Assembly (NCBI GenBank): GCA_017443025.1
Contig: JAFSPG010000016.1
Coordinates: forward strand, 210,109 to 274,108
Origin: Bacteroidales bacterium
Lineage (GTDB): Bacteria > Bacteroidota > Bacteroidia > Bacteroidales > UBA932
Length of the DNA: 64,000 nucleotides
Reading direction: 5' to 3'
The translations under genes and the position numbers were made by a program. The notes under the pieces are model-generated. The model was not told where the DNA came from. It was given only the letters and a program-made list of their open reading frames with translations, and did no database searches. Position 1 is the first letter of the stretch, and every line of letters starts with the position of its first letter. Positions 1 to 64,000 of this stretch are shown one piece after another.

Positions 1-2339
1 CCGGTGGCCCGGAGCGCCTGGTTCAGCTGATTTATCCAACAGTTTCAAGAGGCGCCGGACAGGGACTTACAGCTGCTTATCGCCTGCATAAATCTACTAT
101 CTACGTGGCAGCCGGTACCTACAATATCCAGAAGAGTAATGGGGACGAGGTCTTAGCTCCTCATTACAACACAGGTACTCTTTCTGCTACTATCAAAGGT
201 GGATATCCGGAAGGTCTTACCGGTACATCTACTACAGGCCAGGATCCGGCAGTCAATAAAACATATTTTATCTGCAATCAGACGGCGACTACAGATCACG
301 TTTTCGAGGTAAGTGGTACTAATAAGGTTAACGATTTCACCTTTGATGGGATTTCCTTTACGGCTAACACCGAGGCTACGGAAACGGCTATTTCAGGCAT
401 AGCATTAAACTACACATCTTCAAGTACTTCAAACTTGACTTTTAAGAACTGTATATTTGAAGGCCTCACAAGTACGGCAAGTAGCGGTACTTATGGTGGT
501 GCAGCTGTGTATGTGTATTCTTCTGTCGCAGGAAAAACAGTGACTTTTGAGGGCTGTACGTTTGAAGATAATACTGCTGTACGTGGTGGCGCTGTCGCTC
601 TTTGTAACACAGGCGCTGGTGGAGACATCAGTTTTAACGACTGCACGTTTAGCGGAAACGTAGCTTCCAGCAATCAGGGCGGTTCTGTTTATGTATATGC
701 GAGCGGAAAGGCGACATTTGATGGCACCGATTTCGTTGGTGACGCTACGACTGTTAATGCAGCAAACGGAGCAGCTATCGCTATTATTAAAAACGCATCT
801 GTTACATTGCAGAATGGGTGTTCATTTACCAATTTGATAACCTCCGGAAGCGGTGGAGCAATCTTCAATCACGGGACGCTTATCGCTGACGGTACTACTT
901 TCTCTGGTTGTAAGGCAAAGCTCGGTGGCGCTATTCACACCGATGGAGACGCAACCATAGGAAGCTCAGAAACATGTTCTTTTACAAATAATGTTGTAAC
1001 TCAAAACGGCGGTGCTATTCATTTCCAGAAAACTGCTTCTGGCAGCGATACTCCGACGTTATCAGTAAGTAATTCTTCATTTAGCGGTAATGGTTCTGAT
1101 GTCAATGCCGGTATAAAAGGGGGTGGAATTGCAGCTACCTCTGCAGCTTATGAATTCACAGTTGCGAATTGCACCTTCTCCAATCTCTTGGCCGTTAATG
1201 GCGGAGCCGTTCACACTATAGGTATAGGTAGCATAAGTAATTCTTCATTCTCTTCAAATGATTGTACTGAGAATGGTGGTGCTATCTATAATTCGGGTAC
1301 CCTGACTTTGGATTGCTGTACTATTACTGGTAAAGGTAAGAGCACAGCCCTGACCGCATTGTTGGGAGGTGGATTGTACAACGAAGGCTCAGCCACAATT
1401 CAGAACAATTCCGTAATAGAGGAATGTGCACTTATTGCCGGGGATGCTCATAAAGGCGCTGGTATTTGGACAGGAGGGGCCGGGTCTCTTACTGTAAATG
1501 AATCCATATTCAGGAACAATAGTTGTGGCTATAGGGGTGGTGGACTGTTTTGCGAAGGCACTGCGTCTATAAATAATTCTGTATTTTCTTCCAACCATGC
1601 TGCTAATGGCGGTGGAATTCATACTGCGGCTGGCTCCTCACTAACTATTACTGCTTGTTCATTCTTGGGTAATACTGCTACAAATGGTGCCGCATTACGT
1701 ACATTAGGAGCTTCTGGGGCAATAGCTAAACTTATTGTATTCAATTCACTTTTCAAAGATAATGTCCCTGCAAGCAAAACAGGAAATAATGGCGGCGCTG
1801 TCCAGCTGACGTCCAATTATTCTTACAATCTTATTGCCAATACCACCTTCGCCACAACAGACGGTACAGCCCTTAGTACTGGCGGGGGGAGCGGAGATAA
1901 TGCCCCGACTTTCTACGTAGTAAGTTGTACATTCGCAGATAATAATCCTGCCGATTTCGATAGGAATTACAATAAAGGTTGGTTCTATAATAATATTTGT
2001 GCGTCGGCTGATTTTGCAAGTAGCCGGGATAATCTGAAGAAGGCTCAGTACTATTCAATATTCGGTTCGGATCGCTTTGGCGCTGGTGGAACTACCACCC
2101 CGGCTGCAACAGTGACTGATCTAGGAAAGAACTGCCTTGGCACTTTTGATACTGACCATTATCCTCTTAACAGTAGCTATTCTGCACATTACAGTGAAGG
2201 AATGACCGCTGGTGATATACAGGCATTAAGCTTTACAAATCTTAGTCTTACTTCAGCACAGCTTGATTTACTGGGACACGATCAGAAGGGTAATGAACGT
2301 AACGGTAAGATTATGGGTGCATACGTAGAGACAGAGTAA
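1..2339 (+). CDS. Beta-helix surface protein with Pmp-type repeats, 5' end outside window
   Basis: The reading frame is open from the left edge with no stop. The GTG at 105 lies inside the conserved run YVAAGTYN, so it is an internal Val codon and the true start is upstream of the window. The visible part (about 778 codons) is a run of short beta-strand repeats carrying GGAI/GGAV and F-x-x-N motifs (for example GGAIFNHGTL, FSGN), as in chlamydial polymorphic outer membrane protein repeats, which fold as a right-handed parallel beta-helix. The C-terminus (DLLGHDQKGNERNGKIMGAY) matches the ending of 'choice-of-anchor Q' proteins. No sorting domain or glycosidase catalytic motif is visible. It is probably surface exposed or secreted, but the signal peptide is not in view. 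It ends before a strong terminator, so it is transcribed separately from the susC operon, although 11791-13773 carries a related beta-helix with the same style of C-terminus. Confidence 0.85.
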   Translation, partial: GGPERLVQLIYPTVSRGAGQGLTAAYRLHKSTIYVAAGTYNIQKSNGDEVLAPHYNTGTLSATIKGGYPEGLTGTSTTGQDPAVNKTYFICNQTATTDHVFEVSGTNKVNDFTFDGISFTANTEATETAISGIALNYTSSSTSNLTFKNCIFEGLTSTASSGTYGGAAVYVYSSVAGKTVTFEGCTFEDNTAVRGGAVALCNTGAGGDISFNDCTFSGNVASSNQGGSVYVYASGKATFDGTDFVGDATTVNAANGAAIAIIKNASVTLQNGCSFTNLITSGSGGAIFNHGTLIADGTTFSGCKAKLGGAIHTDGDATIGSSETCSFTNNVVTQNGGAIHFQKTASGSDTPTLSVSNSSFSGNGSDVNAGIKGGGIAATSAAYEFTVANCTFSNLLAVNGGAVHTIGIGSISNSSFSSNDCTENGGAIYNSGTLTLDCCTITGKGKSTALTALLGGGLYNEGSATIQNNSVIEECALIAGDAHKGAGIWTGGAGSLTVNESIFRNNSCGYRGGGLFCEGTASINNSVFSSNHAANGGGIHTAAGSSLTITACSFLGNTATNGAALRTLGASGAIAKLIVFNSLFKDNVPASKTGNNGGAVQLTSNYSYNLIANTTFATTDGTALSTGGGSGDNAPTFYVVSCTFADNNPADFDRNYNKGWFYNNICASADFASSRDNLKKAQYYSIFGSDRFGAGGTTTPAATVTDLGKNCLGTFDTDHYPLNSSYSAHYSEGMTAGDIQALSFTNLSLTSAQLDLLGHDQKGNERNGKIMGAYVETE

Positions 2340-2390
2340 TAAAAATCTTATAAATTCCCTTGTAATTTCGGAGGGAAGTGTCTTTTAAAA

Positions 2391-2427
2391 TCCGCCTTGC
2401 ACGCACGTGTAAGGCGGATTTTTGTTT
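2391..2427 (+). terminator. Rho-independent terminator after the beta-helix gene
   Basis: Perfect 8-bp stem TCCGCCTT (2391-2398) / AAGGCGGA (2411-2418) with a 12-nt loop, followed by TTTTTGTTT. It sits 51 nt after the stop and separates the upstream gene from the susC operon. Confidence 0.85.
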
Positions 2428-2435
2428 ATAGCAGC

Positions 2436-2454
2436 ACTTATAATGACTTATAAT
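2436..2454 (+). repeat. Tandem 10-bp repeat upstream of susC
   Basis: ACTTATAAT occurs at 2436-2444 and again at 2446-2454, a period of exactly one helical turn, followed at once by five CG dinucleotides (2455-2464). It lies 70-90 nt upstream of the susC start, so it could bind a regulator. No clean -33/-7 promoter was found here; CAAATTTG (2492-2499) is one mismatch from the -7 consensus but has no -33 partner. Confidence 0.4.
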
Positions 2455-2525
2455 CGCGCGCGCGGGTATGGGAGAAAAACGTTTTATTTGCCAAATTTGC
2501 TTGCAGAAAAAACTTTTTTCGCAAT

Positions 2526-5500
2526 ATGAGTATACTGAAAAAATTGTTATTGATTCCGGTGCTTGCGCTTCTCCCGGCAGTTATGCCTCTGCATGCGCAG
2601 GTTTCCGTTCCGGTGACAGGTACTGTACTCGACGAAACCGGCAAGGCCTTGCCCGGCGCCACGGTCTCCGTGGAAGGTGCTTCAGCCATAGCCGTTTCAG
2701 GGGCCGACGGTAAATTTGCCATAAATGTACCCGGTGAAGAGTCCGTACTTCTTGTCGATTTCCTCGGATACAAGCAGGCAAAAATCAAGGTTGGAAAGCT
2801 CCGCCGCTTCGAGATCAAGCTTGAAGAGGATACGACTTACCTTGACGAAGCAGTCGTAATCGGTTTCGGCGAGCAGAAAAGGTCTGACCTAACCGGTTCT
2901 GTCGCTACTATCAACATGAAGGATGTGGAGAACGCCCCGACATTGGCAATAGACCAGGCCCTGCAGGGCAGGGTGGCCGGTGCCGATATCGTGAGCGTTT
3001 CCGGCGATCCTACCGAGGGCACATCAATCCGCATCCGTGGAACCCGTTCAATCACGGCCGGAAACGAACCCCTTATCGTGGTGGATGGCGTCATGAATGC
3101 CGTTCATGACCTCTCAGACCTTAATGCAGAAGATATCGAGTCGATATCCATCCTCAAGGATGCTTCATCTACTGCAATTTATGGAGCTCAGGGTGCAAAC
3201 GGTGTTATCATCGTCACGACTAAAGCCGGTTCTCCCACAAAGTCAAAGGCAAACGTGACGGCTACAATCAAGCTCGGCTTCTCGCAGCTTGCCCGCAGCC
3301 TTGATCTTATGAACGCGATGGAGTTCGCTACCTACAACAACGACCGCATAGATTTCGCCAAATCCTCAGACGGACTTGTTTATCCGGCCAAGCCGAGTTA
3401 TCCCGAGAAGTATTCTAATCCAGCAGCCCTTGGCAAGGGAACCGACTGGCTGGATGCAATTACCAGGGTAGCCCCTTATCAGCAGTACGGACTTTCGGTC
3501 AGCGGCAATAACAAGCAGACAAATTACTTTGCTTCTATTTCACACGCCAACGACCAGGGTATCGTGAAGGATAGCGGCAACCAGCGTACCACAGCCCGTA
3601 TTACCATCGGACACAGGTTCAACAGTTGGTTAAAGCTCACATACACCGGAAATTTCCTTTATCGTCTTGCAAACAACAACAAGGCTAATATAGGAGGAAC
3701 CGGAGTTTGGAGCGGCGCCGTTTATATTTCGCCTGTTCTTGATACTACAAGCGAAATCAACGATTTGTACAATTATGGCCAGGGCGCGCCATTCAACAAC
3801 CCGCTAATCACCATCAAACAAAGTGAGAATTACAGGAAATCGTTCTCAAATACACATTCGCTTGATTTGGAACTTACTCCGCTGAAGGGCTTGCTCATAA
3901 AGAGTCACAATACTTTCTATAAGTATGATACCCACCTGTACAAGTATCTCCCCGGCACATTGCCCGTGAGGAGACTTGCTGGAACAGGCGGTGAAGTACA
4001 GCGCCAGGACGGCAACATCGCCCAGTTCAACTCCGACAATACCGTTACCTGGAAGAAGGACCTCAAGAAGGTTCATCACCTTGACTTGATGGCCGGTATG
4101 TCGGTTTACTATAAGGAATACGAGTATCAGAGCGTAGTCGGAAAGGGAATGCTGGTTGATGACCTTAAGTGGAACGACCTGAGTGCCATCGGCGACAAGG
4201 ACAATTATTCGCTTTCTTCCTATGAACAGACGACTAAAAAGATGTCGTTCATGGGCCGGTTCAACTACAATTACAAGAAACGTTACTACGTGACATTTAC
4301 CGGAAGGGTTGACGGTTCTTCGAACTTTGCGGCAAATCATAAGTGGGGATTTTTTCCTTCGGCGGCCGTAAAGTGGAATATCTCCAATGAACCCTGGGTT
4401 AAGCGCACCCGCATTTTCCAGGATCTGTCGCTGCGAATGAGCGCCGGTCGTACAGGTAACGACGCCATCACCCCTTATAAATCGCTGCAGCAGTTGTCTT
4501 CATCTACGTCAGGATATCTTATCGGCGACGGGCAGGCAACTTACTATTATCCTTCACGCCTCGACAGCCCGAACCTTACATGGGAAAAGACAGACCTTTA
4601 TAATATCGCCCTCGATATGTCTATTTTGAAAGGGCGTCTTAAAATGACGGCTGAAGCCTATTATTCTTCGACAAAGGACCTGCTCCTGGATGTGCAGAAG
4701 GCACAGCAGACGGGATACAGCAAATATACCCAGAATCTTGGCAAGACGACCAACAAGGGTGTTGAACTGACCATATCTTCTAAGAACATCATCGGAAGAA
4801 AATTCTCATGGACGACAGACTTTACCATCTCCCACAATAAACAGATGGTAGAGAATATCGGCGGTGAATCCGAGGTTGTGGCGATGAAGGACCAGAAGGG
4901 TTATATGATTTACGGCTATAAGGCCGGTTATCCTCTCAATGCCCTTTGGGGATTCCAGTATGGAGGCGTCTGGCACAATGCTCAAGAAATAGCCGATAAC
5001 GACATTACCCATCAGTACGTGGATTATTATGCCAAGCCGTATAAATGTGGACGTCCCAAGTACGTCGACCAGAACCATGACGGAATCCTTGACAATCAGG
5101 ATATAACATATCTCGGCAATTCCGATCCCAAGATATACGGCGGACTCCAGAACAACTTCCATATTTATGGATTTGACCTGAGCGTATTTTTGCAGTATTC
5201 CCTGGGCGGAAAGATTTATAACTATTCCGAGTTCTACATGGCTGGAACATACTGCTCAAATCAGTACAGGTACATGCTCAACTCCTGGCACCCGTACAGA
5301 AATCCGGATTCCAATTATCCGGCAGCAGGTGCCAGCGGCTCAAGCATGCTACCGAGCGATTTCATGATTCACGACGCTTCTTATGTAAGGCTCAAAACCG
5401 TCAGCATCTCTTATCAGTTCGACATGCGCAAAGTCAGCAAGCTGATAAAGAGCCTCTCCGTAGGAGTCAGCGCCGACAACTTGTTCATCTGGACCAAATA

Positions 5501-5624
5501 CAACGGCTTTGATCCTGATGTATCGTCAAAAGTCGAGGATCAGGAATCTGTAATCAGAAGGGCGGATATCGGAGCATATCCAAGGCCTCGCAAGATAATT
5601 GCCACAATCCAACTTAAATTCTAA
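2526..5624 (+). CDS. susC: SusC/RagA-family TonB-dependent outer membrane transporter
   Basis: 1032 aa. It imports oligosaccharide across the outer membrane using TonB energy, with the SusD lipoprotein as lid. Residues 1-25 are a signal peptide ending HAQ. Then come a carboxypeptidase-regulatory-like domain (about 30-100, VTGTVLDETGKALPGATVSV), a plug domain (about 110-235, with EAVVIGFGEQKRSDLTGSV, LIVVDGV and the family hallmark LKDASSTAIYGAQGANGVI) and a long beta-barrel ending in aromatic-rich strands and a terminal Phe. A calcium-loop-like segment (DQNHDGILDNQD, about 859-870) is common in the family. There is no N-terminal STN domain, so direct signalling to an anti-sigma factor is not expected. 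The ATG follows an A/T-rich leader without Shine-Dalgarno. First gene of the operon; SusD starts 6 nt after the stop. The symbol marks family only; the substrate is unknown. Confidence 0.97.
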   Translation: MSILKKLLLIPVLALLPAVMPLHAQVSVPVTGTVLDETGKALPGATVSVEGASAIAVSGADGKFAINVPGEESVLLVDFLGYKQAKIKVGKLRRFEIKLEEDTTYLDEAVVIGFGEQKRSDLTGSVATINMKDVENAPTLAIDQALQGRVAGADIVSVSGDPTEGTSIRIRGTRSITAGNEPLIVVDGVMNAVHDLSDLNAEDIESISILKDASSTAIYGAQGANGVIIVTTKAGSPTKSKANVTATIKLGFSQLARSLDLMNAMEFATYNNDRIDFAKSSDGLVYPAKPSYPEKYSNPAALGKGTDWLDAITRVAPYQQYGLSVSGNNKQTNYFASISHANDQGIVKDSGNQRTTARITIGHRFNSWLKLTYTGNFLYRLANNNKANIGGTGVWSGAVYISPVLDTTSEINDLYNYGQGAPFNNPLITIKQSENYRKSFSNTHSLDLELTPLKGLLIKSHNTFYKYDTHLYKYLPGTLPVRRLAGTGGEVQRQDGNIAQFNSDNTVTWKKDLKKVHHLDLMAGMSVYYKEYEYQSVVGKGMLVDDLKWNDLSAIGDKDNYSLSSYEQTTKKMSFMGRFNYNYKKRYYVTFTGRVDGSSNFAANHKWGFFPSAAVKWNISNEPWVKRTRIFQDLSLRMSAGRTGNDAITPYKSLQQLSSSTSGYLIGDGQATYYYPSRLDSPNLTWEKTDLYNIALDMSILKGRLKMTAEAYYSSTKDLLLDVQKAQQTGYSKYTQNLGKTTNKGVELTISSKNIIGRKFSWTTDFTISHNKQMVENIGGESEVVAMKDQKGYMIYGYKAGYPLNALWGFQYGGVWHNAQEIADNDITHQYVDYYAKPYKCGRPKYVDQNHDGILDNQDITYLGNSDPKIYGGLQNNFHIYGFDLSVFLQYSLGGKIYNYSEFYMAGTYCSNQYRYMLNSWHPYRNPDSNYPAAGASGSSMLPSDFMIHDASYVRLKTVSISYQFDMRKVSKLIKSLSVGVSADNLFIWTKYNGFDPDVSSKVEDQESVIRRADIGAYPRPRKIIATIQLKF

Positions 5625-5630
5625 GGGCCT

Positions 5631-7184
5631 ATGAAAAAGACAATGATAATCACAATGCTGGCCTATGTAGCTGCATCCTGCAACGTTCTTGACGAAAATC
5701 CGTCTTCTTTCGTAGACCGGAATAATTACTTCAAGACCGAAGCGCAGTGCCGTACCGCGGTTAATTCCTGCTATGAGGGGCTGAAATCCATTTATTCCAC
5801 CACGTTGTTTACCCATACAGATGGAACGACTGATTTGGTGATAGTCCCTTCTACGTCGGATGTCAACGCCATACTCGATATTAATCCTTCGCAGTGCAAT
5901 ATTTCAAAGACTCAGTGGAGCGTTTCTTATAAAGCAATCATGTATTGCAACGCCGCGATTGCGGGTATAGAAAAATCGACGACGGTCGACGAGAACGTGC
6001 GCCGCGACCTTCTGGCAGAAGCCAAGACTATGCGTGCGCTGTGGTATTATAACCTGACTTCCCTTTTTGGCGATGTTCCTTTCTACACAGATGACGTTGT
6101 TGACCAGCCCACAATGGACAGGATAGCGCATCTTGGCAGGATGGATGCTGTTGCTACTAGGGCTGCTCTCATTAAAGAACTCCAGGCGTGTTACAGCTAT
6201 GAAGGCGGTGAGTACACAGGGGCTCTTAAAGAAATTCGCGCCTGCGAGATACAGGAGAAGGGCAGGGCAGGATGGGCCATGGGCATGATGATGATAGGTA
6301 AATTGGCCCTGTGGAATGCATATATGGATTCAAATGGTACTGAGGACTGGTTCCAGGTAGCAATCGATGCACTCGAAAAGCTGGTTCCCGTGTACGGAGA
6401 GTTGTCTGCCTATCCTTTATCGGATTTGTATTACAGCGTAAAGGAAACTCCTGAGCGTATTTTTGAAATTCGCCACGCCTACTCGGAAGGAACTCTTTCT
6501 TATGCAGGTACACTTGCCCAGAACTGTATGCCTTCTTACAAGTCGGATACTCAGTTATATGACGGAGTATCCATCCCATGGCTCGGCACAGAAGCCAAGG
6601 TGGGTACCTGCAACCGTCCTACTTCATATTTCTATTCGGCCCTTCAGCCTGATAACGGTGCTGACCTTCGCGTCGATATCAATCAGGGCCGCCGTTGGGA
6701 GGGTACTCCTTTCGTGTCGGGGATTTCACAGCCCTGGATGGGCCCGAAATTCTGGTGCCCGTATATGAAGACAACCTATGATTCGAACAATTATCCTATC
6801 CTGCGTTACGCCGATGCGCTTCTTATGCTTGCGGAGTGCTACCTGGAAAAACGGGATAAGGACAATTTTGAAAAGTATCTGAATATGGTTCGCTCGCGTG
6901 CCGGACTTGCTCCTTACAGCGCAGGCAGCTGGTCTCTTGCTACCCAGACATTGAGGGACGAGCGCGCCCGTGAACTTTTCGGTGAGTTCCAAAGAAAATT
7001 CGACCTCGTCCGCTGGGGTATCTGGTTTGACGCCGTCGAGAACTACTGGAAACCTGAGATGGAAAAACGTAACATCCCTACCAAGGAATTGCCGTGCCAT
7101 AGATATCTGCCCATACCCAATGAACAGGTAGTAAATTCCGGTTATGCCCTTGACAATAAAGAATACAACAATTATGGCCTGTAA
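5631..7184 (+). CDS. susD: SusD/RagB-family nutrient-binding outer membrane lipoprotein
   Basis: 517 aa, a usual length for the family. The signal peptide ends in a lipobox (AASC, Cys17), so the mature protein is lipid anchored at the cell surface, where it captures glycan and closes over SusC. Family landmarks are the N-terminal RNNYFKTEAQCRTAVNSCYEG helix, LRYADALLMLAEC (about 385-400), SRAGL, the ERARELFGEFQRKFDLVRWG helix and the C-terminal PIPNEQVVNSGYALDNKEY. These are the TPR-like scaffold signatures of SusD. The gene starts 6 nt after susC, and the next lipoprotein gene overlaps its 3' end, so expression is coupled. Confidence 0.97.
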   Translation: MKKTMIITMLAYVAASCNVLDENPSSFVDRNNYFKTEAQCRTAVNSCYEGLKSIYSTTLFTHTDGTTDLVIVPSTSDVNAILDINPSQCNISKTQWSVSYKAIMYCNAAIAGIEKSTTVDENVRRDLLAEAKTMRALWYYNLTSLFGDVPFYTDDVVDQPTMDRIAHLGRMDAVATRAALIKELQACYSYEGGEYTGALKEIRACEIQEKGRAGWAMGMMMIGKLALWNAYMDSNGTEDWFQVAIDALEKLVPVYGELSAYPLSDLYYSVKETPERIFEIRHAYSEGTLSYAGTLAQNCMPSYKSDTQLYDGVSIPWLGTEAKVGTCNRPTSYFYSALQPDNGADLRVDINQGRRWEGTPFVSGISQPWMGPKFWCPYMKTTYDSNNYPILRYADALLMLAECYLEKRDKDNFEKYLNMVRSRAGLAPYSAGSWSLATQTLRDERARELFGEFQRKFDLVRWGIWFDAVENYWKPEMEKRNIPTKELPCHRYLPIPNEQVVNSGYALDNKEYNNYGL

Positions 7185-9534
7185 GATAAAAAGCATGATA
7201 TACGCTGCGGCGCTGCTTGTTATCAGCTTCGCCGCCAAGTCCTGTTCGCAGGACTACGAGCTCGACCTGCCTCTGTCATTGAACCGAACGGAGTTAAGAT
7301 TCGCCAGTACAGGTGATACTTATTACACGTTGGTTTATTGTAGGGGAGACTGGACCGCTGAATTGGATGAGCCTGCACCTTGGCTTACTATCTCTCCGTT
7401 GAAAGGTAGCGGTAACGCACAGATTAACTTCACCGCAGAAATGAATGGCGGTGTATCTCGAGGAGTTACATTGACAATTAAAAACGGAAATCTCACGAAG
7501 CAACTATACATTTCCCAGGCCGGCGGATTGGATGAAGGGAGTTACGGCTTCGTAAAGCAGTCAGTTGAGGTATTGAGGGCTGCATGTACCAGTCAGATTC
7601 TGGCTGCTACCAATCTTGACGATCTTACAATTTCGCACGTGAAGGATACTGTCGAGTATGCTTCAGGTCTGGAGGAACATTGGTTGAGCGTTAATCAGGT
7701 GTTCAGCGACAAAGTTATTTTCTCGGTAGACGATAATACTACAGGGGAACCTCGTCAGGCTACTGTCAAGCTGACGTTCCCTCTCGCAAAGTGGGATACT
7801 CCGGTAACGGCCTTTTTTGTAGTAAATCAATCATCGGCAGAGCCTGCTCAAATAGATGCCACTATCGCTTCCCTCGAAGGGAATCCTGTTGAATGGTCGG
7901 ATGAAGACAAATTCGTCATTCTTGATTCCGACGGCCATACGATGTATTCAGCCCAGATAGACCCGGTGCATATTTCCGGACAGTCTGCGATATTTATTTA
8001 TAACAGCGAATCTGTTGCGTCCGGTCTTGAGGCCGCAGTTTATCCGGAGGCTTTTATTACTGCCTGTCAAGACGGCAAAGCTACCGTAAAAATGCCGGAA
8101 AAAGCAGATTTCATTACGTCGCTTGACCGTGCGGCCAGCCTGGGAATAATGGCCGGGACGATATCGGAAGGAGAGGTTGTTCTAAACTCTGCATGTATGT
8201 TGCTGGAGGTTAATATCAATGGCGCAGGATTATTGAAAGATCTTTCTCTGCTGTTTGATTCTCCGGTATGCGGTGAGGGTACTGTCGATGTCAGGGTACA
8301 GACTCCTGTATTTGTTCCAACAGAAGGGAAGAGCAGTAATCTCCTTTCAGTCAATCTCCCTTCCGAAGGAGTTGTCTTGCCGGCAAGACTTTATGTGGCG
8401 GTTCCTGCCGGAAACCTGGGCGGAGTTACCGTAAATGCCAATACTACGCAATGGAGCGGAAGCATCCGCGCTGATTCCCAGCCCTCCGGAGACCCTCACT
8501 CCGTTATTCATACCGAAGAAATTGTGCTCAACATCCCTTCGGCAGCTGAGAATCTGACTGAGGGCGGCAAGTGGGCCAATTGTTACCTGCTCAATGACCT
8601 TTCCGAGAAGATGTACAGCATAGATATCAAGAAGGTTGACGGCAGCGTTCCCGCTAACGACATCACCCGCTGTTCCATTCTGTGGCAGACAAGTCCAGGA
8701 GTTGTAAGCTATCTGAGCATCGATCCTTCTGCCGGAAAGCTTTATTTCCGCAAGAGTCCAGATCTTCCTGGCAATGCGCTTGTCGCAGTATTGAATGATG
8801 CTGGCACAGTACGCTGGAGTTATCATATCTGGGCTCCGGAGTCTGCCGTGAAGGAAGTAGTCTTCGGGCAGTACATCTTTATGGACCGCAATGTGGGTGC
8901 TGTAGCTGCTGCAGCTGTGGACCATTCAGGAAAATCTATAGGAATGCATTATCAGTGGGGAAGGAAAGATCCATTCCCCGCGATGGAAAGCCTTGACGGG
9001 CCAATGAAGCATGGAAAGGTGTATCCCGATCCGATAAGCTTTATGACTGCACAGAACGGAGTCCCCGCTTCAGTTGCCGCCGAAAATCCTACAACATACT
9101 ATTGGGGCAATGACAATTCCGGCGCGGAGGACTGGATTGATACCCCCGACGACAACCTGTGGAAGTCGGTTCCTACGAATTCGAGCCCTTGTCCGTATGG
9201 ATGGGCCGTAGCTTCCAAGGCTGCCTTTGATGAATTTGTTCCAAGGTTGAAAGAGGCTTCTTTCGAGAGCAAAGTCGGTATTGTAATTAACGATGACGAA
9301 GGAAATTCTGTTCTCTTCCCAGTAAGCGGCCAGTACAGGCGCAAAGTCAATGCTTCCGAAGAATTAGCTTCTTCCTCAGAAGGTTGGATTTGGAGCAGTA
9401 CTCCGTACGAGAACGGTAATCTTCACGGGAGCTGGTACCTTCACATCCAGTCTACCGTGAACAACCGCAGAACGGAAAATACATATTCCCAGCGCCGCTG
9501 GGGCAAAAATGTCAGATGTGTCAAAATCAACTAA
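7174..9534 (+). CDS. BACON-domain lipoprotein with C-terminal FISUMP-like domain
   Basis: 786 aa from the ATG at 7174, which gives a charged n-region (ACKIKSM), a hydrophobic core and lipobox AKSC. The upstream in-frame ATG at 7144 lies inside susD and would add a poor leader; ATG 7195 is a possible alternative. An N-terminal BACON domain follows (about 35-120: LSLNRTELRF, WLTISPLKGSGNAQINFTAE, LYISQAGG), a beta-sandwich found in Bacteroidetes glycan-binding surface proteins. The middle is unassigned beta-rich sequence. The C-terminal ~200 residues resemble the Fibrobacter succinogenes major paralogous (FISUMP) domain: FMDRNVGA, GMHYQWGRKDPFP, YYWG, CPYGWAVAS, GWIWSSTPYE, RRWGKNVRCVK. Its place right after susD is where surface glycan-binding proteins (SGBPs) normally lie, so I infer that role. 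Confidence 0.82.
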   Translation: MACKIKSMIYAAALLVISFAAKSCSQDYELDLPLSLNRTELRFASTGDTYYTLVYCRGDWTAELDEPAPWLTISPLKGSGNAQINFTAEMNGGVSRGVTLTIKNGNLTKQLYISQAGGLDEGSYGFVKQSVEVLRAACTSQILAATNLDDLTISHVKDTVEYASGLEEHWLSVNQVFSDKVIFSVDDNTTGEPRQATVKLTFPLAKWDTPVTAFFVVNQSSAEPAQIDATIASLEGNPVEWSDEDKFVILDSDGHTMYSAQIDPVHISGQSAIFIYNSESVASGLEAAVYPEAFITACQDGKATVKMPEKADFITSLDRAASLGIMAGTISEGEVVLNSACMLLEVNINGAGLLKDLSLLFDSPVCGEGTVDVRVQTPVFVPTEGKSSNLLSVNLPSEGVVLPARLYVAVPAGNLGGVTVNANTTQWSGSIRADSQPSGDPHSVIHTEEIVLNIPSAAENLTEGGKWANCYLLNDLSEKMYSIDIKKVDGSVPANDITRCSILWQTSPGVVSYLSIDPSAGKLYFRKSPDLPGNALVAVLNDAGTVRWSYHIWAPESAVKEVVFGQYIFMDRNVGAVAAAAVDHSGKSIGMHYQWGRKDPFPAMESLDGPMKHGKVYPDPISFMTAQNGVPASVAAENPTTYYWGNDNSGAEDWIDTPDDNLWKSVPTNSSPCPYGWAVASKAAFDEFVPRLKEASFESKVGIVINDDEGNSVLFPVSGQYRRKVNASEELASSSEGWIWSSTPYENGNLHGSWYLHIQSTVNNRRTENTYSQRRWGKNVRCVKIN

Positions 9535-9537
9535 ACC

Positions 9538-11784
9538 ATGAGACTCATTAGATATATGCTTGCCGCTGCGGCAGTGATCGCAGCCTCATGCAATAAAGAC
9601 ATCAACGAGCGGACTATCCATGAAGGCTCCGGACTCGGCTTCCCAGAGAAGGTCGTTGACCTTGAAGAAGGGGCCGGCACGGTTCAGGTCGCGGTTATCT
9701 CCACTAGGAATTACGATATTATTTCCGAAGCTTCATGGCTGAGCGTGCCCGCTGCCGGAACAGCCGGACGGGATGGCTTCGCTGTTAAATACAACGCCAA
9801 TAATGGCCTTCCCCGTGCCGCAAGGATAATTGTTTCAATTGAAGCGACCAACCACAAGGATACTCTGACCTTGAGACAGACCGGCGCTATTGCTCCTGTC
9901 TTTGATACGGAATCTCCGGTTCTCAGCCTGAAGGGCTCCGTGGGTGGGCAGGCAATCGTCGCCCTCGACACAAATATCCCTGACGGTGACTTCAAGATTT
10001 CTCATTACTGTTCAGGTGGAGATGATTGGATAAGCAGTGCTTCAATTAAAGACGGCTCCCTTGTATTCGACTACAAGGCAAATCCAGAGCAATCGTCAAG
10101 AGGCGCCAGCATCACCGTGACATACACCGATGCCTTTGACAAAGTTTATAAGATAGTGTTCCAGGTGGGCCAGATGTCGAGTGAAGATTCATTCGGACGG
10201 GATTTGACTTTGCCTGAACTCTTCGCTCTGGCTACGGAAGCCGGTTATTACGTAGATGAAGACCTTGTTATCGAAGGTATCGTTGTAAGTGACAAGGAAA
10301 ACGGCAACTGCGGCGACAATACTCAGCTTAGTGCGACTACTATCGACTACAGCGTGTGCCGCAGGACGATATACTTCGAATCGCTCGACGCTTCCTTCGG
10401 TATTATGCTACAAACTCTTACGGATGACGATAACGTTTTCCTTCAGGGCGACCATGTCAAGTTCTCCCTCAACGGAGTAACAGTCTGGAAGCCGGTATCG
10501 ATAGACGGTTCTCCTGTTTACTGCTATGTAACAGGTGTAAAAGGCAGCATGGCAGTGTCATGCGAACATCTTGGCAGGGAGGGAATTCCTGTGAAAGAAA
10601 AGTATATCGGATCCCTTACCGACGAGGATATTTTTACTTATGTAACCCTCAAGGACTGCGAACTTCCCGTGCGCAAGGGGTCCCTTACTCCTGTCAGCGA
10701 GAAATTTACATCGGTGGGGGGAGCAGACAAAGTGTCGAAGTTTGCAGTTTTGCTGCATGATATCTGCGGAAAGTCCATGTATATGTACACTAATACTACC
10801 TGCCCTTACAGGCGGGATGGAAAGGCTCTTCCGGAGGGTAGCGGCAATATGAGCGGAGTCGTTGTAAATGAGCTCTTCACCCGTTTCAGCTATATGGACA
10901 ATTCGTCTTCTGACCAGGAGACCTGGGGAAATATAGGAAGATATCAGCTCCGTCATACTTGTCGGGAAGATTTTGGCATGGCTGAGACGATGGAGGAGGA
11001 GAGCTTCTCGGCCATCCTTTGCGAATGGAAATATATTCTCGCTCAGAATCTGGAACTTTATTATGCTACCGGTGGTGATAAATCTGCTTACTTTACTTAC
11101 AGTTTCGTTTATCCCAATTCATACACCGACGGGCGCGCCGGTAAATTACCTATCATCAAGTATCAGGATTTCTCAAGCCTTGGCCCCGTTTCGCCGGATG
11201 ACCTTGGCGTGACTCCGACTGAGAATGGCGCTGCATGGGCTACCAATCTTACGGCCCGTAACGGCCTGCCGCAGTATACTACTCTGGTATTCTCTACGGC
11301 CGGCTTACAGGCAAGCAGGATGAGCGTCCAGATTTCATCAATGAACTTCTTCTACTATACTACTCAGAAAATCAACGGTGTTCCAATGTATCTTGAAGGC
11401 CCTCGTTTCTGGTATGTAGAATACTCTCTCGATGGCCAATCATGGACGAAGGCCGGCGCCTATTCGCTCCCTGAATTCTGCCAGATTACTCCAATGACGC
11501 AACTTTGGCAGACTCCTGGATTTAAACCGGTGAATATTGAGTTACCAGCAAAGACCTTGATGGGGCAGGATAAGGTTTACGTGCGCATTATTCCTGAGAA
11601 TCAGCTCCGTACGGGTTCTCAGTCGCTGTATCTCGATCCTTCAATTATCTACCCTGCCTCCGGTTCCTTCCCTACAGCCTGGAATTATATCGGCGTTCGT
11701 TATAATACCAAGGATGCTCCTGCTACCGACTTCGGCGGCAACGATGACATTGATCCCATGAATCCTATTGACTATATCTGGTAA
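9538..11784 (+). CDS. BACON and DUF5689-like domain lipoprotein, likely surface glycan-binding
   Basis: 748 aa. The signal peptide has lipobox AASC (Cys18). Residues ~30-120 form a BACON domain (FPEKVVDLEEGAGTVQVAV, WLSVPAAGTAG, LTLRQTG) and ~125-215 look like a second one. Then comes a region like DUF5689 (about 220-440: LTLPELFAL, LVIEGIVVSDKENGN, LHDICGKSMYMYT), a Bacteroidetes extracellular OB-fold-like domain. The C-terminal ~250 residues form a beta-sandwich with RFWYVEYSLDGQSWTKAG and VRIIPENQLRTGSQ, typical of discoidin-like or other carbohydrate-binding modules in this phylum. No catalytic motif is seen. It starts 3 nt after the previous stop. A role as a second surface glycan-binding protein of the SusCD system is inference from position and domain content. 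Confidence 0.8.
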   Translation: MRLIRYMLAAAAVIAASCNKDINERTIHEGSGLGFPEKVVDLEEGAGTVQVAVISTRNYDIISEASWLSVPAAGTAGRDGFAVKYNANNGLPRAARIIVSIEATNHKDTLTLRQTGAIAPVFDTESPVLSLKGSVGGQAIVALDTNIPDGDFKISHYCSGGDDWISSASIKDGSLVFDYKANPEQSSRGASITVTYTDAFDKVYKIVFQVGQMSSEDSFGRDLTLPELFALATEAGYYVDEDLVIEGIVVSDKENGNCGDNTQLSATTIDYSVCRRTIYFESLDASFGIMLQTLTDDDNVFLQGDHVKFSLNGVTVWKPVSIDGSPVYCYVTGVKGSMAVSCEHLGREGIPVKEKYIGSLTDEDIFTYVTLKDCELPVRKGSLTPVSEKFTSVGGADKVSKFAVLLHDICGKSMYMYTNTTCPYRRDGKALPEGSGNMSGVVVNELFTRFSYMDNSSSDQETWGNIGRYQLRHTCREDFGMAETMEEESFSAILCEWKYILAQNLELYYATGGDKSAYFTYSFVYPNSYTDGRAGKLPIIKYQDFSSLGPVSPDDLGVTPTENGAAWATNLTARNGLPQYTTLVFSTAGLQASRMSVQISSMNFFYYTTQKINGVPMYLEGPRFWYVEYSLDGQSWTKAGAYSLPEFCQITPMTQLWQTPGFKPVNIELPAKTLMGQDKVYVRIIPENQLRTGSQSLYLDPSIIYPASGSFPTAWNYIGVRYNTKDAPATDFGGNDDIDPMNPIDYIW

Positions 11785-11790
11785 AATATT

Positions 11791-13773
11791 ATGAAACAGA
11801 GTTTTATATATATAATTCTTGCAACTTTCGCTCTTGTTGCAGTTTCTTGCAGCAAGATTCCGGGTCAGGCTCGGAATGAAGGCGAAATGCCAGTGGCTGA
11901 AGAACAGGCTGTAACATTTACGGCTGATATCAATGTTACCAAAACCACATTGGGAAAAGACTGGAGCGTCAGCTGGGTCGAGGGCGACGAAGTTTCCATC
12001 CTTTGGGATGGCGGCCAGACAACTGCTGAAGCTGTTTTGGGCGAGGGAAAGGTCCATTTCAACGCTGTGGTTGATGATGTTGAGGACTACTTCGCCGTGT
12101 ATCCCGCAGGTATCGAGGCCTCTGTAAATGATGAAGGAAAGCTTTCTTTTGAAGTTCCTTCCGTTCAAAGTGGAAAATTCGAAGACTGCGCAATCATAAC
12201 GGCCCAGACTACTCGTAAAAGCAAGGATTTCGGCACCTTCAAGAGTGCTGTGTCTTTGATACGCTTCATTATTACTGATGATTCGTACGAATATGTTACC
12301 TTCACCGCTGAAGGCATCAATTCTGTAACCATCCCCACGCCTTCGGCCGGAACTCATTTCATAGCTATCCCGGCGGGAGTCACCATCCCCGGAGTCAATT
12401 TCGCTCTTGGCAACAAAGGCGTCTCAAAGAGTTCTACCCCTGTTTCCCTGAATGCAGGAGATGTCCTGTGCATCAATACTCCTCTTGAAGAGTATATGGA
12501 GACTGAGGGCGACTTGTATATTGATGATGTGGCAACGCTTATAACAGTTCTGACTGGCGACGGTTCTGACTTCAACGGGCACGTGATTCACGTCAAGGCC
12601 GGAACTTATGACCTTGGCGCATCTGAAACAGCCTTATCGCTTTCATATGCCTCGCCGGTGACGGTAAATATTTCCGGAGAAGAAGGAACTGTGTTTACCA
12701 CCTCTCTCAGCGGCGATAACGGCTGTATCCTTTCGGTCGCATCCAATGCTAACCTTAAACTTGACGGTATTACTTTTACCGGAGCTTCACATAACGCAGC
12801 CGGTGGAGCCCTCTGCCTTATGGCCGGAAGCCATGAGATCACAAACTGCGTCTTTACCGGCAATGCCTGTACTTCTACGACGAGCGACCGAGTTGGCGGA
12901 GCAATTTATGTGGGGGGAACAGCGTCGGCGGATATCGCCGGTTGTACCTTTACCGGCAATAATGTAAAAATTACAGGAGGTGGAGCCCTTGCTTTCTTTG
13001 CTGCTACTACTTCCCGGGTTGTCGACTGCAAGTTTATTGGAAACAATACCGGTAAAATCGGGAATGGCGGTGCTATACTTCTGAAGAAAGCAGGTGGAAC
13101 GCTGTATGTGGTTAACTGTACCTTCGATTCCAATGCATGTTTGACCAACGGCGCCGACATCTTTGCTTCGGCCGGCTCAGCCCTGCTGATGTACAACTGT
13201 ACCGCCGTCAATCCAATGAATATCGGAGGTAACAAGGGTTCCGTACGAGCAAACGTTCCGCTACTTGTAGCCAACTGCTCGATTGCGGTCAAAGAAACGT
13301 CGCAGGCAAACGGCAATGTCGCCTTTAACGTCAACGATGCCGCAAAGAACTTTATGGTCAACAATCTTATTCTTTGTGATTCAGGCTACTCGATGAGTTC
13401 TGCGTATACAAACTCAAACCCGACCATGAACCGTCCTGTGACGACTTATGGGCATAATGTATATACCCAGGCACCGAGGATTACATTCACAGTCGTCGGT
13501 ACGGAAAGCGATATGAGCGGAGTGACAGCTTCGAATATCTGGTCCGGCGACATTGATCTGTCTGATAAGGGGATTCTTGACTGGGATGGACCTTCTATTC
13601 TTGATAGCTTCCAGTGCGCTACTGCGACAGACGTCGAGACCGCCATAAAGGCTTTTGGCTTCGGAGGTCCGGCATTCTTCGAATGGCTAAGCGACAAGGG
13701 TATATTTGAAAAAGATGCATTGGGCAACTCCAGAGGTGAATCCTGGTGGCCGGGAGCATATCAGAAACAATAA
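11791..13773 (+). CDS. Lipoprotein with fimbrillin-like N-domain and Pmp beta-helix
   Basis: 660 aa. The signal peptide ends in lipobox AVSC (Cys20). Residues ~40-230 match the fimbrillin-like pattern shared with three later lipoproteins in this operon (TKTTLG, VSWVEGDEVSI, YFAVYPAG, FIAIPAG). Residues ~250-520 are a right-handed beta-helix with Pmp-like repeats (GGALCLMAG, CVFTGNAC, GGAIYVGG, GGAILLKK). The C-terminus DALGNSRGESWWPGAYQ follows the choice-of-anchor Q ending also seen at the left edge of the window. The protein should be lipid-anchored and project a long fibrous domain from the surface. It could bind or present glycan, or act as an adhesin; no enzymatic motif supports catalysis. 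The last base of its TAA is the first base of the next gene's ATG. Confidence 0.82.
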   Translation: MKQSFIYIILATFALVAVSCSKIPGQARNEGEMPVAEEQAVTFTADINVTKTTLGKDWSVSWVEGDEVSILWDGGQTTAEAVLGEGKVHFNAVVDDVEDYFAVYPAGIEASVNDEGKLSFEVPSVQSGKFEDCAIITAQTTRKSKDFGTFKSAVSLIRFIITDDSYEYVTFTAEGINSVTIPTPSAGTHFIAIPAGVTIPGVNFALGNKGVSKSSTPVSLNAGDVLCINTPLEEYMETEGDLYIDDVATLITVLTGDGSDFNGHVIHVKAGTYDLGASETALSLSYASPVTVNISGEEGTVFTTSLSGDNGCILSVASNANLKLDGITFTGASHNAAGGALCLMAGSHEITNCVFTGNACTSTTSDRVGGAIYVGGTASADIAGCTFTGNNVKITGGGALAFFAATTSRVVDCKFIGNNTGKIGNGGAILLKKAGGTLYVVNCTFDSNACLTNGADIFASAGSALLMYNCTAVNPMNIGGNKGSVRANVPLLVANCSIAVKETSQANGNVAFNVNDAAKNFMVNNLILCDSGYSMSSAYTNSNPTMNRPVTTYGHNVYTQAPRITFTVVGTESDMSGVTASNIWSGDIDLSDKGILDWDGPSILDSFQCATATDVETAIKAFGFGGPAFFEWLSDKGIFEKDALGNSRGESWWPGAYQKQ

Positions 13774-15527
13774 TGAAGAAACTTGTTGTCATACTTGCGC
13801 TTTTTTCTGCTCTGTCGCTTGTAGCTCGCGAAATGCCGCGCTTCAAAGTGGGTACATACAATGTGTTCACATCCGATTCGCGGCTTAAAGTAATCAAGGC
13901 CAATCCTGAAGTCAGCGAACAGCGCTACTGGAGTAACAGTGCTTCTGCGGTGGCCGACATGATAGTGCATCTTGACTGCGATATCATGGGGCTTCAGGAG
14001 ATATGCGACAGTATATGGAACGGCCCGCAGAATATTCGTAAACTGGTTGCCGACAGAGGTTATGAATACGAGTGGATTCTTTATCCTAATACTCGTCACG
14101 GGCATATTTCCTACGACGATGCCATAGGATTCAAGCCTTCCGTATTCGAATGTATTGAAAATGGAATTTTCTGGCTGGCAGGTATATTTGATAAGCCTGA
14201 GATGGCAGAGGATGCTCCAAAAGGCTCGATGCGGCCCTGCGTATGGGCGCGCATGAAGCACATGGCTTCCGGCCGTGAATTCTATTTCCTGAGTACCCAT
14301 CTTCTTGTTTCTCAAAAACAGCAGGACGGCTCGTGGAGCCATGAGGGAAATAAGTATAACGCAAAGATGATCCGCCAGTGGGCTTACGAGAATATTCCGG
14401 ACAATGTTCCTTCCATTCTGGTTGGCGACATGAACGTGGATGATAAGTCAAAACACTGGCTCAGCCTTGCGCAGGCCCGTTTCATGGACGCAAAGCAGTA
14501 TTTTGTCAGAGCCAAGAGGCTCAGCAAGGATGCAAAGGCCTGGGGTACTCAGGATACCAAGGATGAAAGCGGATTCAGCAAGTGGTGGCCCGATCATATA
14601 ATGTTCAATATGTTCCGGCCTCTCGATTACGTAATTGATCGCAGTAAATTTCCTACGGCCGACGGAACGCTTCATTACCCTTCGGATCATCTTCCGGTTA
14701 CTTGTAACATAGAGTTCCGCGATTATTCTGAAAGCGGGCTTCCGACCCCGCCGAAAAAGAAGAAGGCCGTGCGTCTCGTGTCGTTCAACGTACGTTATCG
14801 CAACAATAACGTCGATTTGGAGAATGGCTGGGACCATCGCAAGTTCGCTATCCCAGCTATGATAAGGGATGTATTGCCTGACGTGATGGGAACCCAGGAA
14901 ATAACTCATGACCAGATTGAATACCTCGACCGTGAAGTTCCTGAGTATAAGCATGTGGGCATTTTCCGTGAAGGTGGTGCTAAAGGCGAGTGTGCCAGCG
15001 TTTACTACAATTCTACCACTGTTGATTTGATTGACTGGGGAGGATTATGGCTGAGCGAAACTCCTTCCAAGTCTTCGCTTGGATGGGATGCCGCTGTTAA
15101 GCGCACGGCTGTGTGGGCCCGTCTTAAAATGAAGGGGACCGGCAAGGAATTCCTGTTTGTAAACACCCATCTCGACCACAAGGGGCCGGAAGCACGTGCC
15201 AAGGGAATGGATCTTATTCTTGACACATTGAAGGTAATCAATAAATCCAGGTTGCCGGTGGCAATCGTGGGCGACCTCAACAGTCAGATTGACGACAAGG
15301 CTCTCACGAGGATTTGCAATGAGATGAAAGATGCTCGTTCTACTGCGGTCAATTCTGATACCAAGTATGCCTTCAACGGTTTTGGCCTTTCATGGACCGG
15401 CATTATCGATCATATTTTCTACAAGGGATTCAAGAAGTGTACGGACTTTAAGGTGGTAAGCCGCAAGTATCTGCACATCAACTATATTTCAGACCATTAT
15501 CCAATCAGGGCGGATTTTGAATTATGA
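13773..15527 (+). CDS. Secreted protein with two tandem EEP (DNase I-like) phosphoesterase domains
   Basis: 584 aa from ATG 13773, which gives a clean signal peptide and a TAATG junction with the upstream gene; an earlier in-frame ATG at 13746 lies inside that gene. Both halves have the full EEP motif set. Domain 1 has N30 (GTYN), E76 (GLQE), H176 (STHL), D219 and N221 (VGDMN), and D305-H306 (PSDH). Domain 2 has N339 (SFNV), E376 (GTQE), H466 (NTHLDH), D501 and N503 (GDLN), and D574-H575 (SDH). EEP enzymes use Mg2+ to hydrolyse phosphodiesters or phosphomonoesters in nucleic acids, inositol phosphates or sphingomyelin. The signal peptide lacks a lipobox Cys, so the protein is periplasmic or exported. 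Position in a glycan operon suggests a phosphorylated glycan or glycolipid rather than DNA, but this is inference. Confidence 0.88.
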   Translation: MKKLVVILALFSALSLVAREMPRFKVGTYNVFTSDSRLKVIKANPEVSEQRYWSNSASAVADMIVHLDCDIMGLQEICDSIWNGPQNIRKLVADRGYEYEWILYPNTRHGHISYDDAIGFKPSVFECIENGIFWLAGIFDKPEMAEDAPKGSMRPCVWARMKHMASGREFYFLSTHLLVSQKQQDGSWSHEGNKYNAKMIRQWAYENIPDNVPSILVGDMNVDDKSKHWLSLAQARFMDAKQYFVRAKRLSKDAKAWGTQDTKDESGFSKWWPDHIMFNMFRPLDYVIDRSKFPTADGTLHYPSDHLPVTCNIEFRDYSESGLPTPPKKKKAVRLVSFNVRYRNNNVDLENGWDHRKFAIPAMIRDVLPDVMGTQEITHDQIEYLDREVPEYKHVGIFREGGAKGECASVYYNSTTVDLIDWGGLWLSETPSKSSLGWDAAVKRTAVWARLKMKGTGKEFLFVNTHLDHKGPEARAKGMDLILDTLKVINKSRLPVAIVGDLNSQIDDKALTRICNEMKDARSTAVNSDTKYAFNGFGLSWTGIIDHIFYKGFKKCTDFKVVSRKYLHINYISDHYPIRADFEL

Positions 15528-16513
15528 TAAGGATTCTGACATTACTCGCAATTCTGGTCATTCCCGGCCTATTTGATACCGCCCTCGCAAAATCTCCTCT
15601 GCGGGCCGGTACTTTTGAGGTGACCAATTCCTTCAACAGAAGGGCCCAGGCTGAGAAGGGGAAGATGCCTGCACAGCGTATGTGGGTTCATAGCGCCGTA
15701 GCAGTGGCAGATGCAATTATTGACTCTGACTGCGATATACTGGGCATTCATGATGTATGCGATTCCATCGCGGGAAGACGGGAAGACGTAAAGCCTCTCA
15801 TTGATTATATTCGTGAAAGGGGAGGGGATTATGACTGGCTTGTGCTCAGTAACTCCAATCCGAACTATCCGCTTGAGGGCGATATGGCCAATGGAGATGG
15901 TATTATTTGGAGGTCTTCCAGGTTCGAACTTCGCGACTACGGCATCAATTGGCTCAGTGGTATTTATGACAAGCCCGGGCGCGACAAATCATTGAAGTAC
16001 GGCGGGCCTAAAGCATCTTTTACATGGGTTAGATTATATGACAAGACGTGCGGCAAGGAATTAGTCTTTGCCAGTGCAACTGTAAATGGGCCGACTCAGT
16101 ATGATCATGGCGAAAAGGTGGTATACCACGAAATCAATGTTGCCAACTGCCGTAATCTGATCAATATGTTGAAGGACGAAATCGTTCCGAAGGGAATGCC
16201 TTCCATAATTGCTATTAATTCACACAATGCTCCTTCTCACGAAGGATACAAAGTGCTTACTTCCTCTGTGTGGTTCGACGTTCATGACACACTTCACGAA
16301 GAGGGCTCTTTGGACGAGGATTCAAATAAGGTTAAGGATACTTGCAATTCGCCTGATGAGTCGAAATTGCAGGGTGGTCGGCCAGACCATATCCTTGTAG
16401 ACGGATTTGATATTGTTTCTTATGCTGTGCTGCGTAAGAAATTTGCTACTAATGATGGTTCCCTGCACTATCCGGCATTACATTTCCCGGTTGTTGCAGA
16501 TTTAAAATTATAG
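15524..16513 (+). CDS. EEP-fold pseudoenzyme (catalytic motifs lost)
   Basis: 329 aa with a signal peptide. It is clearly homologous along its length to domain 1 of the upstream protein (shared landmarks: CDSI, WLSGIYDKP/WLAGIFDKP, RPDHI, GSLHYP). Read against that paralog, the active site is gone: the motif Asn is E32 (AGTFE), metal Glu is D77 with the preceding Gln as H76 (GIHD), the TH pair is A185-T186, the GDxN Asp and Asn are N232 and H234 (INSH), and the Asp of SDH is L319 (ALH), with only H320 kept. The frame is intact, the signal peptide is good and codon use matches the neighbours, so the gene looks maintained, not decaying. Likely roles are ligand binding or a partner subunit for the active EEP. 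It starts in an ATGA overlap with the upstream gene, implying coupled translation. Confidence 0.85.
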   Translation: MIRILTLLAILVIPGLFDTALAKSPLRAGTFEVTNSFNRRAQAEKGKMPAQRMWVHSAVAVADAIIDSDCDILGIHDVCDSIAGRREDVKPLIDYIRERGGDYDWLVLSNSNPNYPLEGDMANGDGIIWRSSRFELRDYGINWLSGIYDKPGRDKSLKYGGPKASFTWVRLYDKTCGKELVFASATVNGPTQYDHGEKVVYHEINVANCRNLINMLKDEIVPKGMPSIIAINSHNAPSHEGYKVLTSSVWFDVHDTLHEEGSLDEDSNKVKDTCNSPDESKLQGGRPDHILVDGFDIVSYAVLRKKFATNDGSLHYPALHFPVVADLKL

Positions 16514-16517
16514 ATAG

Positions 16518-17330
16518 ATGAAGAGATTCTATGTAATGTTGGCGATGGCTCTGCTGCCCTTGACTTACTCTTGTGAAAAGGGCGTGGAACAACCCGGAGC
16601 ATTGGAACTTAAGGCTTCAATACTCCAGCTTCCCACAAAGAGCTATCTTGGCGATGAAGAGGGGGGCGTTTTCCCTGTATTGTGGGCGGAAGGAGATGTT
16701 ATCAGTGTCAACGGCACTCTGACCAATCCTCTGACGGCGGCAGCTGCCGGGGTGAGTGAGGCGGAATTCCGTGTTATTGACGCTTCATTGGTTGCTCCCT
16801 ATCATCTTCTGTATCCGGGCGAAGCCGGAGTATCTAACAGTGTAGTGCTTGACGGAATACTCCCGCCGATGTATGCCAGTGGCAGCGATACGGGAGAGAA
16901 CTTTACCTTCCATCAAGCGGCGGTCGGACTGAGATTCAGTATTTCCGGCGAACTCCCCCTTGCCTCTGTAACGCTTTCGGCGCCGGGTGGCGAGAAAATC
17001 ATTGGCCGTTTTGGAATATCTTTTACTGACGGAACTCTTACACCTTCATCTGCGTCTTCAGAATGGGGAAAGATATATTCAACTCCCGCTGATTTGTCGG
17101 AGCCTGAAACGTTTACTCTGTTCATTGCTCCGGGCAGTTTTTCCGAAGGGCTTGTAATAACAGCTGAAAATCCTTCCGGCGACTCAGTTACCTGGCTTTT
17201 TGCCAAGGGATGTTCTCTCCTTGCCGGTAAACTATATACCCTCCCTAATCTTACATTCTCCCGTCCTTTCGGAGGCTGGTATGTACTCCTGGAAGATATG
17301 ACTGAAGATGATGTCACTTTTGAATTATAG
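16518..17330 (+). CDS. Small fimbrillin-like lipoprotein
   Basis: 270 aa. The signal peptide has lipobox TYSC (Cys19). The mature part consists almost only of the domain that forms the N-terminal half of the next two proteins: TKSYLGDEEGGVFPVLWAEG followed by DVISVNG, then LTNPL, a LLYPG turn, an LSAPGGEKIIGRFGISF strand pair and LFIAPGSF. This pattern (Thr-Lys-x-x-Leu-Gly, then W-x-x-GD-x-I-x-V) is that of fimbrillin-like proteins, which in known cases are secreted lipoproteins matured to pilus or surface subunits. Unlike its relatives it has no C-terminal cargo domain. It could be a structural or binding partner for the others. It starts 4 nt after the preceding stop. Confidence 0.75.
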   Translation: MKRFYVMLAMALLPLTYSCEKGVEQPGALELKASILQLPTKSYLGDEEGGVFPVLWAEGDVISVNGTLTNPLTAAAAGVSEAEFRVIDASLVAPYHLLYPGEAGVSNSVVLDGILPPMYASGSDTGENFTFHQAAVGLRFSISGELPLASVTLSAPGGEKIIGRFGISFTDGTLTPSSASSEWGKIYSTPADLSEPETFTLFIAPGSFSEGLVITAENPSGDSVTWLFAKGCSLLAGKLYTLPNLTFSRPFGGWYVLLEDMTEDDVTFEL

Positions 17331-17336
17331 CGAGTT

Positions 17337-19178
17337 ATGATAAATAGATTATTCTTTGTGTGTATTGCGCTCATTGTCGCGTTCTCTTGCAGTAAAAAAC
17401 AGGAAGAGCCGGTGGTAGACAATGGGTTTACGCTGCGTGCCGGTCTGGACGAAGTTTCTACAAGAACGGTTATCGGCGAGAAAAACGGTATGGGCAAATA
17501 CCCGATTTACTGGGTTGATGGCGATGTTATCAGTGTAAACGGTGTTATATCCGATCCGCTTTCGGGCCAGAGCGGCGAGAGTTCTTCGGCTAATTTCAGA
17601 TTTGCCGGCATTCTTGCTCCGGCTTCCATATACAATGTTCTATGCCCGGGTACCACTTATTCTGATAAAGTGACATTCGATGGAATCAGCGTGCCGCTGT
17701 ACGGAAACAGCACTGACCTTTCGGCCGGTGTTTCAATGCGGACTCCGGCTACGGTAGTGCGTTTTGAATACAAGGGCACGGCGACTCTCACTGATATTGT
17801 TGTAACATCAATGCAGGGAGAAAAGATTTCCGGGCCGTTTACTATGTCTAAAGATGGAAGCGGAGCGCTTACCGGCGTCCTGGCTCCTGATGCCGGTGCG
17901 ACCGGCACCATCACCATTTCCTATGACGGCGGGCTCGAGTTGACTCCCGGCGGGAAGACTATTTATTTCGTAATCCCCCCAGGAACATATCCTAAAGGTT
18001 TGCGTGCTGTGGTTAATGATAATACAGGTAGCAGGATGACACTACGCTTTTTCAAAAGTGGAGCCGTCCTGACTGCCGGGCGTGCTTGTTCCTTCCCGGA
18101 AATAACCTATGTTGCGGGGAGTGATGTGGTGATGACAGGTGGCGAGGGATTCGAGCCTATTGATATCGACCTTCAGGAAGGTGCAGGTACAGGAGATATG
18201 GATGCTTCGACAGGCGAAATAAAGGTTTCTCTTAAAGCCGGCACATTCAATATCTGGGCTCCGTCGGCCAGGAAGAGCGTAATGGACGCCGATCCCGAGG
18301 TTAGCGAGCAAAGGTCATGGGCAAACAGCTATGAGTCTGTAGCTGACATGATTAACTGGCTGGACTGCGATGTGATGGGGCTTCAGGAAATTACCGCTAT
18401 GGCATATGAGACCACATATACAAAGAAAAAGGATTATGATGGCGGCGAACACTATCTCAATGATATTCTTACTAATTATGGTTGGGTGATTTACAATGCT
18501 GCAAATACGACATACGACAGCTGGTTCCCAGACAATACCACTGGTAACGGTCTTGGCTCTACAGATGCGATTATCTATAAAAAATCCGTTCTGACACTTG
18601 TGTCGCATGGCCGTTACTGGCTTTCAGGCTCGAGGAAAATTGCTCCTCAGGACGCCGGAGGTGTGGATTACGGAACTAATCGCCCTTGCACGTGGGCTAA
18701 GTTTACCCATAAGGCTAGTGGAAAATCTTTCTATTTTGTAACCACGCATCTTGACCTTCCCAATGCGGGTGGGCCGGATGATGATAATGAGTACGCCCAG
18801 CGGCGAAATGCCAGCGAATTGATTGATTGGTTCATGCCGGAGGTTGCTACAGAAGATATTCCGTCAATCATTTGCGGCGACATGAACTGTACTACTCCTT
18901 CGGCTTCATACGATATCTTGTGTTCAGGGAAGTGGACAGATGTCTATGATGTAATGAAAGCAGACGGCACACTGGATTATACCGAGCGCTGTTATCCGGG
19001 TACAATGAATCTCGACAAGAAGGAAAGCGGCTTGAGCAGCTGGCGCCCCGATCATATGTTCACTTACGGTTGCACTGTGTCTTATTATAAAACAGCCCGT
19101 GAGAAATTTGCCACTAAAGACAGTTCAATGCACTGGCCTTCAGACCATTTCCCTATTAAAATCATCGTAAACTTCTAG
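17337..19178 (+). CDS. Lipoprotein with fimbrillin-like domain fused to an active-site-complete EEP domain
   Basis: 613 aa. Signal peptide with lipobox AFSC (Cys19). Residues ~25-270 are the fimbrillin-like module (STRTVIGEKNGMGKYPIYWV, DGDVISVNG, LCPGTTY, FVIPPGTYPKG). Residues ~300-613 form an EEP domain with all motifs: AGTFN, VMGLQE, TTHLDLP, CGDMN, WPSDH. The EEP part resembles domain 1 of 13773-15527, including the shared DPEVSEQR segment. This places a phosphoesterase at the cell surface on a lipid anchor, complementing the soluble EEP upstream. It lies 6 nt after 16518-17330 and 4 nt before the next gene. Specificity (nucleic acid, inositol phosphate, sphingolipid or phospho-glycan) cannot be read from the motifs. 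Confidence 0.86.
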   Translation: MINRLFFVCIALIVAFSCSKKQEEPVVDNGFTLRAGLDEVSTRTVIGEKNGMGKYPIYWVDGDVISVNGVISDPLSGQSGESSSANFRFAGILAPASIYNVLCPGTTYSDKVTFDGISVPLYGNSTDLSAGVSMRTPATVVRFEYKGTATLTDIVVTSMQGEKISGPFTMSKDGSGALTGVLAPDAGATGTITISYDGGLELTPGGKTIYFVIPPGTYPKGLRAVVNDNTGSRMTLRFFKSGAVLTAGRACSFPEITYVAGSDVVMTGGEGFEPIDIDLQEGAGTGDMDASTGEIKVSLKAGTFNIWAPSARKSVMDADPEVSEQRSWANSYESVADMINWLDCDVMGLQEITAMAYETTYTKKKDYDGGEHYLNDILTNYGWVIYNAANTTYDSWFPDNTTGNGLGSTDAIIYKKSVLTLVSHGRYWLSGSRKIAPQDAGGVDYGTNRPCTWAKFTHKASGKSFYFVTTHLDLPNAGGPDDDNEYAQRRNASELIDWFMPEVATEDIPSIICGDMNCTTPSASYDILCSGKWTDVYDVMKADGTLDYTERCYPGTMNLDKKESGLSSWRPDHMFTYGCTVSYYKTAREKFATKDSSMHWPSDHFPIKIIVNF

Positions 19179-19182
19179 GAAT

Positions 19183-21084
19183 ATGAGAAAGATAATATAT
19201 ACTGTTTCAATCGCTGTCGCGATAGTTTCCTGTTCCAAGGAGAGTGCAAACGTCCCCCAGCGGGAGTTCACTCTTGAAGCTTCGATGCCTGGAACAGACA
19301 CTAAAACCACGCTTGGGGCAAAGAGCGCCGGAGCCTATCCCGTTCTTTGGGCTTCCGGGGATGTAATAACCGTAAATGGAGTAGTTTCCAAACCGCTTGC
19401 TTCCGGGGATGCGGGGGCCAAAACTGCTGTCTTCTCATTTGCTGGCGATGTGTCTACCCCTTTCAATGTACTTTTCGGAGCATCAGCCGGTCGGAGTGAC
19501 GCAGTTGAGATTTCCCAAAAACAAAGTTGCACTCCCGGTACAGTTTGCGGCGGGCCTATGTATGCCGTTGCTACCAGCACGTCATTTACCATGCAACATT
19601 CCTGTGCCATTATTACTCTTCCTGTAACCGGGACAGGAGATATTAGGGGAATTCGTCTGTCTTCTCTTGACGGTACGGCTGTTGCCGGAACATTCCGCAT
19701 GGAAAAAATATCCGGCTCATTTTCCGGAAAGATGATTACGGAGATTCCTTCTTCATATATTGATTTGTCTCTGTCTGGAGGCAAGATGACCCTTTCCGCC
19801 TCGCCAAAGACCGTCAGTTTTGCTGTTGCACCCTCTACTCAGGAAAAGGGTATTTGCATAGAAATGGTTGCAAGCGACGGCTCAATAATGTGCAAGAATG
19901 CTCTTGTGGGAGAAACTCTTGTAGCCGGGACTGTGTATGAACTTCCTTCAACTGCCTTTGTGCCCAATTCTGAGCCGGTTGAGATTATATCTTCTTATTC
20001 CGAGCTTAAGGATTTTGCGGCCAGAGTCGCTGCCGGGGAGCTTCTGCTCAGGGCTCGCCTTGGGGCAAATATCACCGGTGATGCTACCTGGACTCCAATG
20101 GAAGGGTTCAAGGGCGATTTTGATGGCGGCGGATTCAAGATTTCCGGTTTGAGGAAGGCCTTTACCAACGAATTGATCGGTATGGTCAGGAATCTGACAC
20201 TGGAATCAGATATTACCTTAAGTAGCGCTGAAGATTATGTCGGCGATGAAAATAACTCCTGGGCTGGAATTGTAGCCAATCGCTTGTATACAAACGCATC
20301 CGTTATCAATTGTACGACCAAGGGGGCCATCACTGTTAATAATCAATTGGGAAAGGAGATTCGAATAGGAGCCGTTGCAGGATATGCCGCGCGCGGTATT
20401 GTTAACGGTTGCGTCAACGAGGCCACGATAACTGTTTACGGCGATAATTCGGGGAAGGACATTAATGCCGGCGGCTTTATCGGAAGGATGTATTCCAGCG
20501 AGACTGAAATCAAATTATATGGTAATATTAACAGAGGTACAGTCCTGATTGGCGGAACTGTTAAGAATGTTTATGTCGGTGGCGCTGTCGGGAGATGCAA
20601 TGCTCCACATATCCTGACAATAAAAGATAACATTAATATAGGAAATATAACCATAGATGGTGGAACTGTTGTGTCCGGGTCCATGAATGTGGGTGGAATT
20701 GCCGGGCAGGCACTTGATGCTTTTTCGGGCTGTGCCAATTACGGAGCTGTCACGCTCAGTGCATCAACATCCCAGACTCAAAATGTAGGCGGTATCGTCG
20801 GAGCTGTAACAACGGATTCCATATCCGAATGCATAAACGCCGGAACTATTCTTATGGATGGTACGAGTTCAGGAGTTGTGCGTTGTGGCGGTATAGTCGG
20901 AAATGCGAGCGGAGATGCTTCACTTAATGAAATAACTCTGACTAATTGTTCGTTCAGCGGTTTAATTACCATTGATATCGCCAGTCATTCAACCTTATAC
21001 ACCAATGCCTTTACCGGTCTGTATACTACTGGCGACCATACCGAGACGGGCTGTAAGAACTCTGGAAATATTGTTGTGAAATGA
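19183..21084 (+). CDS. Lipoprotein with fimbrillin-like domain and GLUG-type beta-helix
   Basis: 633 aa. Lipobox IVSC (Cys17). The first ~270 residues are the same fimbrillin-like module (TKTTLGAKSAGAYPVLWASG, DVITVNG, FAVAPSTQEKG). Residues ~290-633 are repeats of ~30-40 residues with GFKGDFDGGGFKISGL, CTTKGAITV, CVNEATITV, GGFIGRMY, GGIAGQAL, CANYGAVTLS and VGGIVGAV, the pattern of GLUG-repeat right-handed beta-helices found in large adhesins and surface proteins. No catalytic motif. It is probably a surface binding or scaffold component of this system. The next gene starts within its stop codon (ATGA), so translation is coupled to the EEP-GH97 enzyme. Confidence 0.82.
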   Translation: MRKIIYTVSIAVAIVSCSKESANVPQREFTLEASMPGTDTKTTLGAKSAGAYPVLWASGDVITVNGVVSKPLASGDAGAKTAVFSFAGDVSTPFNVLFGASAGRSDAVEISQKQSCTPGTVCGGPMYAVATSTSFTMQHSCAIITLPVTGTGDIRGIRLSSLDGTAVAGTFRMEKISGSFSGKMITEIPSSYIDLSLSGGKMTLSASPKTVSFAVAPSTQEKGICIEMVASDGSIMCKNALVGETLVAGTVYELPSTAFVPNSEPVEIISSYSELKDFAARVAAGELLLRARLGANITGDATWTPMEGFKGDFDGGGFKISGLRKAFTNELIGMVRNLTLESDITLSSAEDYVGDENNSWAGIVANRLYTNASVINCTTKGAITVNNQLGKEIRIGAVAGYAARGIVNGCVNEATITVYGDNSGKDINAGGFIGRMYSSETEIKLYGNINRGTVLIGGTVKNVYVGGAVGRCNAPHILTIKDNINIGNITIDGGTVVSGSMNVGGIAGQALDAFSGCANYGAVTLSASTSQTQNVGGIVGAVTTDSISECINAGTILMDGTSSGVVRCGGIVGNASGDASLNEITLTNCSFSGLITIDIASHSTLYTNAFTGLYTTGDHTETGCKNSGNIVVK

Positions 21085-23972
21085 AGCGACTTATAAAACT
21101 TATTCTGGCGCTTGGATTGTTGATTCCTAGCATTGCAGAGGCTCAGTCTTTCAAAGTCGGGTCTTTTAACCTATGTACCTCGGGCTCGAGAAAGAATTTT
21201 GTTGAGAAAGGGAAGAAGGGCGTATTTGCCGATCAGCAGAGATACTGGGATAAAAGCGCACCTGCAGTGGCCGATATTATCGCCGAAATGGACTGTGACA
21301 TCCTTGGCGTCCAGGAGGTATGCGACACCATCTGGGGTGTCAAGGGTGATAAAGGCTTGCGCCCTATGGTCGCAGCCCGCGGTCGTGATTATGAGTGGAT
21401 ACTCTATCCAAATACTGTTAAGGGGATATCATACGATGTAGCCATAGCTTACAAGAAAGAGTTGTTCGATACTCTTGCTACCGGCATTTTTTGGACTGGT
21501 GGTCATCCCGATAAACCCAAAACCCGAAAAGGGGAGCCAAAGCATACGTGCAAGCCTCTGGTCTGGGCCCGATTTATTCATAAGCCTTCCGGAAAGGAAT
21601 TCTATTTCATGGATACCCACACCGTCGTGCCGACCAAATACAAGAACGACGAGTGGCCTCGAAACAGGGGAAATATCCTGAACTTACAGCAGATAGCCCG
21701 TTGCGGCGAAGCTCTGGTTCCGGTTGATGTCCCGTCTATCCTTGTGGGAGACCTTAATATCGCACATAATTCCAAAGACTGGCATAATATATCGGATGCC
21801 CGCTGGGAAGATGTATATACCATATTCAAGGAAGAGGGCCGACTTAATACGGACGACCGTGAGTGGGGGACACAGAATACCAAGGACGAAACGGCATGGA
21901 CAAAATGGTATCCTGACCATATCATGCTCAACGGATTCAAGGCAAGCGATTTCAAAATCGAGCGTGGACGTTTTCCAACTGAAGACGGCACCCTGCATTA
22001 CCCTTCAGATCACTTCCCCTTGACGGCTACCGTTGGCTTTGATGATGCTAAGTTGTTTGTGGCAGCTGAAAAGGTCGTATCGCCCGATGGCAGTATTTCT
22101 GTTGAACTTCTGCCTGGAGAAACTTCGGTTTTGTATCGTGTACTCTGCGACGGGGAAGTCGTTGTTAACCCATCTCCGATTTCGATGACTCTTTCAGAGG
22201 GAACTGTATTTGGCGCCGGAAAACCCAAGAAAGTTATCCACGACGGTAATTCCCTTTCATTGCACTATGATGGTTATGCCCTTGAAGTCCGCTCTTTCGA
22301 TGACGGTATTTCCTGGCGATGGACGTCCCAGAAGCGTAAGGCATATAACGTAGTCTCGGAACGGGCGGAGTTCCGTTTTGCTGCAGGTATGCAGACGCGT
22401 TTTTCTTATACTCATAAGAATGGAGATCCTTATCAAGACGATTTTCAGAATCTTTATACTGTAACACGTTTTCCTGTGTGGAGGCCCGGAAAAGCATTGA
22501 GGGATGTGGCTATGGGGCCTGACGATAAACCTGTTCTTCCGGAAAAGGGAGGAAAAGCCCCGCTTGCGGTAGTGCCGGCTCTTGTCGAAGGTTCTTATGT
22601 CAGAATGGTTATTGCCGAGTCGGACGTAGTCTCTTATCCAGGGATGTTCCTTAAACCTTTTGGGAGCGGATTCAAGGCCAAGTTTGCCCCTTATCCGGCC
22701 AAGGAGGAACAGGGCGGAAAGAGAAACCTTCAGATGATAGTTACATCACGCGAAAAATATATTGCCTCGTGCAGCGGGAAGGCTCGTTCTTTCCCATGGA
22801 GAGTTATTTGTATATCTCGTGACGACAGAAAACTTGCTGAGAATAACCTTGTTACCAGGCTTGCTACGCCTTCTTCAGGGGATTTCTCATGGGTAAAGCC
22901 GGGTAAATCGGCTTGGGAGTGGTGGAGCGCTTTTGCCCTGGATAGCAAAGACTTCACCCCTGGAGTCAATACCGCCACATATAAGGCATATATTGATTTT
23001 GCATCCCGTCATGGTGTAGAGTATATCCTGCTTGACGAAGGCTGGGCTGTTAAATTCGCAGATAACCTCTTTGCCGTAGTTCCTGAGATTGACCTCCAAG
23101 AGATTATTCGTTATGGAAAGCAGGAAAATGTCGGTATTATCCTTTGGGCCGGGTATTCTGCTTTTGCGCGGGATATCGAAAAGGTTTGCAAACACTACTC
23201 AAAGCTTGGTGTAAAGGGATTCAAGATAGACTTTTTCGAGCGCAACGACCAGTTGACTCAGGAAGTTATGTATAAAATGGCTGAAACTGCAGCCAAGAAT
23301 AAGCTTATCATTGATTTCCATGGTTGTCCACCTCCCACGGGACTCCAAAAGCGATTCCCGAATGTTCTGAATTATGAGGGTATTTTCGGCCTGGAACAGA
23401 TGCGTAACAGAGCGCTTCCTGCTTATGATATGGTTACATTTGATGTAACGGCTCCGTTTATCCGTTTCCTGTCAGGGCCGGCCGACTATACGCCAGGGGC
23501 CTTCCTTAATGCTACAAAGGAAACATATGCCCCTGTAAAATGCGCCCCTATGTCGCAGGGAACCCGTTGCCATCAGCTGGCAGAATATGTTGTGTTTGAC
23601 GGCCCTCTCCAGATGCTCTGCGACAGCCCGTCTCGTTATGAGGCGGATCCGCAATGCGCAGACTTCTTGTACAGAGTCCCCACGGTTTGGGATGAAACCA
23701 GAGTTCTTGCCGGTAAGGTAGGGGAGTATATTGTCACTGCCCGTCGAAAGGGAAGTACATGGTACATAGGCGCACTTACCGACTGGTCGGCTCGTGAACT
23801 GAGTGTTGACTTGGCAGCTCTCGATTTGAAGGATGCAAGTGTGGAGGCCTGGGAAGATGGGCCGGAGGCTTCCGATAGGGCTTCCGACTGGAAGAAGAAT
23901 TCATTTGCCGTTTCTGCTCCTTTTACTATCCGTCTTGCACCAGGTGGGGGATGGGCTGCTATTGTGCATTGA
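21081..23972 (+). CDS. EEP phosphoesterase fused to GH97 glycoside hydrolase
   Basis: 963 aa, signal peptide 1-22 (AEAQ). Residues ~23-315 are an EEP domain with all motifs: GSFN, LGVQE, DTHTV, GDLN, PSDH. From ~325 a GH97 enzyme begins: N-terminal beta-sandwich (VSPDGSISVELLPGE, NPSPISMTL), a catalytic barrel (SAWEWWSAF, GVEYILLDEGW, IILWAGYSAF, LGVKGFKIDFFERNDQ, NYEGIFGLEQ) and a C-terminal beta domain. GH97 contains inverting alpha-glucosidases such as SusB and retaining alpha-galactosidase-like enzymes. Asp717 in KIDFF sits where the retaining subgroup has its nucleophile, and Glu766 (NYEG) is a candidate acid/base. That favours a retaining, alpha-galactosidase-like activity. The fusion suggests phosphodiester cleavage and alpha-glycoside hydrolysis act on one molecule. 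The GH3 gene starts 1 nt after its stop. Confidence 0.9.
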   Translation: MKRLIKLILALGLLIPSIAEAQSFKVGSFNLCTSGSRKNFVEKGKKGVFADQQRYWDKSAPAVADIIAEMDCDILGVQEVCDTIWGVKGDKGLRPMVAARGRDYEWILYPNTVKGISYDVAIAYKKELFDTLATGIFWTGGHPDKPKTRKGEPKHTCKPLVWARFIHKPSGKEFYFMDTHTVVPTKYKNDEWPRNRGNILNLQQIARCGEALVPVDVPSILVGDLNIAHNSKDWHNISDARWEDVYTIFKEEGRLNTDDREWGTQNTKDETAWTKWYPDHIMLNGFKASDFKIERGRFPTEDGTLHYPSDHFPLTATVGFDDAKLFVAAEKVVSPDGSISVELLPGETSVLYRVLCDGEVVVNPSPISMTLSEGTVFGAGKPKKVIHDGNSLSLHYDGYALEVRSFDDGISWRWTSQKRKAYNVVSERAEFRFAAGMQTRFSYTHKNGDPYQDDFQNLYTVTRFPVWRPGKALRDVAMGPDDKPVLPEKGGKAPLAVVPALVEGSYVRMVIAESDVVSYPGMFLKPFGSGFKAKFAPYPAKEEQGGKRNLQMIVTSREKYIASCSGKARSFPWRVICISRDDRKLAENNLVTRLATPSSGDFSWVKPGKSAWEWWSAFALDSKDFTPGVNTATYKAYIDFASRHGVEYILLDEGWAVKFADNLFAVVPEIDLQEIIRYGKQENVGIILWAGYSAFARDIEKVCKHYSKLGVKGFKIDFFERNDQLTQEVMYKMAETAAKNKLIIDFHGCPPPTGLQKRFPNVLNYEGIFGLEQMRNRALPAYDMVTFDVTAPFIRFLSGPADYTPGAFLNATKETYAPVKCAPMSQGTRCHQLAEYVVFDGPLQMLCDSPSRYEADPQCADFLYRVPTVWDETRVLAGKVGEYIVTARRKGSTWYIGALTDWSARELSVDLAALDLKDASVEAWEDGPEASDRASDWKKNSFAVSAPFTIRLAPGGGWAAIVH

Positions 23973-23973
23973 T

Positions 23974-26097
23974 ATGAACCGCATACTGGATACTATAATA
24001 TTTGTTTTTTTCGTTGCGGCCTGTTCTTCGGTTGAAAAGCACGATGGATATATGCTTATTAGCCAGAGAGAAGGTCCAAGTCTTGGCTACACGTCGGCGC
24101 GGATAATAAGAGTTGACGGCAAATATTTTAAAGACTTGAATGGTGACGGCGTGGTTGAGCCATACGAGGACTGGCGGCTGACCTCTGCTGAGCGTGCCGC
24201 CGATTTGGCTTACCGTTTGCCGGTGGAATACCTTTCGGGACTTATGACTAACGGTCATACCGTGAATGTCCCGGGTATTTCTTCCATGAGCGTTTCTGGT
24301 ATTACCTATAACGGCAAGCCTTATGCAGAAAGCGGAGCAGAGCCATCTGATATTTGCGACAGGCTTTACGATGCACTTGTAAACTTCGATACACGGCAGG
24401 TTCTTCTAGCTCATAGTGACGGCCCTGAAACAATTGCCCGTTGGAATAATAAAGTACAGGCCCTTGTTGAGGCACAGCCTTTCGGTATCCCATGTGCAAA
24501 TTCAACTGATCCGCGAAACGAAATCAAGGCCACGGATGAGTACAATGCCGGAAGCGGCGGAATATGCTCCCAGTGGCCTACTCCGCTTGGCCTTGCTGCA
24601 ACTTTCGATACCACGGTAGTACGTGATTTTGCCGCCACGTTAAAGCGCGAATATCTTGCCCTTGGTTTCCGTACGGCCCTCTCGCCCCAGGCAGATTTAG
24701 CGACCGAACCTCGCTGGAGGCGTGTGCCGGGCACGTTTGGGGAAAATCCTGAACTCGTTCGGGCTATGGCTTCAGCCTATATTAACCAGATGCAGCCTGA
24801 AATAAACTGCATTGAAAAGCACTGGCCAGGAGGAGGCACTGGAGAGGGTGGACGTGATGCCCACCTTGCAATCGGTAAATACGGAGTTTTCCCGGGAGGG
24901 CGTCTGCAAAGCCATATGGATGCTTTTGATTTGAATGCTGCGGGAATAATGCCATACTATACGATTTCGTATAATCAAGATCCTTCTGGCGAAAATGTGG
25001 GGAATAGCTACAGTTCCTATATGATAGATTCGCTATTGCGCCAACGCTATGGATATAAGGGTATTGTATGCACAGATTGGGGTATTGTTCCCGACTATAA
25101 CGGCGATCCACTCACTACTGGAGGGAAGTGCTACGGAGTTGAGGACCTATCCGTCGGCGAACGCGTACTCAAGGCGCTTGAGGCCGGAGTTGATGAGTTC
25201 GGCGGTTCAGTTATGGCTGCCGACATAATGGCCGCATGGAAGATATGGTGTAAGCGAAAAGGAGAAGATTCTGCGCGTGCTCGCTGGGAAAAATCAGCCA
25301 GGAAGATACTTGAATCTATGTTTCGTACAGGACTTTTCGAGAATCCTTATGTAGATGTAGCCCAAGCCGAAGCAACTCTTTCCGATCATGAGGCCTTTGT
25401 CAGGGGTGAAGAAGCTCAGATTCGTTCCGTAGTAATGCTTAAGAATCACGCTGCTGCTTTGCCTGTCGCTCGCGATGCCAAAGTGTATGTGCCTAAACGT
25501 CATATTCCCGGTGTCTATTCCATGACGGGACGCCAAAAGAAGGCTCCGTATGTAGGGTATTCTGTAGATACATCGGTGGTTGCTAAATATTATCGTCTTG
25601 TTGACTCTCCCGAGTTGGCTGATTTCGCCCTAGTCGCAATTACGGAGCCTGAAGGCGGCATAGGATATAAGGACGGACAGTACATGCCTATATCGCTTCA
25701 ATATTCTCCTTATACGGCTTCGAATGCTCGGAAGGGAGAGCGCTCGTATCGCGGAAAGACTATTCGTGTTGAGAACGAAACCGACCTGTCTTTAGTGAAG
25801 GAAACCAAGGCTGCAATGGGAGAAAAGCCGGTAGTGGTGCTGCTTTCAGCCACGCGCCCGGTAGTTATGGAATTCGAACCATGGGCTGATGCAATTCTCG
25901 TAGCCTTCGGGGTGCGCAGTAAGGCTTTTCTCGAATTGGTCTCCGGTGGCCGGCAGCCCTCCGGCCATCTGCCTATGCAGTTCCCGGCTTCTATGGCCGA
26001 AGTTGAACGCCAGTTGGAGGATGTCCCCCAGGATATGGTACCTTGGACTGATGCAGATGGCAATATTTACGATTTTGGTTTCGGATTAAATAAATAA
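23974..26097 (+). CDS. GH3 beta-glycosidase lipoprotein with EF-hand-like loop
   Basis: 707 aa from ATG 23974, one base after the upstream stop. An earlier in-frame ATG at 23833 lies inside the GH97 gene and is rejected. Lipobox VAAC (Cys16). An EF-hand-like 12-residue loop, DLNGDGVVEPYE, follows near residue 50, then the GH3 barrel with KHWPGGG and GEGGRDAH, nucleophile Asp368 in VCTDWG, and the GH3 C-terminal domain (SVVMLKNH, PSGHLPMQFP) ending in DFGFGLNK. GH3 enzymes release beta-linked monosaccharides from non-reducing ends by a retaining mechanism. Probably periplasmic or outer-membrane attached, the last step of this operon. It has a clear paralog at 35119-37338. No Fn3-like C-terminal extension is present. 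Confidence 0.92.
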   Translation: MNRILDTIIFVFFVAACSSVEKHDGYMLISQREGPSLGYTSARIIRVDGKYFKDLNGDGVVEPYEDWRLTSAERAADLAYRLPVEYLSGLMTNGHTVNVPGISSMSVSGITYNGKPYAESGAEPSDICDRLYDALVNFDTRQVLLAHSDGPETIARWNNKVQALVEAQPFGIPCANSTDPRNEIKATDEYNAGSGGICSQWPTPLGLAATFDTTVVRDFAATLKREYLALGFRTALSPQADLATEPRWRRVPGTFGENPELVRAMASAYINQMQPEINCIEKHWPGGGTGEGGRDAHLAIGKYGVFPGGRLQSHMDAFDLNAAGIMPYYTISYNQDPSGENVGNSYSSYMIDSLLRQRYGYKGIVCTDWGIVPDYNGDPLTTGGKCYGVEDLSVGERVLKALEAGVDEFGGSVMAADIMAAWKIWCKRKGEDSARARWEKSARKILESMFRTGLFENPYVDVAQAEATLSDHEAFVRGEEAQIRSVVMLKNHAAALPVARDAKVYVPKRHIPGVYSMTGRQKKAPYVGYSVDTSVVAKYYRLVDSPELADFALVAITEPEGGIGYKDGQYMPISLQYSPYTASNARKGERSYRGKTIRVENETDLSLVKETKAAMGEKPVVVLLSATRPVVMEFEPWADAILVAFGVRSKAFLELVSGGRQPSGHLPMQFPASMAEVERQLEDVPQDMVPWTDADGNIYDFGFGLNK

Positions 26098-26099
26098 TA

Positions 26100-26130
26100 G
26101 TTGAAAATTAAACTATAATTAGTATATTTT
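26100..26130 (+). promoter_or_regulatory. Candidate promoter of the second glycan operon
   Basis: GTTG (26100-26103), a 19-nt spacer and TATATTTT (26123-26130). This is one base off TAnnTTTG and has the same -33 form and spacing as the corA promoter. It would give a leader of about 130 nt. Confidence 0.4.
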
Positions 26131-26190
26131 AGGCGTATAATGACCTTCCCTGAGAATGGTTGACACTTTTGGGGTGGTTAAACTAAGATT

Positions 26191-26230
26191 GTTTACACAT
26201 TCACTGGACCGGTTTACATCGGAGGGTCCA
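26191..26230 (+). promoter_or_regulatory. GTTTACA direct repeats and small hairpin in operon-2 leader
   Basis: GTTTACA at 26191-26197 and 26212-26218, 21 bp apart (two helical turns). The second copy lies in the loop of an inverted repeat TGGACC (26205-26210) / GGTCCA (26225-26230). This could be a regulator site or a leader structure. The rest of 26098-26266 shows nothing else. Confidence 0.35.
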
Positions 26231-26266
26231 TTGCCCCAAATATGATTCTGAATTTTTAGTCAGATA

Positions 26267-27928
26267 ATGAAACGGCTCATCATATTTTTTATCGTAGTTT
26301 CTGCGGGCTTTCTTATGGCTTGCAGCAATCCGTCGGTCGAGCATGAGAGTGATTCGCTGGTTATGTTGCGGCTTCGAGGAACCGCTACTTTTTCTGATGA
26401 TAATTGGAAGGAATCGTACCGGGCTATAAAGGATAGTCCTGGTTGCTGCGACGAGGTGTGGTTTTCCACCGGGTTGGGGTTTTCGGATGAGGAGACATTG
26501 TGCGATAGGGCTGAGCGAATTAAACGCGGTACACTCGAACTTAGGAAGTTGGGAATAGGATCCTCCCTCCAAATCCAGATGACTATCGGCCATGGTGATC
26601 AGCTTGCTGTTGGAGAAGAGCATTTGTACGATGCGCTAACATGGACGCGTTGGACTGGTTACTCCGGTATTGTGAATAAATACTCCAGCTGTCCTCGTGA
26701 TCCGAATTTTCTCGAATACATCCGAAGGATGTCGCAGATTTATGCCGAAACCAAGCCTCGTAGCGTCTGGATTGACGATGACCTTCGTTATGACAATCAT
26801 CAGCCGGCAACGACCAAAGCCTCTCCAATTGGATGTTGGTGCAACCGATGCATTACAGATTTCAACTCAATCCATGGTACTCATTGGACAGCGCAGACGT
26901 TGCTGAAAGCTATGGAATATGATTCAACTCTATTGGAGCAATGGGAGTTGTTCTGCACATCATCGCTTACCGATATTGCCCGCATCATAGCAGAAGAATT
27001 CATAAGGATTTCTCCCGAAACTATTTTTGGTTTACAGGGCAGTAGGAAGGTTGAGTCCGTTAAGGTTCAGACCGCAATTTTGCATACTCTGCATGAAGTC
27101 AGTGGCAGGGATTGCGGGTACAGACCTGGCGGCGGTTCTTATTTTGACGACATGGGCGCAGCTCCTCAGGTCATAAAAAGTATGGAATCAGCACGATTCC
27201 GGAAATTAGTCGAAAACTCCGATTGGATTACGGAGTGGTGCCCAGAGATTGAAACTTCGCCTCGAGTCTATGGCTCGCGTACCCCGCAGGGCGTGCTTGT
27301 AGAAGGCTTTGCGGCCCTCGCATATGGCCTTGACAAGTTAAGCCTATTCGTGATGGCACCGGAAAGGGAGAGTGCGGCTGTCTATTCCAGGACTATGTTG
27401 CGGCCTCTTGCTGAAGGGATTCCTATGCTGAGGGAGTACGCCAAGGCCAACGAAGGAACTGTTCCTGTTGGTTTCAGTACTCAAGCTACTTTCGACAGGC
27501 TTTATTCTTTCGGCTGCGCGGCTATTCCAGTCCTGCCGGGTCCGGGGAAAGAGCTGGGAACGCTCAGCAATGCAGATTTGGATAGACTGATTCTTACCAA
27601 GCAGACCTCTGACCAGGTGCAGCAACTTCGCGAGTCTTTTGCCTCCCCCATAGTTTGTTGCTCGCCCTTTATCGGCCTTGTTGTTCCCCGGATTGCCGAG
27701 AGTGGAGGCTTGCGGACGGTGGGTCTTCTGAATGTGCGAATTGATTGCCAGGGCCCCGTTAGGTTACGCATTCCGGACCTGCCGGAAAGCGTATGCAAGG
27801 TTAGCTGGTATGAAATGAAAGCTAATCCGGTACAACTTTCCGTTGAAAGGGAGGGAGGTGCCGCGTATGTTACTATCCCGAAACTCGGCCCTTGGAATGC
27901 CGGCTTTTTGTATATTGAAGAACAATAA
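26267..27928 (+). CDS. Lipoprotein of unassigned family, TIM-barrel glycosidase-like
   Basis: 553 aa. Signal peptide with lipobox LMAC (Cys19). I do not recognise the family. The sequence alternates helix and strand like a (beta/alpha)8 barrel: VMLRLRGT, CDEVWFSTGL, SSLQIQMTIGHGDQ, SVWIDDDLRYDNHQP, a Cys-rich CWCNRC segment (about 187-192), ETIFGLQGS, DWITEWCPEIET and a small C-terminal beta domain (RLRIPDLPESV). The order and spacing recall clan GH-A beta-galactosidase-like barrels, and WIDDD and WCPEIE are candidate acidic active-site strands, but no proven catalytic pair can be named. The CxCxxC-like cluster could bind a metal or form disulfides. It opens an operon of glycan-active enzymes, 6 nt before the next gene, so a glycosidase role is likely but unproven. 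Confidence 0.6.
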   Translation: MKRLIIFFIVVSAGFLMACSNPSVEHESDSLVMLRLRGTATFSDDNWKESYRAIKDSPGCCDEVWFSTGLGFSDEETLCDRAERIKRGTLELRKLGIGSSLQIQMTIGHGDQLAVGEEHLYDALTWTRWTGYSGIVNKYSSCPRDPNFLEYIRRMSQIYAETKPRSVWIDDDLRYDNHQPATTKASPIGCWCNRCITDFNSIHGTHWTAQTLLKAMEYDSTLLEQWELFCTSSLTDIARIIAEEFIRISPETIFGLQGSRKVESVKVQTAILHTLHEVSGRDCGYRPGGGSYFDDMGAAPQVIKSMESARFRKLVENSDWITEWCPEIETSPRVYGSRTPQGVLVEGFAALAYGLDKLSLFVMAPERESAAVYSRTMLRPLAEGIPMLREYAKANEGTVPVGFSTQATFDRLYSFGCAAIPVLPGPGKELGTLSNADLDRLILTKQTSDQVQQLRESFASPIVCCSPFIGLVVPRIAESGGLRTVGLLNVRIDCQGPVRLRIPDLPESVCKVSWYEMKANPVQLSVEREGGAAYVTIPKLGPWNAGFLYIEEQ

Positions 27929-27934
27929 TCTGAA

Positions 27935-29359
27935 ATGAAGCGCATAACCTATTTTCTGATATTCTGTTCCTGCCTGGCTATGGCGCAGGTGGGGCCTTCC
28001 GTAACTTACGACAAGTTTATGCAGGCGACGCCCCCGCTTAAGCAGGTGGGTGTAATAAGGACCGACCCGTCAATTAGGGTACAACGCTGGAGTATCGGCT
28101 GCGAGTGCCTGGACAGGGATATGGCCGATTTTGCTCAGTATGGCCAGTATGTCGGAGACCTTGGCGTGGGATATGCCCGAATTCAGAGCGGTTGGGCGAA
28201 AACCGAGCGGGAAAAAGGCGTTTATGATTTTGCATGGCTGGATACCATCGTTGACGGTCTTCTTGCTCAGAATGTACAGCCATGGATGTGCCTGTGCTAT
28301 GGAAATCCGCTTTATGGAGGTGGAACTACACTTGGTAATGCCATACCTGATGATGCAGAATCCATAAAGGCCTGGAAGAAATATGTTTCTGCCACGGTTG
28401 AGCATTTTAAAGGAAGAATACATTGCTATGAGGTCTGGAACGAGCCCAATATCAGTGTCAATAAAGGCCGTCCGGAACGTTACGTAAACTTACTTAAGGC
28501 TACATCACCTATTATTCGGAAGGCCGATTCTTCTGCCAGGATTGCGGCATTTGCCCTGGCATCGCTGGATTACGCGTTTCTGGATAATGCTCTAAATGCT
28601 CTTCCAAAAGGTTGCTTTGACATTGTCACGCTGCACAAATACTTTGAAAATCCGGATGAAGGAGACTACGATTTCCGCCTTCTAACGGAGCGTATCCACG
28701 CTTTTGACTCTTCAGTTGAAGTTATTATGGGAGAAAGTGGCTGCCCCTCCGAACTCGGCTGGGACCACGCACTAAAGTACAACGAATGGACAGAATATTC
28801 CCAGGCGAAAGTGATTCTGAGACGTATGGCCTGCGATTTTACCCTCGGTCAGCGAAGTTCTATTTTTACTATGGTTGATCTGGTTTATCCGGACTTCCGC
28901 CAATCGTTCGGCCTCCTGTGCACCAGCTTGAAAGGACGAGTTATTTATAAAAAGCCGTCCTACTATGCTGTCAGGAATATGGTATCGTTGCTTCAGGATA
29001 GTATTACCCCTTGTGTAATTGAGGCCGAAGGACCGAACGGCTGTAAAATCATCGGCCTTGAAAAATGCGGGAAGCTCATAGGCGCATTGATGTATTTTGC
29101 TAATGGGGTGCCTTCTTCCTCTCTGGAATGGATTGCCTGTAAAGTGACTTTGAAGGGGCTGTCGCTTCAAGAACCTGTACTTGTAGAGCCCATAACCGGT
29201 AGAGTTTTTGCGCTTGACAGGTACCATTATTCTCCTAACAATCTAGACCGCACTTATTCATTATTTCTTTGGGATAGCCCCATGCTGCTAATGGAACGCA
29301 GCTCAGTTATTACGGATAATCAGGACAACCTGGCGGAGTCCTTTCACCAAGAGTTTTAG
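27935..29359 (+). CDS. Clan GH-A glycosidase, GH39-like
   Basis: 474 aa, signal peptide cleaved near AMAQ. A (beta/alpha)8 glycosidase: GVGYARIQSGWAKTEREKGVYDF, YEVWNEPN with Glu170 as acid/base, and VIMGESGCPS with Glu267 as nucleophile, then a short beta domain. WNEP plus a later xGESG is typical of GH39 (beta-xylosidase, alpha-L-iduronidase) and near relatives such as GH5 and GH51, all retaining. The spacing and the W-x-x-TE-x-x-K-G-x-Y-D-F segment favour GH39-like. Substrate unknown. The ATG lies 6 nt after the upstream stop and the next gene starts 3 nt after its stop, so it is part of a single operon. Confidence 0.75.
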   Translation: MKRITYFLIFCSCLAMAQVGPSVTYDKFMQATPPLKQVGVIRTDPSIRVQRWSIGCECLDRDMADFAQYGQYVGDLGVGYARIQSGWAKTEREKGVYDFAWLDTIVDGLLAQNVQPWMCLCYGNPLYGGGTTLGNAIPDDAESIKAWKKYVSATVEHFKGRIHCYEVWNEPNISVNKGRPERYVNLLKATSPIIRKADSSARIAAFALASLDYAFLDNALNALPKGCFDIVTLHKYFENPDEGDYDFRLLTERIHAFDSSVEVIMGESGCPSELGWDHALKYNEWTEYSQAKVILRRMACDFTLGQRSSIFTMVDLVYPDFRQSFGLLCTSLKGRVIYKKPSYYAVRNMVSLLQDSITPCVIEAEGPNGCKIIGLEKCGKLIGALMYFANGVPSSSLEWIACKVTLKGLSLQEPVLVEPITGRVFALDRYHYSPNNLDRTYSLFLWDSPMLLMERSSVITDNQDNLAESFHQEF

Positions 29360-29362
29360 CGT

Positions 29363-30829
29363 ATGAAGCGACTTTTAATAATATTTTGCCTTTTCATGGT
29401 CGCGGGATGCACTCGCAAGAGTGAAGTTCCGGTCATTCTGTTTGGAGGGGAAATGCATAATTCCAACGCTTCCTCACCCGAATCAATCGACGCGTCTTTG
29501 GATATAGCTGAAGCTCTAGGGTACAACACCGTTCTTGCTCCGGTAAGCTGGGCCCTGACTGAGATTGAGCCAGGGGTATATGATTTTTCTCTTGTGGATC
29601 ATTTGCTGAAGGCTGCATCTGAGCGGAACCTTTACCTCGGCCTCTTATGGTTCGGTACATGGAAAAACGGAGAATCCTCCTATCCGCCGGTATGGATAAG
29701 GCAGAATAGTTTTTATGCAGTCGCCCCCGATGGAATTGTTTCTACGGCTATATCCCCCTTCTGCACATATGCTTTGGACGCTGATAAAACAGCTTTTTCG
29801 GCCTTGATGTCGCATCTAAAGGAGTATGACAAGGAGCATCGGGTGCTTTGTGTTCAGGTGGAGAACGAATGTGGAGCCTTTATCGAAAGGGACTGCTGCC
29901 CGGAAGCACTTAAAGCGTGGACTGATTATGGTTGGGGATCTGATATGGATCCGCTTGCTCCTCAACGCTTTATGGCCGAGGCTTTTGCAAAATATGTTGA
30001 TCAGGTTGCAGCTGCCGGGAAAGCCGTATATGATATTCCGATGTTTACTAACGCCTGGCTCAAGGCGGCCGATGCCCCCTACGGAAAATATCCTAATGGG
30101 GGCCCTCGGGAATGCGTACTAAATATCTGGAAAGAGCATGCATCGCATCTTGACTGGATGTCTCCGGATATCTACGATCCCGGTTTTGCCCGTATCTGCG
30201 ATGCCTATGCTCAAGGCCAGCCGCTTTTTATCCCTGAAACGAAAAATGATGGCGGCCGTATTTGGTATGCCCTTGGCGAAGCAGGTGCAAAAGGCGTTTT
30301 CTCATTCGGCTACGAGGAACATTACGACAATCCATATTATGTGCAGGAATGTCAAGTTATTTCAGAGATGATGCCGCTCATCGTCGAGGGGCACCCAATG
30401 CGTGCCTTCTACCGTGAGCCCAAAGTGGACCCGGAGAATGCTGAGTTCTCGCTTTCTTTGGGTGATTACAACTTTGATATACACTGTATCGAAGGTGAAA
30501 TGAATGCACACGGAATCATTGTACAGACAGCTCAGGATGAGTATATTATCGCAGGGGTCGGCGCCTGGATTACCTTTAGCGGACAACTGGCCTTCTGCAA
30601 AGAACTCCGCGATGGCAAGGTCTGGCAGGTGCTGAACGGTGACGAGACCGGCCATCACACAATGCTCTATCTTCGTGGACGGCTTTATCAAGATGACTTC
30701 GTTGCACCGGACGGAACAGTAATCCCTGCTCCTATGTTCGGCTTGCCCTATCAGCGCCGCTTCAAGAAAATTGCTCACGAACGTTTCAAAGTTTCAGGAA
30801 TCTACCATATCAAATTATACTCAAAGTGA
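29363..30829 (+). CDS. GH35/DUF5597-like beta-galactosidase family lipoprotein
   Basis: 488 aa. Lipobox VAGC (Cys16). N-terminal barrel with the GGEMHNSNASS start typical of the GH35-related DUF5597 group, PVSWALTEIEPGVYDF, VQVENE with acid/base Glu169, and LFIPETK with nucleophile Glu292. The C-terminal beta domain ends PMFGLPYQRRFKKIA then HERFKVSGIYHIKLYSK. Known members are retaining exo-beta-galactosidases or related enzymes. The same C-terminal tail occurs as a broken remnant at 43632-43739. The stop overlaps the GTG start of the next gene (GTGA), showing translational coupling. Confidence 0.8.
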   Translation: MKRLLIIFCLFMVAGCTRKSEVPVILFGGEMHNSNASSPESIDASLDIAEALGYNTVLAPVSWALTEIEPGVYDFSLVDHLLKAASERNLYLGLLWFGTWKNGESSYPPVWIRQNSFYAVAPDGIVSTAISPFCTYALDADKTAFSALMSHLKEYDKEHRVLCVQVENECGAFIERDCCPEALKAWTDYGWGSDMDPLAPQRFMAEAFAKYVDQVAAAGKAVYDIPMFTNAWLKAADAPYGKYPNGGPRECVLNIWKEHASHLDWMSPDIYDPGFARICDAYAQGQPLFIPETKNDGGRIWYALGEAGAKGVFSFGYEEHYDNPYYVQECQVISEMMPLIVEGHPMRAFYREPKVDPENAEFSLSLGDYNFDIHCIEGEMNAHGIIVQTAQDEYIIAGVGAWITFSGQLAFCKELRDGKVWQVLNGDETGHHTMLYLRGRLYQDDFVAPDGTVIPAPMFGLPYQRRFKKIAHERFKVSGIYHIKLYSK

Positions 30830-32847
30830 AACGCCTCGCATATATACTAATCTCTTTCATTTTCTGTACCTCCGGCCGGCAAAGCGACGGATACCTCAAT
30901 GTTTCGGATTTTATACGTAGAGGGCATTCGGATGCAGAGGCACTTGATGCGTGTATTGCCGCGGCTCCAAACAACGCCAGAACGATTAGGATAGATAGGG
31001 ATTTGCTTTTGGACAGGGCCGTTTTGCTGCCTTCGCATACGTTGTTGCTGATAGACGGAGTTACTGTAAAACAGGCTGACGGAACTTTTGATAACGTTTT
31101 CCGAGGAGCGAATGTGGTACTAAAGGATGATGATCCTGCGTGGATTCCGGATACTATAGCCGCTTTGGAAGATATACGGATTATTGGCCGAAATGGAGCC
31201 CGTATCGTAGGTCCTGACCTAAACAGGACCAGTGGAACCCGTTTTATGACCGGCGATAACTTCGGAGGAAGAACTCATCAATTCAACTTCTGCTTCGTGA
31301 AGGGGATGGAGATCTCCGGACTCCTTTTCAAACGCACGAGAGGGTGGGCAATGGAATTTGAGTATTGTGAGGACGTTGCCATACACGATATCCGTGTGGA
31401 GAGTATGGACATGGACCGCAATCGCTATGGCAATGGCGACGGACTGGATATTCGCAGCGGGTGTCGGAAATTTCGTGTTTGGAATTTCTCCGGTAATACG
31501 GAGGATGACCTGATTGCCATAAACACGATGCAGGCGCCCGGACGTACCTGGCCGGACGGACAATATCTTTATCCCAATGAGTTTTCTTATCGGCAGGGAG
31601 AACGCCTGCTGTCCCGGAACCCGAGGGCGGCTGACATTTCTAATATAAAACTTGAGAGGATTCACAAGGACGGAGGCCAGTTCCACGCGGTAATTCTGTT
31701 CTCCCAGAGTGGACATCAGATTTACAATGTCCGTATTTTCGATGTATGCATAAGCGGCAATCCTCGCCCGGCTGCAGCCTCTGCTCCGGGATGGGTGTCT
31801 GTTTATGCCTTCAATCCTTCTTTATATCATCCAGGGGATATCCACGACATTACGATTCGTGGTATTCGTTCGTCGGCCAGAGGAACAGTTCCGTTCGCTT
31901 CGATGCTTGAATGCAGAGACCTTACAGTCGAGGATGTTGTCGAGTCTGATGATCTTCCGGTACGGTCGGATACCTTACGCATCCTTGGCATCGGAAACAG
32001 CTGGACAAGAGATTGTATGCGTTATCTCAGTGCTATCGCTTCAAGCGCCGGAAAGCCCGTAATCGTAGGACATGGATATCTTGGCGGCAGTACGCTGGTT
32101 GATCAGTTGCACGGAATATGTGATACAAGTTATGAATATATACATAATGGGAAGCAGCAGAAGGTTCACTCCACTTACCAGTATTGGAAGTATAAGGCAT
32201 CGGATGATCCTGTAAAAATTCCATCCGAAGGATATGAAAATGGATTGGCCGGGATTGGCGTGACGTTGGATAGCATTGTAAAGGACGAGTCTTGGGACTG
32301 GGTTGTCTTTCAACCCGAAGCTACATTTGGCGGAAATTGGCGCATTTGCGGCCTTGAAGAGCTTATGACCTCGATTAAAGAAATGATGGAGCCTGGTGTG
32401 GCTGCCCGCGTAAAAACGGCCTTGATGGTTCCGTTTGCATATCCTAAGGGTAATACCGATTATCGGAAAAGATTTGTCGAGGTGTACAATGGCGGTCGGA
32501 CGCCAAAGAACCAGACGGAATGGGATAATTTGTACAGAAAGCAGTATAGACTTATTCAGAAAGCGGCTCCTGTAGTATGTAAAAAACTCAAACTGGACGC
32601 CTGCATCAATGTCGGGAAGGCTATTGAGGCCTGCAGACACGATGAATCCCTGTCCGGCTACGGCTATCTTCTCCAACGCAGGCAGAACAATACACATCTG
32701 GCTGAAGGAATGCCCAAGTATCTTGCATCCCTTTGTTATGCTTATACTCTCTTGGATTTAAAACCGGAAGATATTCTCTTCTGCCCTCCCGGGGCTGAAG
32801 AGAATGCAGATAAAGCACGAAAACTTGTATGGAAAGAATTACGATGA
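30826..32847 (+). CDS. Fusion of a right-handed beta-helix (GH28/pectate-lyase-like) with a DUF4886 SGNH domain
   Basis: 673 aa, GTG start in a GTGA overlap; no ATG upstream fits. Signal peptide, possibly with lipobox (IFC, Cys14). Residues ~25-370 are a right-handed beta-helix like GH28 or pectate-lyase-superfamily proteins (LNVSDFIRRGHSDAEALDAC, GRNGARIVGP, GLDIRSGCRKFRV, GNTEDDLIAINT). Residues ~385-673 match DUF4886 SGNH hydrolases (LRILGIGNSW with candidate nucleophile Ser392, GHGYLGGSTL, WDWVVFQPEA). At the C-terminus the usual Asp-x-x-His appears as Asn621-Asn-Thr-His624, so the Asp of the triad seems replaced. The DUF4886 half may be weak or non-catalytic. A combined backbone-cleaving and deacylating enzyme is the plain reading of the fusion, but neither activity is proven. 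Confidence 0.75.
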   Translation: MKRLAYILISFIFCTSGRQSDGYLNVSDFIRRGHSDAEALDACIAAAPNNARTIRIDRDLLLDRAVLLPSHTLLLIDGVTVKQADGTFDNVFRGANVVLKDDDPAWIPDTIAALEDIRIIGRNGARIVGPDLNRTSGTRFMTGDNFGGRTHQFNFCFVKGMEISGLLFKRTRGWAMEFEYCEDVAIHDIRVESMDMDRNRYGNGDGLDIRSGCRKFRVWNFSGNTEDDLIAINTMQAPGRTWPDGQYLYPNEFSYRQGERLLSRNPRAADISNIKLERIHKDGGQFHAVILFSQSGHQIYNVRIFDVCISGNPRPAAASAPGWVSVYAFNPSLYHPGDIHDITIRGIRSSARGTVPFASMLECRDLTVEDVVESDDLPVRSDTLRILGIGNSWTRDCMRYLSAIASSAGKPVIVGHGYLGGSTLVDQLHGICDTSYEYIHNGKQQKVHSTYQYWKYKASDDPVKIPSEGYENGLAGIGVTLDSIVKDESWDWVVFQPEATFGGNWRICGLEELMTSIKEMMEPGVAARVKTALMVPFAYPKGNTDYRKRFVEVYNGGRTPKNQTEWDNLYRKQYRLIQKAAPVVCKKLKLDACINVGKAIEACRHDESLSGYGYLLQRRQNNTHLAEGMPKYLASLCYAYTLLDLKPEDILFCPPGAEENADKARKLVWKELR

Positions 32848-33920
32848 AGAAACTGTTCATCTTTTTACTGACTGTGGGTTTGACGCTGTCAGCGTCAGCG
32901 CAGAATTATACCGATGTCCTGGATCTCACCCTCTTCGGTAAGGTATTTGAAACATCTCATCCCTTCGATCGGGTAGACCCGCTTCCCGGCATGACCGACG
33001 GAGAAAGAAACCAGGCGAAACAGAGCAGCGGACTAGCTGTTGCATTCTCTACCAATTCAAAAAGCATCGGGGTGAGGGTAGTCTATCGAGGCAGCGGCTC
33101 CATCGGCGGAAATAGTGCTACTATTGCAGCCCGAGGCTTCGATCTCTATATGAAGACCAAGGATGCTCGCTGGATGTGGGCCGGGAACGGCTTTCCAAAG
33201 AAATTTGATGCCGATGTACCTCACGAAGTGCAGTTGATCCAAGACTCCGGGACTAATGAAAAAGCATGCATCCTTTACCTGCCGCTAACTTCCAGAATTG
33301 CATCCCTGGAGGTAATTACAGACGAAGGAGCGTGGATTGAATCCTCACCCGCTCCGTTCAAGGGCCGTATTGCAGTGTTCGGATCCTCTTTTACACAGGG
33401 CTCAGGTGCCGGCCGCTGTGCCATGACCTGGGAAGCCCAGCTGTCCCGAGCAACCGGCTTGAACTTCATGAACTTCGGCTTTAGCGGCAACTGCAAGCTC
33501 CAGCCTTATTTTGCAGACGCTTTATGCGGGGCCCACGTTGACGCCTACGTGTTTGATGCCTTCTCCAATCCCACTCCCGCCGAGGTGCGTGAGCGATTGG
33601 AGCCTTTCATCCAAAAACTGACTAAGGCCAGGCCTGGTGTGCCACTTATTTTCCTGCAGACCATTCGGAGAGAAAAACGCAATTTCAGCTCCTCATATGA
33701 TGCCAAGGAGTACGCCAAACGTGAGAATGCAGAGAAGCTGATGAAAGAAATGACGGAGAAATATCCCGATGTATATTGGGTGAATACAACTAATGCAACA
33801 TCTTCCCGTAACGAGGCTACTTCAGACGGCACTCACCCCGATTCCTATGGTTATACTCTTTGGATGGAATCGGTAAAGGAACCAATAATTGAGATATTGA
33901 GAAAGTATGAAAAAAATTAA
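32844..33920 (+). CDS. SGNH/GDSL-family esterase, secreted
   Basis: 358 aa from ATG 32844 (ATGA overlap with the upstream stop, good signal peptide MKKLFIFLLTV...SASAQ). The in-frame ATG at 32829 is inside the upstream gene. An N-terminal jelly-roll-like domain (~20-170) precedes an SGNH domain: GSSFTQGSG with nucleophile Ser182, NFGFSGNCKLQP (block II/III Gly and Asn) and SDGTHPDSYGY with Asp328 and His331. This two-domain build is seen in carbohydrate esterases that remove acetyl or related acyl groups from glycans. Periplasmic role in deacylation is inferred from context. The following symporter gene starts 14 nt before its stop. Confidence 0.85.
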   Translation: MKKLFIFLLTVGLTLSASAQNYTDVLDLTLFGKVFETSHPFDRVDPLPGMTDGERNQAKQSSGLAVAFSTNSKSIGVRVVYRGSGSIGGNSATIAARGFDLYMKTKDARWMWAGNGFPKKFDADVPHEVQLIQDSGTNEKACILYLPLTSRIASLEVITDEGAWIESSPAPFKGRIAVFGSSFTQGSGAGRCAMTWEAQLSRATGLNFMNFGFSGNCKLQPYFADALCGAHVDAYVFDAFSNPTPAEVRERLEPFIQKLTKARPGVPLIFLQTIRREKRNFSSSYDAKEYAKRENAEKLMKEMTEKYPDVYWVNTTNATSSRNEATSDGTHPDSYGYTLWMESVKEPIIEILRKYEKN

Positions 33921-35118
33921 GTTAAGTCTGTTTGTAAAGGTAATTATTGCGATTGCTCTGGGTGCAGCGCTTGGTATTGTATTCAAGGGCGTGTTCGTAT
34001 CGACAGATGAGGGTCTCGGTTACGGGCTCTCTATGTTTCTTGTCCGTTTTTTCAAGACATTCAATGTCTTGTTTGCCCAGTTACTCAAGTTTATAGTTCC
34101 TTTACTGGTGCTTGGTCTAGTTACCCCCGCAATAACGAACCTTGGCAGAGGAGTGGGGAAAATGCTCCTTACGGTTGTCGGAATGGCTTATTGCTCAACT
34201 GTACTCGCCGGCCTGTTTGCCTTCGGCTGTTCTTCGGCATTCTTTCCCAATATTCTTTCAGAAGGAGCCATAGCCCCGGACAAGGTTAACGCAATGGCGT
34301 TCGAACCATACATAGATTTGCAAATTAAGCCGCTTTGTGATATTCTCACTGCCCTGTGCTTATCGTTCATGATAGGACTTGGCTGTATTTATGTCAAAGG
34401 CAGGACTCTGCGCGACTGGTTTGATGAATTTGGTGAAGTGGTGAAATTAACCATAGAGAGAGCTATCATCCCACTTATGCCGCTTTACATCTTTACGATG
34501 ATGTGCGAAATGAGCGCTGCCGGCAAATTTTCGGCTGTGATGGGTGTGGGAATCAAGGTTATTTCTACCGGGGTGGTATTATCTATCCTCTTTCTTGTGG
34601 TTCAGTACATCGTTGCCGGAGTCATAGCCCGGAGAAACCCTTTCAAGTGTCTTTGGAACATGCTTCCCGCTTACCTTACAGGCTTCTCCATCTGCTCATC
34701 GTCGGCAGTTATCCCAGTTACGACCGAATGCACTCTGAAGAATGGTGTCCGTGAAGATATCGCTAATTTTACCATTCCCCTATGTTCGAATGTGCATATG
34801 TGCGGCTCAGTCATAAAACTGGCTACTACTGCTGTCGCGGTGGCTTATATGATGGGCTCACCTATTTCTCTTTCTCTGTTCATTAACTTTGTGCTGATGC
34901 TTGCCGTAGCTACTGTGGCATCTCCAGGAGTGATGAGCGGTGTTCTGATGGCATCTGTGGGCTTCCTTGAATCAATACTCGGTTTTTCTCCTGAAATGAC
35001 AGCTCTCCTTATGGCAATATATCTGGCTCTTGATGGCTATGGCCCGGCCTGCAATGTTACCGGTGACGGTGCTATCTCGTTGATTATTGACAGATTATTC
35101 CCCGAGAAAAAGCTTTAA
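33907..35118 (+). CDS. SDF-family (dicarboxylate/amino acid:cation) symporter with altered NMDG motif
   Basis: 403 aa, about eight membrane segments plus two re-entrant loops. The family pattern is clear: LLKFIVPLLVLGLVTPAI (TM2/3), the Ser-rich hairpin SICSSSAVIPVT, and an LDGYGPACNVTGDG segment where GltPh-type proteins have the second hairpin and the substrate-binding Asp/Asn of TM8. The sodium-binding NMDGT of TM7 is replaced by His297-Met-Cys299-Gly-Ser. So the protein is a member by fold, but its coupling ion or substrate may differ from glutamate/aspartate:Na+ carriers. It is an inner-membrane importer inside a glycan operon, overlapping the esterase gene by 14 nt, so it may take up an organic acid or amino acid released from the glycan. 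Confidence 0.8.
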   Translation: MKKIKLSLFVKVIIAIALGAALGIVFKGVFVSTDEGLGYGLSMFLVRFFKTFNVLFAQLLKFIVPLLVLGLVTPAITNLGRGVGKMLLTVVGMAYCSTVLAGLFAFGCSSAFFPNILSEGAIAPDKVNAMAFEPYIDLQIKPLCDILTALCLSFMIGLGCIYVKGRTLRDWFDEFGEVVKLTIERAIIPLMPLYIFTMMCEMSAAGKFSAVMGVGIKVISTGVVLSILFLVVQYIVAGVIARRNPFKCLWNMLPAYLTGFSICSSSAVIPVTTECTLKNGVREDIANFTIPLCSNVHMCGSVIKLATTAVAVAYMMGSPISLSLFINFVLMLAVATVASPGVMSGVLMASVGFLESILGFSPEMTALLMAIYLALDGYGPACNVTGDGAISLIIDRLFPEKKL

Positions 35119-37338
35119 ATGATGACTCGACAATTCTCAATTTGCATAATAATCTTTGCTGCCATCTCGTGCGGCAGGAATGAAATAACAATAGAAGAGC
35201 ATGAGGGCTATTCTCTGGCTGTCCAATCCAAGGGGCCGGCTATAGGTTATTCTTCTGCTCCGACCATTTTGGAGGATGGTTTTCTCTTCCGCGACCTCGA
35301 CCGAAACGGGGTTCTCACGCCATACGAAGACTGGAGGCTTCCATCGATAGAAAGAGCAAAGGACCTCGCTTCAAGGCTGAGTATCGAACAGATATGCGGT
35401 CTTATGATTTATTCCTCGGCCCAAAGGATAAATGAATCTGAGCTTAGCGAGAAACAAAAGTGCTTTCTTGGAGAAGATCATGTCCGCCATGTCCTTGTGT
35501 CGGATATCGCCGAACCGGGCCTTGGGGCAAGGTGGGCCAATAATGTTCAGTCTTTTTGCGAGGCTGAACCATTTGGAATACCTGCAAACAATTCTACCGA
35601 TCCGCGCAATTACACAAACGGGAAAACGAATACCAGTACGTATAACCATGAGCCTGACGGAGAATTCGACCCTGATGGCTCCAGCAATATCTCTCGCTGG
35701 CCAAGGGAACTGGGAATCGGTGCCACCTTCGATATGGATGTGGTTCTCAAGCATGGTGAGGTCGTGTCTGCCGAGTATAGGGCACTAGGCATTACTACGG
35801 CACTTTCCCCGCAGATTGATATTGCCTCAGACCCACGTTGGCGCCGTTTTTACGGGAGTTTCAGCGAGGATCCATATCTGAACAGGGATATTGCTCGGGA
35901 GTACTGCGACGCATTTCAGACTACTCCTGGCAGTAAGACTGGCTGGGGCCAAGCCTCGGTCAACTGTATGGTCAAACACTGGCCGGGAGGAGGGAGCGGA
36001 GAAGGCGGCCGTGATGCCCATTTCGGTATTGGAAAATATGCCGTTTATCCTGGCGGAAACTTTGCTCTTGGGCTTATCCCATTTACGGAAGGGGCCTTCA
36101 AATTGAGAGGAAAGACCAAGATGGCATCAGCTGTCATGCCATACTATACAATTTCTTATGGTCAGGATCCTGGTGGTGAGAATGTGGGCAATGGATTCAG
36201 CCGTTATATAATACAGGATCTTCTCCGAGGCAAATATGGATACGATGGCGTAGTTTGCACGGACTGGGGCATCGTGAAGGATTATTCAGTTGCATGGCAA
36301 CATAAGGGTACGCCATGGGGGATGGAAACATCTTCACCTGCTGAAAGACGTTTAAAGGCGTTTGAGGCTGGTATTGATCAGCTTGGCGGGGTTTATGACA
36401 ACGGTCCCAGCATTGAGGCTTATAAAATGTGGGAAGCTAAATATGGCTCTGAAAATGCAAGGGAAAGATTCGAACAGTCCGCCCGCCGGCTTTTAGTCAA
36501 CATCTTTAACGTCGGACTTTTTGAGAATCCTTACGTGGATCCGGCCGAGGCGGAGAGAATAGTCGGATGCAAGGAATTTGTTGCCGCCGGATACCAGGCA
36601 CAACTCAAATCCGTCACAATGATCAAGAACCACAATGGTGCCCTTCCTTTAAATGGTCGCCTGAAGGTATGGGAGCCTCTGCGCCACGTTCCGGCAGGAT
36701 TAACCCACTGGATGAAGCCCACAGAGGAGTATGACGAATATCCATTCTCCCACGAACTTCTCTCTAAATACTTCGATGTTGCTGAATTTCCGGAAGAGGC
36801 TGATTTTGCCCTTGTATCTATTAAAACTCCTTATGGCCACTGGGGCTATATCCAGCCTGGCAAAGGAGAAAAGGAAGGGCACTACAACCCGATTTCCCTT
36901 CAGTGGGGCCCATACACGGCCGATTATGCCCGGGAGGTGAGCCTCGCCGGAGGAGATCCTTCGGAAAGTTCGCCAAACAGAAGCTATAAAGGGCGCACAG
37001 AATACTCCTCCAACGAGCCCGATATGTATATGGTACAAGAAGCCAGAAGAGCTATGCGCGACAAGCCGGTTATTCTGGTAATCCACGTCGATCGCCCGTT
37101 CGTTCCGGCTGAGGTAGAGCCATATGCGGATGCAATAATCCTTAGCTTCGGTGTAAGCAATAACGCTCTTCTTGATGTTATCAGTGGTAAATTTTCGCCT
37201 GTTGGCAAACTTCCTTGTCAGCTTCCTGCCGATATGCGCACGGTAGAGGAACAGTTCGAAGATACACCTCACGACATGAGATGCTACACCGACTCAGACG
37301 GAAACGCATATGATTTTGCTTTCGGCCTAAGATATTGA
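35119..37338 (+). CDS. GH3 beta-glycosidase lipoprotein (second copy)
   Basis: 739 aa. Lipobox AISC (Cys18). Same layout as the GH3 at 23974: HEGYSLAVQSKGPAIGYSSA, EF-hand-like loop DLDRNGVLTPYE (about 58-69), KHWPGGGSGEGGRDAH, nucleophile Asp382 in VCTDWG, SVTMIKNHNGALPL, and the C-terminus GKLPCQLP...YDFAFGLRY. The N-terminal insert after the EF-hand region and the SNISRWPRELGIGATFDMD segment are longer than in the first copy. ATG 35119 directly follows the symporter stop; ATG 35122 is also possible. Last gene of operon 2; it faces the MFS gene with only 19 bp between stops and no hairpin seen there. The two GH3 proteins differ enough to expect different linkages. Confidence 0.92.
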   Translation: MMTRQFSICIIIFAAISCGRNEITIEEHEGYSLAVQSKGPAIGYSSAPTILEDGFLFRDLDRNGVLTPYEDWRLPSIERAKDLASRLSIEQICGLMIYSSAQRINESELSEKQKCFLGEDHVRHVLVSDIAEPGLGARWANNVQSFCEAEPFGIPANNSTDPRNYTNGKTNTSTYNHEPDGEFDPDGSSNISRWPRELGIGATFDMDVVLKHGEVVSAEYRALGITTALSPQIDIASDPRWRRFYGSFSEDPYLNRDIAREYCDAFQTTPGSKTGWGQASVNCMVKHWPGGGSGEGGRDAHFGIGKYAVYPGGNFALGLIPFTEGAFKLRGKTKMASAVMPYYTISYGQDPGGENVGNGFSRYIIQDLLRGKYGYDGVVCTDWGIVKDYSVAWQHKGTPWGMETSSPAERRLKAFEAGIDQLGGVYDNGPSIEAYKMWEAKYGSENARERFEQSARRLLVNIFNVGLFENPYVDPAEAERIVGCKEFVAAGYQAQLKSVTMIKNHNGALPLNGRLKVWEPLRHVPAGLTHWMKPTEEYDEYPFSHELLSKYFDVAEFPEEADFALVSIKTPYGHWGYIQPGKGEKEGHYNPISLQWGPYTADYAREVSLAGGDPSESSPNRSYKGRTEYSSNEPDMYMVQEARRAMRDKPVILVIHVDRPFVPAEVEPYADAIILSFGVSNNALLDVISGKFSPVGKLPCQLPADMRTVEEQFEDTPHDMRCYTDSDGNAYDFAFGLRY

Positions 37339-37357
37339 ACTTTCAGTTTACCCCCGT

Positions 37358-38578
37358 TTAGATTATATCCTTTTTTACGGTCACAAAACGGGAAATTGCT
37401 ACGAATCCGCTACCGATAAGGGCGAAAATCGCAAGCGAAGCGAAAGCCAGGCGGATGGAGAAAGCATCACTCAAAAGTCCCATCACAACGGGGCCGAGTG
37501 CGCCCACAATACAGCCTCCGCAGCCGAAGATGCCGGTTGCGAATGCCCTGTATTGAGGATCTATCACTTCCAGCATGGCGGCATAGAGGTTAGAGTCATA
37601 TACTCCGGTGGCAAAGCCGAAGAAGGCAAGGGCCACTATCATCAGAGTCATGGATGAAGTACCGGCGATAATCATAATGAACGGGATGCAGAGCAGGATG
37701 CCGGCCAACTCTACCTCAAAGCGAATATATGGCCTGGACGGTTTAAGCCTGTCAGAAAGTCTCCCGCTCAGGCTGACTCCAATGAAGGCTCCAAGATAGA
37801 ACCAGAACACTCCGTGGAATACAGCTGTAGCCGGTGCCATGTCTGGGAAGGCCCTCATCATGAAGAGCGGTGTCCAAATCTTGACTCCGTAGGTGGCAAA
37901 GAAATAGCACCCCAATGCGGCCATCATCCATAATGCCGTAGGCTTGCTGAAGAATGCTTTCAGTGCATCTACGACTGAAGTTTCTCCCTTCTTGCCGACA
38001 TTTGGAGTGTCTTTAAGGAAAAGAATCAGGACTAAAGTCCACAATATGCCTAGCGCGCCGAAAACCCAGAAGGCCTTGCGCCAGCCGTCAACATGCCCGG
38101 AGGCCATATTGCTGGCAATGACTGAGCATACAACGATACCTAAATAAATGGCGCCCTGATACACTGAGAAAGCTGTTCCTCGGGTGTCAGTGTGAAATTC
38201 GCTGATTAGCGAAGAATTACAGGGCGGCATCAATGACTGTCCTATGCCATTCATAAGACCATAGGCGATAAAAAGCATACCTATGCCGGTGGCAAAGCCG
38301 GATAGAAAAATTCCGGCCGAGAACAGGAGGCAGCCCGCAACTATTATCCATTTTCGGCGGAAGAAGTCGGCGGCCATACCGGCAAATGGGATGACTATGC
38401 CAAAAGCCAGGGTGAATGCGCTGCCTACAAGGCCAAGGCTTGCGTCAGAAATGTCGCTGCCAAAGGCCGCTTTTATATCTGGGAGCACAGCAGAATAAAT
38501 CTGCCTCGTGCCTTGAGCGAGGAAGTATGCTGCAGAGATAAGCAGCAACATAGTCCACTTATAGTCAATCTTCTTCAT
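37358..38578 (-). CDS. MFS transporter
   Basis: 406 aa from the ATG at 38578 (MKKIDYKWTMLLLI), which follows an overlap of 14 nt with the lactonase stop; a longer in-frame reading to 38674 would extend into the lactonase gene. Twelve hydrophobic segments. MFS signatures are GMAADFFRRKWI (loop 2-3) and GRLSDRLKPSRPY (loop 8-9). FLAQGTRQIYSAVLPDIKAAFG at the first helix and the sequence around GIGQSLMPPCNSSLI are like sugar-acid/organic-anion MFS carriers. Last gene of the minus-strand sugar-acid operon, so it most likely imports the aldonate or the sugar processed by it. Exact substrate not readable. Confidence 0.85.
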   Translation of the reverse strand: MKKIDYKWTMLLLISAAYFLAQGTRQIYSAVLPDIKAAFGSDISDASLGLVGSAFTLAFGIVIPFAGMAADFFRRKWIIVAGCLLFSAGIFLSGFATGIGMLFIAYGLMNGIGQSLMPPCNSSLISEFHTDTRGTAFSVYQGAIYLGIVVCSVIASNMASGHVDGWRKAFWVFGALGILWTLVLILFLKDTPNVGKKGETSVVDALKAFFSKPTALWMMAALGCYFFATYGVKIWTPLFMMRAFPDMAPATAVFHGVFWFYLGAFIGVSLSGRLSDRLKPSRPYIRFEVELAGILLCIPFIMIIAGTSSMTLMIVALAFFGFATGVYDSNLYAAMLEVIDPQYRAFATGIFGCGGCIVGALGPVVMGLLSDAFSIRLAFASLAIFALIGSGFVAISRFVTVKKDII

Positions 38579-39461
38579 ATGCTTCAACGAATACTGGTTT
38601 TTCGATATGGAACTTTTCGCCGGTAGGGGAGAGAAGCCCTGTGACTGATGAACGCTCGAATGTCTCAATTTCATTGGAATCCCTGCACGCTACCAGGAGC
38701 TTTCTCCCATCGGGGGTTATGCAGAAATGCCGTGGATGCGCTCCGGTGGTACAATAACCGGCTCTTGTGAGCAGACCGTCAGGGCCGATTGAGAATATGC
38801 CTATGCCGTCGTTTTTGAGACGAGAAGAGACATAGAGGAACTTCCCGTCAAGGCTAATCAGTACGTGGCCCCCTCCTCCCGGAAGAGCATCGTTGACGGT
38901 AATCCGCTGAAGAATCTCCATAGAGTGCCAGTCGAGGACCAGTACTTCGTCGGAAAGCTCGGTGCTTACGTATAATTTGTTCTTTCCAACTGCGCAGTGT
39001 CTTGGGCCACAGCCTTCCGGGAGGGGGAATGCTTCAACCCCTTCCATAGAAAGGGCCCCTCCGACCACCCCGAAACGATATATCTTATCGGAACCAAGGT
39101 CCACAACCACAATCGATTTTCCGTCAGGAGAAAGCCATGATGAGTGAATGTGCGGACCGTCCTGCCTCCCGGATACAGGTCCGCTTCCCTCGAAATTCAG
39201 GACTGTAGGTGCGCCGGATGGAATACCATCGACCCCGAGAGGATAGAGCGAAAGGCTCCCTGAAGTGTAATCCGCCACTACAGCTTCATTTTTAAGAAGC
39301 GTGATGTGGCATGAATGCTTTCCGGGCGTGGGATATTCCCTGCCATCAACACAAAGATAGGACCCTTCAGCGAGGCTCCGGAGGGAATATACCTTTCCGA
39401 ATCCACGTGTGAGCCATGTGTGGCCACACTCGGGCGTCCAAGAACCTGTGAGCAACTTCAT
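38565..39461 (-). CDS. Lactonase-family beta-propeller (6-phosphogluconolactonase-like)
   Basis: 298 aa, without signal peptide, so cytoplasmic. Seven-bladed propeller pattern of the 3-carboxymuconate cyclase/YbhE lactonase family: HSCHITLLKNEAVVADYTSGSL, GPHIHSSWLSPDGKSIVVVDLG, GCGPRHCAVGKNKLYVSTELS, GGGGHVLISLDGKFLYVSSR, GAHPRHFCITPDGRKLLVACRDSN. Members hydrolyse sugar lactones. It is shorter than the usual ~350 residues, mainly at the N-terminus, but each blade motif is present. Between the aldolase-like gene (3 nt downstream of that stop) and the MFS gene (14-nt overlap). In the inferred pathway it opens the lactone formed by the dehydrogenase. Confidence 0.85.
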   Translation of the reverse strand: MKLLTGSWTPECGHTWLTRGFGKVYSLRSLAEGSYLCVDGREYPTPGKHSCHITLLKNEAVVADYTSGSLSLYPLGVDGIPSGAPTVLNFEGSGPVSGRQDGPHIHSSWLSPDGKSIVVVDLGSDKIYRFGVVGGALSMEGVEAFPLPEGCGPRHCAVGKNKLYVSTELSDEVLVLDWHSMEILQRITVNDALPGGGGHVLISLDGKFLYVSSRLKNDGIGIFSIGPDGLLTRAGYCTTGAHPRHFCITPDGRKLLVACRDSNEIETFERSSVTGLLSPTGEKFHIEKPVFVEAYEED

Positions 39462-39464
39462 GGC

Positions 39465-40208
39465 TTAGAAATATCCTCCCTTTTCCTTAATCTCACGGAT
39501 GGTCTCTCCTTTGTGAACCCATGAGAAAATCTTCTTTTCGTTTTCGCGGATTTCTTCGGCGCGGATGAGCACGTCGTATGCAATATCGCGTGGTACTACC
39601 AAAACTCCGTCAATGTCACCGAGGATGACGTCGCCGGGCTTGATGGTGACATTGCCAATTACAATAGGTATCTGATAATGAGTAATCAGGCAGCGGCCCA
39701 GGGATCCGTTGGATATGCGATATTCGTAGAAAACGGGAAAGTCGGCTTCCAAAATCTGGTGAGTGTCCCGGATGCCACCGTCAATGCAGGCAGCTTTTAC
39801 CTTCTTTCCTTTGGCTGTAGCGGTCATAACACCGCCCCATAGGGTTGCTTCCTGATCGCGGGAGGTGTCCCAGACCACGAAATGATCTTCGCCAAGAGAA
39901 TCGAGCATCTGAGTGCGATACTCCATCTCTCCGCTAATCTTAGCGTTTGGAGCGCTTTTTACCGTGAAGGCAAAACCGGCTACTGTGCGGTATTCGCGGA
40001 GAGGTTTGATGCGGTTTGGCAGAGCCTGATGCAATAGGCAGAATTCCCTCATCACATCGTTGACGGCTCCAAGGTAAAGTTGCTCGAAACGTTGCAGAAG
40101 TTCTTTATCAGGAATAGGGAAGGGCTTTGTAGAAATCCCTTCGCGGGCCTCTATGAGCTTTTCGAGCTTCATCATGCCCACTTCCTTTTTATATTGATCT
40201 ACGCTCAT
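39465..40208 (-). CDS. RraA-like (HMG/CHA aldolase-type) protein
   Basis: 247 aa from ATG 40208 (MSVDQYKKEVG), 4 nt after the SDR stop and preceded by AAGGAAAATAACGAT; the longer reading to 40250 runs into the SDR gene. The RraA/4-hydroxy-4-methyl-2-oxoglutarate aldolase fold shows as GAVNDVMREF, VAGFAFTVKSAPNA, WGGVMTATAKGKKVKAACIDGGIRD, DFPVFYEYRIS and KPGDVILGDIDGVLVVP. G-G-x-x-R-D and D-x-D-G-V-x-V-V-P are the family hallmarks; in enzymatic members the Arg-Asp binds pyruvate and divalent metal. Those residues are kept, so aldolase or decarboxylase activity on a 2-oxo acid is plausible, rather than an RNase E regulator role. In this operon it would cleave the 2-keto-3-deoxy acid made by the dehydratase. 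Confidence 0.85.
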   Translation of the reverse strand: MSVDQYKKEVGMMKLEKLIEAREGISTKPFPIPDKELLQRFEQLYLGAVNDVMREFCLLHQALPNRIKPLREYRTVAGFAFTVKSAPNAKISGEMEYRTQMLDSLGEDHFVVWDTSRDQEATLWGGVMTATAKGKKVKAACIDGGIRDTHQILEADFPVFYEYRISNGSLGRCLITHYQIPIVIGNVTIKPGDVILGDIDGVLVVPRDIAYDVLIRAEEIRENEKKIFSWVHKGETIREIKEKGGYF

Positions 40209-40212
40209 ATCG

Positions 40213-40992
40213 TTATTTTCCTTTGGTAAATGGTATCGACATGCCGCCATCGATGGGGATGTCGGCTCCGGTAATGTATCTGCCTTCGTCAGATACGAGA
40301 AGAAGCACCGTAGGGGCTATGTCCTCGCTCTGGCCTACAAATCCGACAGGAATCGAATTCTCTATCATCTTGCGATAGTCGGGGTCGGCAAGCACCTTTT
40401 CGTTGCGTACGGTTTCTATGGCGCCTGGAGCGATATTGTTAATGGTTATTCCGTCTCCGGCGAGTTGTCCGCAGAGAGTCATACAGAGGTTGTTCTGGGC
40501 GGCTTTGGTGGCGGCGTATACTGCCATTGCCGTATTCGGGCGGCTCTGCTGGACGCTGCCGACTGTGACGATGCGGCCCCATTTCTTCTCCCTCATGCCA
40601 GGAACGCAGGCCTGAATTAGCTGTAGCGAAGCCCGGAAATTAGTATGCATTTGCTTGTCGAATTCCTCGCAGGTGATATTTTCCCACTCGTTGCGAATTT
40701 GGACTGAGGCGTTGAGAACCAGGATGTCGACAGTGATGCCGTTATCCTTCATAAATGCTTCGAAATCCTGCTTGAGGCTATCCTGAGAGATGTCGTACTT
40801 CCATGCAATACACTCGCCGCCGACAGCCTTTATGGCATCCATCGTGATGGCAGCCTTGGCGTCATTGGAATTCCAGTTGACGATGACTTTGGCTCCGTGC
40901 TTTGCAAGGAGGACTGCTGTTGCGCGGCCAATGCCCTGGCCGCTGCCGGTAACGAGGGCAATCTTGCCCCTGAGATTAAATTCTAGCTCCAT
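40213..40992 (-). CDS. Short-chain dehydrogenase/reductase (SDR)
   Basis: 259 aa. Classical SDR: TGSGQGIG nucleotide-binding motif (about 15-22), LVLNASVQ in place of NNAG, Ser in VGSVQQ, catalytic YAATK (Tyr-x-x-x-Lys), NNIAPGAI and the C-terminal TGADIPIDGGMS. NAD(P)-dependent oxidation of a sugar or 2-keto-deoxy acid is expected; related enzymes in sugar-acid operons include L-fucose and 2-keto-3-deoxy-L-fuconate dehydrogenases and gluconate 5-dehydrogenases. The gene overlaps the dehydratase gene by 10 nt. Confidence 0.88.
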   Translation of the reverse strand: MELEFNLRGKIALVTGSGQGIGRATAVLLAKHGAKVIVNWNSNDAKAAITMDAIKAVGGECIAWKYDISQDSLKQDFEAFMKDNGITVDILVLNASVQIRNEWENITCEEFDKQMHTNFRASLQLIQACVPGMREKKWGRIVTVGSVQQSRPNTAMAVYAATKAAQNNLCMTLCGQLAGDGITINNIAPGAIETVRNEKVLADPDYRKMIENSIPVGFVGQSEDIAPTVLLLVSDEGRYITGADIPIDGGMSIPFTKGK

Positions 40993-42323
40993 ATTCTGTC
41001 ATTTGAAAATTCTTGGTTCCACTGGTCCGTCGGCTCCCAGAGGCCGGGGATATTTTTATTTACATGCTTTGCAATGAGTTCTTCGTTGAGCGACTCTATG
41101 CCGAGGCCGGGAGAGTTGGGAACATTGATATATCCATTCTCGACAAGAGGGTCCGGAAGCCCGTGTACAAGGTCTTTCCACCATGGCACGTCCACCGAAT
41201 GCAGTTCCATAGCCAGCACATTGTGCATTGCGGCGGCAGCGTGTACTGCCGCTATCGCTCCGATTGGACTCTCTGCCATATGGATGGCCACGGCTATACC
41301 TTCTTCGTCTGCCATATCTGCAATCTTCTTGAGTTCGAGGGCACCGCCACATGTGAGAATATCAGGATGGATGACGCTTACTGCGTGACCTTTTACGAGA
41401 GGCACAAATCCTTCCTTTAAATATATATCTTCACCGGTGCATACGGGAATTGTCGTAGACTGCCTCATGAGGTGGTATTGATCGGTGTACATCCAGGGTA
41501 CCATGTCTTCCATCCATGCGATATTGTATTTTTCTACGCGTCGCGCAAACTTGATACAGTCTTCCACGCATACGTGTCCGAAATGGTCGATGGCAAGCGG
41601 CACCTCGTAGCCTATAACCTCGCGCACATCTTTGACGTATTTTTCGAGAATGTCAAGTCCGTGCTCGGTAAGATGGATTCCGGTAAATGGGTGTGCTGTC
41701 GTGACAATGTCGTAGCTCTTCTGCTTGCGTACCATATCGGCGGTGACGCTGCCTCCCTGTACGTTGAGGATATGAGGAGCATAGGCTTTCATTTCATCTA
41801 TAAAGCCCAGAGGCGCGTTTATCGCACCCGGTTCATTCATCAGAAGCCCTATGCCAAGATCCATCTTTAGGAAGGTGAAGCCCATCTCCATTCTCTTTTT
41901 AAGGGCTATACCCATTGCGTGTCCATCGTTGTCCTTGCCGTCTGCGTCGGTGTCGCAGTAGATGCGAATCTTGTCGCGGTATTTTCCGCCAAGAAGTTGC
42001 CATACAGGTACGCCCCAAGCCTTTCCGGCAAGATCCCAGAGAGCAATTTCGATTCCTGATACTCCGCCACCCTGGCGTGAAGGGCCGCCGAACTGCTTGA
42101 TCTTATGGAATATACGATCAACGTTGCAAGGATTTTCTCCAAGAATGCGGCTCTTGAGCATAAGGGCATATGTTTTCGAAGAAGCATCTCGCACCTCGCC
42201 ATAGCCCACTAAACCTTGGTTTGTGTAAATTTTAAGGAGAGTGCACCTTTTCGGTGCTCCGTCAATATCTGCGAAACGCATATCGGTAATTTTTAGCGTC
42301 GCAGGGTCGATTTTAGTATTCAT
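40983..42323 (-). CDS. Enolase-superfamily sugar-acid dehydratase (mandelate racemase/MLE type)
   Basis: 446 aa. The N-terminal capping domain (ITDMRFADIDGAPKRCTLLKIYTNQGLVGYGEV) is followed by the barrel: SGIEIALWDLAGKAWGVPVWQLLGG, FLKMDLG (Lys region), AIDHFGH, AWMEDMVPWM (metal Glu), CTGEDIYLK (metal Glu), IHPDILTCGG and IHMAESPIG. The D-E-E ligand set and the MED/GED strands place it with acid-sugar dehydratases (galactonate, mannonate, rhamnonate, fuconate types), which turn an aldonate into a 2-keto-3-deoxy acid. First gene of the five-gene minus-strand operon. The ATG is directly preceded by a 15-bp sequence also found before the divergent iclR start, suggesting local control by IclR. 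Which aldonate it uses is not decided by sequence alone. Confidence 0.86.
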   Translation of the reverse strand: MNTKIDPATLKITDMRFADIDGAPKRCTLLKIYTNQGLVGYGEVRDASSKTYALMLKSRILGENPCNVDRIFHKIKQFGGPSRQGGGVSGIEIALWDLAGKAWGVPVWQLLGGKYRDKIRIYCDTDADGKDNDGHAMGIALKKRMEMGFTFLKMDLGIGLLMNEPGAINAPLGFIDEMKAYAPHILNVQGGSVTADMVRKQKSYDIVTTAHPFTGIHLTEHGLDILEKYVKDVREVIGYEVPLAIDHFGHVCVEDCIKFARRVEKYNIAWMEDMVPWMYTDQYHLMRQSTTIPVCTGEDIYLKEGFVPLVKGHAVSVIHPDILTCGGALELKKIADMADEEGIAVAIHMAESPIGAIAAVHAAAAMHNVLAMELHSVDVPWWKDLVHGLPDPLVENGYINVPNSPGLGIESLNEELIAKHVNKNIPGLWEPTDQWNQEFSNDRIWS

Positions 42324-42338
42324 TTTTATATTGTAAAA
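42324..42338 (-). promoter_or_regulatory. 15-bp repeat abutting the dehydratase start (candidate operator)
   Basis: Read on the minus strand TTTTACAATATAAAA runs straight into the ATG at 42323. It differs by one base from the sequence at 42422-42436 before iclR, in mirror orientation. Candidate IclR-type regulator site or a shared translation-initiation element. Confidence 0.5.
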
Positions 42339-42383
42339 ATATATATTTCTGAATTAAATCCTGTGTAAATGTAATCCAAGTCA

Positions 42384-42414
42384 TTTGAAATGTAAAATAA
42401 TAATGTAATATTTG
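42384..42414 (+). promoter_or_regulatory. Candidate iclR promoter overlapping a palindrome
   Basis: TTTG (42384-42387), 19-nt spacer, AATATTTG (42407-42414; one mismatch from TAnnTTTG), 22 nt before the ATG. The -33 element lies inside the perfect palindrome CATTTGAAATG (42382-42392), a possible autoregulatory operator. Confidence 0.5.
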
Positions 42415-42421
42415 TGGTTAA

Positions 42422-42436
42422 TTTTACATTATAAAA
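42422..42436 (+). promoter_or_regulatory. 15-bp repeat abutting the iclR start (candidate operator)
   Basis: TTTTACATTATAAAA directly before ATG 42437, mirror copy of 42324-42338 with one mismatch in 15. The pair is placed symmetrically around the 113-bp divergent spacer. Confidence 0.5.
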
Positions 42437-43186
42437 ATGATTCATTCTGTAGAAAAGGCCTTGGATATTCTCGAACGGTTATCCGCCAATGAAAATCGTG
42501 AAATGACTCTTTCCGAGATAGCTTCGGCACTCTCGATGGACATAAGTACATGCGCGAATCTGATTAAAACGCTACGCCTAAGGGGATATATTGACCAGTC
42601 GGCTCCAAGGAGTGGGTACCGCATTGGTTATAAATTGTATCACCTTAGCGGACGAACAATCGAAAATGACGCTCTTACCAAGATTTCCCGTGTGGATATT
42701 GAATCCCTCGGCTCTGAACTGAACGAGTGTGCTCTCCTCTCCGTCATCCGCAACGACCGAAGGATAGTGCTGATGAGTACAATTCCTGACAGAAGCATAA
42801 TAGTAAAGACGAATTTCGATAAATCAGTATATAGGGCCTGTACAGGAAGAATGATTTTGTCGTGCTACACCCAGGAGCATCTTGAGCAGTTCATTAACAG
42901 GGTAGGTTTTCCTTCGGCCGAGGAATGGCCGGGTGTGGGTGATGCTGATAACCCGGAGGGTGAGTTGGTGAACGCGCTTGTTGAAATGAAGAGAAAAGGA
43001 TATGCCATGGACAGGGATTCCAATGGCATCGCCGGCTTTGCCGCTCCCATCTTCAAGGGTGGTCACATATGCGGTTCTGTTGGGGTTTATCTTCCACTTG
43101 AACGGCTGAAAGATAGTTCAGGCATTTTGGATAAGGTTCTCCGGTGCGCCGGAAGTATTAATGAAAAACTGGAAAAATCAGCATAA
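42437..43186 (+). CDS. IclR-family transcriptional regulator
   Basis: 249 aa. N-terminal winged helix (SVEKALDILERLSANENREMTLSEIASALSMDISTCANLIKTLRLRGYI, residues 3-52) and the IclR effector domain (NECALLSVIRNDRRIVL, VYRACTGRMILSCY, GYAMDRDSNGIAGFAAPIF, ICGSVGVYLPLERL). IclR proteins bind small metabolites, often the substrate or product of a neighbouring catabolic route. It is divergent from the sugar-acid operon and should control that operon and itself. The ligand is probably an aldonate or 2-keto-deoxy acid (inference). Confidence 0.9.
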   Translation: MIHSVEKALDILERLSANENREMTLSEIASALSMDISTCANLIKTLRLRGYIDQSAPRSGYRIGYKLYHLSGRTIENDALTKISRVDIESLGSELNECALLSVIRNDRRIVLMSTIPDRSIIVKTNFDKSVYRACTGRMILSCYTQEHLEQFINRVGFPSAEEWPGVGDADNPEGELVNALVEMKRKGYAMDRDSNGIAGFAAPIFKGGHICGSVGVYLPLERLKDSSGILDKVLRCAGSINEKLEKSA

Positions 43187-43214
43187 AACATTTTGTCTTT
43201 TTCCGGTGCTTCGG

Positions 43215-43244
43215 TTTGATTATTTGAAATTTTGAGTATCTTTG
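43215..43244 (+). promoter_or_regulatory. Second copy of the corA-type promoter
   Basis: TTTG (43215-43218), 18-nt spacer, TATCTTTG (43237-43244). The -7 element and everything after it match the intact corA promoter at 45874 on; the upstream sequence does not match. Confidence 0.55.
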
Positions 43245-43322
43245 CCCGCCAACTATGCAGCAAGGGTTGGCTCTGTGAACCATTATCTGCCTGAAAGGCA
43301 GTCATTTAAAGCCGGGTGGAGG
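43237..43322 (+). repeat. Duplicate of the corA leader (copy 1 of 2)
   Basis: About 85 bp identical to 45874-45958, from the -7 box through the MQQGLAL mini-ORF (43255-43278) and the CTGCC/GGCAG hairpin, breaking off at GGTGGAG in the middle of the last hairpin. It joins directly to an internal piece of corA. Confidence 0.9.
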
Positions 43323-43389
43323 CAGTATCCTTCATATTGGTCGACAGTACCCTTGCTACCCTCAGGGATGTGCCACTGAGGATCTTTAT
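43318..43389 (+). pseudogene. Internal fragment of corA
   Basis: About 70 bp nearly identical to corA 46253-46324 (TTCATATTGGTCGACAGTAC and flanks; a few substitutions). It is fused to the leader copy at the shared TGGAG, as if about 299 bp of a former corA copy had been deleted by short homology. No usable protein. Confidence 0.85.
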
Positions 43390-43524
43390 GGCCTGCTTCC
43401 GTGCCAACTTCCGGCCAGTATGCAAACCGTTGAGCCTCAATGCGAAGATGTCCCCTATGATATGGAGTGTTACCGGGATTCCGAAGGTAATACCTATGAT
43501 TTTGCATACAGGCTCAACTGGAAC
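43390..43524 (+). pseudogene. 3' tail of a third GH3 gene
   Basis: The frame from 43390 reads GLLPCQLPASM, EDVPYDMECYRDSEGNTYDF and AYRLNW, aligning with the last ~42 residues of the two intact GH3 proteins (GKLPCQLPADM, DTPHDMRCYTDSDGNAYDF). All catalytic parts are missing. The normal stop is lost and the frame runs on into unrelated sequence. It is closer to the 35119 copy than to the 23974 copy. Confidence 0.85.
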
Positions 43525-43567
43525 GGCAGGATAAATGATGGACGAACCCGTAAATACGGAAAAAATT

Positions 43568-43634
43568 ATGAAATATTTTTCTGCTATACTGATTTATCTC
43601 TCTCTGGTGAGCTGCACCGGATGGCTCCGTGGTG
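43568..43634 (+). pseudogene. 5' head of a lipoprotein gene
   Basis: From ATG 43568 the frame gives MKYFSAILIYLSLVSCTGWL, a complete lipoprotein signal peptide with lipobox LVSC, then breaks at about 43634 where the tail of another gene begins in a different frame. The A-rich sequence before the ATG looks like a normal start region. The ~50-codon frame could be translated, but only the head is meaningful. Confidence 0.7.
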
Positions 43635-43739
43635 TCCGCTCCGATGTACGGCCTTTCGTATCAGCGCCGCTTCCGCAAGGCGGCGCAGGAGCGCTTCAAA
43701 GTATCAGGTATCTATAGAATAAAGTTATTTGCCAGATGA
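43632..43739 (+). pseudogene. 3' tail of a GH35/DUF5597-like gene
   Basis: The frame ending at TGA 43737-43739 reads SAPMYGLSYQRRFRKAAQ and ERFKVSGIYRIKLFAR, matching the last ~34 residues of the intact protein at 29363-30829 (PAPMFGLPYQRRFKK, ERFKVSGIYHIKLYSK). Its stop still overlaps the ATG of the FAD oxidoreductase (ATGA), so the operonic junction outlived the gene. Confidence 0.88.
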
Positions 43740-45715
43740 GACGCATATCCATAATAATGTTCTTCTGCTCCTTTCTTGTCTCTTGCAATATGCACGACAA
43801 GGAATATGACATTTGTATCTACGGAGGCACGTCGGCAGGCGTCATTGCGGCCAGAACGGCGGCTCTTCAAGGTCACAGCGTTATAATTGTGGAGCCGCTT
43901 GACCACATCGGCGGAATGACAACAGGCGGTCTCGGTCAGACGGACATCGGCAACAAACAAGTGGTGGAAGGGCTCTCCCGCAAGTTCTATCGCGATCTTG
44001 GCACCTACTACGGTTCCCTCGAAAAATGGGTGTTCGAACCGAGTGTGGCGAAGTCTGTTTTCAACAGATATTTGGATGATGCCCGCATTTCTGTACTACG
44101 TAAGACAGGGCTCTTCTCCGTAGAGAAAGAAGGTACGGTTATACGGTCGTTGTATGTAAAGAAGTTGGACGAGAAATGGAACTTTACGGGTTCTGCTATT
44201 CGCATTAATGCAAAAATGTTTATCGACGCCAGTTATGAAGGGGACTTGATGGCCGCAGCGGGAGTGAGCTGTACGGTGGGGCGTGAGAGTGCTGCCAAGT
44301 ACGGGGAGTCGTGGAATGGGCGTCATCTTTCATTAAAACATCAATTCCCTGACGGGATAGACCCATACATTGTTCAGGGAGACCCATCCAGCGGTCTTCT
44401 GCCTGTCTTGAGTACCAATGCATCTTGGGCAGAAGGGGACGGTGATTCGCTGGTGCAGGCCTATAACTTCCGTATATGTCTTACCGACAGTCTTCAAAAC
44501 CTCATCCCTTTGGAGAGACCGGCCCGGTATGATTCTACATGCTATGAACTTATGTCACGGTTACTTGCGGTACAGGGCGACAGCTCCCGCTACTTCATCT
44601 GGGATCTTATGCCTAATCGTAAGACCGACATAAATAACTTCGGAGGTTTTTCCTCTGACCTGATTGGCGGAAGCAATGAGTGGCCGGAGGCTTGTTACAG
44701 GCGTCGCAAGGAGATTTGGCAGGAGCATTATGATTACACGCTTGGCCTTTTGTGGTTTATGAAAACAGATTCCCGGGTGCCGGAGAGCATACGTTCAGAA
44801 ATGTCCCGTTGGGGGCTCCCAAAGGATGAATATCCCTCAAGCGGCCACTGGACGCCGCAACTTTACGTACGTGAAGGCCGCCGCATGGTCTCAGATTATG
44901 TGATTACACAGTCCGACTGCGAGGGCCGTACTTTCGTTGAGGACGGGGTGGCTCTTGCCGCCTATACGATGGATTCACATAATTGCCGCAGGATTGTAGT
45001 TGACGGAATGGTGAAGAATGAAGGGAACGTAGAGACCAAAATTCCCGGACCTTACCCTATTCCATACCGGAGTATAATTCCAAAACGTAAAGAGTGCACT
45101 AATTTACTGGTTCCGGTATGTCTCAGCGCCAGCCATATTGCATTCGGGTCTGTAAGGATGGAACCGGTGTTTATGACTCTCGGCCAGATTGCCGCAATGG
45201 CGGCGGATATGGCAATATCGCAAAATTCTGACGTACAGGATGTCTCTGCCGCAGATATCAGGGCAGTAATGCGGAAGAATCCCTACCTTGATGGCTCGTC
45301 TCCTGATATTTTGCTTGATGATTTATCAGATGATGTCATGGCTCCGAATTGGGTCCAGGTTCGTAAAAACCGGGGCTACGGACCCACTTACCTGGAACTG
45401 CCCGTTTCCAGTATAGCGGCTCCGGCCATCTTCAAGGCCGAAATACCAGAGCCAGGACTATATGCCGTATATTCCTATACAAACTTGAAGGACAAACTTT
45501 CGTCCCTGGCCCATTACCGTATAGAAAATGCCGGGAGGGAATATCGTTCTACAGTTGATGCCAGTAATATACCCCTTGTGGGGCAGACTAAAGGAGACTG
45601 GGCACAGCTTGGAGAATATGATTTTGAGGCGGGCCAGGTGACGATAGAAGTAAATCGCGTTAAAAGAGACCTTCCTCTCCGCGCGGACGCCATACTGATA
45701 TTAAGGTGTAAATAG
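43736..45715 (+). CDS. FAD-dependent oxidoreductase lipoprotein
   Basis: 659 aa. Lipobox LVSC (Cys17). Dinucleotide-binding fold right after the anchor (YDICIYGGTSAGVIAARTAA, IIVEPLDHIGGMTTGGLGQTD), RINAKMFIDASYEGDLMAAAGV, later YPIPYRSIIPKRKECTNLLVPVCLSASHIAFGSVRMEPVFM. This matches the FAD-dependent oxidoreductase family common in Bacteroidetes and Planctomycetes glycan loci, with a C-terminal ~120-residue beta domain that may bind carbohydrate. It probably oxidises a sugar or is a redox step in the periplasm; the electron acceptor is unknown. It starts inside the stop of the broken GH35-like remnant, so it was the last gene of an older glycan operon now mostly deleted. Current promoter may be the duplicated corA promoter upstream (43215-43244). 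Confidence 0.85.
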   Translation: MRRISIIMFFCSFLVSCNMHDKEYDICIYGGTSAGVIAARTAALQGHSVIIVEPLDHIGGMTTGGLGQTDIGNKQVVEGLSRKFYRDLGTYYGSLEKWVFEPSVAKSVFNRYLDDARISVLRKTGLFSVEKEGTVIRSLYVKKLDEKWNFTGSAIRINAKMFIDASYEGDLMAAAGVSCTVGRESAAKYGESWNGRHLSLKHQFPDGIDPYIVQGDPSSGLLPVLSTNASWAEGDGDSLVQAYNFRICLTDSLQNLIPLERPARYDSTCYELMSRLLAVQGDSSRYFIWDLMPNRKTDINNFGGFSSDLIGGSNEWPEACYRRRKEIWQEHYDYTLGLLWFMKTDSRVPESIRSEMSRWGLPKDEYPSSGHWTPQLYVREGRRMVSDYVITQSDCEGRTFVEDGVALAAYTMDSHNCRRIVVDGMVKNEGNVETKIPGPYPIPYRSIIPKRKECTNLLVPVCLSASHIAFGSVRMEPVFMTLGQIAAMAADMAISQNSDVQDVSAADIRAVMRKNPYLDGSSPDILLDDLSDDVMAPNWVQVRKNRGYGPTYLELPVSSIAAPAIFKAEIPEPGLYAVYSYTNLKDKLSSLAHYRIENAGREYRSTVDASNIPLVGQTKGDWAQLGEYDFEAGQVTIEVNRVKRDLPLRADAILILRCK

Positions 45716-45850
45716 TAAACTCTTGTATTCAGTTGTCTTGGTGTACGGTACCATGAAAGGAACAACAGGAATAATTAAATATTCAAGAAAGCGAATAAAT
45801 ATTTGGATCTTTAACTGGAAGCGTAAACAGCAGGCAATTTAATAAGAAGG

Positions 45851-45881
45851 GTTGTAAATTAAACTTAAATTACTATCTTTG
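45851..45881 (+). promoter_or_regulatory. corA promoter
   Basis: GTTG (45851-45854), 19-nt spacer, TATCTTTG (45874-45881): full match to the Bacteroidetes -7 and a near match to the -33. The transcript would begin near 45888 with a leader of about 95 nt. Between 45716 and 45850 nothing else was seen. Confidence 0.75.
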
Positions 45882-45965
45882 CCCGCCAACTATGCAGCAA
45901 GGGTTGGCTCTGTGAACCATTATCTGCCTGAAAGGCAGTCATTTAAAGCCGGGTGGAGCACCCGG
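45874..45965 (+). ncRNA. Structured corA leader (copy 2 of 2) with two hairpins
   Basis: The leader has CTGCC (45924-45928) / GGCAG (45934-45938) with loop TGAAA, and CCGGGTG (45949-45955) / CACCCGG (45959-45965) with loop GAG, just before the ribosome-binding region. 45874-45958 is repeated at 43237-43322. It may be a cis-regulator of the Mg2+/Co2+ channel, but I cannot match it to a named riboswitch. Confidence 0.5.
45892..45915 (+). CDS. Possible seven-codon leader peptide upstream of corA
   Basis: ATG-CAG-CAA-GGG-TTG-GCT-CTG-TGA, a short reading frame (MQQGLAL) at the start of the inferred transcript, ahead of the two hairpins. Enterobacterial corA and mgtA use leader peptides of this kind; here there is no direct evidence of translation. 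Confidence 0.3.
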   Translation: MQQGLAL

Positions 45966-45981
45966 GATGGGAGGAAGAGAT

Positions 45982-46929
45982 ATGATTTCTATCTTCTACA
46001 GGGCTGGCGGACGCATTTTGCTGTCGCAGTCTGAAACAGATTTTGAAAAGCTCAACCGCAATGATGTGGTTTGGATTGACCTTTTTGCCCCCGAGGGTAA
46101 CGAGAAACGCCTTACGGAGCAGTTTCTCGGGGTAGAAATCCAGAGTCGTGCCACGGCGGAAGAAATCGAGAGTTCATCCCGTTTCAAGGAGACCGACAAC
46201 GCCATCTTTGCAAATACGAACTTCCTTATGCCTGGTCCGGACGAATACCGGATGGAGGCAGTGTCCTTCATATTGGTCGACAGTACCCTTGCTACCCTCA
46301 GGGATGTGCCTCTGAGGAGCTTTACCGAGCTGCAGCGCAGGATGATGGCCATGCCTCATCTTTATCCCGGCGGATACGGTGTTTTTGCCAGCATCCTCGA
46401 CCAGCGCGTCGACCTTGATGCCGATATGATAGAGCTGATGTCGAAGGAGATTGCCCAGTACTCCAAGCGCATTAACCAGCAGGAAGATATCAATGAAGAT
46501 TTCCTCCTCGATATCAATCAGTTGCAGGAGAATACCATGATAGTCCGCGAGAACATAGTGGATAAGCAGAGGCTCATTACCAACCTTACTAAGAGCGACA
46601 AATATCCCTCTGAGCTGGAAGGCCGTTTCAACGTGCTCCAGCAGGATATTTCCTCGCTTATCAATCACTCCAACTTCTGCTTCGAAAGGCTTGAGTACCT
46701 GCAGGATACGGTTGTCGGTCTGATCAACCTCGACCAGAACCGAATCATGAAGATTTTTACCCTTATTTCCCTGCTTCTGATGCCTCCTACCCTGGTCGCC
46801 AGTTTCTACGGAATGAACGTCGGTCTTCCCGGTGCCGAATTTAAGTGGGCCTGGGCCGTGATACTCGGCTTCATGGTCGTGTTGATAGTCGGGGTAATCA
46901 TCGTCTTCAAGAAGCGCAAACTCCTTTAA
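45982..46929 (+). CDS. corA: CorA-family magnesium/cobalt transporter
   Basis: 315 aa from ATG 45982, which has a GGGAGGAAGAG purine run just upstream, rare in this genome; the ATG at 45967 would place the start inside that run. A large N-terminal cytoplasmic domain (~1-250) with long coiled helices (ISSLINHSNFCFERLEYLQDTVVGL) is followed by two C-terminal membrane helices (~255-275, ~290-310) joined by the YGMN loop signature (SFYGMNVGLPG), and ends in basic KKRKLL. CorA forms pentamers that conduct Mg2+ (also Co2+, Ni2+). Transcribed alone with its own promoter and structured leader. An internal piece of this gene and its leader recur 2.6 kb upstream. Confidence 0.95.
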   Translation: MISIFYRAGGRILLSQSETDFEKLNRNDVVWIDLFAPEGNEKRLTEQFLGVEIQSRATAEEIESSSRFKETDNAIFANTNFLMPGPDEYRMEAVSFILVDSTLATLRDVPLRSFTELQRRMMAMPHLYPGGYGVFASILDQRVDLDADMIELMSKEIAQYSKRINQQEDINEDFLLDINQLQENTMIVRENIVDKQRLITNLTKSDKYPSELEGRFNVLQQDISSLINHSNFCFERLEYLQDTVVGLINLDQNRIMKIFTLISLLLMPPTLVASFYGMNVGLPGAEFKWAWAVILGFMVVLIVGVIIVFKKRKLL

Positions 46930-46947
46930 TTAAATATCCTCTTTTTC

Positions 46948-46978
46948 TTTGATAATCTTGGAATTATCACTATATTTG
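46948..46978 (+). promoter_or_regulatory. rpsA promoter
   Basis: TTTG (46948-46951), 19-nt spacer, TATATTTG (46971-46978). A perfect match to the Bacteroidetes -33/-7 consensus, giving an ~70-nt leader. Confidence 0.85.
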
Positions 46979-47006
46979 CCCGCTTTTTGGCCCTCCTTAA
47001 AGCGGG
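46979..47006 (+). promoter_or_regulatory. Hairpin at the 5' end of the rpsA leader
   Basis: 8-bp perfect stem CCCGCTTT (46979-46986) / AAAGCGGG (46999-47006) with 12-nt loop, at or just upstream of the expected transcript start. It has no U-run after it, so it is not a terminator. It could stabilise the mRNA or be a target for S1 autoregulation (known in Proteobacteria). Confidence 0.5.
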
Positions 47007-47056
47007 TAAAGCACATTACATAATGTTAAACAACTAGTTTTTAATCACTTACAACT

Positions 47057-48859
47057 ATGTCAGAAGAAATCAAAAACGAAGAAACCAAGAAAGCGCAGCT
47101 CAACGCTTCCGTAGCTCCCGATCAGTTCAACTGGGACGAATTCGAAAGCAGCGCTGACCTCTATGGCGGCGAGAACAAAGCCGAAATCGAGGCCGCTTAC
47201 AACCAGACCCTCTCCAAGGTCGTCGAGAATGACGTCGTCGAGGGTACCGTCACCGCCATCTCCAAGAGAGAGGTCATCGTCAACATCGGTTACAAGAGCG
47301 AAGGCGTCATCGCCGCTCCCGAGTTCCGTTACAACCCCGACCTCAAGGTAGGCGACAAAGTAGAAGTTTACGTTGAGTCCGCAGAGGACCGCAAGGGCCA
47401 GCTCATCCTTTCCCACAAGAAGGCCCGTCAGCTCCGTTCTTGGGATATGGTCAATGCCGCATTTGAGAGCGGCGAGATCGTCAAGGGTTATGTCAAGACC
47501 CGCACCAAGGGTGGTATGATCGTCGACGTATTCGGTATCGAGGCCTTCCTCCCCGGTTCCCAGATCGACATCAAGCCTATCCGTGACTACGATGCATTCG
47601 TCGACCAGACCATGGACTTCAAGATTGTCAAGATCAATCAGGAGTTCCGCAACGTCGTCGTTTCCCATAAGGCTCTCCTCGAGGCTGAACTCGAGAAGCA
47701 GAAGAGCGAAATCATCAGCAAGCTTGAAAAGGGCCAGGTTCTCGAAGGTACCGTCAAGAATATCACCAACTACGGCGTATTCGTCGACCTCGGCGGCGTG
47801 GACGGTCTCATCCACATCACCGACCTCTCCTGGGGCCGTATCGGCAATCCCGAAGAGATTGTTACTCTCGATGAGAAGATCAAGGTCGTCGTCCTCGACT
47901 TCAACGAGCAGCAGAAGAGAATCGCCCTCGGTCTCAAGCAGCTTTCCGCACATCCTTGGGAGGCTCTTGATCCCGACCTCAAGGTTGGCGACAAAGTCAA
48001 GGGTAAAGTCGTTCTCATCGCCGACTACGGTGCATTCGTAGAGATTATGCCCGGCGTTGAGGGTCTTATCCACGTTTCCGAGATGAGCTGGAGCCCCCGT
48101 CTCCGCATCGCCCAGGACTTCCTCAAGATCGGCGACGAAGTTGAGGCACAGGTTCTTTCCCTCGACCGCGAGGCCCGCAAGATGTCCCTCGGTCTGAAGC
48201 AGCTCGTTCCCAACCCTTGGGAGAACATCCGCGAGCGCTATCCCGTCGGCAGCCAGCAGACCGCTACCGTCCGTAACATCACCACCTTCGGCGTATTCGC
48301 TGAACTCGAAGACGGAATCGAAGGTCTTGTACATATCAGCGACCTTTCCTGGGACAAGATCAAACATCCCAGCGAGATGGTTCAGCCCGGCGACAAGATG
48401 GACGTTGTCATCCTCGACTTCGATGAGGCCAACCACAAGCTAAGCCTCGGTCACAAGCAGCTTCTCCCTAACCCTTGGGATCAGCTCGAGGCCAAATATC
48501 CTGCCGGCAGCGTTGTTGAAGGTACCGTTACCGCTGTTAGCGACAAGGGCGCTACAATCACCCTCGAAGACGGCACCGAGTGCTTCTGCTTCGCCCGCGA
48601 CCTCGTAATGGAAGACGGCAAGACCGCCGTTGTAGGCAACAAGCTTCCTTTCAAGGTTGTTGAGCTCCGTCGCGGCACCCGCAGGATTCTCGTCAGCCAT
48701 ACCCGCACTTACGCCGAGGTTAAAGCCGAAAAGGCCGCTACCGAAGCCGAGACCGCAAAGAAGGCTGTCAAGAAGATCAATAGCAACGTTGAAAAAACCA
48801 CTCTCGGCGATATCTCCGAGCTCGCAGCTCTGAAGGATAAACTCGAGAAAGGTGAGTAA
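47057..48859 (+). CDS. rpsA: 30S ribosomal protein S1
   Basis: 600 aa. Six S1 (OB-fold) repeats in order: VVEGTVTAISKREVIVNIG, IVKGYVKTRTKGGMIVDVFG, VLEGTVKNITNYGVFVDLGG, KVKGKVVLIADYGAFVEI, QTATVRNITTFGVFAELEDG, VVEGTVTAVSDKGATITLEDG, with HITDLSW/HVSEMSW/HISDLSW signatures in repeats 3-5. S1 binds mRNA and brings it to the 30S subunit. In Bacteroidetes, translation starts mostly without Shine-Dalgarno, so S1 is thought to matter more. Codon use is strongly biased (CTC, AAG, GGT, CGT), as in highly expressed genes. An acidic/Lys-rich tail follows repeat 6. The rnz start overlaps its last 8 bases. Confidence 0.97.
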   Translation: MSEEIKNEETKKAQLNASVAPDQFNWDEFESSADLYGGENKAEIEAAYNQTLSKVVENDVVEGTVTAISKREVIVNIGYKSEGVIAAPEFRYNPDLKVGDKVEVYVESAEDRKGQLILSHKKARQLRSWDMVNAAFESGEIVKGYVKTRTKGGMIVDVFGIEAFLPGSQIDIKPIRDYDAFVDQTMDFKIVKINQEFRNVVVSHKALLEAELEKQKSEIISKLEKGQVLEGTVKNITNYGVFVDLGGVDGLIHITDLSWGRIGNPEEIVTLDEKIKVVVLDFNEQQKRIALGLKQLSAHPWEALDPDLKVGDKVKGKVVLIADYGAFVEIMPGVEGLIHVSEMSWSPRLRIAQDFLKIGDEVEAQVLSLDREARKMSLGLKQLVPNPWENIRERYPVGSQQTATVRNITTFGVFAELEDGIEGLVHISDLSWDKIKHPSEMVQPGDKMDVVILDFDEANHKLSLGHKQLLPNPWDQLEAKYPAGSVVEGTVTAVSDKGATITLEDGTECFCFARDLVMEDGKTAVVGNKLPFKVVELRRGTRRILVSHTRTYAEVKAEKAATEAETAKKAVKKINSNVEKTTLGDISELAALKDKLEKGE

Positions 48860-49772
48860 CGAAGACTTTTTTGTACGGATGATGGGCACGGCTTCTGCCA
48901 TGCCCGTCGCCGGTAAATTTCAAAGCGCTCAGGTACTTTGCGTACATGGGCGCTATTTTATGATTGACTGCGGCGAGGGAGTGCAGCTGCAGATGGCTGC
49001 CCATAGGGTCCCGATGATGAAGCTCGATTCCATCTTCATCTCCCATATTCACGGCGACCACGTCTTCGGGCTCTTCGGCCTGCTTTCCACCCTTGGAATG
49101 AAGGGGCGTACCGCGGCAATCAATATTTACGGGCCGGCGAACCTTGGCCCCGTCATCAAATTCTTCCTCTCCTATTACGGGGAGGGGATTGCTTACGAAA
49201 TAAGGTTCAATCCTCTCAAGGGTTCCGCTCCTGAGATGATTTACGAGACTAAATCCGTGGAGGTTGTTGCCATACCGCTCAATCACGGCATCGAGACCTA
49301 CGGCTTTATCTTCCGTGAAAAGATGCCCATGCTAAATGTCCATAAGTGGGCAGTCGAGGCCTTCTCGCTGGGCATCGCCGAAATCGCCGCCCTGAAAATG
49401 GGAGAGGATGTCACCCGCCCCGACGGCACCGTCCTGACGGCTGAAAGATGTACATACCGGCCCTTCGAGCCCCGCAGCTACGCTTATGTGAGCGATACCG
49501 CTCCGTGTGCGGAACATGCCGGCTGGCTCAAGGGAGTCACCGTCATTTACCACGAGGCTACCTACCTTGCCGAGCTGGCCGACCAGGCCGAGCAGAGGCA
49601 TCATTCCACCACGCTCCAGGCGGCATCCCTTGCCATGGAAGCAGGAGCAAAGAAACTTATCATCGGGCACTATTCATCGCGCGAGAACGACATCTCCCTC
49701 TACGAGAAGGAGTGCCGCAGCATCTTCCCCGAGACCTACGCCGCCTCCGAAGGCGACCGTTTCGACATATAA
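48852..49772 (+). CDS. rnz: Ribonuclease Z
   Basis: 306 aa. Removes 3' trailers of tRNA precursors; cytoplasmic Zn2+ metallo-beta-lactamase-fold enzyme. Metal motif S-H65-I-H67-G-D69-H70-V, plus GTASAMP at the N-terminus, IDCGEG, YVSDT, YHEATY and the downstream H-S-T metal/catalytic region (RHHSTTLQA), IIGHYSSR. The GTG at 48852 is chosen because sequence from NEDFFVRMMGTASA is conserved in the family and lies upstream of the next ATG. It overlaps the rpsA stop (last 8 bases), so it is expressed with rpsA. Confidence 0.95.
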   Translation: MSNEDFFVRMMGTASAMPVAGKFQSAQVLCVHGRYFMIDCGEGVQLQMAAHRVPMMKLDSIFISHIHGDHVFGLFGLLSTLGMKGRTAAINIYGPANLGPVIKFFLSYYGEGIAYEIRFNPLKGSAPEMIYETKSVEVVAIPLNHGIETYGFIFREKMPMLNVHKWAVEAFSLGIAEIAALKMGEDVTRPDGTVLTAERCTYRPFEPRSYAYVSDTAPCAEHAGWLKGVTVIYHEATYLAELADQAEQRHHSTTLQAASLAMEAGAKKLIIGHYSSRENDISLYEKECRSIFPETYAASEGDRFDI

Positions 49773-49793
49773 TTACTCTAATCTTTCCTTGCA

Positions 49794-51926
49794 GTGAAAT
49801 TCAATCTTCAAGCACCGTTTGAGCCTTCGGGCGACCAGCCTTCCGCGATTAAAGGCATAGCCAATGCGTTGCGGCAGGGCGTGGATGCGGTTACGCTGCT
49901 TGGAGTGACGGGTTCGGGAAAGACCTTCACCATGGCCAACGTGATTCAGAAACTGCAGAGGCCTGCGCTTATTCTGAGCCACAACAAGACCCTGGCTGCC
50001 CAGCTTTACGGGGAATTCAAGAATTTCTTCCCCGAGAATGCCGTGGAGTACTTCGTATCGTACTACGATTACTATCAGCCCGAGGCATATATCCCTTCTA
50101 CTGATACCTATATAGAAAAGGACCTGAGCATCAACGAGCAGATAGACAAGCTCCGCCTGAGTGCCGCCTCCGCCCTTATGTCCGGGCGCAGGGACGTGAT
50201 TGTGGTTTCAAGCGTTTCCTGCCTTTACGGCATTGGCAATCCTGAAGATTTCCATACCCAGACCGTAGTGGTACGCAAGGGTGAAAAGCGCAGCATGACG
50301 GCCCTTCTCTACCTTTTGGTCGAGGGCCTCTACAGCCGCACCGAGACGGATTTCAAGCGCGGGACCTTCCGCGTGCGCGGCGATACTGTGGATGTTTTCC
50401 TCGGCGGAGCCGATGAAGCCGTGAGAATAGAATTCTTCGGCGACGAAGTTGAGGATATATCGCTGGTTGACCCCGTCACCGGTGCCGTATATGAGCACGT
50501 ATCCGAGGTTCCGATTTACCCGGCCAAGAACTTTGTAACCACAAAGGAGCAAAGCAACAGGGCCGTGAGCATGATTCAGGACGACCTCGTGCGCCAGATT
50601 GAATATTTCGAGAGTGTGGGCAAGTTCCTTGAGGCCAAGAGGTTGAAGCAGAGGGTGGAATACGACCTGGAGATGATAAAGGAGATGGGATACTGTTCTG
50701 GAATTGAGAACTATTCCCGCTATCTTGACGGCCGCCAGCCCGGGCAGCGGCCTTTCTGCCTGCTGGATTATTTCCCCGACGACTTCATTACCTTCATCGA
50801 CGAAAGCCACGTCACCATCCCCCAGATTCGCGCAATGTACGGCGGCGACCACTCCCGCAAGAGCGTCCTGATTGACTATGGCTTCCGCCTTCCGGCCGCC
50901 GCCGACAACCGTCCGCTGACCTTCGACGAGTTCGAGCATATCAGCGGGCAGACGGTTTACGTCAGCGCCACTCCGGCGGATTATGAACTCGAAAAGTCCG
51001 AAGGACTCGTAGTGGAACAGGTCGTGCGGCCTACAGGCCTGCTTGATCCTCCCATCGAGGTCCGTCCAATCAAGAATCAGGTCGATGACCTTCTTGAGGA
51101 AATACGACGCCGTGCAGAGGTGGATGAAAGGGTACTGGTTACGACTCTGACCAAGCGAATGGCCGAGGAACTCAACGCATACTTCGAGAAAGTCGGGGTG
51201 CGCTGCCGCTATATCCACTCTGATGTCGATACTGCTGAAAGGGTAGAAATAATCGAGGATTTCAAGAACGGGCTCTTCGACGTACTCGTGGGCGTAAACC
51301 TTCTCCGCGAGGGCCTCGATATTCCTTCTGTATCGCTTGTGGCTATCCTGGATGCCGACAAGGAAGGCTTCCTTCGCTCCGGCCGGGCGCTGACGCAGAC
51401 CGCCGGCCGGGCGGCGCGAAACGTGCACGGTCTGGTAATCATGTATGCCGATTCCATAACGGAATCCATGCAGGAGACTATATACGAAACTTCCCGTCGG
51501 CGCACAAAGCAAATGGAGTACAACAAACTCCACAATATTACGCCCAAGCAGGTGGAGACAAGGCACAATATCCTTATCGGCGAGCTTGGCTCCGGCCGCG
51601 TAAGCGCAGCTAACTCGTATGACGATCCGACATATATCCCCAGCCCTACGGAGCTCGGCAAGGGCCGGATAACCGTCGGGCTCGGGCACGATTCCAAGCG
51701 CGATGGAAATTCAGCTTACGAGGGAGGCTTCCTGAAGGCCGACCTCGCGGCAGTGCTCCAGGACCCTGTCGTACGATCCATGACAAGACCGCAGGTCGAG
51801 AAGGCCGCCGAGGAAGCCAAGCGCAAGATGCAGAAGGCCGCCGCGGAACTCGACTTCCAGGCCGCGGCCGGTTACCGCGACGAAATGTGGGCATTTCAGG
51901 AATATCTTAAAGTCTGGAAACCTTAA
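49794..51926 (+). CDS. uvrB: UvrABC system protein B
   Basis: 710 aa, slightly longer than the usual ~670. GTG start 21 nt after rnz ([19 protein letters not shown] is the standard start). Nucleotide-excision-repair helicase that loads at damage with UvrA and recruits UvrC. Walker A GVTGSGKT (about 37-44), beta-hairpin [24 protein letters not shown] box ([11 protein letters not shown]), helicase motifs [13 protein letters not shown] and [30 protein letters not shown], arginine motif [10 protein letters not shown] and a C-terminal UVR domain ([23 protein letters not shown]). Complete and expected active. It overlaps tail-to-tail with the relA-type gene by 20 nt. Confidence 0.98.
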
Positions 51927-54039
51927 GGACGCCTTTACGCGTGCGGAGCTGCGAGAGTACTTTGTCGAGTTCGGCTCCGGAAGGAACGGAAAGCTTGATA
52001 GTAATGTCGTAGGTGCCTTCACGGCGGTTTTCCGTCATGTTGAAGGAGCGCAGAGAAGTCTTGTATCCCCCTAAAATCTCCATTATGGCACCGGTTACGG
52101 AGGAATCCGCGGCCGAAATCTTGAGAGTGACTTGGAAACTGTTCCCTGAAGGGGTGTCGGTCCAGCGAACCTTCTGTATGCGGTAGGGATACATTTCCAT
52201 CAGGCGTGCGGCATTCGGGCACGACATCCTGTGAATCTTGATGCCGGCGTCGCGGGTTACAAAGCCGAATACGTCATCGCCGAAAACGGGATTGCAGCAC
52301 TTAGCCATCTTGTAATCCAGGCCGCGGAGGTTACCGGATCCCCGGATAACTAGGATATCGTCCGAACCGGCCTCTGCCGCCCAGGCCTCGCGCTGTTTTT
52401 CATCTTTGCCGGAATCATCATACTTGCCGGAGTTGCCCCATTCCAGTATGAAGGATTTGACTACATTCACGTCCAGCGTTCCGTCGCCAATGGCCTCGAA
52501 CATCTCCTTGACTGAAGGGAAGTGATTCTTCTTCATGAACTCTCCGCGCATTTCGTCGGTGAGTTCCAGCTTCCAGTTCTTCAGGCGCCTCTCTAGAAGT
52601 TCCTTTCCGTCGGCGGCCTTCTTGAAGGCCTCGTCCTTCAGCACCTGACGAATCTTGCTGCGGGCCTTTGAGGTAACCACGAAATTCAGCCAGTCGGCCG
52701 AGGGCTTCTGCCCTTTGCCGGTAAGGATTTCGACCACATCTCCTGTATGAAGTTTCTCGCGGATGCTTACGCTCTTTCCTCCAATCAGGGCGCCCACGCA
52801 GCGAAGGCCAACATTCGAGTGGATGTTGAAGGCAAAATCAAGGACGGTAGCCCCGGCCGAAAGAATCCTCAGTTCGCCGGTAGGCGTAAAGACGAAAATC
52901 TCGTGTGATGGCGGCAGTGGAAGGTCGTCGGAGTTCTGCCCGGGATGCTCGAGAGCGTAGCGGACGGAAGTAAGCCAGCGGTCCATAGTCGCTTCGTGCC
53001 CGATTCCCTTGTAGGACCAGTGTGCGGCATTGCCGTTCTCGGCGACATCATCCATCCTCTTGGAACGGATCTGCACTTCGAGATAAGCTCCTGCCTTGTT
53101 CTTGACCGTGATATGCAGGCACTCATAGCCGTTATCCTTTGGCTTTGTAAGCCAGTCACGAAGGCGAGAAGTGTCGGGCTCGTATTCTTCGGTAACGTAT
53201 GAATATACGTCCCAGCAAAGTTTCAGTTCCTTTTCCCTTACCGGCTCGCAGTCAATGATGAAGCGGATTGCGAATACGTCGTACACGCCCTCGAACGGCA
53301 CTTTCTGCTTCTGCATCTTCTTGAAGATGGACCAGGCTGTCTTTGTGCGGATTTTGAGCTTGTATGCGATTCCGGCGTCGGAAAGGCGGCGCTTAAGGGG
53401 TTCGATGAATTCCTGAGTCAGCTTTTCGCGGTCGCCTTCGGTGGCTTTCAGCTTATTCTTGATTGAACGGTATTCCTCGGGGTAGGCGTGGCGGAAATAG
53501 ATATCTTCAAGTTCGCTCTTGATGTTGTACAGCCCGAGCTGATGGGCCAGGGGAATGTACAGCATAAGGGTTTCGAGGGCCTTTCCTTCGCGGACGGAGC
53601 GGGGAAAACTCGAGAGATTGCGCATCACCTCCAGGCGGTCGGCGAGCTTCAGTACGGTAACCCGCGGATCGGTGGAGTACTGGACAATCAGACGTTTGTA
53701 GTTCTCCGCCTCCAGGCGGGTGTCCTTTGGCTTGATGGTGGAGATTTTGTTGAGGCCTTCTACCATCTGAAGGACTTCCTGCGGGAAATCCTTGATTTTG
53801 TCGGACGCCTCGGGATGCATCCTCACAGCCTCGTGCAGAAATACTGCGGCAAGGCATTCGGCAGGTAGGCCTATCTCCGCCGAAGCGATTTTGGCCGTCC
53901 CGACAGGGTGCTCCAGAAACGGCTCTCCGCCGTAACGCTGCAGGTCGGCGAGAACTTCCGCTGCGATTCTGTAGGCCTTTTCCACCAGGGCGAGGCCTTC
54001 AGCATCCAGGTGAGGGAACCATTGTTTTACGGGAGTCAT
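51907..54039 (-). CDS. relA: RelA/SpoT-family (p)ppGpp synthetase with degenerate hydrolase domain
   Basis: 710 aa from ATG 54039, 4 nt after mltG; the longer reading to 54096 runs into mltG. N-terminal HD-like domain (~20-180), synthetase domain (~210-350: [58 protein letters not shown]), TGS ([13 protein letters not shown]...[14 protein letters not shown]), RIS/zinc-finger-like region ([13 protein letters not shown]) and C-terminal ACT domain. The hydrolase HD-x-x-ED motif reads His69-Glu70 then AVRMH, and the later RLHNMRT reads RLEVMRNL, so ppGpp hydrolysis is probably lost. This fits a RelA-type synthetase, with a separate SpoT expected elsewhere in the genome. Transcribed with mltG and the glucosaminidase gene. 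Confidence 0.9.
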
Positions 54040-54043
54040 AGTT

Positions 54044-55081
54044 TTAAGAGGCGTTTCTGAGTTTATTTGTAAGGGCTCTCTGGAATGCGCGTGCATTCTT
54101 CATATGCGCAATGAAAGTCGAGGCGAAAAGATGGGTGCCGTTCATTTCGGGGCTGGCGCAGAAGTAAAGGTACCCGTGGTTGTCAGGATTCAATACGGCT
54201 TCAAGGCAGGCCTTCGTAGGAACGCAGATAGGGCCGGGCGGAAGGCCGTAATTCCTGTACGTGTTGTACGGGGATTCAATCTTCAGATGCTTTTTCAGAA
54301 TCCTGTTCGGGCTGTAGTCGTAGCAGAAAGCAACCGTAGGGTCGGCCTGAAGTTTCATCCCCTTGCGGAGGCGGTTCAGATATACGCCGGCAATTTTGGG
54401 CATCTCAGGCTCATAGTTAGTCTCGCCTTTTACGATTGATGCCAGGACGGAAACTTCTTCTTGAGTGAGCCCCTGGCGGCGGGCCTTTTCAAGGTTTTCT
54501 GCTGTCCAGAAGGCGTCGTAGGCCTGTTTCTGGCGGCGCAGAATCTCCTCCATTCCGTCGGTCCAGAGTACTTCGTAAGTATCTGGGATAATCAGCGAAA
54601 ATACGTTGTCGGGGCGGAAACCGAAGGTCTTGAGAAGTTCGGCGTCGTCAAGGGCCGAGGCGACGGTGGCGGAATCGAGCAGCATCTGGGCGCTGATTTT
54701 CCTTGCGATTCTGCCGCGCTTGCGCATCATGCCCGACAAAACGAGTTTCACGGGAGTCTGCCATCCGTGCGAGAGCATTCTGGCAGCGGCGGTAGAGGTG
54801 CTTCCTTCCGGGATTACATAGTGGCCCGGCTTGGGAGCGTTGTCAGAAACTTCAGCGATGCAACGTCTTACACTGGCTTTCCATCTAACGTCGCAGCTGT
54901 CAGTCAGGAAATCCGTAATTTCGCTCCATTCCTGCCCTGGGTAGATGAAGAGCTCGGCCGCCGCATTGAAATTGGAAGCCTTGCGGTCATAGATTTTGCG
55001 ACCGACAAACCATCCGGCCGTAAGGATAACGACCAGGCCTGCGGATAGTGCAATAAGCCATATTTGACATTTTGTCATCAT
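54044..55081 (-). CDS. mltG: Endolytic murein transglycosylase MltG (YceG-like)
   Basis: 345 aa. One N-terminal membrane helix (IWLIALSAGLVVILTAGWFV) and a periplasmic YceG domain: LASIVKGETNYEPEMPKIAGVYLNRL with the catalytic Glu of the (E/G)ET motif, LQADPTVAFCYDY, SPYNTYRNYGLPPGPICVPT, NPDNHGYLYFCA, GTHLFASTFIAHM. MltG cuts nascent glycan strands and limits their length. ATG overlaps the last base of the glucosaminidase stop. Typical length and motifs. Confidence 0.94.
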   Translation of the reverse strand: MMTKCQIWLIALSAGLVVILTAGWFVGRKIYDRKASNFNAAAELFIYPGQEWSEITDFLTDSCDVRWKASVRRCIAEVSDNAPKPGHYVIPEGSTSTAAARMLSHGWQTPVKLVLSGMMRKRGRIARKISAQMLLDSATVASALDDAELLKTFGFRPDNVFSLIIPDTYEVLWTDGMEEILRRQKQAYDAFWTAENLEKARRQGLTQEEVSVLASIVKGETNYEPEMPKIAGVYLNRLRKGMKLQADPTVAFCYDYSPNRILKKHLKIESPYNTYRNYGLPPGPICVPTKACLEAVLNPDNHGYLYFCASPEMNGTHLFASTFIAHMKNARAFQRALTNKLRNAS

Positions 55082-56073
55082 TAGTTCAATACTCTTTTCC
55101 TGACTCCTCTGCCTCGGAGCACCAGCTCATCTCCTTCGCGGGTAATATAATTCTCCGGAATTCTGTTCTTCTTGAGCAGGGCTGAAAGTTTTATGCCGAA
55201 CCTTTGGGCTATGGCGCGCAGGCTTTCTCCGTCGGAGGCAACTATGTATTTGTCAAGCCCTTTGGCGGCATTCTTTTTCTTTGGCTGGATATAGACTACA
55301 GTCCCTTTTTCAAGAGGCTCCGCTGTCTTCAGGTCGTTATAGCTGAGTATCTCGCGGACAAAGAGGTCATACTGGCGGGCGATGGATTCGTAGGTCTCTC
55401 CTTCTGCGGAATAAACGAAGGGAACTCCGTTCTGGGAGTACATTTCGCGGGTAAGGGAAAGCTCGAATATCTTGCCTGAGCCTTTGGAAGGCTGGAATTT
55501 TTGGGGCTCCTCGATGGAATTTGGGGAGGGAGGGACGGATGAATCTCCGGTATCGTAGCGGTAAAGCCGGTAAAGCTCTATCTGGCGGATGAGCTGCTGA
55601 GGATAGTGGGGGTTGGTGGCATAGCCGGCTTTCTTCAAGCCGAAGGCCCAGCCCTTGTAATCGGTGGGATCCAGGTCGAAGAGAAATTTGTAGCGGTCCT
55701 GGTAACGCAGGAAATCCGAGTGGTCGCGGAAAGATTCATCTGCGCTTTCGTAAACGCGGAAACATTCCTGGCGGGCATCGTCGTCGTGGCGCATCGATTT
55801 ACCGCTCCAGCCGTGACATTTAATTCCGAAGTGATTGTTCCCTTCCACAGCCAGGATTGAATTACCGCTGTTCGATTCGAGAATTCCCTGGGCCAGAGTG
55901 ATGCTGGCAGGCACTCCGCTGCGGTGCATCTCGCTGATAGCTAAATCTTTATACTTCTCTATATAGCGGATTTTGTCGGGGTTGTTCTCGTCTTTACCGG
56001 CAATGGCAGGGCTGTGTGCGGCAAGAATTATCGCACACATTGCAGCCATTATATGAATGAATCTCTTCATCAA
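55081..56073 (-). CDS. Glucosaminidase-domain (GH73-like) LysM protein
   Basis: 330 aa with a signal peptide (AIAG). Residues ~35-170 form a mannosyl-glycoprotein endo-beta-N-acetylglucosaminidase (GH73) domain: SGVPASITLAQGILESNSGNS with the catalytic Glu, NNHFGIKCHGWSGKSM, FRVYESADESFRDHSDFL, YGTNPHYPQQLI-like GYATNPHYPQQLI. Two LysM modules follow (~215-260 FVYSAEGETYESIARQYDL; ~280-325 YIVASDGESLRAIAQRFGI), which bind peptidoglycan. Peptidoglycan remodelling in the periplasm. First gene of the minus-strand operon with mltG and relA; ATG 56070 is an equally good start. Confidence 0.92.
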   Translation of the reverse strand: MMKRFIHIMAAMCAIILAAHSPAIAGKDENNPDKIRYIEKYKDLAISEMHRSGVPASITLAQGILESNSGNSILAVEGNNHFGIKCHGWSGKSMRHDDDARQECFRVYESADESFRDHSDFLRYQDRYKFLFDLDPTDYKGWAFGLKKAGYATNPHYPQQLIRQIELYRLYRYDTGDSSVPPSPNSIEEPQKFQPSKGSGKIFELSLTREMYSQNGVPFVYSAEGETYESIARQYDLFVREILSYNDLKTAEPLEKGTVVYIQPKKKNAAKGLDKYIVASDGESLRAIAQRFGIKLSALLKKNRIPENYITREGDELVLRGRGVRKRVLN

Positions 56074-56141
56074 TCCGCTAATTTAGATATTCCGCCGCTA
56101 TCTGCAAAATATATTTTTTATGGCAATATTTTCCAGAAAAT

Positions 56142-56172
56142 TTTGTGATTATTCAAATTATTGCTAATTTTG
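56142..56172 (+). promoter_or_regulatory. ompA promoter
   Basis: TTTG (56142-56145), 19-nt spacer, TAATTTTG (56165-56172), full consensus match. It gives an ~70-nt A/T-rich leader before ATG 56246. Confidence 0.85.
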
Positions 56173-56245
56173 CGGTATGTATGCGCGTAAAAGGGCGATA
56201 CAAGCAGAGTGAAAACAATTTAATTTTATTTTTTTAATACTAATC

Positions 56246-57397
56246 ATGAAAGGTATCAAAACTATTCTCGGAGCACTTGCAGTTGCAAGTCTTCTCAGCT
56301 TCTCTTTCAGCGCTTCCGCTCAGGAGAACAACAACCGCGACGAAAACGGTAAGATCGTCCGTGGCTCTTACGAGTCCAATAAATTCTGGGACAACTGGTT
56401 CCTTGGAATCGGCGGCGGTGTTAACGCAGTAATCGGCAACCACACTGACTTCAAGATCGGCGGCCTCGCAGTCGATGCAAACGTTGGTAAGTGGTTCACT
56501 CCTACCCTCGGTCTCCGTTTCGGTTACAAGGGCATCAAGAACTCCTTCGATCTCAAAGCCGGTCACGTATCTCTTCTCGGCGACGGTAAATTCAATCAGC
56601 ACTACATCCACGCTGATGTTATGTGGAATATGTTCGAGTCCTTCGACGGTTACAAAGAGACCCGTTTCTTCAACATGATCCCTTACATGCAGTTTGGTGT
56701 TCTCGCTATCAAGAACTTCGATTCTCCCGAGTTCGGTGCCGGCCCTGGTCTCCTCAACACTTTCCGTCTTGGAAATTGCGTTGACCTCGCTCTCGATGTC
56801 AATATCATCATCGCAAAGGGTCGTTGCCTCCTTATCCCTGACCACACCAAGTATGTAGGTCTTCCTTCAGCCACCCTCGGCCTTATCTTCAATCTCAGCA
56901 AGAAGTCCAACTTCGACCGTCACAGCACTATTACTCCCGTCGTTGTTCCTCTTCCTTTCACCGCCGACCAGTACAACGCTCTCAAGGAGCGCGTAGCTGC
57001 TCTCGAGGCTGAGAACGCTGCTCTTAAGGACGAAATCGCTGCTCTTAAGGCTAATCCTAAGGAAGTTGAGAAGATCGTTGAGGTTTCCGGTCCTGCTACT
57101 ATCTACTTCGACAGCAACAGCGCCAAGCTCTCCGTTCGTGAGAAAGCTCACCTCGACTACTACATCGAGAACATCCTCGCCAAGACCGACAACAAGATCA
57201 CTGTTACCGGCTATGCCGACAGCAAGACCGGCAACAAGGCTGTCAACGATCGCATCGCTGGCAAGCGTGCTGAGGCTATCAAGGATTACATCGTAAAGGC
57301 CGGTGTCGCTGCTGATCGCATCGAGGCAGTCAACGGTGGTGAGTCCAACCAGTTCGCAAAGCCGTTCCAGCTCAACCGTTGCGTCATCATCAAATAA
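56246..57397 (+). CDS. OmpA-family outer membrane protein
   Basis: 383 aa. Signal peptide (SASAQ). An N-terminal ~210-residue beta-barrel (FLGIGGGVNAVIG, ATLGLIFNLSKKSNF) is followed by a short coiled coil (DQYNALKERVAALEAENAALKDEIAALKANP, about 235-265) and a C-terminal OmpA peptidoglycan-binding domain: IYFDSNSAKLSVREKAHL, VTGYADSKTGNKAVNDRIAGKRAEAIKDYI, GVAADRI. It links the outer membrane to peptidoglycan. Codon use is highly biased, as in rpsA, pointing to a major envelope protein. It has its own promoter and a strong terminator. Confidence 0.94.
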   Translation: MKGIKTILGALAVASLLSFSFSASAQENNNRDENGKIVRGSYESNKFWDNWFLGIGGGVNAVIGNHTDFKIGGLAVDANVGKWFTPTLGLRFGYKGIKNSFDLKAGHVSLLGDGKFNQHYIHADVMWNMFESFDGYKETRFFNMIPYMQFGVLAIKNFDSPEFGAGPGLLNTFRLGNCVDLALDVNIIIAKGRCLLIPDHTKYVGLPSATLGLIFNLSKKSNFDRHSTITPVVVPLPFTADQYNALKERVAALEAENAALKDEIAALKANPKEVEKIVEVSGPATIYFDSNSAKLSVREKAHLDYYIENILAKTDNKITVTGYADSKTGNKAVNDRIAGKRAEAIKDYIVKAGVAADRIEAVNGGESNQFAKPFQLNRCVIIK

Positions 57398-57429
57398 TTA
57401 GCTTAGTCTGATTTTTGAAAATAACATAA

Positions 57430-57463
57430 GAAAGGCGACCCAATCCGGGCCGCCTTTCTAATT
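57430..57463 (+). terminator. Rho-independent terminator after ompA
   Basis: Perfect 8-bp stem GAAAGGCG (57430-57437) / CGCCTTTC (57451-57458) followed by TAATTTTT. Confidence 0.88.
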
Positions 57464-57469
57464 TTTATT

Positions 57470-57477
57470 TATCTTTG
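57470..57477 (+). promoter_or_regulatory. -7 box of the aguA promoter
   Basis: TATCTTTG, exact consensus, only 8 nt before ATG 57486, so the mRNA would be leaderless or nearly so. The -33 position falls in the upstream terminator and shows no TTTG. Confidence 0.55.
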
Positions 57478-57485
57478 CGTTCGGT

Positions 57486-58544
57486 ATGAAAAGCAGTACG
57501 AAATTCAGGCTCCCGGCAGAATGGGAGGAGCAGGGCGGCGTTCAGCTGACCTGGCCCGACGAGAGCACTCCGTGGTACGAGCTGCCGCGCGTGCAGGAGT
57601 GCTACGCCCGAATCGCCGAGGCTATCCAGCGATTCGAGCCGGTGCTGCTCGTCTGCGCCGACGCTGCGGCAGCCAGGGCGCGGCTGGATGAAATCGCCGC
57701 CACCCTCGGGCTCAGGCTCGATTCGGGCGCAATTCAGTACTGCGTGGCTCCAATCAATGACACCTGGGCACGCGATCACGGCGGCATTGCCGTATTCGGG
57801 CCGGAAGGGGAGAAGTATCTCTACGACTTCGTATTCAACGGCTGGGGCCTGAAGTTTGCCTCCGACCTCGACAACCAGATTACAAAGAAGATATTTTTCG
57901 ACGGAGCTTTTGCCACGGACGTAATGTGCGTGGATATGAGGCCTTTCGTGCTCGAAGGTGGCAGCATCGACTCCGACGGCGCAGGCACGCTTCTGACCAC
58001 AGCGCGTTGTCTTACTTCAGTAAACCGTAATGAATACCTCAGCCGCGACGAAATCGAGAAGGAGCTAAAGAGCGCCTTCGGGCTCGAGAGGGTAATCTGG
58101 CTCGAAAACGGCTCAATTGACGGCGACGACACCGACGGTCACGTGGATATTATGGCCCGCTTTGCTTCACGCGATACTATTATATATATAAGGTGTGAAG
58201 ATTCTTCTGCGACAGAATATGAATCTCTGAAGGCGATGGAGGAGGAGCTTAAGGCTTTGCGTACTCTTGACGGAAAGCCGTACCGGCTTATTCCGCTTCC
58301 GCTTCCGCCCAAATCTTACCTTGAAGATTACCCGCTGCCGGCTTCCTATGCCAATTTCCTTATTGTCAACGGAGCCGTGTTGATGCCGGGCTGCGGAGCG
58401 GCCGAGGATGCCGTCGCCGCCGCAGCGCTGAGCGAGGCCTTCCCGGGCCGCGAAATCGTCACCATTGACTGCAGCGCCCTTCTCTCAGGCCACGGCGGCC
58501 TTCACTGCGTTACGATGAATTTCCCGAAGGGATACTTAAAATAG
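57486..58544 (+). CDS. aguA: Agmatine deiminase
   Basis: 352 aa, cytoplasmic. Hydrolyses agmatine to N-carbamoylputrescine and ammonia. Guanidine-modifying (pentein) fold with motifs AEWEEQGGVQLTWPDE, INDTWARDHGG (substrate-binding Asp), VLEGGSIDSDG, DGDDTDGHVDIMARF (catalytic His region) and the catalytic Cys341 in GGLHCVTMNFP. The next gene, 8 nt away, encodes the following enzyme, giving the agmatine-to-putrescine route of polyamine synthesis. Family length is usual. Confidence 0.96.
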   Translation: MKSSTKFRLPAEWEEQGGVQLTWPDESTPWYELPRVQECYARIAEAIQRFEPVLLVCADAAAARARLDEIAATLGLRLDSGAIQYCVAPINDTWARDHGGIAVFGPEGEKYLYDFVFNGWGLKFASDLDNQITKKIFFDGAFATDVMCVDMRPFVLEGGSIDSDGAGTLLTTARCLTSVNRNEYLSRDEIEKELKSAFGLERVIWLENGSIDGDDTDGHVDIMARFASRDTIIYIRCEDSSATEYESLKAMEEELKALRTLDGKPYRLIPLPLPPKSYLEDYPLPASYANFLIVNGAVLMPGCGAAEDAVAAAALSEAFPGREIVTIDCSALLSGHGGLHCVTMNFPKGYLK

Positions 58545-58552
58545 AACAATCG

Positions 58553-59443
58553 ATGAGAATATTGAAAGTCGGAATAGTGCAGCAGAGCTGCGGAAACGAT
58601 ATCCAGGCCAACAACCAGAAGTTGGAAAAGAATATCAGGGAATGTGCCTCCAGGGGCGCCCAGCTTGTAGTTCTTCAGGAGCTGCACAACAGCGTTTACT
58701 TCTGCCAGACTGAAGATGCCGCCCTCTGCAATCTCGCTGAGCCCATCCCCGGACCTTCGACCGAACGCTTCGGCGCACTGGCAAAGGAACTCGGGATAGT
58801 CCTGGTACTTTCGCTTTTCGAAAGACGTACTCCCGGAATTTATCACAATACAGCCGTTGTCATTGAAAAAGACGGCAGCATTGCCGGGAAGTATCGCAAA
58901 ATGCACATCCCCGACGACCCCTGTTTCTACGAGAAGTTCTATTTCACTCCCGGAGATCTGGGCTTCAAGCCCATAAAGACCTCAGTGGGAATGCTGGGCG
59001 TTCTTGTTTGCTGGGACCAGTGGTATCCCGAGGCCGCACGTCTTATGTCCCTTGCCGGAGCTGAAATACTTATCTATCCTACAGCAATTGGCGGAGTAGG
59101 AACCGATTCCAAGGATGAACAGAAGGTTCAGCGTCAGGCCTGGCAGCTTGTACAGAGAGGCCATTCGGTAGCCAACGGACTGCCTGTAATTACGGTCAAC
59201 CGCGTGGGCCACGAGGACGATCCATCCGGCGCCACTATCGGCCTTGATTTCTGGGGAACATCCTTCGCTACAGGCCATCAGGGCGAGATTCTCGCTGAGC
59301 TTCCCTGCGATTCAGAGGCTAATACAGTCGTTGAAATAGATATCGACCGAACCGAATACGTCCGCCGCGGCTGGCCCTTCCTGAGGGACCGCCGGATTGA
59401 TGCTTATCACGGACTGTTGGAGAGATATCTCGACGAAGACTAA
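58553..59443 (+). CDS. aguB: N-carbamoylputrescine amidase
   Basis: 296 aa nitrilase-superfamily enzyme that releases putrescine, CO2 and ammonia from N-carbamoylputrescine. Catalytic triad Glu43 (LQELH), Lys116 (YRKMHIPDD) and Cys153 (LVCWDQWYPE). The CWDQWYPE and EKFYFTPGDLGF segments are specific to the carbamoylputrescine group. Pairs with aguA. Its stop overlaps the stop of the convergent HAD gene (CTAA). Confidence 0.96.
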   Translation: MRILKVGIVQQSCGNDIQANNQKLEKNIRECASRGAQLVVLQELHNSVYFCQTEDAALCNLAEPIPGPSTERFGALAKELGIVLVLSLFERRTPGIYHNTAVVIEKDGSIAGKYRKMHIPDDPCFYEKFYFTPGDLGFKPIKTSVGMLGVLVCWDQWYPEAARLMSLAGAEILIYPTAIGGVGTDSKDEQKVQRQAWQLVQRGHSVANGLPVITVNRVGHEDDPSGATIGLDFWGTSFATGHQGEILAELPCDSEANTVVEIDIDRTEYVRRGWPFLRDRRIDAYHGLLERYLDED

Positions 59444-60273
59444 CGCGACAGGCGTTTAAGCTCGTTTTCTGCACGAATCTTATCGATAATCGAGCAGACT
59501 ATCTTGAACGCTTTGCTGTCGGCGGTATAACGGGCGGGGGCCGTAAAGGTGACCCTGCCTTGTTTTTTAAGTTTTTCCGCTGACGCGCGTTTTTCAGGCC
59601 TTTCGGGATTGTAAACAGCAATGCAGTTGCCTCCGAACATGGTGACGATTTTCATGCTGGGAACGTCGGTTTCGCCGTCGCCGAAGTAAATCATCTGAGG
59701 GAAGGGGACACGTTTCATGTCGTCGGATGTACTCTCGTTGACCATCTTTGAATCTCTTGAGGAGAAGATGCCCTTGTTGATTTTGAAAAGGAACTGCGTC
59801 TTTGCGGTGTAATCGACGGCAATGCCGGGCCATACGGCCTCACCGCTTTCGTTGTACAGATAGGTGCAGGCGAAGATATGCTTGAATTCTTTCGCTATCG
59901 GAGTTCCTTCGATGATTTCCTTAAGGCCGGAGGAGTTGATGTAGTGCTCGACTTTTACTCCGTGCTCCTCTCCGTAGGCGTTCACCAGCTTGAACCATTC
60001 AGACACTCCTTCGAAGAGCTGAACATGCCTGCCGAAGCGCTTGAAGTCGCTCTGGCGGAGCTTGATTCCGTGGTGATGGGCCTCGTCGAACATCAGTTTC
60101 ATATAGGCGAGGATATTGCTGGCATCCTGGCCCTTGGCTATATTATCGCTCATCGTCCAGAATTCCTCGGGGGTGGAGCCAATGGCCTGGATAAAGCCGA
60201 ACTCCTGCATGTTCCCCGGAGAGAGAGTCCCGTCGAAGTCGTAAATAAGTGCAACTATCGGTTTTCTTTTCAT
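59440..60273 (-). CDS. HAD-family phosphatase
   Basis: 277 aa from ATG 60273 (MKRKPIVALIYDFDGTL); a longer in-frame reading to 60339 would run through the promoter. HAD motifs: IYDFDGTLSPG (nucleophile Asp and acid Asp), NSSGLKEI in motif II position (Ser), a Lys in KTQFLFKINKG and YFGDGETDVPSMK (motif IV). A long helical cap lies between. The C-terminal Lys/Arg-rich tail is basic. Soluble cytoplasmic phosphatase of unknown substrate; phosphoserine-phosphatase-like in layout, but not the SerB signature. Confidence 0.85.
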   Translation of the reverse strand: MKRKPIVALIYDFDGTLSPGNMQEFGFIQAIGSTPEEFWTMSDNIAKGQDASNILAYMKLMFDEAHHHGIKLRQSDFKRFGRHVQLFEGVSEWFKLVNAYGEEHGVKVEHYINSSGLKEIIEGTPIAKEFKHIFACTYLYNESGEAVWPGIAVDYTAKTQFLFKINKGIFSSRDSKMVNESTSDDMKRVPFPQMIYFGDGETDVPSMKIVTMFGGNCIAVYNPERPEKRASAEKLKKQGRVTFTAPARYTADSKAFKIVCSIIDKIRAENELKRLSR

Positions 60274-60280
60274 AATGCTG

Positions 60281-60313
60281 CAAATATAGTCAAAATATGG
60301 GAACAATGACAAA
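60281..60313 (-). promoter_or_regulatory. Promoter of the HAD phosphatase gene
   Basis: On the minus strand: TTTG (60313-60310), 21-nt spacer, TATATTTG (60288-60281), 7 nt before the ATG. Another very short or absent leader. 60314-60388, upstream of htpG, shows no consensus promoter on the plus strand; TAATTTG near 60343-60349 is a one-base-short variant. Confidence 0.55.
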
Positions 60314-60388
60314 ATGTCATATTTTATGCCTTGGAACATAATTTGTCAAAATCATCAGGCAAAACAGAAACAATAAAAAACTGAATAT

Positions 60389-62323
60389 ATGGCAAAAGCG
60401 AACAAAGGGAAAATCGGTGTAAGCACCGAAAACATCTTCCCGGTTATCAAACAATTCCTCTACAGCGACCACGAAATCTTCCTTCGTGAACTCGTGGCCA
60501 ATGCCGTTGATGCTGACCAGAAGCTCAAAGCCCTCGTCGCCAGCGGCGAATTTACGGCCGAAGCCGGAGAGCTCAAGGTATCCATCGAGCTTGACGAAAA
60601 GAAGAAAACCCTCTCCATTACCGATAACGGCATCGGCATGACGGCCGAAGAAGTCGATCAGTTCATCAACCAGATTGCCTTCTCCTCGGCAGGGGAGTTC
60701 CTCGAGAAGTACAAGGATAAAATCGACAGCATCATCGGCCACTTCGGCCTCGGTTTCTATTCGGCCTTCATGGTGTCGAAGAAAGTCACCATCGACACCC
60801 TCAGCTGGAAGGACGGCGCCAAGGCCGTGAAATGGTCTTGCGACGGCAGCCCGGAATATGAAATGAGCGACAGCAAGAAGGCTGAGCGCGGGACGACCGT
60901 CACCCTCTATCTCGACGATGAGTCAGCCGAAGAATTCGGCAACAAGGGCAAGATTCGTCAGCTTCTGGAGAAGTACTGCCGCTTCATGCCCGTCCCTGTC
61001 ATATTCGGAAAGAAACAGGAATGGAAAGACGGCAAATACGTCGATACTGACGCCGATGACGTTATCAACGATGTCGAGCCGCTGTGGACACGTCAGCCCG
61101 CTGACCTTAAGGACGAGGACTATCTCAAGTTCTACAAGGCCCTCTACCCGATGCAGGAGGACCCTATGTTCTGGATTCACCTGAACGTCGATTTCCCCTT
61201 CCATCTTACCGGAATCCTGTATTTCCCGAAGATAAAGGAAAGGATGGCCATCGACAAGAACAAGATACAGCTCTTCTGCAATCAGATGTTCGTCACCGAC
61301 CACGTCGATAATATTGTTCCCGATTTCCTTACTCTCCTCCACGGAGTGCTCGATTCCCCGGACATTCCTCTGAATGTGTCAAGGAGCTATCTACAGAGCG
61401 ATGCCGCGGTGAAGAAAATCTCCGGATATATTACCAAGAAGGTCGCCGACCGCCTCGAAGAAATCTTCAAGGAGAACCGCGCCGACCTCGAGGGCAAGTG
61501 GGACAACATCAAGCTCTTCATCGAGTACGGAATGCTCTCTGACGAAAAATTCGGCGAGAGGGCTATGAATTTCGCTCTCCTGAAGAACACCGAAGACAAA
61601 TTCTTCAGCATCGATGAATACAAGCAGAAGATTGTAAACAATCAGACAGACAAAGACAAGAAGCTCGTCTTCCTCTATGCTACCGACAAACAGGAGCAGT
61701 ATTCCTATATCAAGGCAGCTACCGACAAGGGTTACGACGTGCTGCTGCTCGACTGCGAGCTCGATTCGCACATTGTCAACTTCTACGAGACCAAAATCAA
61801 GGATTCCCGCTTCGCGAGGGTTGATTCCGATGCAGTGGAGCGTCTGATTCCCAAGGAGGAAAGGACAAAGCCCGAGCTCTCGGAGGAGGACAAGACCGAC
61901 CTCGGCGACCTCTTCAAGGCCGTGCTTCCTTCTGAGTACGAATATGTTGTGGAGGCTGATAACCTTGGCGCCGACGCTGCTCCTATCCTGCTAACGAGGA
62001 ACGAGTTCATGCGCCGCTACCGTGAGATGTCAGCTCTTGGCGGAGGAATGAACTTCTATGGTTCTCTCCCTGAGTCGTACAACATCACCGTGAATATGGA
62101 GAATCCTCTCGCCGCAAAGATATTTGCCGAGAAGAAGGCCCTGGCTCTTCCCGAAGACAAAGAGGCCCGCAAGGGAGCAGTGCAGGAATTTGCCAAGGGC
62201 AGCGACCTCGTGAAGCTCGTCACCGACCTCGCACTGCTTGGCAGTGGCCTACTCAAGGGCGAGGCTCTCTCCGACTTCCTCGGGCGCTGCGGCAAGGCCT
62301 TCGGCGATGCTTATCTTAAATAA
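60389..62323 (+). CDS. htpG: Molecular chaperone HtpG (Hsp90)
   Basis: 644 aa. ATP-driven chaperone homodimer in the cytoplasm. N-terminal GHKL ATPase domain: LRELVANAVDADQKL, ITDNGIGMT, IGHFGLGFYSAFMV, GTTVTLYL. Middle domain with FLTLLHGVLDSPDIPLNVSRSYLQSD, C-terminal dimerisation part ending GRCGKAFGDAYLK. VANAVDADQ replaces the usual ISNASDA, but the Asn and Asp needed for ATP remain. Somewhat long because of an insert near LKALVASGEFTAEAG (residues ~48-62). Monocistronic, ending at a two-way terminator. Confidence 0.96.
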   Translation: MAKANKGKIGVSTENIFPVIKQFLYSDHEIFLRELVANAVDADQKLKALVASGEFTAEAGELKVSIELDEKKKTLSITDNGIGMTAEEVDQFINQIAFSSAGEFLEKYKDKIDSIIGHFGLGFYSAFMVSKKVTIDTLSWKDGAKAVKWSCDGSPEYEMSDSKKAERGTTVTLYLDDESAEEFGNKGKIRQLLEKYCRFMPVPVIFGKKQEWKDGKYVDTDADDVINDVEPLWTRQPADLKDEDYLKFYKALYPMQEDPMFWIHLNVDFPFHLTGILYFPKIKERMAIDKNKIQLFCNQMFVTDHVDNIVPDFLTLLHGVLDSPDIPLNVSRSYLQSDAAVKKISGYITKKVADRLEEIFKENRADLEGKWDNIKLFIEYGMLSDEKFGERAMNFALLKNTEDKFFSIDEYKQKIVNNQTDKDKKLVFLYATDKQEQYSYIKAATDKGYDVLLLDCELDSHIVNFYETKIKDSRFARVDSDAVERLIPKEERTKPELSEEDKTDLGDLFKAVLPSEYEYVVEADNLGADAAPILLTRNEFMRRYREMSALGGGMNFYGSLPESYNITVNMENPLAAKIFAEKKALALPEDKEARKGAVQEFAKGSDLVKLVTDLALLGSGLLKGEALSDFLGRCGKAFGDAYLK

Positions 62324-62340
62324 GGCTCAATAAGTTCAAA

Positions 62341-62375
62341 AAAATGGCGACTCGAAATGAGCCGCCATTTTTATT
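62341..62375. terminator. Bidirectional terminator between htpG and the DUF gene
   Basis: Stem AAAATGGCG (62341-62349) / CGCCATTTT (62363-62371) with an inner CTC/GAG, flanked by A-run on the left and T-run on the right, so it can serve both convergent genes. Confidence 0.88.
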
Positions 62376-62985
62376 ATCTCCACTTATCCTCAGCTGCCGG
62401 AGGACGAATGTCGCTCAGGTACTGAATCTCAACCAGGAACCACTGGCCGGTGCTGGGCTTCATGCGAAGCTTCAGCGGGCGCGGGCTGTCGGCTCCTCCG
62501 GAGTGCACGTAAAGCGTGGCGTATCCTTCGTTCTCGAAAGAATAAGGATTGGACGAAACCTTTACCACGTAAGGCTGGGCCGGAGTGTAATTGTTCTCGG
62601 GCTTTGCTCCCTCGAAGAGAGCGTTGACCTTGTAGAATTTTCCGTCCATGAAGCGGTCGGAAATCTGGGCTTTGCCTGTTGGAGTAAGAGGCTCCGGGCC
62701 TTTAAGGAAGTCGAGCATGGCGTAGCACTCGTCCTTGGAGGCTTCGAAGCGGGTGAGGGCAAGAACCGATAAAGCGGCTACTGCATACACATCGTTAAGC
62801 GCGGCTTCTGGGAGCTGCTTGAACTCCTCAAGGCTTTGCGGAAGCGAAGTGAAGGTGTAGGTTTTGTCGATGGTGCCGGCACCTTTAACGCTCGACATAG
62901 CTTTGTTTATGGTGCTGTTAAGTGCGTTGGAAGCTACTTTACTGCCAACGGCTCCGGCGATTGAGCTGAAAATTGACCTGAACAT
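62374..62985 (-). CDS. Conserved hypothetical protein (DUF6935-like)
   Basis: 203 aa, no signal peptide. The pattern TFTSLPQSLEEFKQLPEAALNDVYAVAALSV, then YAMLDFLKGPEPLTPTG, ISDRFMDGKFY, GAKPENNYTP and FLVEIQYLSDIRPP matches a conserved family of unknown function that I recall as DUF6935 (name from memory). An N-terminal segment of ~40 small residues (FSSIAGAVGSKVASNALN) may be amphipathic. It starts 11 nt after the pckA stop on the same strand, so it is probably co-transcribed with pckA. No function can be assigned. Confidence 0.75.
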   Translation of the reverse strand: MFRSIFSSIAGAVGSKVASNALNSTINKAMSSVKGAGTIDKTYTFTSLPQSLEEFKQLPEAALNDVYAVAALSVLALTRFEASKDECYAMLDFLKGPEPLTPTGKAQISDRFMDGKFYKVNALFEGAKPENNYTPAQPYVVKVSSNPYSFENEGYATLYVHSGGADSPRPLKLRMKPSTGQWFLVEIQYLSDIRPPAAEDKWR

Positions 62986-62996
62986 ATTGCGGATTC

Positions 62997-64000
62997 TTAA
63001 AGCTGAGGTCCGGCCTTTACGAGGGCCTTACCGGCTTTATTGGATTCGTATTTGTGGAAGTTCTTGATGAAGCGTGCGGCAAGGTCCTTGGCTTTCTCTT
63101 CCCACTCGGAGGCCTTTGCGTAGGTGTCGCGAGGATCGAGGATGCCGGTGTCAACTCCTTCGAGCTTGGTAGGAACGGTGAAGTTGAAGTAAGGGATAAC
63201 TTTGGTCGGGGCCTTGTCGATGCTGTGGTTGAGGATGGCGTCGATGATGCCGCGGGTATCGCGGATGGAGATACGCTTTCCGGTGCCGTTCCAGCCGGTG
63301 TTCACGAGGTAAGCCTTTGCGCCGCTCTTCTTCATCTTCTTGACGAGCTCTTCTGCGTACTTGGTAGGATGGAGCTCAAGGAAGGCCTGGCCGAAGCAGG
63401 CGGAGAAGGTAGGAGTAGGCTCGGTGATGCCGCGCTCAGTACCTGCGAGCTTGGCGGTGAAGCCGGAGAGGAAGTAGTATTTGGTCTGCTCCGGGTCGAG
63501 AATCGAAACGGGAGGAAGAACGCCGAAGGCATCTGCGCTGAGGAAGATTACCTGCTTTGCTGCCGGTCCGTGGCTGTCGGGGCGCACGATGTTGTTGATG
63601 TGGTAAATCGGGTAGCTTACGCGGGTGTTCTCGGTAACGCTCTTGTCGTTGAAGTCGATCTTGCCGGCGGCATCTACGGTTACGTTCTCGAGGAGAGCGT
63701 CGCGGCGGATGGCGTTGTAGATATCGGGTTCAGACTCTTTGTCGAGCTTGATGACCTTGGCATAGCAGCCGCCTTCGAAGTTGAAGACGCCCTTGTTGTC
63801 CCAGCCGTGCTCGTCGTCGCCGATGAGGAGACGCTTAGGGTCGGTGGAAAGGGTGGTCTTGCCGGTGCCGGAGAGGCCGAAGAAGATAGCGGTATTCTCG
63901 CCCTTCATGTCGGTGTTGGCTGAGCAGTGCATAGCGGCGATACCCTTCAGAGGGAGGTAATAGTTCATCATTGAGAACATACCCTTCTTCATCTCACCAC
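62997..64000 (-). CDS. pckA: Phosphoenolpyruvate carboxykinase (ATP), 3' part
   Basis: The frame is open to the right edge: the codons before Met 63992 read Gly-Glu, giving [13 protein letters not shown], an internal conserved segment, so the true start is outside. The visible ~333 residues hold kinase-1a [35 protein letters not shown] (metal Asp), [43 protein letters not shown] and the C-terminal adenine-binding part. ATP-type PEPCK interconverts oxaloacetate and PEP; in Bacteroidetes it runs toward oxaloacetate during succinate-producing fermentation. No defect in the visible part. Confidence 0.97.

Follow-up and report, generated by a model that had tools for sequence, protein, structure and literature searches.

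Because of their glycoside hydrolase (GH) content, loci organized around a SusCD pair are commonly interpreted as carbohydrate systems. Two solved enzymes serve here as points of comparison: the mannosyl-6-phosphatase 4c1r, which we take to be BT3783 from the setting of yeast mannan, and the retaining alpha-galactosidase of family GH97 (PDB 3a24 and 5e1q), presumably BT1871. Within the open-licence part of PMC, which is weak evidence of absence, no paper was found that joined EEP (endonuclease/exonuclease/phosphatase) or teichoic acid with a polysaccharide utilization locus (PUL) or GIPC with a utilization locus, and none was found there for mannosyl-6-phosphatase, BT3783, or mannose-6-phosphate together with SusD. 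In the available part of PMC8115612, the phosphate utilization systems of Flavobacterium (PusCD, PUSI, and PUSII) are contrasted with PULs, which hold CAZy hydrolases, and the table of these systems lists one EEP protein, as an orphan. We analyzed a window of 64,000 nucleotides from a Bacteroidales gut bacterium whose lineage occurs in ruminants; in this window a SusCD pair, glycosidases, and several EEP domains are encoded together. We lean toward reading this locus as a hybrid of a PUL and a phosphate utilization system, directed at a putative glycoconjugate that would combine phosphoesters with alpha-galactosides, acyl esters, and beta-glycosides.

Organization of the operon and its surroundings

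The first-pass annotation had described twelve co-directional, tightly spaced genes with a SusCD pair, lipoproteins, GH97, and GH3. The ORF calls agree, with 12 ORFs on the + strand spanning positions 2526–26097 and intergenic gaps of ≤6 nt or overlaps, and the gene content was borne out by Pfam and NCBIfam. Its tally of five EEP domains spread over four proteins also stood, with the reservation that the gene 7 domain (15524–16513) has neither a Pfam match nor the catalytic residues. The Pfam matches in the operon were Plug and CarbopepD_reg (SusC), SusD, BACON, DUF5689, Exo_endo_phos (genes 6, 9, and 11), GH97, and GH3. By our own reading of the sequence, the mechanical ORF starts of the EEPab, GH3, and BACON genes lay too far upstream. 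The corrected starts are 13773 for EEPab and 23974 for GH3; the BACON gene probably starts at about 7174.

Gene 1 (2526–5624) encodes a SusC/RagA TonB-dependent transporter (NCBIfam TIGR04056, 805.6 bits with a cut-off of 368) and gene 2 (5631–7184) a SusD lipoprotein (Pfam SusD_RagB, 1.9e-26). They are followed by three further lipoproteins: gene 3 (7144–9534) with a Pfam BACON domain, gene 4 (9538–11784) of the DUF5689/BACON type (Pfam DUF5689, 6.7e-9; no match at 0.1 in the PDB search), and gene 5 (11791–13773), which has no Pfam match and resembles the beta-helix protein encoded upstream of the operon. The latter (1–2339, + strand; Pfam Beta_helix over 105–2336) has homologs upstream of SusC in six genomes; the DNA before the window shows an open frame, which suggests that the protein continues past the left edge. 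Alignment A4 showed an N-terminal module common to genes 8, 9, and 10. The gene 8 lipoprotein (16518–17330) consists of this module, and gene 10 (19183–21084) encodes a GLUG-repeat-like lipoprotein (Glug below cut-off). No PDB match at E 1 was obtained for the module, and no Pfam match in any of its 30 members.

The locus is larger than the 12 genes, and its members run on along the same strand to 37338. They encode a lipoprotein of 553 aa (26267–27928; no Pfam or NCBIfam match) with homologs in three genomes and in the divergent locus of G048, a GH39/GH42-like protein (27935–29359; homologs in five genomes), a GH35-like protein with DUF5597 (29363–30829; homologs in eight genomes), and a GH28-like protein with DUF4886 (30826–32847; Pfam), of which two other loci show the DUF4886 half only, fused to an FAD oxidoreductase. 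These are followed by an SGNH/GDSL_3 hydrolase (32847–33920; PDB 4lhs, uncharacterized, 2.4e-56), an SstT-like symporter of the sodium:dicarboxylate family (33907–35118; Pfam SDF 3.7e-72; SstT 2.6e-21, below cut-off), and a second GH3 lipoprotein (35119–37338; homologs in three genomes). An FAD oxidoreductase (43736–45715, + strand) is a displaced member. Homologs with 52.6–72% identity, two of them assigned to PF12831, were present in 9 of the 16 genomes compared; elsewhere the gene lies inside the locus, and here it is set apart by a − strand sugar-acid cluster. GH39-like, GH35-like, SGNH, SstT-like symporter, second GH3, and FAD oxidoreductase genes recur beside the operon in other genomes.

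As expected for a PUL, susC and susD homologs adjoin each other, and glycoside hydrolases are encoded in the operon (GH97 and GH3) and downstream (GH39-, GH35-, and GH28-like). In the operon itself, Pfam and NCBIfam scans recognized no gene for glycerol-phosphate or phosphosugar transport or dehydrogenation, which argues against a phosphoester-bearing target.

EEP domains and their fusion to GH97

The catalytic motif residues of EEP enzymes are N, E, H, GDxN, and SDH. Gene 6 (EEPab, 13773–15527) encodes a tandem of domain a (approximately 13839–14726) and domain b (approximately 14769–15524), matched by Pfam Exo_endo_phos in two stretches; no lipobox was seen, and the protein is read as periplasmic. 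Domain d is part of a lipoprotein (gene 9, 17337–19178; lipobox in the sequence; Pfam 3.5e-9), a candidate surface phosphoesterase. Gene 11 (21081–23972) fuses domain e to GH97 (Pfam GH97 5.8e-89, Exo_endo_phos 3.3e-9), and its ordinary signal peptide is read as placing it in the periplasm. Across domains a, b, d, and e, the residues E, H, GDxN, and SDH were kept in 54 of 54 alignment rows, and the motif N lies outside the coverage in one partial b row. Six partial EEP domains were dropped from the motif alignment under a 75% coverage rule, and one partial domain a row was left out of alignments A1 and A2. The genome contains 15 PF03372 stretches, four of them within the operon, where the other 11 would predict 0.16 (Poisson P ∼2e-5); duplication is the likely cause of this clustering.

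The comparison with characterized enzymes proposed in the first-pass annotation did not reveal a tight grouping with nucleases. The a/d/e profile was matched best by 3mpr and 4c1r jointly (4.7e-25); of the solved EEP structures whose activity is named, 4c1r ranked first. Nucleic-acid enzymes were weaker (Ccr4 complex, 1.3e-7; TDP2, 7e-4; ExoIII, 0.04), as was sphingomyelinase (1.2e-3). Domain b matched 3g6s (1.3e-35) and 4c1r (1.3e-31). Domains a, d, and e form a divergent subfamily with strong matches only within this genus. Motif retention together with 4c1r as the best named match supports a target with phosphoester bonds.

It appears improbable that the EEPs are secreted nucleases for nucleic acid or nucleotide scavenging, with the glycosidases acting on a co-occurring substrate. 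Against the NCBIfam nuclease models, gene 9 scored highest among genes 1–10, with 34.4 bits for MnuA and 23.6 bits for ExeM/NucH; these weak matches would suit a nuclease, but they are far under the cut-offs of 185 and 300, and gene 11 matched neither model. The profile does reach the Ccr4 complex and TDP2, but 4c1r is ahead by many orders of magnitude. Because of this ranking, and because EEP domains are fused to GH97 and to GH97-GDSL, the nuclease reading was rejected as the main explanation and retained as a rival. The high rank of 4c1r for all four intact domains would also fit phosphomonoesterases that merely remove phosphate from an ordinary glycan, a lightly phosphorylated plant or yeast polysaccharide, and the several plant-type GH genes downstream point the same way. 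We regard this explanation as rather unlikely, since four intact domains and a conserved dead one seem excessive for a single trimming step, the lipoprotein EEP would suggest an early cut at the surface, and GDPD and calcineurin-type phosphoesterases are added in related loci.

Gene 7 was recognized by its similarity to the neighboring EEPs. Its domain c has lost the catalytic E and H and the Asp residues of GDxN and SDH in 13 of 13 orthologs and is under purifying selection, with a median dN/dS of 0.097 (three c rows left out of the count). The protein is apparently catalytically dead, yet preserved, and provides a clear example of an EEP-fold pseudoenzyme retained by selection. It demonstrates that members of the family can be retained after losing catalysis, which is what would be expected if the fold were reused throughout for a non-phosphate ester or for glycan binding. 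Such general reuse is nevertheless very improbable, given the intact catalytic motifs of the other four domain types in every row.

The GH97 part of gene 11 aligned with 3a24 over nearly the whole domain (2e-172), and it has the Asp at which 3a24 and 5e1q differ, presumably the nucleophile. Judged by these features, the domain is alpha-galactosidase-like. Its score against the NCBIfam alpha-galactosidase equivalog NF053844 was 737.9 bits, under the cut-off of 800, which counts against the proposed phosphoester-bearing glycoconjugate. Gene 12 (23974–26097) encodes a GH3 lipoprotein (Pfam GH3 N and C) with 9ul7 as the best PDB match, followed by SN243. EEP-GH97 was found as a single protein in 11 genomes, the source genome included. 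Other GH97 fusions are GH97-SGNH in genome G158, GH3-GH97 in G181, and GH97-GDSL-EEP in G023, where the EEP falls into the b group in the tree. Together, the fusions support a target with both phosphoester and glycosidic bonds.

Conservation in the genus and related SusCD loci

EEPab, EEPc, EEPd, and GH97 occurred together in 11 of the 299 other genus genomes searched. The susCD-EEP-GH97 order, which the first-pass annotation had asked to be sought elsewhere, was mostly kept and is not unique to one genome. This co-occurrence supports the phosphoester-glycoconjugate reading, as does the neighborhood of related SusCD pairs. Near SusD relatives with 42–47% identity, an EEP gene was present in 20 of 20 loci compared with 3 of 20 control loci (Fisher p 2.6e-8), both sets being hand-picked from the listing and non-random, and the control count overstates independence because several control loci resemble one another closely (three are 99.9% alike over 14.9 kb, another pair 92%). 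One genome contributed two test loci, and four contributed two control loci each. Before the stretches were extended, the counts were 18/20 and 3/20 (Fisher p 3.4e-6). Upstream extension was applied to the two test misses and to 16 of the 17 control misses, the contig of the 17th having ended; an EEP was found in both test misses, just beyond the first stretch, and in none of the 16 control misses. Most EEPs near related SusCD pairs fall in another clade than those of the operon in a quick tree with long branches, for which a selected part of the loci supplied the sister-locus EEPs and short or weak hits were omitted.

Each of the 20 control loci encodes proteins similar to gene 4, and in 17 of them no EEP was found. 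Gene 4 (DUF5689) was therefore rejected as an indicator of loci with EEPs or nucleases, and the same count argues against a phosphoester-bearing target.

Calcineurin-type phosphoesterases are encoded in the related, divergent loci of G158, G048, and G181. The source genome itself has a related locus that encodes GDPD-GH2, a PgtP/GlpT-like MFS protein, a G3P-dehydrogenase-like protein, two EEPs, and an NPP-like protein. Both observations support phosphoester bonds in the target; the MFS and G3P-dehydrogenase matches were below the NCBIfam cut-offs, which weighs on the other side. An ordinary plant polysaccharide would suit the TIG, NHL, and GH3 genes that sister loci also carry, the GH10- and heparinase-like members of the G011 locus, and the GH28-like and GH39-like proteins downstream of the operon, all of which count against the phosphoester-glycoconjugate reading. 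The initial proposal, a target in which phosphoester bonds occur together with glycosidic ones, gained support from the fusions, the calcineurin-type phosphoesterases, and the GDPD/GlpT-like genes, and its three candidates, a teichoic-like polymer, a glycosyl-inositol phosphate, and a glycosphingolipid, were not told apart.

Proposed pathway and comparison with known systems

In the pathway that we infer, along with where in the cell each protein acts, which bonds it cuts, the sequence of steps, and the substrate, the surface lipoproteins would bind the glycoconjugate, and the gene 9 lipoprotein EEP would cleave a phosphoester or release the phosphorylated part at the surface. SusCD would take up the resulting fragments. 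The periplasmic EEPab and EEP-GH97 could remove phosphate and alpha-galactosyl-type residues, SGNH would strip acyl groups, and GH3, GH35, and GH39 would trim the remainder. For the dead EEP of gene 7, the probable role is binding of a phosphorylated fragment or pairing with an active EEP. A more far-reaching version, which we offer as a tentative possibility, is that ruminant gut bacteria possess a dedicated pathway for phosphodiester-linked glycoconjugates, in which the lipoprotein EEP would make the first surface cut, the dead EEP would bind phosphorylated fragments, and the EEP, esterase, and GH97 fusions would process the imports. Its targets could be, for example, a teichoic or lipoteichoic acid with alpha-galactosyl and ester substituents, or a glycerophospho-glycolipid.

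The locus, the fusions, and the sister loci suggest that glycoconjugates bearing phosphoesters are handled by a whole SusCD clade of one genus, which has members in ruminants. If this is true, these bacteria would digest an additional nutrient class: sugar-phosphate polymers or lipids, including the phosphorus that they contain. The locus also supplies testable enzymes for bonds outside CAZyme annotation.

Like the Flavobacterium systems in the available part of PMC8115612, the locus combines a SusCD-like pair with phosphodiesterases/phosphomonoesterases, if EEPs are counted as phosphoesterases; unlike PUSI and PUSII as presented there, it includes GH97, GH3, and other GH genes. With the mannosyl-6-phosphatase 4c1r it shares the EEP family, a close match to domain b, and the joint top match of a, d, and e, but the latter three are divergent, with strong matches confined to this genus, and no Pfam match to GH92 or GH76 was obtained among the scanned genes. 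The GH97 domain resembles the retaining alpha-galactosidase (3a24 and 5e1q) in its near-full-domain alignment and its Asp and differs in lying under the equivalog cut-off and in its fused N-terminal EEP. As in Bacteroidota PULs in general, SusCD, lipoproteins, and glycosidases are encoded in one operon; unlike in those, several EEP domains, a conserved EEP pseudoenzyme, and EEP-GH fusions are part of it.

Composition of the operon and its EEP domains

Twelve genes in one direction, with gaps of 10 nt or less or overlaps, had been proposed in the first-pass annotation. This was borne out by twelve open reading frames on the + strand at 2526-26097, separated by 6 nt or less or overlapping. Pfam and NCBIfam families likewise confirmed the SusCD pair, EEP (Exo_endo_phos, PF03372), GH97 and GH3: SusC/RagA was assigned to gene 1 (TIGR04056) and EEP to genes 6, 9 and 11, and SusD, BACON, DUF5689, GH97 and GH3 were found among the twelve genes. 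From lipoboxes read in the sequence, SusD, genes 3, 4, 5, 8, 9 and 10 and the GH3 protein are predicted lipoproteins, and ordinary signal peptides are predicted for EEPab (gene 6, domains a and b), gene 7 (domain c) and EEP-GH97 (gene 11, domain e). An N-terminal module common to genes 8, 9 (domain d) and 10 (16518-21084 and related loci; alignment A4) had no matches in Pfam or PDB.

Four of the 15 PF03372 stretches of the genome lie inside the operon, where the other 11 would predict 0.16 (P ~2e-5). In a quick tree, domains a, c, d and e formed one group (support 90) with six EEP domains of other loci, two of them from the same genome; duplication is therefore the likely cause of the clustering. 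Domains a and e grouped together (support 98), and b (94), c (87), d (99) and e (99) each formed one side of a branch. The locus thus joins two EEP lineages. Against PDB, a profile of a, d and e matched 3mpr and 4c1r (mannosyl-6-phosphatase) at 4.7e-25, followed by 3g6s (2.8e-17), 3l1w (1.4e-12), nocturnin (1.4e-9), a Ccr4 complex (1.3e-7), 3teb (3.4e-7), TDP2 (7e-4), sphingomyelinase (1.2e-3) and ExoIII (0.04). Domain b matched 3g6s at 1.3e-35. NCBIfam nuclease models scored far under their cut-offs.

With six partial domains dropped, the catalytic Glu, His, GDxN Asp and SDH Asp were found to be lost from domain c in 13/13 orthologs and kept in 54/54 rows of a, b, d and e. The 13 c rows had a mean column identity of 73%. 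The median pairwise dN/dS of c was 0.097, a rough value (10 rows, 19 of 45 pairs usable, median dS ~1.9), compared with 0.109 for a, 0.105 for b, 0.144 for d and 0.098 for e. Since the catalytic residues are lost yet dN/dS is low and the rows are conserved, gene 7 is best read as a conserved pseudoenzyme.

Conservation and extent of the locus

Homologs of EEP-e (E 1e-20) occurred in 16 of 300 genomes of the genus (G numbers below), its own included. EEPab, EEPc, EEPd and a GH97 gene were found together in eleven others. The gene order, whose absence outside one genome had been named as evidence against the proposed phospho-glycan or glycolipid utilization system, is shared by nine of them (G011, G248, G098, G263, G221, G282, G267, G253 and G005; the loci of G282, G267, G253 and G005 are split across contigs, and the G221 contig stops within EEP-GH97). 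G254 and G181 hold these genes in rearranged form. No separate gene 8 was seen in G263, G221, G282 and G253, and G181 lacks EEP-e. Divergent versions were present in G158, G048 and G201, and more distant ones in G284 and on contig C79 of G181. G142 carries the locus front from SusC through gene 5, with SusC, SusD and gene 4 at 63-78% identity, and has no EEP match; its contig ends after gene 5, and it was hence left out of the counts. Related front parts lie on short contigs in G103 and G010. A HipA-like gene lies within the orthologous locus of two genomes (fetched stretches L081:3739-5013 and L085:4861-6195, both -).

In the order, the EEP profile A1 matched 6 of 393 genomes (own genome 2e-157, the other five 2e-21 to 3e-26). 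When 84,980 species genomes were scanned by a pattern-led search, 31 loci emerged, of which two are short fragments; every title read Bacteroidales or Bacteroidia. Rumen or rectum samples from roe deer, goat or water deer are named in 12 of the 31 titles, some of these sharing one genome; RUG isolate names denote rumen genomes. The genus is probably Cryptobacteroides.

After a 169-nt gap, + strand genes resume and run to 37338. They encode a 553-aa lipoprotein without assigned family (homologs in 4 genomes) and GH39-like (5), GH35-like with DUF5597 (8), SGNH hydrolase (12), SstT-like symporter (7) and second GH3 (clear counterpart in 3) proteins, counts that refer to fetched related loci, several of which stop short of this part. 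The same run encodes a GH28-like protein with DUF4886; its GH28-like half had no counterpart among the fetched related loci, and the DUF4886 half is fused to an FAD oxidoreductase in G248 and G282. In G098, GH3 and the 553-aa protein form one 1246-aa open frame (L077:1837-5574, +), which suggests that the two act together. Homologs of the FAD oxidoreductase at 43736-45715, 52.6-72% identical, were found in 9 of 16 genomes compared. A sugar-acid cluster at 37358-43186 separates the polysaccharide-utilization locus (PUL) from this gene. Its products resemble, below NCBIfam cut-offs, an MFS transporter, lactonase, RraA-like aldolase, SDR and galactonate dehydratase on the - strand and an IclR-type regulator on the + strand; no homologs were detected at E 1e-20 in the 22 fetched stretches.

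The SusCD clade and its sister loci

SusD homologs (E 1e-30) were present in 78 of 300 genus genomes. Twenty test loci with 42-47% SusD identity were compared with 20 controls whose SusD is more divergent (33-39% across the first part), all chosen by hand. An EEP gene lay in the stretch in 18/20 test and 3/20 control loci. In both test misses it lay just past the stretch end; 16 of the 17 control misses were extended equally and none gained one. The resulting 20/20 versus 3/20 gives a Fisher p of 2.6e-8, which is too small because some controls are near-copies. Given the manual choice of loci and the dependence among controls, the rise from 18 to 20 leaves the odds of the proposal unchanged.

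The EEP gene was upstream of SusC in 17 of the first 18 test loci, and those sampled belonged to a third EEP clade in the quick tree. SGNH homologs (38-47% identity) occurred in 8/20 test loci. In sister loci, EEP and SusC are separated by a gene of ~350-380 aa (L151:1401-2480, L155:957-2009, L159:1387-2439, L145:2124-3269); the one example searched, L159:1390-2436, had no Pfam matches. In two of them the EEP found upstream of SusC forms the C-terminal portion of a longer open frame of 909-911 aa (L191:956-3682 and L192:835-3567, both -).

The clade's two remaining SusD genes in the same genome, C17:240637 and C15:96965, also sit with EEP genes. The C17 locus (L068, C17:215000-234999; L184, C17:235000-254999) is a second EEP locus, with two EEPs. 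Downstream of related SusCD and DUF5689 proteins it encodes a GDPD-GH2 fusion, a PgtP/GlpT-like MFS protein, a G3P-dehydrogenase-like protein and HAD- and NPP-like phosphoesterases (below NCBIfam cut-offs), a content that would place glycerophosphodiester chemistry next to a GH2 domain. In G120 (L145), GDPD is downstream of SusCD. Calcineurin-type phosphoesterases occur in the related loci of G158, G048 and G181:C79.

GH97 fusions and candidate substrates

The operon GH97 aligned at 2e-172 with 3a24, a retaining alpha-galactosidase, and has the Asp altered in 5e1q; it scored 737.9, below the 800-bit NCBIfam equivalog cut-off. EEP-GH97 fusions were found in 11 genomes, the own genome included, a GH97-SGNH fusion in G158 (L091:14347-17379) and a GH3-GH97 fusion in G181 (L062:4430-9199), all called by similarity inside one open frame. 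G023 has a GH97-GDSL-EEP fusion in which GH97 passes the cut-off (994.4) and the EEP is b-type. This single 1128-aa frame (L065:8468-11851, -) includes a GDSL esterase and lies near suf, feoB and ispE-like genes and a distant SusCD pair. The variety of domain orders among these fusions suggests that a single substrate carries alpha-galactoside, ester and phosphoester bonds.

Candidate targets that would call on the EEP, GH97, SGNH and GH3 types include alpha-galactosylated teichoic acid and a glycerophospho-glycolipid. A phosphorylated plant glycan might call on the same enzymes, and GH28-, GH10- and heparinase-like genes, plus TIG/GH3 genes in sister loci, keep plant polymers among the candidates. 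The SstT-like symporter could point to released amino acids.

Overall, the evidence fits a hybrid between a PUL and a Flavobacterium-type phosphate utilisation system. In both Flavobacterium clusters described in PMC8115612, phosphoesterases take the place of CAZymes. The locus shares putative phosphoesterases with these systems and adds GH97, GH3 and other glycoside hydrolases.
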